In this document: positions 1-17,512 of the stretch, in pieces
Layout of the letters: each line of letters opens with the position of its first letter
How positions within the stretch are numbered: the stretch's first letter is position 1
NCBI GenBank assembly: GCA_002887195.1
Contig: PJAB01001075.1
Coordinates: 1-17,512 of the forward strand
DNA from: Chrysochromulina parva
Lineage: Eukaryota; Haptophyta; Prymnesiales; Chrysochromulinaceae
Length of the DNA stretch: 17,512 nucleotides
Direction: 5' to 3'
Made by a program: the position numbers and the translations under genes
Notes under the pieces: model-generated
Told to the model about the DNA's origin: nothing
Databases searched by the model: none
The model's input: only the letters and a program-made list of their open reading frames with translations

Positions 1-218
1 ACGCCCTCTCCTCTCCCCACAGGTGGCCGAGGCCAAATCGCTCGCCGCCGAGCTGCTCACTGCGCTGCATGCAAGTGCTCACCACGACGCCCTCTCCTCT
101 CCCCACAGGTGGCCGAGGCCGAATCGCTCGCCGCCGAGCTGCTCACTGCGCTGCATGCAAGTGCTCACCACGACGCCCTCTCCTCTCCCCACAGGTGGCC
201 GAGGCCAAATCGCTCGCC
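1..218 (+). repeat. 86-bp direct tandem repeat (about 2.5 copies) holding an exon plus its acceptor
   Basis: The unit starts at 1, 87 and 173. Each holds a pyrimidine-rich acceptor ending CCCCACAG, then 48 coding nucleotides (VAEAKSLAAELLTALH), then GCAAGTGCTC, which could be a GC-type donor. If that donor is used the introns are only 38 nt. The copies differ by a few substitutions, such as AAA to GAA, which suggests a recent duplication. Confidence 0.85.
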
Positions 219-1319
219 GATCGACGAACGTCCGAGCTTGCACGCGTCCAGGTGATTGCATGCTGGCACGTGAATGCATGCTGGCACGTGAATGCATGCT
301 GACAGGCGATTGCATGCTGACCGAACGTCCGTGCTTGCACGCGTCCAGGTGCAGCTGACCGCGCTGCAAGACTCGCAGCATAAGAGCTTGCGATCGGTCG
401 AGCACCTCGACGACCAGGTGCGCATGCATGCATGCTGATTGCCCTCCCCATTTGCATGCTGACTACCCCTCTGCGCGCCTCGACGACCAGCTCGCCGATG
501 AGCAGCAGAGGCGCGAGCAGGCGGAGGAGCAGCTCAAGACGGTGCAGGTGACGGCGGAGGCTGACGAACCTGAAAGCCTCCCTCTTGGAGCCTCTGACGA
601 ACCTCTGAGTGCCTCTTGACGAACCTCCTTGTGCCTCTTGACGAACCTCGGAGTGACAAACCTCCTGGTGCCTCTTGACGAACCTCGGAGTGCCTCTTGA
701 CAAACCTCCTGGTGCCTCTTGACGAACCTCGGAGTGCCTCGGGTGGCTTCTCTCTGGTCTGAGTGCCTCCCTCACTGACGAACCTCTGAGTGCCTCCCTC
801 ATCAGGCGACGCTGAGCACGATCGAGAAGAAGCATGCAAGGGAGTTACGCATTGCCTCAGGCGCGAGCCGCCTCAAGACCACGGCGGCAGCGTGCCAGAC
901 GGAGAGGGGCCATCTGAACCCGGAGAAGGCGCTTCAGACCGACTGGTGCGCCGTGCACATGCCGCTGCCCTGTCCGAGCATGCACGTGCTCACTACGGCG
1001 CCCTCGCCTCCCCACAGGTGCGCCGTGCACATGCCGCTGCCCACGCTGCCGCACGGTGGGTGCATCCTTCCCAAGATACCCTAGGGGGATCAGCATGCAA
1101 TCAGCATGCATGCACGGTGGGTGCATCCTTCCCAAGATACCCTAGATACCCTAGGGGGATCAGCATGCAATCAGCATGCATGCACGGTGGATGCATCCTT
1201 CCCAAGATACCCTAGGGGGATGCGAGCGCCGTAATGACCGCAACCCCATTTATGGGCTCGACGAGCGCCGCGCCGAGCGCAAAACAATTATGGACGGCCT
1301 TTATGATATGCCCGGATGA
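1..1319 (+). CDS. Coiled-coil protein, 3' part of a multi-exon gene (5' end outside the window)
   Basis: I do not recognise the family. Proposed exons are 23-70, 109-156, 195-251, 349-417, 491-547, 806-945, 1018-1055 and 1216-1319, and all phases agree. The product is rich in Glu, Gln, Arg, Lys and Ala with heptad-like spacing (for example LADEQQRREQAEEQLKTVQ and ATLSTIEKKHARELR), so a coiled coil is likely. The tail contains NPIYGLDERRAERK and ends LYDMPG before the stop at 1317-1319. The first two exons are 48-nt near-identical copies. They may instead be part of one longer intron whose left end was duplicated. The 946-1017 intron is 72 nt without a stop, so its retention would only add 24 residues. 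A cytoskeletal or flagellar role is possible but rests only on the coiled coil. Exon existence is fairly sure and exact joins less so. Confidence 0.55.
225..348 (+). repeat. Intron 252-348 flanked by a 27-bp copy of the upstream exon end
   Basis: Bases 225-251 (last 27 coding bases of the exon) recur at 322-348 as the last bases of the intron with one mismatch, and both copies end GCGTCCAG. Between them lies a short array of GCATGCTG-containing repeats. The donor is GTGATT. Confidence 0.85.
405..490 (+). repeat. Intron 418-490 with a 13-bp exon-end copy at its 3' end
   Basis: CCTCGACGACCAG occurs at 405-417 (exon end) and again at 478-490 (intron end), so donor and acceptor sit next to the same sequence. 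The intron interior again holds GCATGCTGATTGCC-type repeats. Confidence 0.8.
548..805 (+). repeat. Intron made of repeated CCTCTTGACGAACCTC units
   Basis: This 258-nt intron (GTGACG to CTCATCAG) is almost entirely a degenerate tandem array of CTTGACGAACCTCNNNGTGC-like units of roughly 20 to 40 nt. Its 3' end TGCCTCCCTCATCAG is shared with introns of other genes in the window. A 230-residue minus-strand reading frame across it is a by-product of the repeat. Confidence 0.75.
1050..1220 (+). repeat. Last intron of the coiled-coil gene: multiplied donor and acceptor unit
   Basis: A unit running from GCACGGTGGGTGCATCC through AAGATACCCTAGGGGGAT to AGCATGCAATCAGCATGCAT occurs about two and a half times. 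Each copy carries the same donor-like CACGGTGGGTGC and acceptor-like ACCCTAG. Using the first donor (1056) and the last acceptor (1215) joins the reading frame to the terminal exon. Confidence 0.7.
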
Positions 1320-2229
1320 GCGCCGTGACGAGCGCGCGTGCCCTGGGTTGAGCGATGCGTTTGCCGAGCGACACCCCAGACCGAATCACGGGGCAAGCAG
1401 TCACTCGCTGCGGAGTACCGCTTCCCCGCTTCGCTCCGGATCTGCCGTGCGGAGTACAGCTGTCTCTTCCCCCCGCCACAATGAATCTCATTCGGGTGAT
1501 TCACAGCTGTCTCTTCTCGCCCCCGCCACTATGAATCTCGTTCGGGAGATTCGTTCAGCAGGCCGCCGCAGGCGCAGGCGGCCAGGCGCGGCACGACGAG
1601 CCCGGCACACCTTTCTCTACTACTATCACCGTGGGGTCGCGAGAAAACGCGACAGTGGCCAAACACGCGGTGCTGATTATGCATCGCACGGATATTCGCA
1701 CCCACCGCGACGGATGGGTCGTCGTTGACGCGGGCACTAGCGACACCACACACGACGCCGCTCTTGACCGTACACACACGTTGACTTCACACGGTCGTCT
1801 GTCACCGCATACTGGTATTCGCCACGATGCGGGCGGCTCCGAGGCGGTAACAATTGCATACCGACGATATTACGTTACGTCGTTACTAAGAACGTTACTG
1901 AACGTGTTGAGCCCGCGGCTTCTCGCCCACGTTTCGGCTCGGCCCCCTGTCGGCTGTGGAAAGTCTTCACGACGAGACTGCCGCCGCCTGACGCTCCAGG
2001 CCACACACGCACTCCCAACCACGCACGCCCTTCACCCACCCACAGCACCTTGATGGCCACTGATGAAACCCCGCCGACGTGAGCGCCGTACTGAGCGTCG
2101 CTACTGCGCAAACCACGGCGCAAACCACGCGCTCGTAGCATGCTGCTAAGCTGGGCGGGATTGCGAGCGCCGTACTGGGCGACTCCAGAATTCAGACGCT
2201 CCTCATTTGGAAGCTCAGCTGGGCGAAGC
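1320..2229. other. Convergent intergenic region with a short direct repeat
   Basis: This lies between the 3' ends of two converging genes. I see no convincing coding exon. A direct repeat of about 48 bp sits at 1457-1503 and 1504-1553 (CAGCTGTCTCTTC through ATGAATCTC and TTCGGG). Near 2085-2200 the phrase GAGCGCCGTACTG is repeated in varied forms. Confidence 0.5.
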
Positions 2230-2995
2230 TCAGCTGGGCGACCCCCCGGGCGACTTCTTCTTGGGTGAGCCGCTGCCCATGCGTGGCGGCGACACAGACG
2301 ATTCCGTATTGCTCCACTGGCCCACCCCATCACGACCCCACCCGTGATACGTGGGGCGGCAGTGGATGCCGGTGGCGTTGTCCCACTGGCGGCCCGTCCA
2401 CGCTTGCCCTACGAACGAGCGGGTGGAGTGGTCATCAGCGCAGAGCGGGCGCGGAGCAATCATCGAGGAGAGGACTCTTAGCACACGGCTCTCAGTACAC
2501 GGAGCTGCGCGCGGGCTGGTGACGCGCGGGCTGGTGTGCGCGCGTACAGGTGTTCGAGTTCTTGCTCGACCAGGGCGGAGCCGCGCCCTCGAGTTGCATG
2601 CATTTGTGCTGCCGGTCGTCGTGCCACGTGGTGTACTGGGCGACCACCCAGCCGTCATTTCCGTCGATCTTGGCGCACGCGATGCAAAGGTCCGCATCGA
2701 CGTGCTTCCACATCGGGTAGCCGTTGGTTTCGCGGTTGGGCACCTTGGCGTACACGCCAAGGCACTGCACCTGCGACTTGAGTGTCGCGCAGTTCGATTC
2801 CGGGTTCTCACCCACCAGGCAGATCTTCATGGGGATGTGCTTGGACGAGGTCGCCACCATCTCTGTCGGAAGGTAATCGTACATGGCCTTCAGCTTGGAT
2901 GGCGGCGAGCGCTCGTAGCGGCCATCAGTCTTGTAGTGGTGGTCATCGTACACCAGACCGAGCTTCTGCTGTTCCTTACCCACGATGCTCGACAT
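2230..2995 (-). CDS. Two-exon protein of unknown function, 208 aa
   Basis: Exon 1 is 2995-2548 and exon 2 is 2408-2230, joined across a 139-nt intron (donor GTACGC, acceptor TTCGTAG). The phase-1 join makes a Trp codon and keeps a clean frame to the stop. The protein starts MSSIVGKEQQKLGLVYDDHH and has a stretch reading NGYPMWKHVDADLCIACAK followed by DGNDGWVVAQ. That is the style of a small beta-rich module in which a Gly-Tyr-Pro-x-Trp turn is followed by Asp-Gly-x-Trp. The second exon repeats aromatic turns (AWTGRQWDNATGIHC) and the tail is basic (GSPKKKSPGG). There is no signal peptide or membrane segment. It is divergent from the gene at 3324 with about 330 bp between starts. Function not assigned. 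Confidence 0.65.
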
Positions 2996-3323
2996 GGTCG
3001 ACCGTCACCTCCAGGGAGACAGGCTCGAGAGTCCGGCGCAAGCAAAAGTTGCAAAAAAAGTTTTCGAAATGGTTTCCAAACTTGCTTAAAATATACTCTT
3101 CACACGTACAGTTCACAAGTCTTTGCGGCCAGCACTCGACGTGCGATGATGCGTCAACGATCGTTCCCACGGCGCGCTTATATTGAAACTCGTGCGTTGT
3201 CGTGAGATTTGCGCGAGAAATGAAACCGTCACCACTCTCACTCAGAACTCGAGAACACTCTGCTCGTGTGTTTGTTGCGTGCGGACGGTCCCGCACCACG
3301 CACGCGAGCACTCTCCGAACGCA
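2996..3323. promoter_or_regulatory. Shared upstream region of a divergent gene pair
   Basis: About 330 bp separate the two start codons of the head-to-head genes. Around 3045-3110 the sequence turns AT-rich (GCAAAAAAAGTTTTCG and GCTTAAAATATACTC), in sharp contrast to the GC-rich flanks. This is what a bidirectional promoter would look like, but I identify no defined element with confidence. Confidence 0.4.
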
Positions 3324-4592
3324 ATGGCCGACACCTGGCGCGTGCCAGGCAACTGGATGAAACATGTTGAGATGGTCAACGGGCGTGGCGAGTTCATTTC
3401 CAAGTGGCTCGGCCGAAATGGCTTGGACGAGGCCCCGCCTTCGCAAGTGTCTCGGCACTGGTTTGGCAAGGACCTCGGACTCGAACGGCAAATGGCGCTG
3501 CAGTATGGACGCCGCGAAACCGATCTCAAAGATTGCACGCCTGGGGCTACTCGGCACGCCCCTGACGCGGGCCAGGTCGCCCATTCCGGTGTGGTCGGGG
3601 CGCACCGTCACATCCACGGTGACCCACAGCAGGTGCGCCTTCCTGCCGACCGCGTCCTGTACGGTGACTACGTGGCCCACCCGGTGCCGAGCGAGTGCGG
3701 CCGCTTGCCCACCCAGCTGCCATGTGTAAACGACAGCTTCTACCTTGGGGGTGGCGCTCAAGGGTCGCACGCCCTACCACGCAACCCGTCGAATTCGGAC
3801 TGGCGAAAAGGTGCCGACGCCGACACAGGTTGGATGTTTGGGCCTCGCGGCGGGGCCAAGGCACCCACGTCGCCTCCGCGTCGTGTCGAAGAGCGGCCGG
3901 CCGAGTGGGGGTCGATTAGGAAGCAGCCCGTGCCGGGTGAACTTGGCCTGCGGCTCACGGACATCCACGAGGGCACACTGGCGAGGGCACGAGCAGACCC
4001 GCCCGACCCTGCGCCGGGCAAATTCCGACGCGTGGCCTCGGACGTCACCTTGGATCGGACGCCCTATGCCCAGAGGATCGCTGAGTTCTCTCGCGCTGAA
4101 GCCGCAGCGGCTGCCCTGGGCAGTGGCGCACGAGGCGGCAAGTGGCTGCGGCACATGAACTCGAGCGTCGATAGTATTGTCTTCGGACGTGATCTTGACG
4201 GATCGGACGATCCGATCGAGCTCGTGCGGCGCGGTGAGAGCAGTGGGCCCCCAGCGCCGTCTATGTGCGGCCCGATAGATCGCTCGACAGCTGGCAAGTC
4301 GAGTGAAAACTTTGGCCGCGAAAACTTGAAACAGATCGCCCTCGCCGACTATGAGCTCGCACAACGCGACCACGACCGCGGCCACTGGATCCACAGTCGC
4401 TTCAGCGCCGACTACCGGCACACGCCCACGGACATCCACACGACGTCGTACGACGAGACCAAATTTCGGCAGCAGGATGCCATCGAAAAGTACGGCGAAG
4501 ACGTCATCATGATCGATGGGCGGCCAAAGTATGGTCGCAGGAGGTCAGCGGCGCTCTTGCCGGCGGACCGCGACTTGCTTCCGCTGTACTGA
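3324..4592 (+). CDS. Single-exon hypothetical protein, 422 aa
   Basis: An uninterrupted frame begins MADTWRVPGNWMKHVEMVNG and ends DRDLLPLY. The frame stays open 47 codons further upstream, but those codons look untranslated (mixed, Cys-rich) and 3324 has a reasonable context (CGCAATGG). The protein is hydrophilic, without a signal peptide or membrane segments. Recognisable stretches are SQVSRHWFGKDLGLERQMAL near residues 40-60, VDSIVFGRDLDGSDDP near 285-300, and a C-terminal region with SADYRHTPTDIHTTSYDETK. The short motifs spaced by Pro- and Arg-rich linker recall flagellar microtubule-associated proteins, but I cannot name a family. A 264-codon frame on the opposite strand (2976-3770) is taken as a shadow. 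Confidence 0.6.
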   Translation: MADTWRVPGNWMKHVEMVNGRGEFISKWLGRNGLDEAPPSQVSRHWFGKDLGLERQMALQYGRRETDLKDCTPGATRHAPDAGQVAHSGVVGAHRHIHGDPQQVRLPADRVLYGDYVAHPVPSECGRLPTQLPCVNDSFYLGGGAQGSHALPRNPSNSDWRKGADADTGWMFGPRGGAKAPTSPPRRVEERPAEWGSIRKQPVPGELGLRLTDIHEGTLARARADPPDPAPGKFRRVASDVTLDRTPYAQRIAEFSRAEAAAAALGSGARGGKWLRHMNSSVDSIVFGRDLDGSDDPIELVRRGESSGPPAPSMCGPIDRSTAGKSSENFGRENLKQIALADYELAQRDHDRGHWIHSRFSADYRHTPTDIHTTSYDETKFRQQDAIEKYGEDVIMIDGRPKYGRRRSAALLPADRDLLPLY

Positions 4593-4691
4593 CGCGGTCA
4601 TGTTGATAGCTATACTGTAAAAAGGTAAAGGGAGGAGTATTTAGTAACAGAATATATGAAGCTTCATACTCGCTCAACAAAAACGTGGGCC

Positions 4692-7206
4692 TCACGTCAA
4701 CGGCGGCTCTGCGACAATGGTCGCCGCGCCTCCGCGGACGACATCCGCATCAGCCACCTCCTTGCCCGAGCTCGAGCTCACGGTCATGCCGAGCTCAGCG
4801 CGGGTCGAGCAGCCGCCGCCGAGCCGGCCCATTTCGAGCTGGGCCTTGCTGCACTCGTACAGCCGGTGCGCTACCCGCATCTTTGGGCTCAGATCGGGCG
4901 GCTCCAGCAGCACCGTCTGCGGTGCGGGCGGTTCGAAGCGCTTCGCGGCGGAGGGGGGCAGCTCGGCAGGCGGCGCGGGCGGCTTGAGGCGCCGAGGGCG
5001 CCCAGTTCGGGGATCCAAGGTGGCGGCTTGCTCAAGGATGGCCGAGAGCATCAGAGCCCCTGCAGCACGCCGATGAGGGGTGTCATCAAACGGTAATCAG
5101 AGGCAATCAGAGGGCGCGATCCCCTCACCTGGCACATGAACCACCACGGAAGGGAGAGTCGACGTCGCTGCTTCGAGTCGCTCTACGGGCCTGATGCCGA
5201 GCGCCGTCTCGCCAAGGGCCGCGAGGCTCTCCAGCCCGAAGACGCACGGCGGCTTGAGGTCACGCCCGGTTTCGTCACCCCCCGCCTGCAGCCGCACCGC
5301 GCCCGAGAGCAACACGAACAAGCCGTCGGGGCGCGCACCCTCGTGATAGAAGGCATGGTAACGGTCGCGCCGCTGTAGCCGGCCGAGTCGAGAGAGGCGC
5401 ACCTGAGGAGGGAGGCAATCAGCATGCACTTAGCACGCAATCAGCATGCACTCATCACGCAATCGTCATGCAATCGTCATGCACTCAGCATGCACTCAGC
5501 ATGCACTCAGCATGCAGTCATCATGCCACCCCGATGCATTAGCATGCCGCGTACCAAGGTCTCGTCGGGCAGAAGGTCGAGCGCCTTACAGCCGCGCAGT
5601 GCCCGGGACGCCGCGTCAGCAAGTGGACAAATCCCCATATCGACGCCACGGCTCCCACCTGATGAGGGATGCAATCAACATGCACTCAGCACGCAATCAG
5701 CATGCAATCCCCATATCGACGCCACGGCTCCCACCAGAGACGAAAGCGTCCGCAATGCGCCGCCCGAGCGAAGAAGGTGCACCGAGCTTGCGCGCCAGCA
5801 GAACTGCCTGTAGAGTCGCCTCCTCCTCTCGCTCACTCTCGCTGAGTACCTGATGAGGGAGGCAATGACGGGTGTCCTCATAGGCAATCAGCGGCAATCA
5901 GCGGCAATCGGATGCAATCAGATGCAATCAGATGCAATCAGCTAAGTACCCGCTCCGTCGGGCGGCCGTAGAGCCGCCTACTGGCCATCACGCCGTGCAG
6001 AGGAGTGTCAGATCTCGCGAGATTTAGAGCTGCCTGGACCTCTCGCCGAGATCGGATCTGCGCCAGCCGCGCCTCTGCCACCTCGACCAGATTCGTCAGA
6101 TTCGTCAGATTCGTCAGATTCGTACCCGGCGTCACGTGCCCAAGCACCTCCGCCAGCATCGTCTCGGCCGCATCGAGCTCCGCCCTGCTCAGCCGCCCCT
6201 CTGCAAACGCGACAGCCGCCGCCGCCGCACGCCCCGAAGCCGCCCTCAAAGTGGCTTCGTCGGTTTCGTCAGTTTCATCCACCGATCGCCCCGAGGCCGC
6301 CCTCAAACTGCTGTTCACAGGCACGCTGTTCACAGGCATGCTGTCCACAGTCCCACGCGGCTCCACCGCCAGTGAACGGTGGTTCACAGCCAGTGAACGG
6401 TGGTTCACAGCCACACGCGGCTCGACTGCGGGCGAGCGCTCCGCCAATCGCCAATCGGCGAGTGCTCGCCAATCGACGTCGGTGGCCACTGCATCCACGT
6501 CGGCATCTGCCTCTGCGTCCGCCTCCGCGTCTGCGTCTGCGTCCGCGTCTGCGTCTGCGTCTGCATCCGCGTCCGTGTCGGTCAACGCCTTGCTCGTGGC
6601 CGACGATCTCCTCTCGATCTCGATCTCCTCTGATCTCCTCTCTCGCGGAGCCCCACCCGTATTGCGTGCCACTGCCGCAGTGGCCGAAGCGGGCCGCCGC
6701 GACCCTGAGCCCTCCGCTCGCCGCTGGGCGCCCAACGAGGCCGACCACGGCCGCGCCGCCCCCCCCGAAGCGCGAGCAGGTCGCGCGGCGGCAGACTTGA
6801 CTTGACTTGACTTGACTTGACTTGACTTGACTTGAACTGCGGCGGCGGACGGGGCTGCCGCTGCTGGCGCAGCACGATGCGGTGGCGGCGGAGGCACAAC
6901 CCACGGTGCGGATGCGTTTGCGCCAGGGAACAACACGGATTGTAAGAGGGTGGTCGGACGAATGGCCGGTGCTGACGCGACCCGACTAAGCGCCGCCACA
7001 TCCATTGGCTCAGGTCCGGCATTGCGAGCGTAGAGAGGGCTCTGGCCGGCCGCTTTGCCCCGTGACACGTGTTGCGAGTGCACAAAGAGCCGACGAGCTG
7101 CGATGAGTGCGGCGGCGGACGGATGTGCACCAGGATCTGGCTTCCACAGGACTCTACCTTCAAAGTGCTCGAAGGTTCTGGTCGCGCGCAGCTTCTCCGT
7201 GTTCAT
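4692..7206 (-). CDS. Cyclic-nucleotide-binding-domain-like protein with low-complexity N-terminal half, about 705 aa
   Basis: Exons on the minus strand are 7206-5950, 5849-5735, 5658-5555, 5402-5129 and 5059-4692, and every phase matches. I chose the start MNTEKLRATRTFEHFEGRVL. The frame is open to 7470, but that stretch has UTR-like codon use. Residues 1-419 are disordered and repetitive: QVKSS units from a CAAGT repeat, an Asp-Ala run near 207-242, two copies of AVNHRSL, and TNL x4 near 360-373. Residues about 475-600 look like a CNB domain: LPDETLVRLSRLGRLQRRDR, then YHEGARPDGLFVLLSGAVRL. The phosphate-binding cassette is degenerate, with FGLES where FGE is usual, so ligand binding is uncertain. 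The tail is Pro/Ala-rich and ends VAEPPLT. It converges with the 3324 gene. Confidence 0.7.
5403..5554 (-). repeat. Intron of CNB-like gene filled with GCATGCTGA-type repeats
   Basis: Between donor GTACGCGG (5554) and acceptor CCTCCTCAG (5403) the 152-nt intron is a degenerate array of units such as TGCATGCTGAG, GCATGACGATT and GTGCTGATTGC, each about 10 to 12 nt. Several are CTGAT or CTGAG, like branch sites. Confidence 0.75.
5630..5734 (-). repeat. 76-nt intron (5734-5659) bounded by a 29-bp direct repeat of exon sequence
   Basis: The 29 bases at 5630-5658 (start of the downstream exon on the minus strand, GTGGGAGCCGTGGCGTCGAT onward) are repeated without mismatch at 5706-5734, where they form the beginning of the intron. 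The donor GTGGGAG therefore equals the first bases after the acceptor CATCAG. Between the copies lies TGCATGCTGATTGCGTGCTG-type sequence ending CATCCCTCATCAG. Confidence 0.9.
5850..5949 (-). repeat. 100-nt intron with CTGATTGC array and 9-bp boundary duplication
   Basis: On the minus strand the intron begins GTACTTAGC and the downstream exon begins GTACTCAGC, a near-identical 9-base boundary repeat. The interior repeats CTGATTGCATCTGATTGC-like units and ends ATTGCCTCCCTCATCAG. Confidence 0.8.
6487..6585 (-). repeat. Hexanucleotide repeat coding for Asp-Ala dipeptides
   Basis: GCGTCT/GCGTCC units on the plus strand translate on the minus strand as an Asp-Ala run with a few Glu, inside the CNB-like protein. 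It is a length-variable acidic stretch. The same bases read on the plus strand give a Ser-Ala run, which is a shadow. Confidence 0.85.
6795..6834 (-). repeat. Pentanucleotide (ACTTG/CAAGT) x8 inside coding sequence
   Basis: Eight exact 5-bp units lie in an exon. Because 5 is not a multiple of 3, three units code QVKSS and the frame survives only at certain copy numbers. Any one- or two-unit slip would shift the frame of the large exon. Confidence 0.9.
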
Positions 7207-8020
7207 GCTTTGTTGCCGATTTGCCGACCGCTCCGGTGGTGGCGTTGTCGCAGACTTGTGCGGCCTGCTGTCGAATGGAGCGATCGACAACAGAGAGCTG
7301 GCCGATTGGGCTGCGCGCGGATTCCCAGGCAATCTTGCGAGTCGTGGCTGCACGTGGGCATCCATCCTTAGCGCCGCAAAAAATCTGCCGCCTTCACGAA
7401 CCGCTTCACATTGGGCCCGGAGCGTGAGCGCGCGTTGTGTTGAACAGCATACGAACCGCCCACAAGCCAAGTCAAGTCTGCTCTACGCTTTTATCGCCGA
7501 TTCTCAGAGTCGGCGCGACCGCGTAAACGCAGGAATCGATGAACCGTAATGGCTCCCGCCCCGCCCCCCCCGCGCCGCTTCGCGCCGCGCGGCGCTAAAT
7601 TTCATAAACGTGACGCCGACGGCTCGCGCCGCGGGTCGGACCTCGCTTCTACCTTATTTGGGTTATTTGATATTTGTGCACCCGGGCTACAGTTTCACAC
7701 ACACATGTCTAGAAGAGACTAGAGAGCGGAGAGGTAGACAATACCTCTCTCGTCGAGTCTGCACGGCGGGAGGTCCCTAAGTTCGTTCCTTCCAACGTAG
7801 CTCCAGTTGCGAGTTGCGCCATTCATGTACCGCTCAGGCCTCAGCTCGTCGCGTGTACTCTTTACAGTTCGTCAGTGTCCGTTTGTATCTCGCTCCTTAA
7901 TTTCGTAAGGAGGTCGTGCTCATTCGTCATTGCCCGCCATTTCTGAGACGTCACGCAGATTGCGCACCTATTGACCTCGTGTCGTAACTCACCTGCCATG
8001 TCCTGTCATGCTGATGTCAT
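7207..8020. other. Intergenic and probable 5' untranslated region; no gene seen
   Basis: The first part (to about 7470) is in frame with the CNB-like gene and is probably its leader. The rest includes GC-rich sequence with an inverted repeat (GCGCCGCTTCGCGCCGCGCGG around 7570-7595) and mixed-composition sequence. A 164-codon plus-strand frame (7055-7549) runs antisense to the CNB-like start and shows no recognisable features. Confidence 0.4.
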
Positions 8021-8122
8021 GAAGGGGCTTCATCGGTCTCGTTAATGAAGGGGCTTCATCGGTCTCGTTGATGAAGGGGCTTCATCGGTCTCGTTAATGA
8101 AGGGCTTCATCGGTCTCGTTGC
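8021..8122 (-). repeat. 26-bp tandem repeat, four copies, each a small hairpin
   Basis: Units begin at 8021, 8047, 8073 and 8099. Each contains ATGAAGGGGCTTCAT or a one-base-shorter form, a 6-bp stem around a 2-3 nt loop, followed by CGGTCTCGTTAAT or CGGTCTCGTTGAT. The array starts about 55 bases beyond the stop of the minus-strand helix-turn-helix gene, so it probably lies in that gene's 3' untranslated region. Confidence 0.85.
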
Positions 8123-8177
8123 AGACGGCCGCCACAGCCACATGAAGTGGCAGCCACATGCAGTGGCAGCCGCATGC

Positions 8178-8891
8178 CTACTCAGGAATCCCATGAGGTG
8201 CGCCCAGGAACAGAAGCTCATGGGCAGCCATCCGCGTGTCCCAGTCGAACGGCTTCTGGTCGGCGGGGGCGTGGGCGGTGGGCAGCGGCACGTGGGGAGA
8301 CTGCGCTCGGTACGACGCGTCGCGTGGTGAGCCGGCGTTCCCGAGCGGCGTGTCGCTGTGGCTGGACGCGTTCGTGGTCTCACTGGTCGCGGTGCGTGAG
8401 AGGGGACGCTCGACTGAGCACGACGCGAGCACCACCTCGGCGTCCTCGTCCCCATCCAGAGATGAGGTGTCGACCTGCCAAATTAGGGAGATGTCGTCCT
8501 CATCGCGGCGCCCGAGACGGCGCTGCTGCGGCGGTCGCGGCGGCTGCAGCCGATCCCGCGGTTTCCTGGCAGACGCCCTTGCGCATGCAATCAGCGCCGT
8601 ATCGGGCGCCTCATCCGTCGCGATCATCTCAAGGCTGCTGGTGGACTCACACTCTTCGCGTTCACACTCGCTCACGTCGTAGTCGGCGAAAGTCTCGATA
8701 CGCGAGCCCATGTTCAACCCCATGGCTTCCGCGTGCTTACGCAGCCACTTGCGAACCTGCACCGGCTCGACGCCCGGATGCGCACGCGCAGTCGGCTTGA
8801 TTCGATTCGACTCGGGCAGACGGAGGGCGAACTGGACGACCCGCATTTTGAACTGGGCCGTGTACACCTTGCGGGAGCGCGGGATCTGCAC
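8178..8891 (-). CDS. Homeodomain-like helix-turn-helix DNA-binding protein (5' end uncertain)
   Basis: The N-terminal 50 residues read RSRKVYTAQFKMRVVQFALR, then HPGVEPVQVRKWLRKH. This is the trihelical pattern of Brinker/pipsqueak/CENP-B-type DNA-binding domains, in which a YT-x-x-FK start leads to an R-x-W recognition helix. The remaining 180 residues are hydrophilic, with an acidic Ser-rich patch (SECEREECESTSS), a basic RRLGRRDEDD segment, and an end FLGAPHGIPE. No transposase catalytic core is present, so a host transcription factor or domesticated transposon DNA-binding protein are both possible. There is no ATG before the domain. The frame begins at a GTG next to TTGTGCAG, which could be an acceptor, so an upstream exon probably supplies the start. 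Confidence 0.6.
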   Translation of the reverse strand: MQIPRSRKVYTAQFKMRVVQFALRLPESNRIKPTARAHPGVEPVQVRKWLRKHAEAMGLNMGSRIETFADYDVSECEREECESTSSLEMIATDEAPDTALIACARASARKPRDRLQPPRPPQQRRLGRRDEDDISLIWQVDTSSLDGDEDAEVVLASCSVERPLSRTATSETTNASSHSDTPLGNAGSPRDASYRAQSPHVPLPTAHAPADQKPFDWDTRMAAHELLFLGAPHGIPE

Positions 8892-8924
8892 AACAGGGCG
8901 GCGTGCGAGCGGTCAGTGTCGTAC

Positions 8925-9179
8925 GACGCCACGTGCGGGGCGGCGTTCCCATATGCTTGCTGGAGGTGGCTCGGGACGCTCAAGGGGGATACTGTTCCGC
9001 AGTCCATGGCGGGTCGGGACGCGCAGGGCTTTGCGCACCGACTCCGCACGCGCGCTCGAAGCAGTCTGTCGGACGGCCCGTTGGCCCTTGGTCACAGCGC
9101 CTGACGCCCGCGAGGTGGTTGCAGGCATGACGCCGACGGCCGATTGAACCGGGAGATCCGAGACCCGGCCAATGGTCAC
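8925..9179 (-). CDS. Possible first exon of the helix-turn-helix gene
   Basis: A minus-strand ATG at 9179 (MTIGRVSDLPVQSAVGVMPA) opens 85 codons, rich in Arg, Ala and Pro, that can be joined in phase to the exon starting at 8885. The join uses a GTACGA donor and TTGTGCAG acceptor. The implied intron is only 39 nt, which is short, and other upstream exons are possible. Confidence 0.3.
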
Positions 9180-9553
9180 GAAGCCGCGGCCCCTCCCTGT
9201 TGCCGTCGGCCGACGGCGTTTCCGTGTGTAACTCTAGAAAAATCTCCGTGTGAGGTGCGACCTCCGCGATTCCAACCCGAAAGTGTAGACGAAGGGGTGC
9301 CCACGTAACCTCGTGTCCTCGAGCGCCTTACGCTCGTGCCGGACGTAGGTGAGCTGGGACTCCAGAGACGCCCGTGTGCTGCGCCCATCCGATTTATAAC
9401 CCGCACCCTCGTCAACACGTCACACCTCGGACGAGAAACAAAAGACAACCTATGCATACTAGAACTTGACTTGTCTTTAGTCTTGACGCGTCTAACTTGA
9501 CTTTGACTTGACCTCGTGACGAAGCGCTCGGTGACGCCGAACGAATCAATATA
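9180..9553. promoter_or_regulatory. Upstream region between divergent genes
   Basis: This lies between the probable start of the helix-turn-helix gene and the phosphatase gene. Just before the latter (9462-9512) the pentamer CTTGA or TTGAC occurs repeatedly in loosely spaced form. No TATA-like element is convincing. Confidence 0.3.
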
Positions 9554-10390
9554 ATGCCAAAGATCATCACGACGACCGCCCTACCATCTACCATGGTACC
9601 CTCGCCCATGAAGGTATTGCTGTTGCTCCTCGCCAGACCCTCGTTGGCGGTCAGTCCTGGGAAGGTGCATCTGATCGATACGTACCCGCGCAATCAGCCG
9701 CACAATTACCTCTTCCGAGGAAACAACCCCGTGGTCGATGGCACCTTCAACTTCACCGCCCTCGTCAACGTGATGCGGCAAAAGGCTGCAGCAGAGTGCG
9801 GCGTGGCGTTGCCTGAAGCGTTTCGCTTCGTTGACCTCAGCTTGGAGAACCCAACCGACCCTGGCTACTTCCAGGAGAAGGCCTTCTGGGACGCCAATCC
9901 TCGTGCTGGCGAGCTCGACTCCTACCCGACGCTCGGCTCGCTCCAAGACGTCAAGCACCCCGTGGGCGATGCGGATGAGCTCGTGAAGAGCGGCGACTGG
10001 GCGATCCAAGGGCACGCCGACTACCTGCCAGAGCGCCTCGCGGCGGTACACGCCAGCCTCACCAACACATCAGGGCCGCCGACCATTTTCTACGCGCACT
10101 GCAACGCCGGCTGCGACCGCACCGGAGAGTTTTTCGGCGCGTACGCGATGTCGTACCTAGGTTACAATGTGACGACCGCGATGGGCGAGGCCTGCAAGCA
10201 GTGCGGCCGCTGCCCCAACTATTACGCCACGAACTCGATCGGGTGGTGGTGCCTCACGCTCGAGGCTCAAGGGCGTACCGATGTTGGTCCGTGCCTGGAC
10301 TTTGCGAGCTGTAAGCCTCTGGGCGACTGCACAGCTCACAACGCGACGCCGCTCGAGGACGATTGCCCGCGACTGGGGCTCGGTGTGTAG
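9554..10390 (+). CDS. Secreted protein tyrosine/dual-specificity phosphatase-like protein, 278 aa
   Basis: The active-site signature is HCNAGCDRTGEFFGAY near residues 184-199. It fits Cys-x5-Arg followed by Thr, the P-loop of cysteine-based phosphatases. An upstream WAIQGHADYLPERLAAVHAS segment fits the helix before the P-loop strand. Residues 19-33 (MKVLLLLLARPSLAV) form a short signal peptide, and the ATG at 9608 may be the true start because the extra 18 residues in front are polar. The mature part has several N-glycosylation sites (NFT, NTS, NVT, NAT) and a Cys-rich stretch (CKQCGRC), which suit a secreted or lumenal protein. I see no transmembrane anchor or ER-retention signal. The substrate is unknown: phosphotyrosine, phosphoinositide or another phosphoester. 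It reads as a single exon. Confidence 0.8.
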   Translation: MPKIITTTALPSTMVPSPMKVLLLLLARPSLAVSPGKVHLIDTYPRNQPHNYLFRGNNPVVDGTFNFTALVNVMRQKAAAECGVALPEAFRFVDLSLENPTDPGYFQEKAFWDANPRAGELDSYPTLGSLQDVKHPVGDADELVKSGDWAIQGHADYLPERLAAVHASLTNTSGPPTIFYAHCNAGCDRTGEFFGAYAMSYLGYNVTTAMGEACKQCGRCPNYYATNSIGWWCLTLEAQGRTDVGPCLDFASCKPLGDCTAHNATPLEDDCPRLGLGV

Positions 10391-10724
10391 GTTCTAGTTT
10401 GGTGTCGATCGATGTGCGCCGCAGGGGGCAGGGCGCGCTGCAGTGCCGGCCGGTTCACATCAGAGGCTCAAGAGGGACCTCCAATTTAAGGATCCTGAGC
10501 GGGCGCGGCGCCCCGCGCTGAGTCTGTGGGCACACTTCGTACGGGTGTAGCTCTACACATATCCGCAAGACTTGCCTCAAGGCTGTCATGAAATTTCGTC
10601 GAAATGGTAGGTTGCATGATGGTGCATACATGTATCAACGGGTGGGGGACGGGGCACCAGCGGCTCGAAAAAAGGGCCTTCACACAGTCGCCTTCACACG
10701 AGCCTTCCTGCACGACCGCGGTCC
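10391..10724. other. Intergenic region upstream of the PUB-WD40-PFU-UBA gene
   Basis: No coding exon is supported. It should contain the 3' end of the phosphatase transcript and the promoter of the next gene on the same strand. I see no clear element. Confidence 0.3.
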
Positions 10725-12978
10725 ATGGTCGTGCACGACAAACTCTCGAGCGCGCTGCGCACCTTTGCGACTGCCAACCCGTTCTCCACGCTCGAGGAGA
10801 GCGGTCGCGTGCTCTCCACGCTGCTCAGCAACCTGGCGCGTGAGGACACGCCCAAGTTTCGCCGCGTCAACCTGACGAATGCCAAGATCAAGGCCGCCGT
10901 GCTCGGCGCGGCGGGCGCCCGCGAGGTGCTCATCGCCGCGGGCTTTTCGGCTGTCGAGGACGGTTCGGCGCTCGAGATGACCGGCGACGGCGCCTCGGCG
11001 CGCGCCGCCGCCGCCTCCGCTGCGCTCGACGAGGCGCTCGTCGCCGCCGGTGGCCCGTTCGCGCTTCGGCAGCGCCTGGCGCACGAGGCGCGCTGCTGCT
11101 GTGGCGGCGCCCCCGGCGAGGCTGGCACGGTGCTCACCGGCGGCATGGACAACCTGGTCAAGGTCTGGTCAACCGCGCTGCCGCTGCAGGGCGCCGCAGA
11201 GCCCTTGCGAGTCTTCGTCGCGCATGAGAATGCGCGCGGCGCGTCGGGCGTGCTGGCGCTGTGCTCGCTGCCAGGCGGCGCGGTCGCCTCGGCGGGCCGC
11301 GACGGCAAGGTCGTGGTGTGGGATGCCTCCGACGTGGCGGGAGGCGGCGGCGCGGGCGGCGCAGTGCCGCTCGCAATCCTGATCACTCACGGAGAGCCGC
11401 CAGGAAAGGAAGTCTCGAACAAGCAGGTATAATGGCGTTGATTGATTCGTTGATTGCCTCCCTCATCAGGAAAGGAAGTCTCGAACCAGCAGGTATACTG
11501 GCGTTGATTGATTCGTTGATTGCCTCCCTCATCAGGTGGTGACTTGCCTGGCGAGAGAAGGCGGCGATGCGGGCGGCGCGCTGTGCTCCGGCGGCTGGGA
11601 TCAGACCGTCCGGGTCTGGCATCCGCTCCCCGGAGGAGCAACCCCGACCCCCGCGGCGCTGCTCCACGAGCAAGCCGTGCTCGCCATTTGCGTGCTACCG
11701 GATGGTCGACTGCTCAGCGGCGCGGGCGATGGCACCGTTGGCGTGTGGCGCCGGCCCGTGTCGAGCGCCGTCTCGAGCGCCGGTTTCGTCAAGGAGGCGG
11801 AGTGCAAGGTGCAGACGGTCGTCAGAGGCCTTGCGCCGTACGCCGGCGGCTTCGCGCAGGCACGCTGATGACCTCTGATGACCTCTGATTACCACTGATT
11901 ACCTCGGATGACCACTGATGACCACTGATGACCACTGATGACCACTGATGACCTCTGATTACCTCTGATTACCGCCGTACGCCGACGGCTTCGCGCAGGT
12001 CGGCAACGACGGCGTCCTCCGTCTCTGGGCGCTCGACACGGCGCTCGTAGCTGGCGCGCCGCGTCTCGCGTGCAGGTGCGCTGATGACCTCTGATGACCT
12101 CTGATGACCTCTGATGACCTCTGATGACCTCTGATGACCTCTGATGACCTCTGATGACCTCTCATCACCGGCGCCGCGCTTCGTGTGCAGCACGCCCTCG
12201 GTCGGCTGCTACCTCTTCGCCGTCGTCAACTGCACGCCCGACGGCGCCGCCCGATACGGCGCGCCCGAGCAGCTCGCCGTCGGAGGTGATGATGGCTGCG
12301 TGCGCATCTGGCGCGCTGCCAGCCAGGGCGCGGCGATGCCCAATACGGCGCCGGGCGCGATGCCGACGGCCCTCGAGTGCATGCAGACCGTGCGCGTCCC
12401 GGGCGAGGTCTTCGGGCTATGCCTCCTATCCGATGGCGACCTGATCGCGGCGTGCGATGCCGCCGGAGCCGTCGTCTTCACACGGGCTCCCGGCCGCGCC
12501 GCACTAGCGGCCGCCCAAAAATCACTCGCCACCGAGGCGGACGCCTTCGCGACGCCCGCGACGAGCGCCGCCAGCGCCGCTGGCGCCGCCAGCGCCGCTG
12601 GCGCCGCTGGCGGCGGCAACTTGGCGCGTCCGAAACAGATGGCCGCGGATGGCAAGCAATATGACTTCGTCTTTCCGGTCGAGATGGGTGGCGGCAAGGC
12701 ACAGATCTTTTGGAACATCGGCGACGACATCCGGACCGTCGCCGCACAGGTACGCTGATTACCACTGAGTACCTCTGATTACCACTGATACCACTCTGAT
12801 TACCATCCGGACCGGCGCCGCGTAGCGACGCTGATTACCACTGATTGCCTCTGATTAACTCTGATTAAATCTGATTAACTCTGATTACCATCCGGACCAT
12901 CGCCGCGTAGTTTGCTCTGCGGAACGGCGTCGGCCTCGATGAGCTCTCCTCCATTGAAGAGTTCATGCGCATGGCGGC

Positions 12979-13025
<47 letters not shown>

Positions 13026-13195
13026 TGCCCATGGAGCAGGCCCCGCCGCCGCCCGCGCCCCTGCTCGGCGCGGCTGAGATGCAATCTCGCGTGCAGCAGC
13101 TGGTGACCATGGGGTTCGATGCGCAGCGGTCACTGGCGGCACTGCAGCAGGCGGGTGGGGACGTGGAGGTGGCACTCGGCGTGCTGCTCGGCTGA
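10725..13195 (+). CDS. PLAA/Ufd3-like protein with PUB, WD40, PFU and UBA domains, 648 aa
   Basis: Exons are 10725-11426, 11536-11859, 11999-12075, 12191-12749 and 12911-13195, with matching phases. Residues about 5-110 resemble a PUB domain (LLSNLAREDTPKFRRVNLTN, then AREVLIAAGFSAVEDGSALE), which in other proteins binds the p97/Cdc48 C-terminus. Residues about 120-480 hold seven WD40-like blades ending TVRVW, VGVW, VLRLW and VRIW. The last, QTVRVPGEVFGLCLLSDGDL, closely matches the end of the PLAA propeller. Residues about 512-575 match PFU, a ubiquitin-binding module (DGKQYDFVFPVEMGGGKAQI, then IGDDIRTVA). After a poly-Gly run, residues about 605-648 form a UBA domain (VQQLVTMGFDAQRSLAALQQ). 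Expected role: ubiquitin-dependent p97 cofactor. No PUL domain is present. Exon 3 follows a GC-AG intron. Well supported overall. Confidence 0.85.
11401..11535 (+). repeat. 66-bp tandem duplication creating intron 1 of the PLAA-like gene
   Basis: The unit CAGGAAAGGAAGTCTCGAAC onward starts at 11401 and 11467 and contains exon end, donor (AGCAGGTATA) and acceptor (CTCATCAG). The intron used is probably 11427-11535. If the internal copy were kept as an exon it would be 23 nt and shift the frame. Confidence 0.85.
11835..11998 (+). repeat. GC-AG intron 2 with 11 decamers and a 25-bp exon-end copy
   Basis: Exon bases 11835-11859 recur with one mismatch at 11974-11998, both ending GCTTCGCGCAG. The intron starts GCACGCTGATGACC and consists of 11 ten-base units of the type CTGATGACCT or CTGATTACCA (11865-11974). 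Confidence 0.9.
12056..12190 (+). repeat. Intron 3 with eight perfect CTGATGACCT decamers and a 20-bp exon-end copy
   Basis: Exon end 12056-12075 is repeated with three mismatches at 12171-12190 as the intron end. Bases 12081-12160 are eight exact copies of CTGATGACCT. The donor is GTGCGCTGATG, clearly related to the donors of introns 2 and 4. Confidence 0.9.
12728..12910 (+). repeat. Intron 4: exon end present three times, separated by CTGATTACCA repeats
   Basis: A 22-bp sequence beginning CATCCGGACC and ending CGCCGC with an AG occurs at 12728-12749 (exon end), 12804-12825 (mid-intron) and 12889-12910 (intron end). The first two are followed by ACGCTGATTACCACTGA. The third is followed by the next exon (FALRNGVGLDEL), so only the first donor and last acceptor are used. 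Confidence 0.9.
12981..13026 (+). repeat. GGC repeat coding for poly-glycine
   Basis: About a dozen GGC codons in a row form a flexible linker between the PFU and UBA domains. This is a likely site of length variation. Confidence 0.85.
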
Positions 13196-13307
13196 GCGCG
13201 CGACCGCGCAACGCTCACTGGAAGGCGATGGTTCAGTGTTGGGAGTCGGGTGCGGTTTTAGTGCTCAGTACGGCGCGTTTGCTCATGACGACGCGGGCAA
13301 CAAATAA

Positions 13308-13808
13308 ATGAGATTCAGCTTGTGGGCGCTGCTCGCGCTCGACGTCCACGCGTTCGGTTCGAGCTGCCAACTGTCGACAGCGAGCTCCCGAAGCAGGCGA
13401 GCCGCGACGAGGCTCTCGGATTCAGCAGCTCCACCTGGGTCGTATGTGGGCTTCGTGCAATCTAAGCTCAGGGCGGGTATTCCAGGGGTCGTGCATTGCC
13501 ACGTGCGCGATTGCAGCGACGGCCACACGGTCACGGGCTTTTCGGATGGCAGCAACCGGGCGCTGGCCAAGGATGGCATACAGCTCGAGGTGCTCATCGT
13601 CGCGAGCGCCTTTGAAGGTGTGAGCACGATGAAGAGGCACCGGACCGTCCACGCGTGCCTCGACGAGGAGTTCAAGCGCAACGCCATACACTCAATCGAG
13701 CTCAAGACGCTTACCGCCGAGCAGTGGGAGGACATGGGGGGGCCTCCCACCTACGCGGCGATGGCGGCCAGCCAAAGGCAAGCGGCCTTCAAGATTGAGA
13801 CATCTTGA
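13308..13808 (+). CDS. BolA-like protein with probable plastid targeting, 166 aa
   Basis: Residues about 48-148 match the BolA family: FVQSKLRAGIPGVVHCHVRD, then LEVLIVASAFEGVSTMKRHR followed by TVHACLDEEF and an end with LKTLTAEQWED. The family pattern of a Phe-x-Gly near an Arg-His-Arg before the last helix is present. BolA proteins act with monothiol glutaredoxins in iron-sulfur handling. The N-terminus MRFSLWALLALDVHAFGSS is a short signal peptide with a likely cut before Phe. It is followed by a Ser/Arg/Ala-rich stretch (STASSRSRRAATRLSDS) without acidic residues until its end, as in bipartite plastid leaders of secondary red algae. The region between the gene and the preceding UBA stop is only 112 bp, so the two plus-strand genes are tightly packed. 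It is a single exon. Confidence 0.82.
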   Translation: MRFSLWALLALDVHAFGSSCQLSTASSRSRRAATRLSDSAAPPGSYVGFVQSKLRAGIPGVVHCHVRDCSDGHTVTGFSDGSNRALAKDGIQLEVLIVASAFEGVSTMKRHRTVHACLDEEFKRNAIHSIELKTLTAEQWEDMGGPPTYAAMAASQRQAAFKIETS

Positions 13809-14578
13809 CGCGTCTAGATGCCCTTGTGGGCGCCCCAGAGCCCTGCTGTATCTCTTTGGCCGCGTGTGCTGGGGCGCAGGGACCGCGCGCGAGTCGCGCG
13901 CATTCATTGTAGCGGAGGTTTATAGTTTTGTCGTGTTGCGCGCGCTGCCAGGCTACGTTACTCGACTCGGGGTGCCGGGAGACGGCCGGGCAGTTGTGAG
14001 AACCAGAGTAGCGCGTGGAGCGGCCGTAGCGCCCGTCGGTGAAAGCCGTGTCGCCGGCGAGCCGGACCGGACGGTACGCCGGGTCTACGCAACGCGAACA
14101 CGGCGTGTCGCTCTCGGCTTCTGTATTGAGTATTCCGTTTTGATTATTTCTTTATTTGACTCCTACGGTCACGCGGGGCCGGGGGTCTTACGGTCGGGCG
14201 CACGGGTAAGCCGCTCCCGGCAATTGGGTATTGGGCTCCCGCCCTCCCGGGCGCCCGGACCACAGGGCGCCCCCCTCGACCCGGGCAGGAGGTAGAATTG
14301 CAATACCATCATGCCCCATGGTAGCTGATCCTGATCGGTGTGCCCCAATCTATGCCACGCGACACAAATGAATGCATGAGATCCCCGATGCCGGCTGCTG
14401 CATGCTGCGCCAGAGCTTTTCCCGTGGTGCGCAATCCAGTTCCGCCAAGAGTTCGCCCATCACAGCGCCCGCCCATCACAGCGCCAGCCCATCACAGCGC
14501 CAGCCCACCACAGCGCCTGCCCACCACGGCGCTCGTCCATCACACGCCCTCGTGGCGTTTAGGTAGGGGGCTTCCTAA
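13809..14578. other. Convergent intergenic region without a supported gene
   Basis: This lies between the BolA-like stop and the kinase-like stop on the other strand. It includes GC-rich sequence with small inverted repeats (GGGCGCCCGGACCACAGGGC near 14249) and a T-rich patch near 14135-14160 (TTTTGATTATTTCTTTATTT). Reading frames here show no family features. Confidence 0.4.
14454..14549. repeat. 16-bp tandem repeat, about six copies
   Basis: Units of the type CGCCCATCACAGCGCC start at 14454, 14470, 14486, 14502, 14518 and, degenerate, 14534. The array lies about 30 bp beyond the kinase-like gene's stop codon. Confidence 0.85.
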
Positions 14579-17212
14579 TTAGGTAGGGGGCTTCCACTCA
14601 GTGTCGGCGAAGGGCGCCGTCCCGGCAGGGATGCGCATCTGCGCGTCAAAGAGTCGCAGAGCGGCCCTCCACTTGCCCTCGCGGTTCGTCGTACCCTGCG
14701 GCGTCGCGAGATCGACCGTCTCCACCTTAATCATCCGAGATCATACGAGATCATACGAGATCATCCGAGATCATCCTAGATCATCCGAGGCAATCAGGGC
14801 ACACCTTCGGCGTCGCGAGATCGACCGTCTCCACCTTGATCATCGTCTCGTTGTTGTCGGCGGCCAGCTTGTTGAGAGTGATGTACCTGAAGAAGGAGGC
14901 AGCGTCAGATGCGATCAGCCGCCATCAGCCGTCATCAGCAGTCGTCACTAGCACACTCCGAATGTGTGGTCATCAGATGTACCCGTCGGTGCCATAGCCC
15001 TCCATCGGAGCGAGGTGTAGCGTGCCGCCAAAGTACTTTGCGTATAGTCGCGCGAGCGGCAGCCCCAGCCCCACCTGAGATGAGGAGATTCGATGAGATG
15101 CAATGAGAGATCAGATGCGATAAGATGCGATGAGATGCGGCAGCCCCAGCCCTACCTTCCAATTCGCATCGCCGACCTGAATCATTCGATATCTTCCGAG
15201 ATCATCCGAGGCAATCAGGGCACACCTTCCAATTCGCATCGCCCACCGAGACCGGAAGGACTTTTCGGTCAGTCGCCACCTTCCAATTACGGTCCGTGTG
15301 CATGCTGCGAGAGGACCGCACGCCGTCAGCTGATGAGAGAGGCAATCCGTGAGGTCATCCGTGCCAATGAGATGGCATCTCATGAGCTGCTGATGAGAGA
15401 GGCAATCCGTGAGGTCATCCGTGCCAATGAGATGGCAGCTCATCAGCGCACGCACCTGCGATAGGACCAGATGTCCGCAAGACCCGAGCGCGGCATTCCG
15501 CCAGCTTGGTCCGCCACTTTGATGGTCACATTCGCGTCGCTCACCTGAGGATGGAGGCCAACCGATCCCAAATTAGGTCATCATCAGGCGAGATCAGGCG
15601 AGATCCACCGCTCACCGCCACGATGACGCGGATGGGGAGCGATTCCAAATCGACAGTGCGCCCAGAGCCAGATTGTGACGAAACGTGACGAAGCGTCGCC
15701 TTGGAGGCGTTCGAGAGCAGCTCGCCCACTACGAAGCGCAGGTGGCTCGGCACGTACCTGATGGCGGACGCAATCAGAGCTCATTAGAGCTCATTAGAGC
15801 TCATTAGAGCTCATCAGAGCTCACCGGAGCTCATCGGAGCTCATCAAAGCTCATCAGAGCTCATCAAGCGCAGGCGAATCGGTGCTTACGTGAAGCTATG
15901 CGAAGGGTCGCCGTGGACATGAATGGGAGGCAATCAAGGAGTTTCGTCAAGATGCGTACGTGAAGCTATGCGAAGGGTCGCCGTGGACGTGAATGGGAGG
16001 CAATCAATGAGTTTCGTCAAGATGCGTACGTGAAGCTATGCGAAGGGTCGCCGTGGACGTGAATGGGAGGCAATCAATGAGTTTCGTCAAGATGCGTACG
16101 TGAAGCTATGCGAAGGGTCGCCGTGAACGTGAATGGGAGGCGCGGCCCCAAACTGGGCACGCGTCCATTCACTCATCTCGTCGGCGAGCTCCTTGCACAC
16201 GGCCACAGGCGAGCACGCGAGCTCGATGATACCAGCGTACCTGATGAGGGAGGCCATCAGGTAGGCCATCAGAGCTTATCAAAGGCCATCCATGGCCATC
16301 AGAGCTCATCAGAGCTTCTCAGAGCTCATCAGAGCTCATCAGAGGCCATCGGCGCACCCCTCCCGCGGCTGCCGCGCGCCCAAAAAGTGCTCCGTGAGAA
16401 ACCGGAGACCCAATCTGGCCGAGAAGATCGCGTCCAGATGCCGGTCGATCGCGAGCTTCAGGGCCGCGTCGAGCCCCGACGAGCCGTTGGCCTCTGATGA
16501 GCTTTGATTAAGTGACTCCTCCACACGGAGGTGTGAAGGAGACTCCTCGGTGTGAAGCGACGTGAGCGCCTCGGCGAACGTGCGTCGCGTCTCGCCCTCC
16601 TACTCCGCAACACCGCAAGAGCTCCACCAATCAGTGTGGCCATCGGACGCAATCAGGCGCAATCAAGGGGAAGACCTCCACCTGCTCCTCAAAGCGCAGG
16701 CGCAAGCGGCCCGCGAACTCCAGCTCGTCGCCCGCGTTGGTCATGCGCGGCTGCTCAAGGAGAAAAAGGAGGCGCTGCCAGTAGGCCGTCGTGAGCAGCT
16801 GCACCGCGGGCTGGCGTGCCAGCTCCGAGGGCACCGCAAGGAGCAGAGAGAGGATGTGCGCTCTGCGCGCCAGGAGCTCACGCCGCACAAACTTTGCGTT
16901 GAGCAGCGCTTGCTCCGCCGAGCGAGCCTGCATCTCGGCCGCACGTTGCAGTGTGCGGATGGACACCGGTGTGGGCGGCAGGAGCTCTGTGAGCCTCGCG
17001 ATGGTCTCGCGACACGGCGGTGCATGGCGCATCGCAAGCAGCTGGCTCGTGAGCTCGGGCAGCGCCAAAGTGCTGCTGCTGCCGCCGCTGCTGCTGCCGA
17101 GCTGCCGCACGGCGGCACGGGCTGAGCGATGGCAGTCGAGACTGCTGCTGCCGAGCTGTGCTGCACGGGCCGTGCGATGGGGAGCCAAGAGCAAGGTGCG
17201 CACGGTCGCCAT
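14579..17212 (-). CDS. Mitochondrial 2-oxoacid dehydrogenase kinase-like protein (PDK/BCKDK family), about 504 aa
   Basis: Nine minus-strand exons are proposed: 17212-16682, 16599-16358, 16240-16100, 15757-15616, 15544-15456, 15304-15226, 15074-14983, 14886-14805 and 14695-14579. All joins keep phase. The start [20 protein letters not shown] is an Arg-rich, acid-free mitochondrial presequence. Family marks are [20 protein letters not shown] (helical domain), an N-box ELLSNASKA near 317-325, a G1-box [14 protein letters not shown] near 361-374, a G2-box [17 protein letters not shown] near 409-425, and [12 protein letters not shown]. These kinases phosphorylate E1-alpha of pyruvate or branched-chain dehydrogenase. 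The usual His-Asn motif of the helical domain is not visible: the matching place reads [15 protein letters not shown] across the first splice. The lid segment between G1 and G2 is unusual ([15 protein letters not shown]), and exon 6 has alternative possible edges. Confidence 0.82.
14699..14837 (-). repeat. Kinase-like gene intron 8 with a 30-bp exon-end copy
   Basis: Bases 14808-14837 (exon 8, coding [10 protein letters not shown]) recur exactly at 14699-14728, just inside the acceptor CCGCAG of intron 14804-14696. The interior is an array of GGATGATCTC or GTATGATCTC decamers. Confidence 0.9.
15075..15304 (-). repeat. AATTGGAAGGT donor-side unit present three times around exon 6
   Basis: On the minus strand AATTGGAAGGT occurs within exon 6 (followed by GGCGACTGACC), at its proposed end (15226, followed by GTGCCCTGATT) and inside the following intron (followed by AGGGCTGGGGCTG). 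The last two share GGCGATGCGAATTGGAAGGT. The intron also carries a partial copy of the next exon's start (GGGCTGGGGCTGCCGC). Several in-frame splice combinations are possible. Confidence 0.7.
15320..15446 (-). repeat. 59-bp direct repeat inside intron 5 of the kinase-like gene
   Basis: A block containing GATGAGAGAGGCAATCCGTG on the plus strand, followed by AGGTCATCCGTGCCAATGAG and ATGGCA, occurs twice, with the two blocks starting near 15332 and 15391. On the minus strand each ends with GATTGCCTCTCTCATCAG, so the intron carries two copies of an acceptor. Confidence 0.8.
15758..15887 (-). repeat. CTCTGATGAG/CTCTAATGAG decamer array in intron 3
   Basis: From about 15778 to 15866 the plus strand repeats AGAGCTCATT or AGAGCTCATC. 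On the minus strand that is CTCTAATGAG or CTCTGATGAG, each with a CTRAT core resembling a branch site, ending GATTGCGTCCGCCATCAG at the acceptor. Confidence 0.85.
15888..16146 (-). repeat. 70-bp tandem repeat (about 3.7 copies) of an exon end with its donor
   Basis: TGAAGCTATG starts at 15891, 15961, 16031 and 16101, an exact 70-bp period. On the minus strand each copy reads exon-like CCTCCCATTCACG, then CGGCGACCCTTCGCATAGCT, then TTCAC with a donor GTACGC (GTAAGC in the last). Only the first copy (16100 upward) can code, because reading past its donor meets TGA within four codons. Intron 3 is therefore 342 nt with three decoy donors. Confidence 0.9.
16241..16357 (-). repeat. Intron 2 of the kinase-like gene: CTCTGATGAG/GATGGCC array
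   Basis: The donor is GTGCGCCGATGG and the acceptor GATGGCCTCCCTCATCAG. The interior alternates CTCTGATGAG with CTGATGGCC-type units. The exon after it starts GTACGC, similar to the donor. Confidence 0.75.
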
Positions 17213-17398
17213 CCTCCTCAGGCCGCCTCGTCCTACCTCATTGTTTTTGTTCTCGCTTCCGGAGAATTTGGGAGATAATAAAAGTTGAATCAGCGACCCG
17301 CCACCCTTACACCGCTGGGAAAGCACCGACACTTTTGTGACTCAATACGAAGCGCACTTGCGCATCGTTTTCGAGACACGAGTGAGGGGGGAGCACGC

Positions 17399-17512
17399 TT
17401 AGTACTCCTCGCCCTCCTCCTCGCCCTCGCCCTCGGCCGACTCGGCGCCGACCTCCTCGTAGTCCTTCTCGAGGGCGGCGAGGTCCTCGCGGGCCTCGGA
17501 GAACTCGCCCTC
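17399..17512 (-). CDS. Alpha-tubulin, C-terminal 37 residues (5' part outside the window)
   Basis: The last 37 codons read [20 protein letters not shown], then [17 protein letters not shown] and a stop. [20 protein letters not shown] at the end of helix 12 is characteristic of alpha-tubulin (beta-tubulin differs here), and the acidic tail ends in the usual EEY that is subject to detyrosination. Codon third positions are almost all G or C, as expected of a highly expressed gene in this genome. It is transcribed in the same direction as the downstream kinase-like gene, with 186 bp between this stop and that gene's ATG. Confidence 0.95.

Follow-up and report, generated by a model that had tools for sequence, protein, structure and literature searches.

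How did the introns of a 17,512-nt contig of the haptophyte Chrysochromulina parva come to begin or end with copies of the exon sequence that borders them? The gain of introns in bulk is a long-standing question, and most of the introner families surveyed so far resemble DNA transposons. We consider it very probable that the repeats at this locus are target-site duplications from introner-like insertions, long and variable in length, one copy of which gives the missing splice site. Insertion accompanied by duplication is well supported; the enzyme responsible is a separate question. The window analysed here is the entire contig (PJAB01001075.1, our C1075), which belongs to an assembly (GCA_002887195.1) of 45,074,565 bases in 2,199 contigs with a GC content of about 64% (247,512 bases examined). 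An importin-beta gene of this genome matches a cluster of 102 sequences held at ENA with 95% identity; among named sequences its best match is from the haptophyte Diacronema lutheri, at 49%.

Exon-edge copies in the window

The donor and acceptor boundaries of the listed introns were compared in register within the window. In the arrangement that we call mode I the upstream exon edge is copied at the 3' end of the intron, and in mode II the start of the downstream exon (exon 2) is copied at the beginning of the intron. The features are as follows.

1–219, forward strand: 86-bp tandem unit made of an exon segment and a family-B intron, from repeat-unit analysis.
252–348, forward strand: mode-I intron; exon edge 225–251 copied at 322–348, 26 of 27 positions in register.
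418–490, forward strand: mode-I intron; exon edge 405–417 copied at 478–490, 13 of 13 in register.
946–1017, forward strand: mode-II intron of family B with the family-B core; exon-2 start 1018–1042 copied at 946–970 (25 of 25), giving a GT donor.
5659–5734, reverse strand: mode-II intron; exon-2 start 5630–5658 copied at 5706–5734 (29 of 29); acceptor ending in CATCCCTCATCAG.
5850–5949, reverse strand: mode-II intron with a short 9-bp repeat (8 of 9, marginal); acceptor TTGCCTCCCTCATCAG.
11427–11535, forward strand: intron carrying a tandem unit of 66 bp (exon edge plus intron), units 11401–11466 and 11467–11532, about 97% identical; 3' end TGATTGCCTCCCTCATCAG.
11860–11998, forward strand: mode-I intron; insert start GCACGCTGATGACC; exon edge 11834–11859 copied at 11973–11998 (25 of 26).
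12076–12190, forward strand: mode-I intron; donor GTGCGCTGATGACC (exact donor uncertain); exon edge 12056–12075 copied at 12171–12190 (17 of 20).
12750–12910, forward strand: mode-I intron; donor GTACGCTGATTACC; exon edge 12728–12749 copied at 12804–12825 and 12889–12910.
14696–14804, reverse strand: mode-I intron; exon edge 14805–14844 copied at 14696–14735 (38 of 40).
15075–15155, reverse strand: mode-II intron; exon-2 start 15056–15074 copied at 15137–15155 (18 of 19).
15177–15246, reverse strand: mode-II intron; exon-2 start 15154–15176 copied at 15224–15246 (22 of 23).
15758–16141 (approximate extent), reverse strand: 10-bp array and 70-bp unit (3.7 copies), in or beside a BCDHK-like gene.

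The original prediction had placed exon-edge repeats at ten introns, nine of which display repeats or repeat units as it described: seven carry clear exon-edge repeats of 13–40 bp, and two more correspond to the 66- and 70-bp tandem units. The 9-bp repeat at 5850–5949 is marginal, its score of 7 falling between the 95th (6) and the 99th (22) percentiles for random donor/acceptor pairs (n = 5,978), a control drawn from the same repeat-rich window and thus inflated by its own arrays. The stretch 15758–16099 is an array rather than a single exon-edge pair, with an in-register match of just GTACG, and its 70-bp unit is repeated in tandem at 15883–16141 with about 97% identity. Introns of the same kind were also found beyond the predicted ones, at 946–1017, 15177–15246 and 15075–15155, together with the 86-bp unit at 1–219.

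Some of the mode-I introns have further internal structure. The CAG acceptor of 11860–11998 is supplied by the second copy of the repeat, and the intron array recurs across the genome, while 12076–12190 holds a 10-bp array with the unit CTGATGACCT. For 12750–12910 the in-register match, 17 of 18, lies four bases ahead of the splice point, and the third copy is internal. The window contains many minisatellites.

Insert families and probable target duplications in the genome

The inserts are a mobile repeat family and are not derived from exons, since the family sequence recurs at unrelated loci. The 20-nt intron 3' end TGATTGCSTCCCTCATCAGG has 1,781 genome matches at no more than one mismatch (none for the reversed pattern), a second core GCAAGTGCTCACCACGGCGC has 1,676 at no more than two mismatches (two for its control) and the donor pattern CAGGTRCGCTGATKRCC has 52 (none for its control), all these being counts of matches, part of them tandem, and not of separate introns. 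As in introners, unrelated loci share near-identical intron sequence that extends to the splice boundary. A search of 7.9 kb of the window against its own genome placed the non-self matches among the 40 scored of 842 candidates on intron or repeat arrays and on a GGC run; some of those listed spill into or bridge a neighbouring exon and none is confined to an exon. No second allele or paralogue of the window exons appeared among the matches listed for these 7.9 kb. The element 3' end, as an exact pattern, had no match in viral contigs; by eye, it contains a 5-bp CTGAT/ATCAG symmetry.

These observations bear on the two models that had originally been offered. Introner insertion with target duplication is favoured by the families and by the locus-specific repeats. 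The second model, tandem duplication of an AGGT-containing exon segment with the intron running from the GT of copy one to the AG of copy two, would account for the directly repeated exon edges at the ends of introns and for the 60–86-bp tandem units in the window. We regard it as extremely improbable, since the material between the repeats belongs to a family with 1,781 (or 1,676) near-matches and is not exon, and since the left copy has no recognisable CATCA intron end before it in the 24 clean sites described below. The intron bodies were not found to come from duplicated exon. As a candidate origin of the introns, exon tandem duplication was ruled out by the family-sequence inserts at unrelated loci.

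Target duplications were sampled at 60 exact acceptor sites, all on longer contigs, hand-picked from 100 listed matches of TGATTGCSTCCCTCATCAGG; of the 40 left out, most have a close neighbour and a few were omitted for no stated reason. The 3' end is constant at all 60 sites, which were selected on that end, and similarity on the 5' side was judged by eye. The sequence following the acceptor was compared with the sequence upstream, a repeat being called at a score of at least 11, and in the cross-locus control the upstream part of one locus was paired with the downstream part of another. A direct repeat abuts the acceptor junction at 34 of the 60 family sites versus 1 of 355 controls, so that the predicted excess of boundary duplications over chance was found in this genome sample.

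For length statistics, ten of the 34 repeat-bearing sites (tandem or overlong) were set aside. The 24 clean mode-II sites have repeats of 11–42 bp (median 26), at least 90% identical in 22 cases and fully identical in 11, and donors that are GT or GC in 23. The identical pairs are consistent with the earlier suggestion that introns of this kind are still being created. One of the ten sites set aside, L086, with a duplication of 47 bp, is probably clean; its inclusion gives a range of 11–47 bp. The empty sites reconstructed for the 24 loci have G at position −1 in 18 and T at +2 in 20, the G at +1 being forced by the search pattern.

For mode I the sample consisted of 20 of the 52 genome sites of the donor pattern CAGGTRCGCTGATKRCC, with introns starting GTRCGCTGAT. 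The upstream exon edge is copied at the intron 3' end in 12 of these 20, against 9 of the 380 pairs of the control, including one with a score of 28. Repeats were likewise present at 18 of 23 family-B loci, a sample biased to tandem loci, and at none of 468 controls. Both splice arrangements occur within one element family, with shared repeat sequence. The target duplication gives one of the splice sites, as in introner families with target-site duplications, and its length is variable, as in retroposons mobilised by LINEs.

What counts against target duplication as the source of the repeats is that 26 of the 60 acceptor sites have no detectable repeat despite exact 3' ends. Among these 26, GT or GC follows the acceptor in 23 (with the G fixed by the search pattern), and inspection by eye suggests plausible GT donors for several; such sites may be older, or their duplications may be below the detectable length. 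The same 26 sites, together with the many minisatellites, would also suit another explanation, in which old introns were homogenised by gene conversion and the repeats arose from later slippage in a repeat-prone genome. The repeats, however, are in register with the splice junction, with complete identity in 11 of the 24 clean pairs, and we find this explanation quite improbable.

Counted blindly over 247 kb, independently of the elements, repeat pairs whose edges hold a donor and an acceptor in register gave only a weak contrast (15 mode-II pairs versus 7 with the roles swapped, and 15 mode-I pairs versus 17), whereas the element-anchored counts are far above chance. A positional histogram of AGGY at the repeat edges had no sharp peak. 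We think that repeats within coding sequence swamp the signal in the blind count.

Proposed model of insertion and predicted splicing

We infer that the repeats arose as duplications upon insertion, in the following manner. A copy of the intron family, about 30–200 bp long, would enter an exon at a widely staggered break, and the fill-in of this break would duplicate about 11–47 bp of the exon. The spliceosome would then excise the insert with one of the two copies, and the mRNA would read as it did before the insertion. The donor in mode II would be the left copy, which opens with GT or GC, and the element would bring CTGAT, which we take to be branch-point-like, pyrimidines and the CCTCCCTCATCAG or CATCAG acceptor. 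In mode I the element would provide the donor GTRCGCTGAT, and the right copy, ending in CAG, would act as the acceptor. An insertion would probably survive only where the target can provide the missing splice site, and be lost elsewhere. The flanking repeats may later recombine into tandem arrays of exon edge and intron; such units are frequent, and their secondary tandem expansion is common.

Removal of these segments as introns is suggested by the reconstruction of one gene of the window, for which the exons were predicted as follows.

10725–13195, forward strand: PUB-WD40-PFU-UBA (PLAA/Doa1-like) gene; exons 10725–11426, 11536–11859, 11999–12075, 12191–12749 and 12911–13195.

Without its four introns this gene is an open frame of 648 amino acids. 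Intron 12750–12910 interrupts the PFU domain, which the predicted splicing restores, the PFU score rising from 20.1 bits for the exon alone to 29.8 bits for the spliced form (cut-off 26.2). An alignment with five homologues reveals no additional repeat copy at junction 1 (all five homologues), at junction 2 (the four covering it) or at junction 4 (the two covering it), and the spliced peptide GGFAQVGNDGV across 11860–11998 agrees with the homologues. A point against the reconstruction is found near junction 3 (intron 12076–12190), where the predicted protein is about 7 residues longer than the homologues. The donor of this intron is doubtful for that reason and may be misplaced, perhaps lying further upstream.

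The reading frame was followed across the genome sample by means of codon usage trained on 46,832 codons from long open frames. The best frame was called on each flank separately and the flanks were then joined without the insert and one repeat copy, chance agreement being one third. For the mode-II introns of family A the frames agree after excision in 24 of 34 cases, and in 21 of 23 when both flanks are confident; for the mode-I introns of family A the figures are 9 of 12 and 8 of 9, respectively. In-frame inserts do not account for this agreement, because just 6 of the 24 clean mode-II introns are a multiple of three nucleotides long. Family B gives the predicted removal no such support, with agreement in 8 of 21 scored loci, 5 of 14 confident ones and 4 of 11 confident ones with a repeat, which is about chance; the test is a poor one for this family, most of its loci being tandem arrays in which the sequence upstream is intron too. 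At another locus (L003) an intron array splits the putative sequence GNPGTGKS, presumably the P-loop motif of an ATPase, and a GT donor with a CACAG acceptor would, by eye, rejoin it.

Possible routes of insertion and comparison with known systems

As to the engine of these insertions, a LINE-type target-primed process and the capture of intron fragments at staggered breaks appear to us about equally likely. According to the first, which we put forward tentatively, spliceosomal introns would spread as retroposons, the intron RNA being copied at LINE-type staggered nicks with duplications of 20–30 bp, one of which the spliceosome erases. If this is true, retroposon introns would be nearly neutral, and recombination of the duplicates would make them both expandable and precisely reversible. 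Retroposition by LINE-like genes may be possible, as judged from their predicted products, because endonuclease and reverse transcriptase genes of this type occur in the genome. Matches to the reverse transcriptase family PF00078 are few and weak, at five genome places, which include contigs C34, C324, C103 and C1434 and one of which has a stop; matches to the endonuclease family PF03372 lie near them on C34 and C324. The best solved relatives of the C34 frame are 8gh6 (reverse-transcriptase-like, E 9.5e-05), which we take to be R2, LINE-1 ORF2 (E 0.0068) and R2 (E 0.044); the endonuclease family PF14529 had no match in the genome. It counts against retroposition that the mode-I inserts, selected on their 5' end, vary at their 3' ends; in mode-II copies, which were selected on the 3' end, this end is constant and the 5' side varies.

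The variation of insert ends on the side opposite to the splice site that the element itself brings would be expected if intron-derived fragments were captured during the repair of staggered double-strand breaks with no dedicated mobile element, as for Daphnia, and the variable length of the repeats and the lack of any terminal inverted repeat apparent by eye agree with this. The repeats of 11–47 bp, however, exceed the 4–12 bp reported for Daphnia (PMC4202315), and the families to which the inserts belong have considerably more than a thousand near-matches. Such capture is a possible route, which we propose as tentatively as retroposition.

For most published introners, cut-and-paste transposition of a non-autonomous element has been inferred; here it seems to us unlikely. 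DDE transposases leave a short duplication of fixed length, and a transposase of this kind is unsuited here because the duplications spread over 11–42 bp within one family. Introners elsewhere do have target-site duplications that give one splice site, according to one survey (PMC9860276). In place of the short fixed duplications of DNA-transposon introners (3–9 bp in print), the 24 clean sites have duplications of 11–42 bp, and lengths so great and so uneven are at odds with the DNA-transposon route that has been put forward for most known introners.

The long variable duplications carried by more than half of the sampled intron copies would serve both as a molecular clock and as a record of what the empty site looked like, and the gain of introns, their capture of splice sites and their possible precise loss would therefore be readable locus by locus. 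SINEs mobilised by LINEs are short non-coding copies with target duplications of variable length. The present elements are likewise short and non-coding, with variable target duplications; unlike SINEs, they appear from their sequence to behave as spliceosomal introns, and their mode-I 3' ends vary.

Introners with 20–30-bp duplications were absent from the matches listed for titles and abstract openings of the open-licence PMC literature. Rogers and Bendich describe loose repeats of 4–30 bp, with a mean of 11.4, in the neighbourhood of 213 introns of various kinds (PMC11782384). The introners of Amoebophrya resemble the present ones in that they are repeated introns whose exon/intron borders are spanned by direct repeats; they have direct repeats of 3–5 nt and inverted repeats of 8–20 nt and are mostly non-canonical, whereas the introns described here are mostly GT/GC–AG (PMC7789003). 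With the new introns of Daphnia pulex, attributed to staggered break repair, ours share the variable repeat length, but in the accessible part of that study the Daphnia inserts are not described as one high-copy family (PMC4202315).

The closest resemblance is to the introners of Gozashti et al., many of whose hosts are unicellular algae, and which are repeated, reach high copy number and create introns; in those families that have target-site duplications, one splice site can come from the duplication and the other from the element (Gozashti et al. 2022, PMC9860276). The same paper cites target-site duplications of 3–9 bp for earlier introner families and a Chrysochromulina family with 4-bp duplications that carries its own 5' splice site and borrows the 3' one (PMC9860276). 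Our elements differ from them in their variable duplications of 11–47 bp and in the occurrence of both splice arrangements with shared repeat sequence. Low-complexity families were filtered out in that survey, and family A, being minisatellite-like, is of the kind that this filter removes (PMC9860276), which suggests that surveys discarding low-complexity intron families may have overlooked a mobilisation route.

The PLAA-like gene and other features of the window

Beside intron 3 of the PLAA-like gene, at 12040-12080, the predicted protein is about 7 residues longer than its homologues, and a GTAGCT donor lies upstream. Further along the gene, a coding (GGC)n run (12973-13025) forms a poly-glycine linker in the PFU-UBA interval. 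The window also carries the following genes:

13308-13808, (+): BolA-like gene
16631-17341, (-): BCDHK-type mitochondrial kinase gene, partial
17401-17512, (-): apparent alpha-tubulin gene, C-terminal end, as judged by eye from the sequence

Four copies of a 26-bp unit (96%), with ATGAAGGGGCTTCAT inside, occupy 8019-8120; this repeat is not an intron of the families studied here.

Intron arrays and family-B copies elsewhere in the genome

In L003, a stretch fetched from elsewhere in the genome, an ATPase P-loop is apparently interrupted by an intron array (about 1370-1600 in its own numbering), and joining across the array would regain GNPGTGKS. Two further fetched stretches, L017 (about 5125-5235) and L012 (about 8240-8340), each hold a copy of family B, the second family of short introner-like inserts, with long direct repeats on the flanks and an insert end near CACCACGGCGC without an AG acceptor; these copies are possibly reverse-oriented insertions or unspliceable.

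LINE-like and reverse-transcriptase genes

On two other contigs of the assembly, PF03372 endonuclease and PF00078 reverse-transcriptase matches lie near each other:

C34, 41247-43766, (-): LINE-like gene
C324, 5581-7396, (-): LINE-like gene

Their reverse-transcriptase portions are contained in the fetched stretches L115 and L113, and on C34 both matches were reported within one 2,660-residue open frame. Long open frames with a second reverse-transcriptase family, bearing FVDDAAN (by eye), are present in L114 (contig C103) and L116 (contig C1434).
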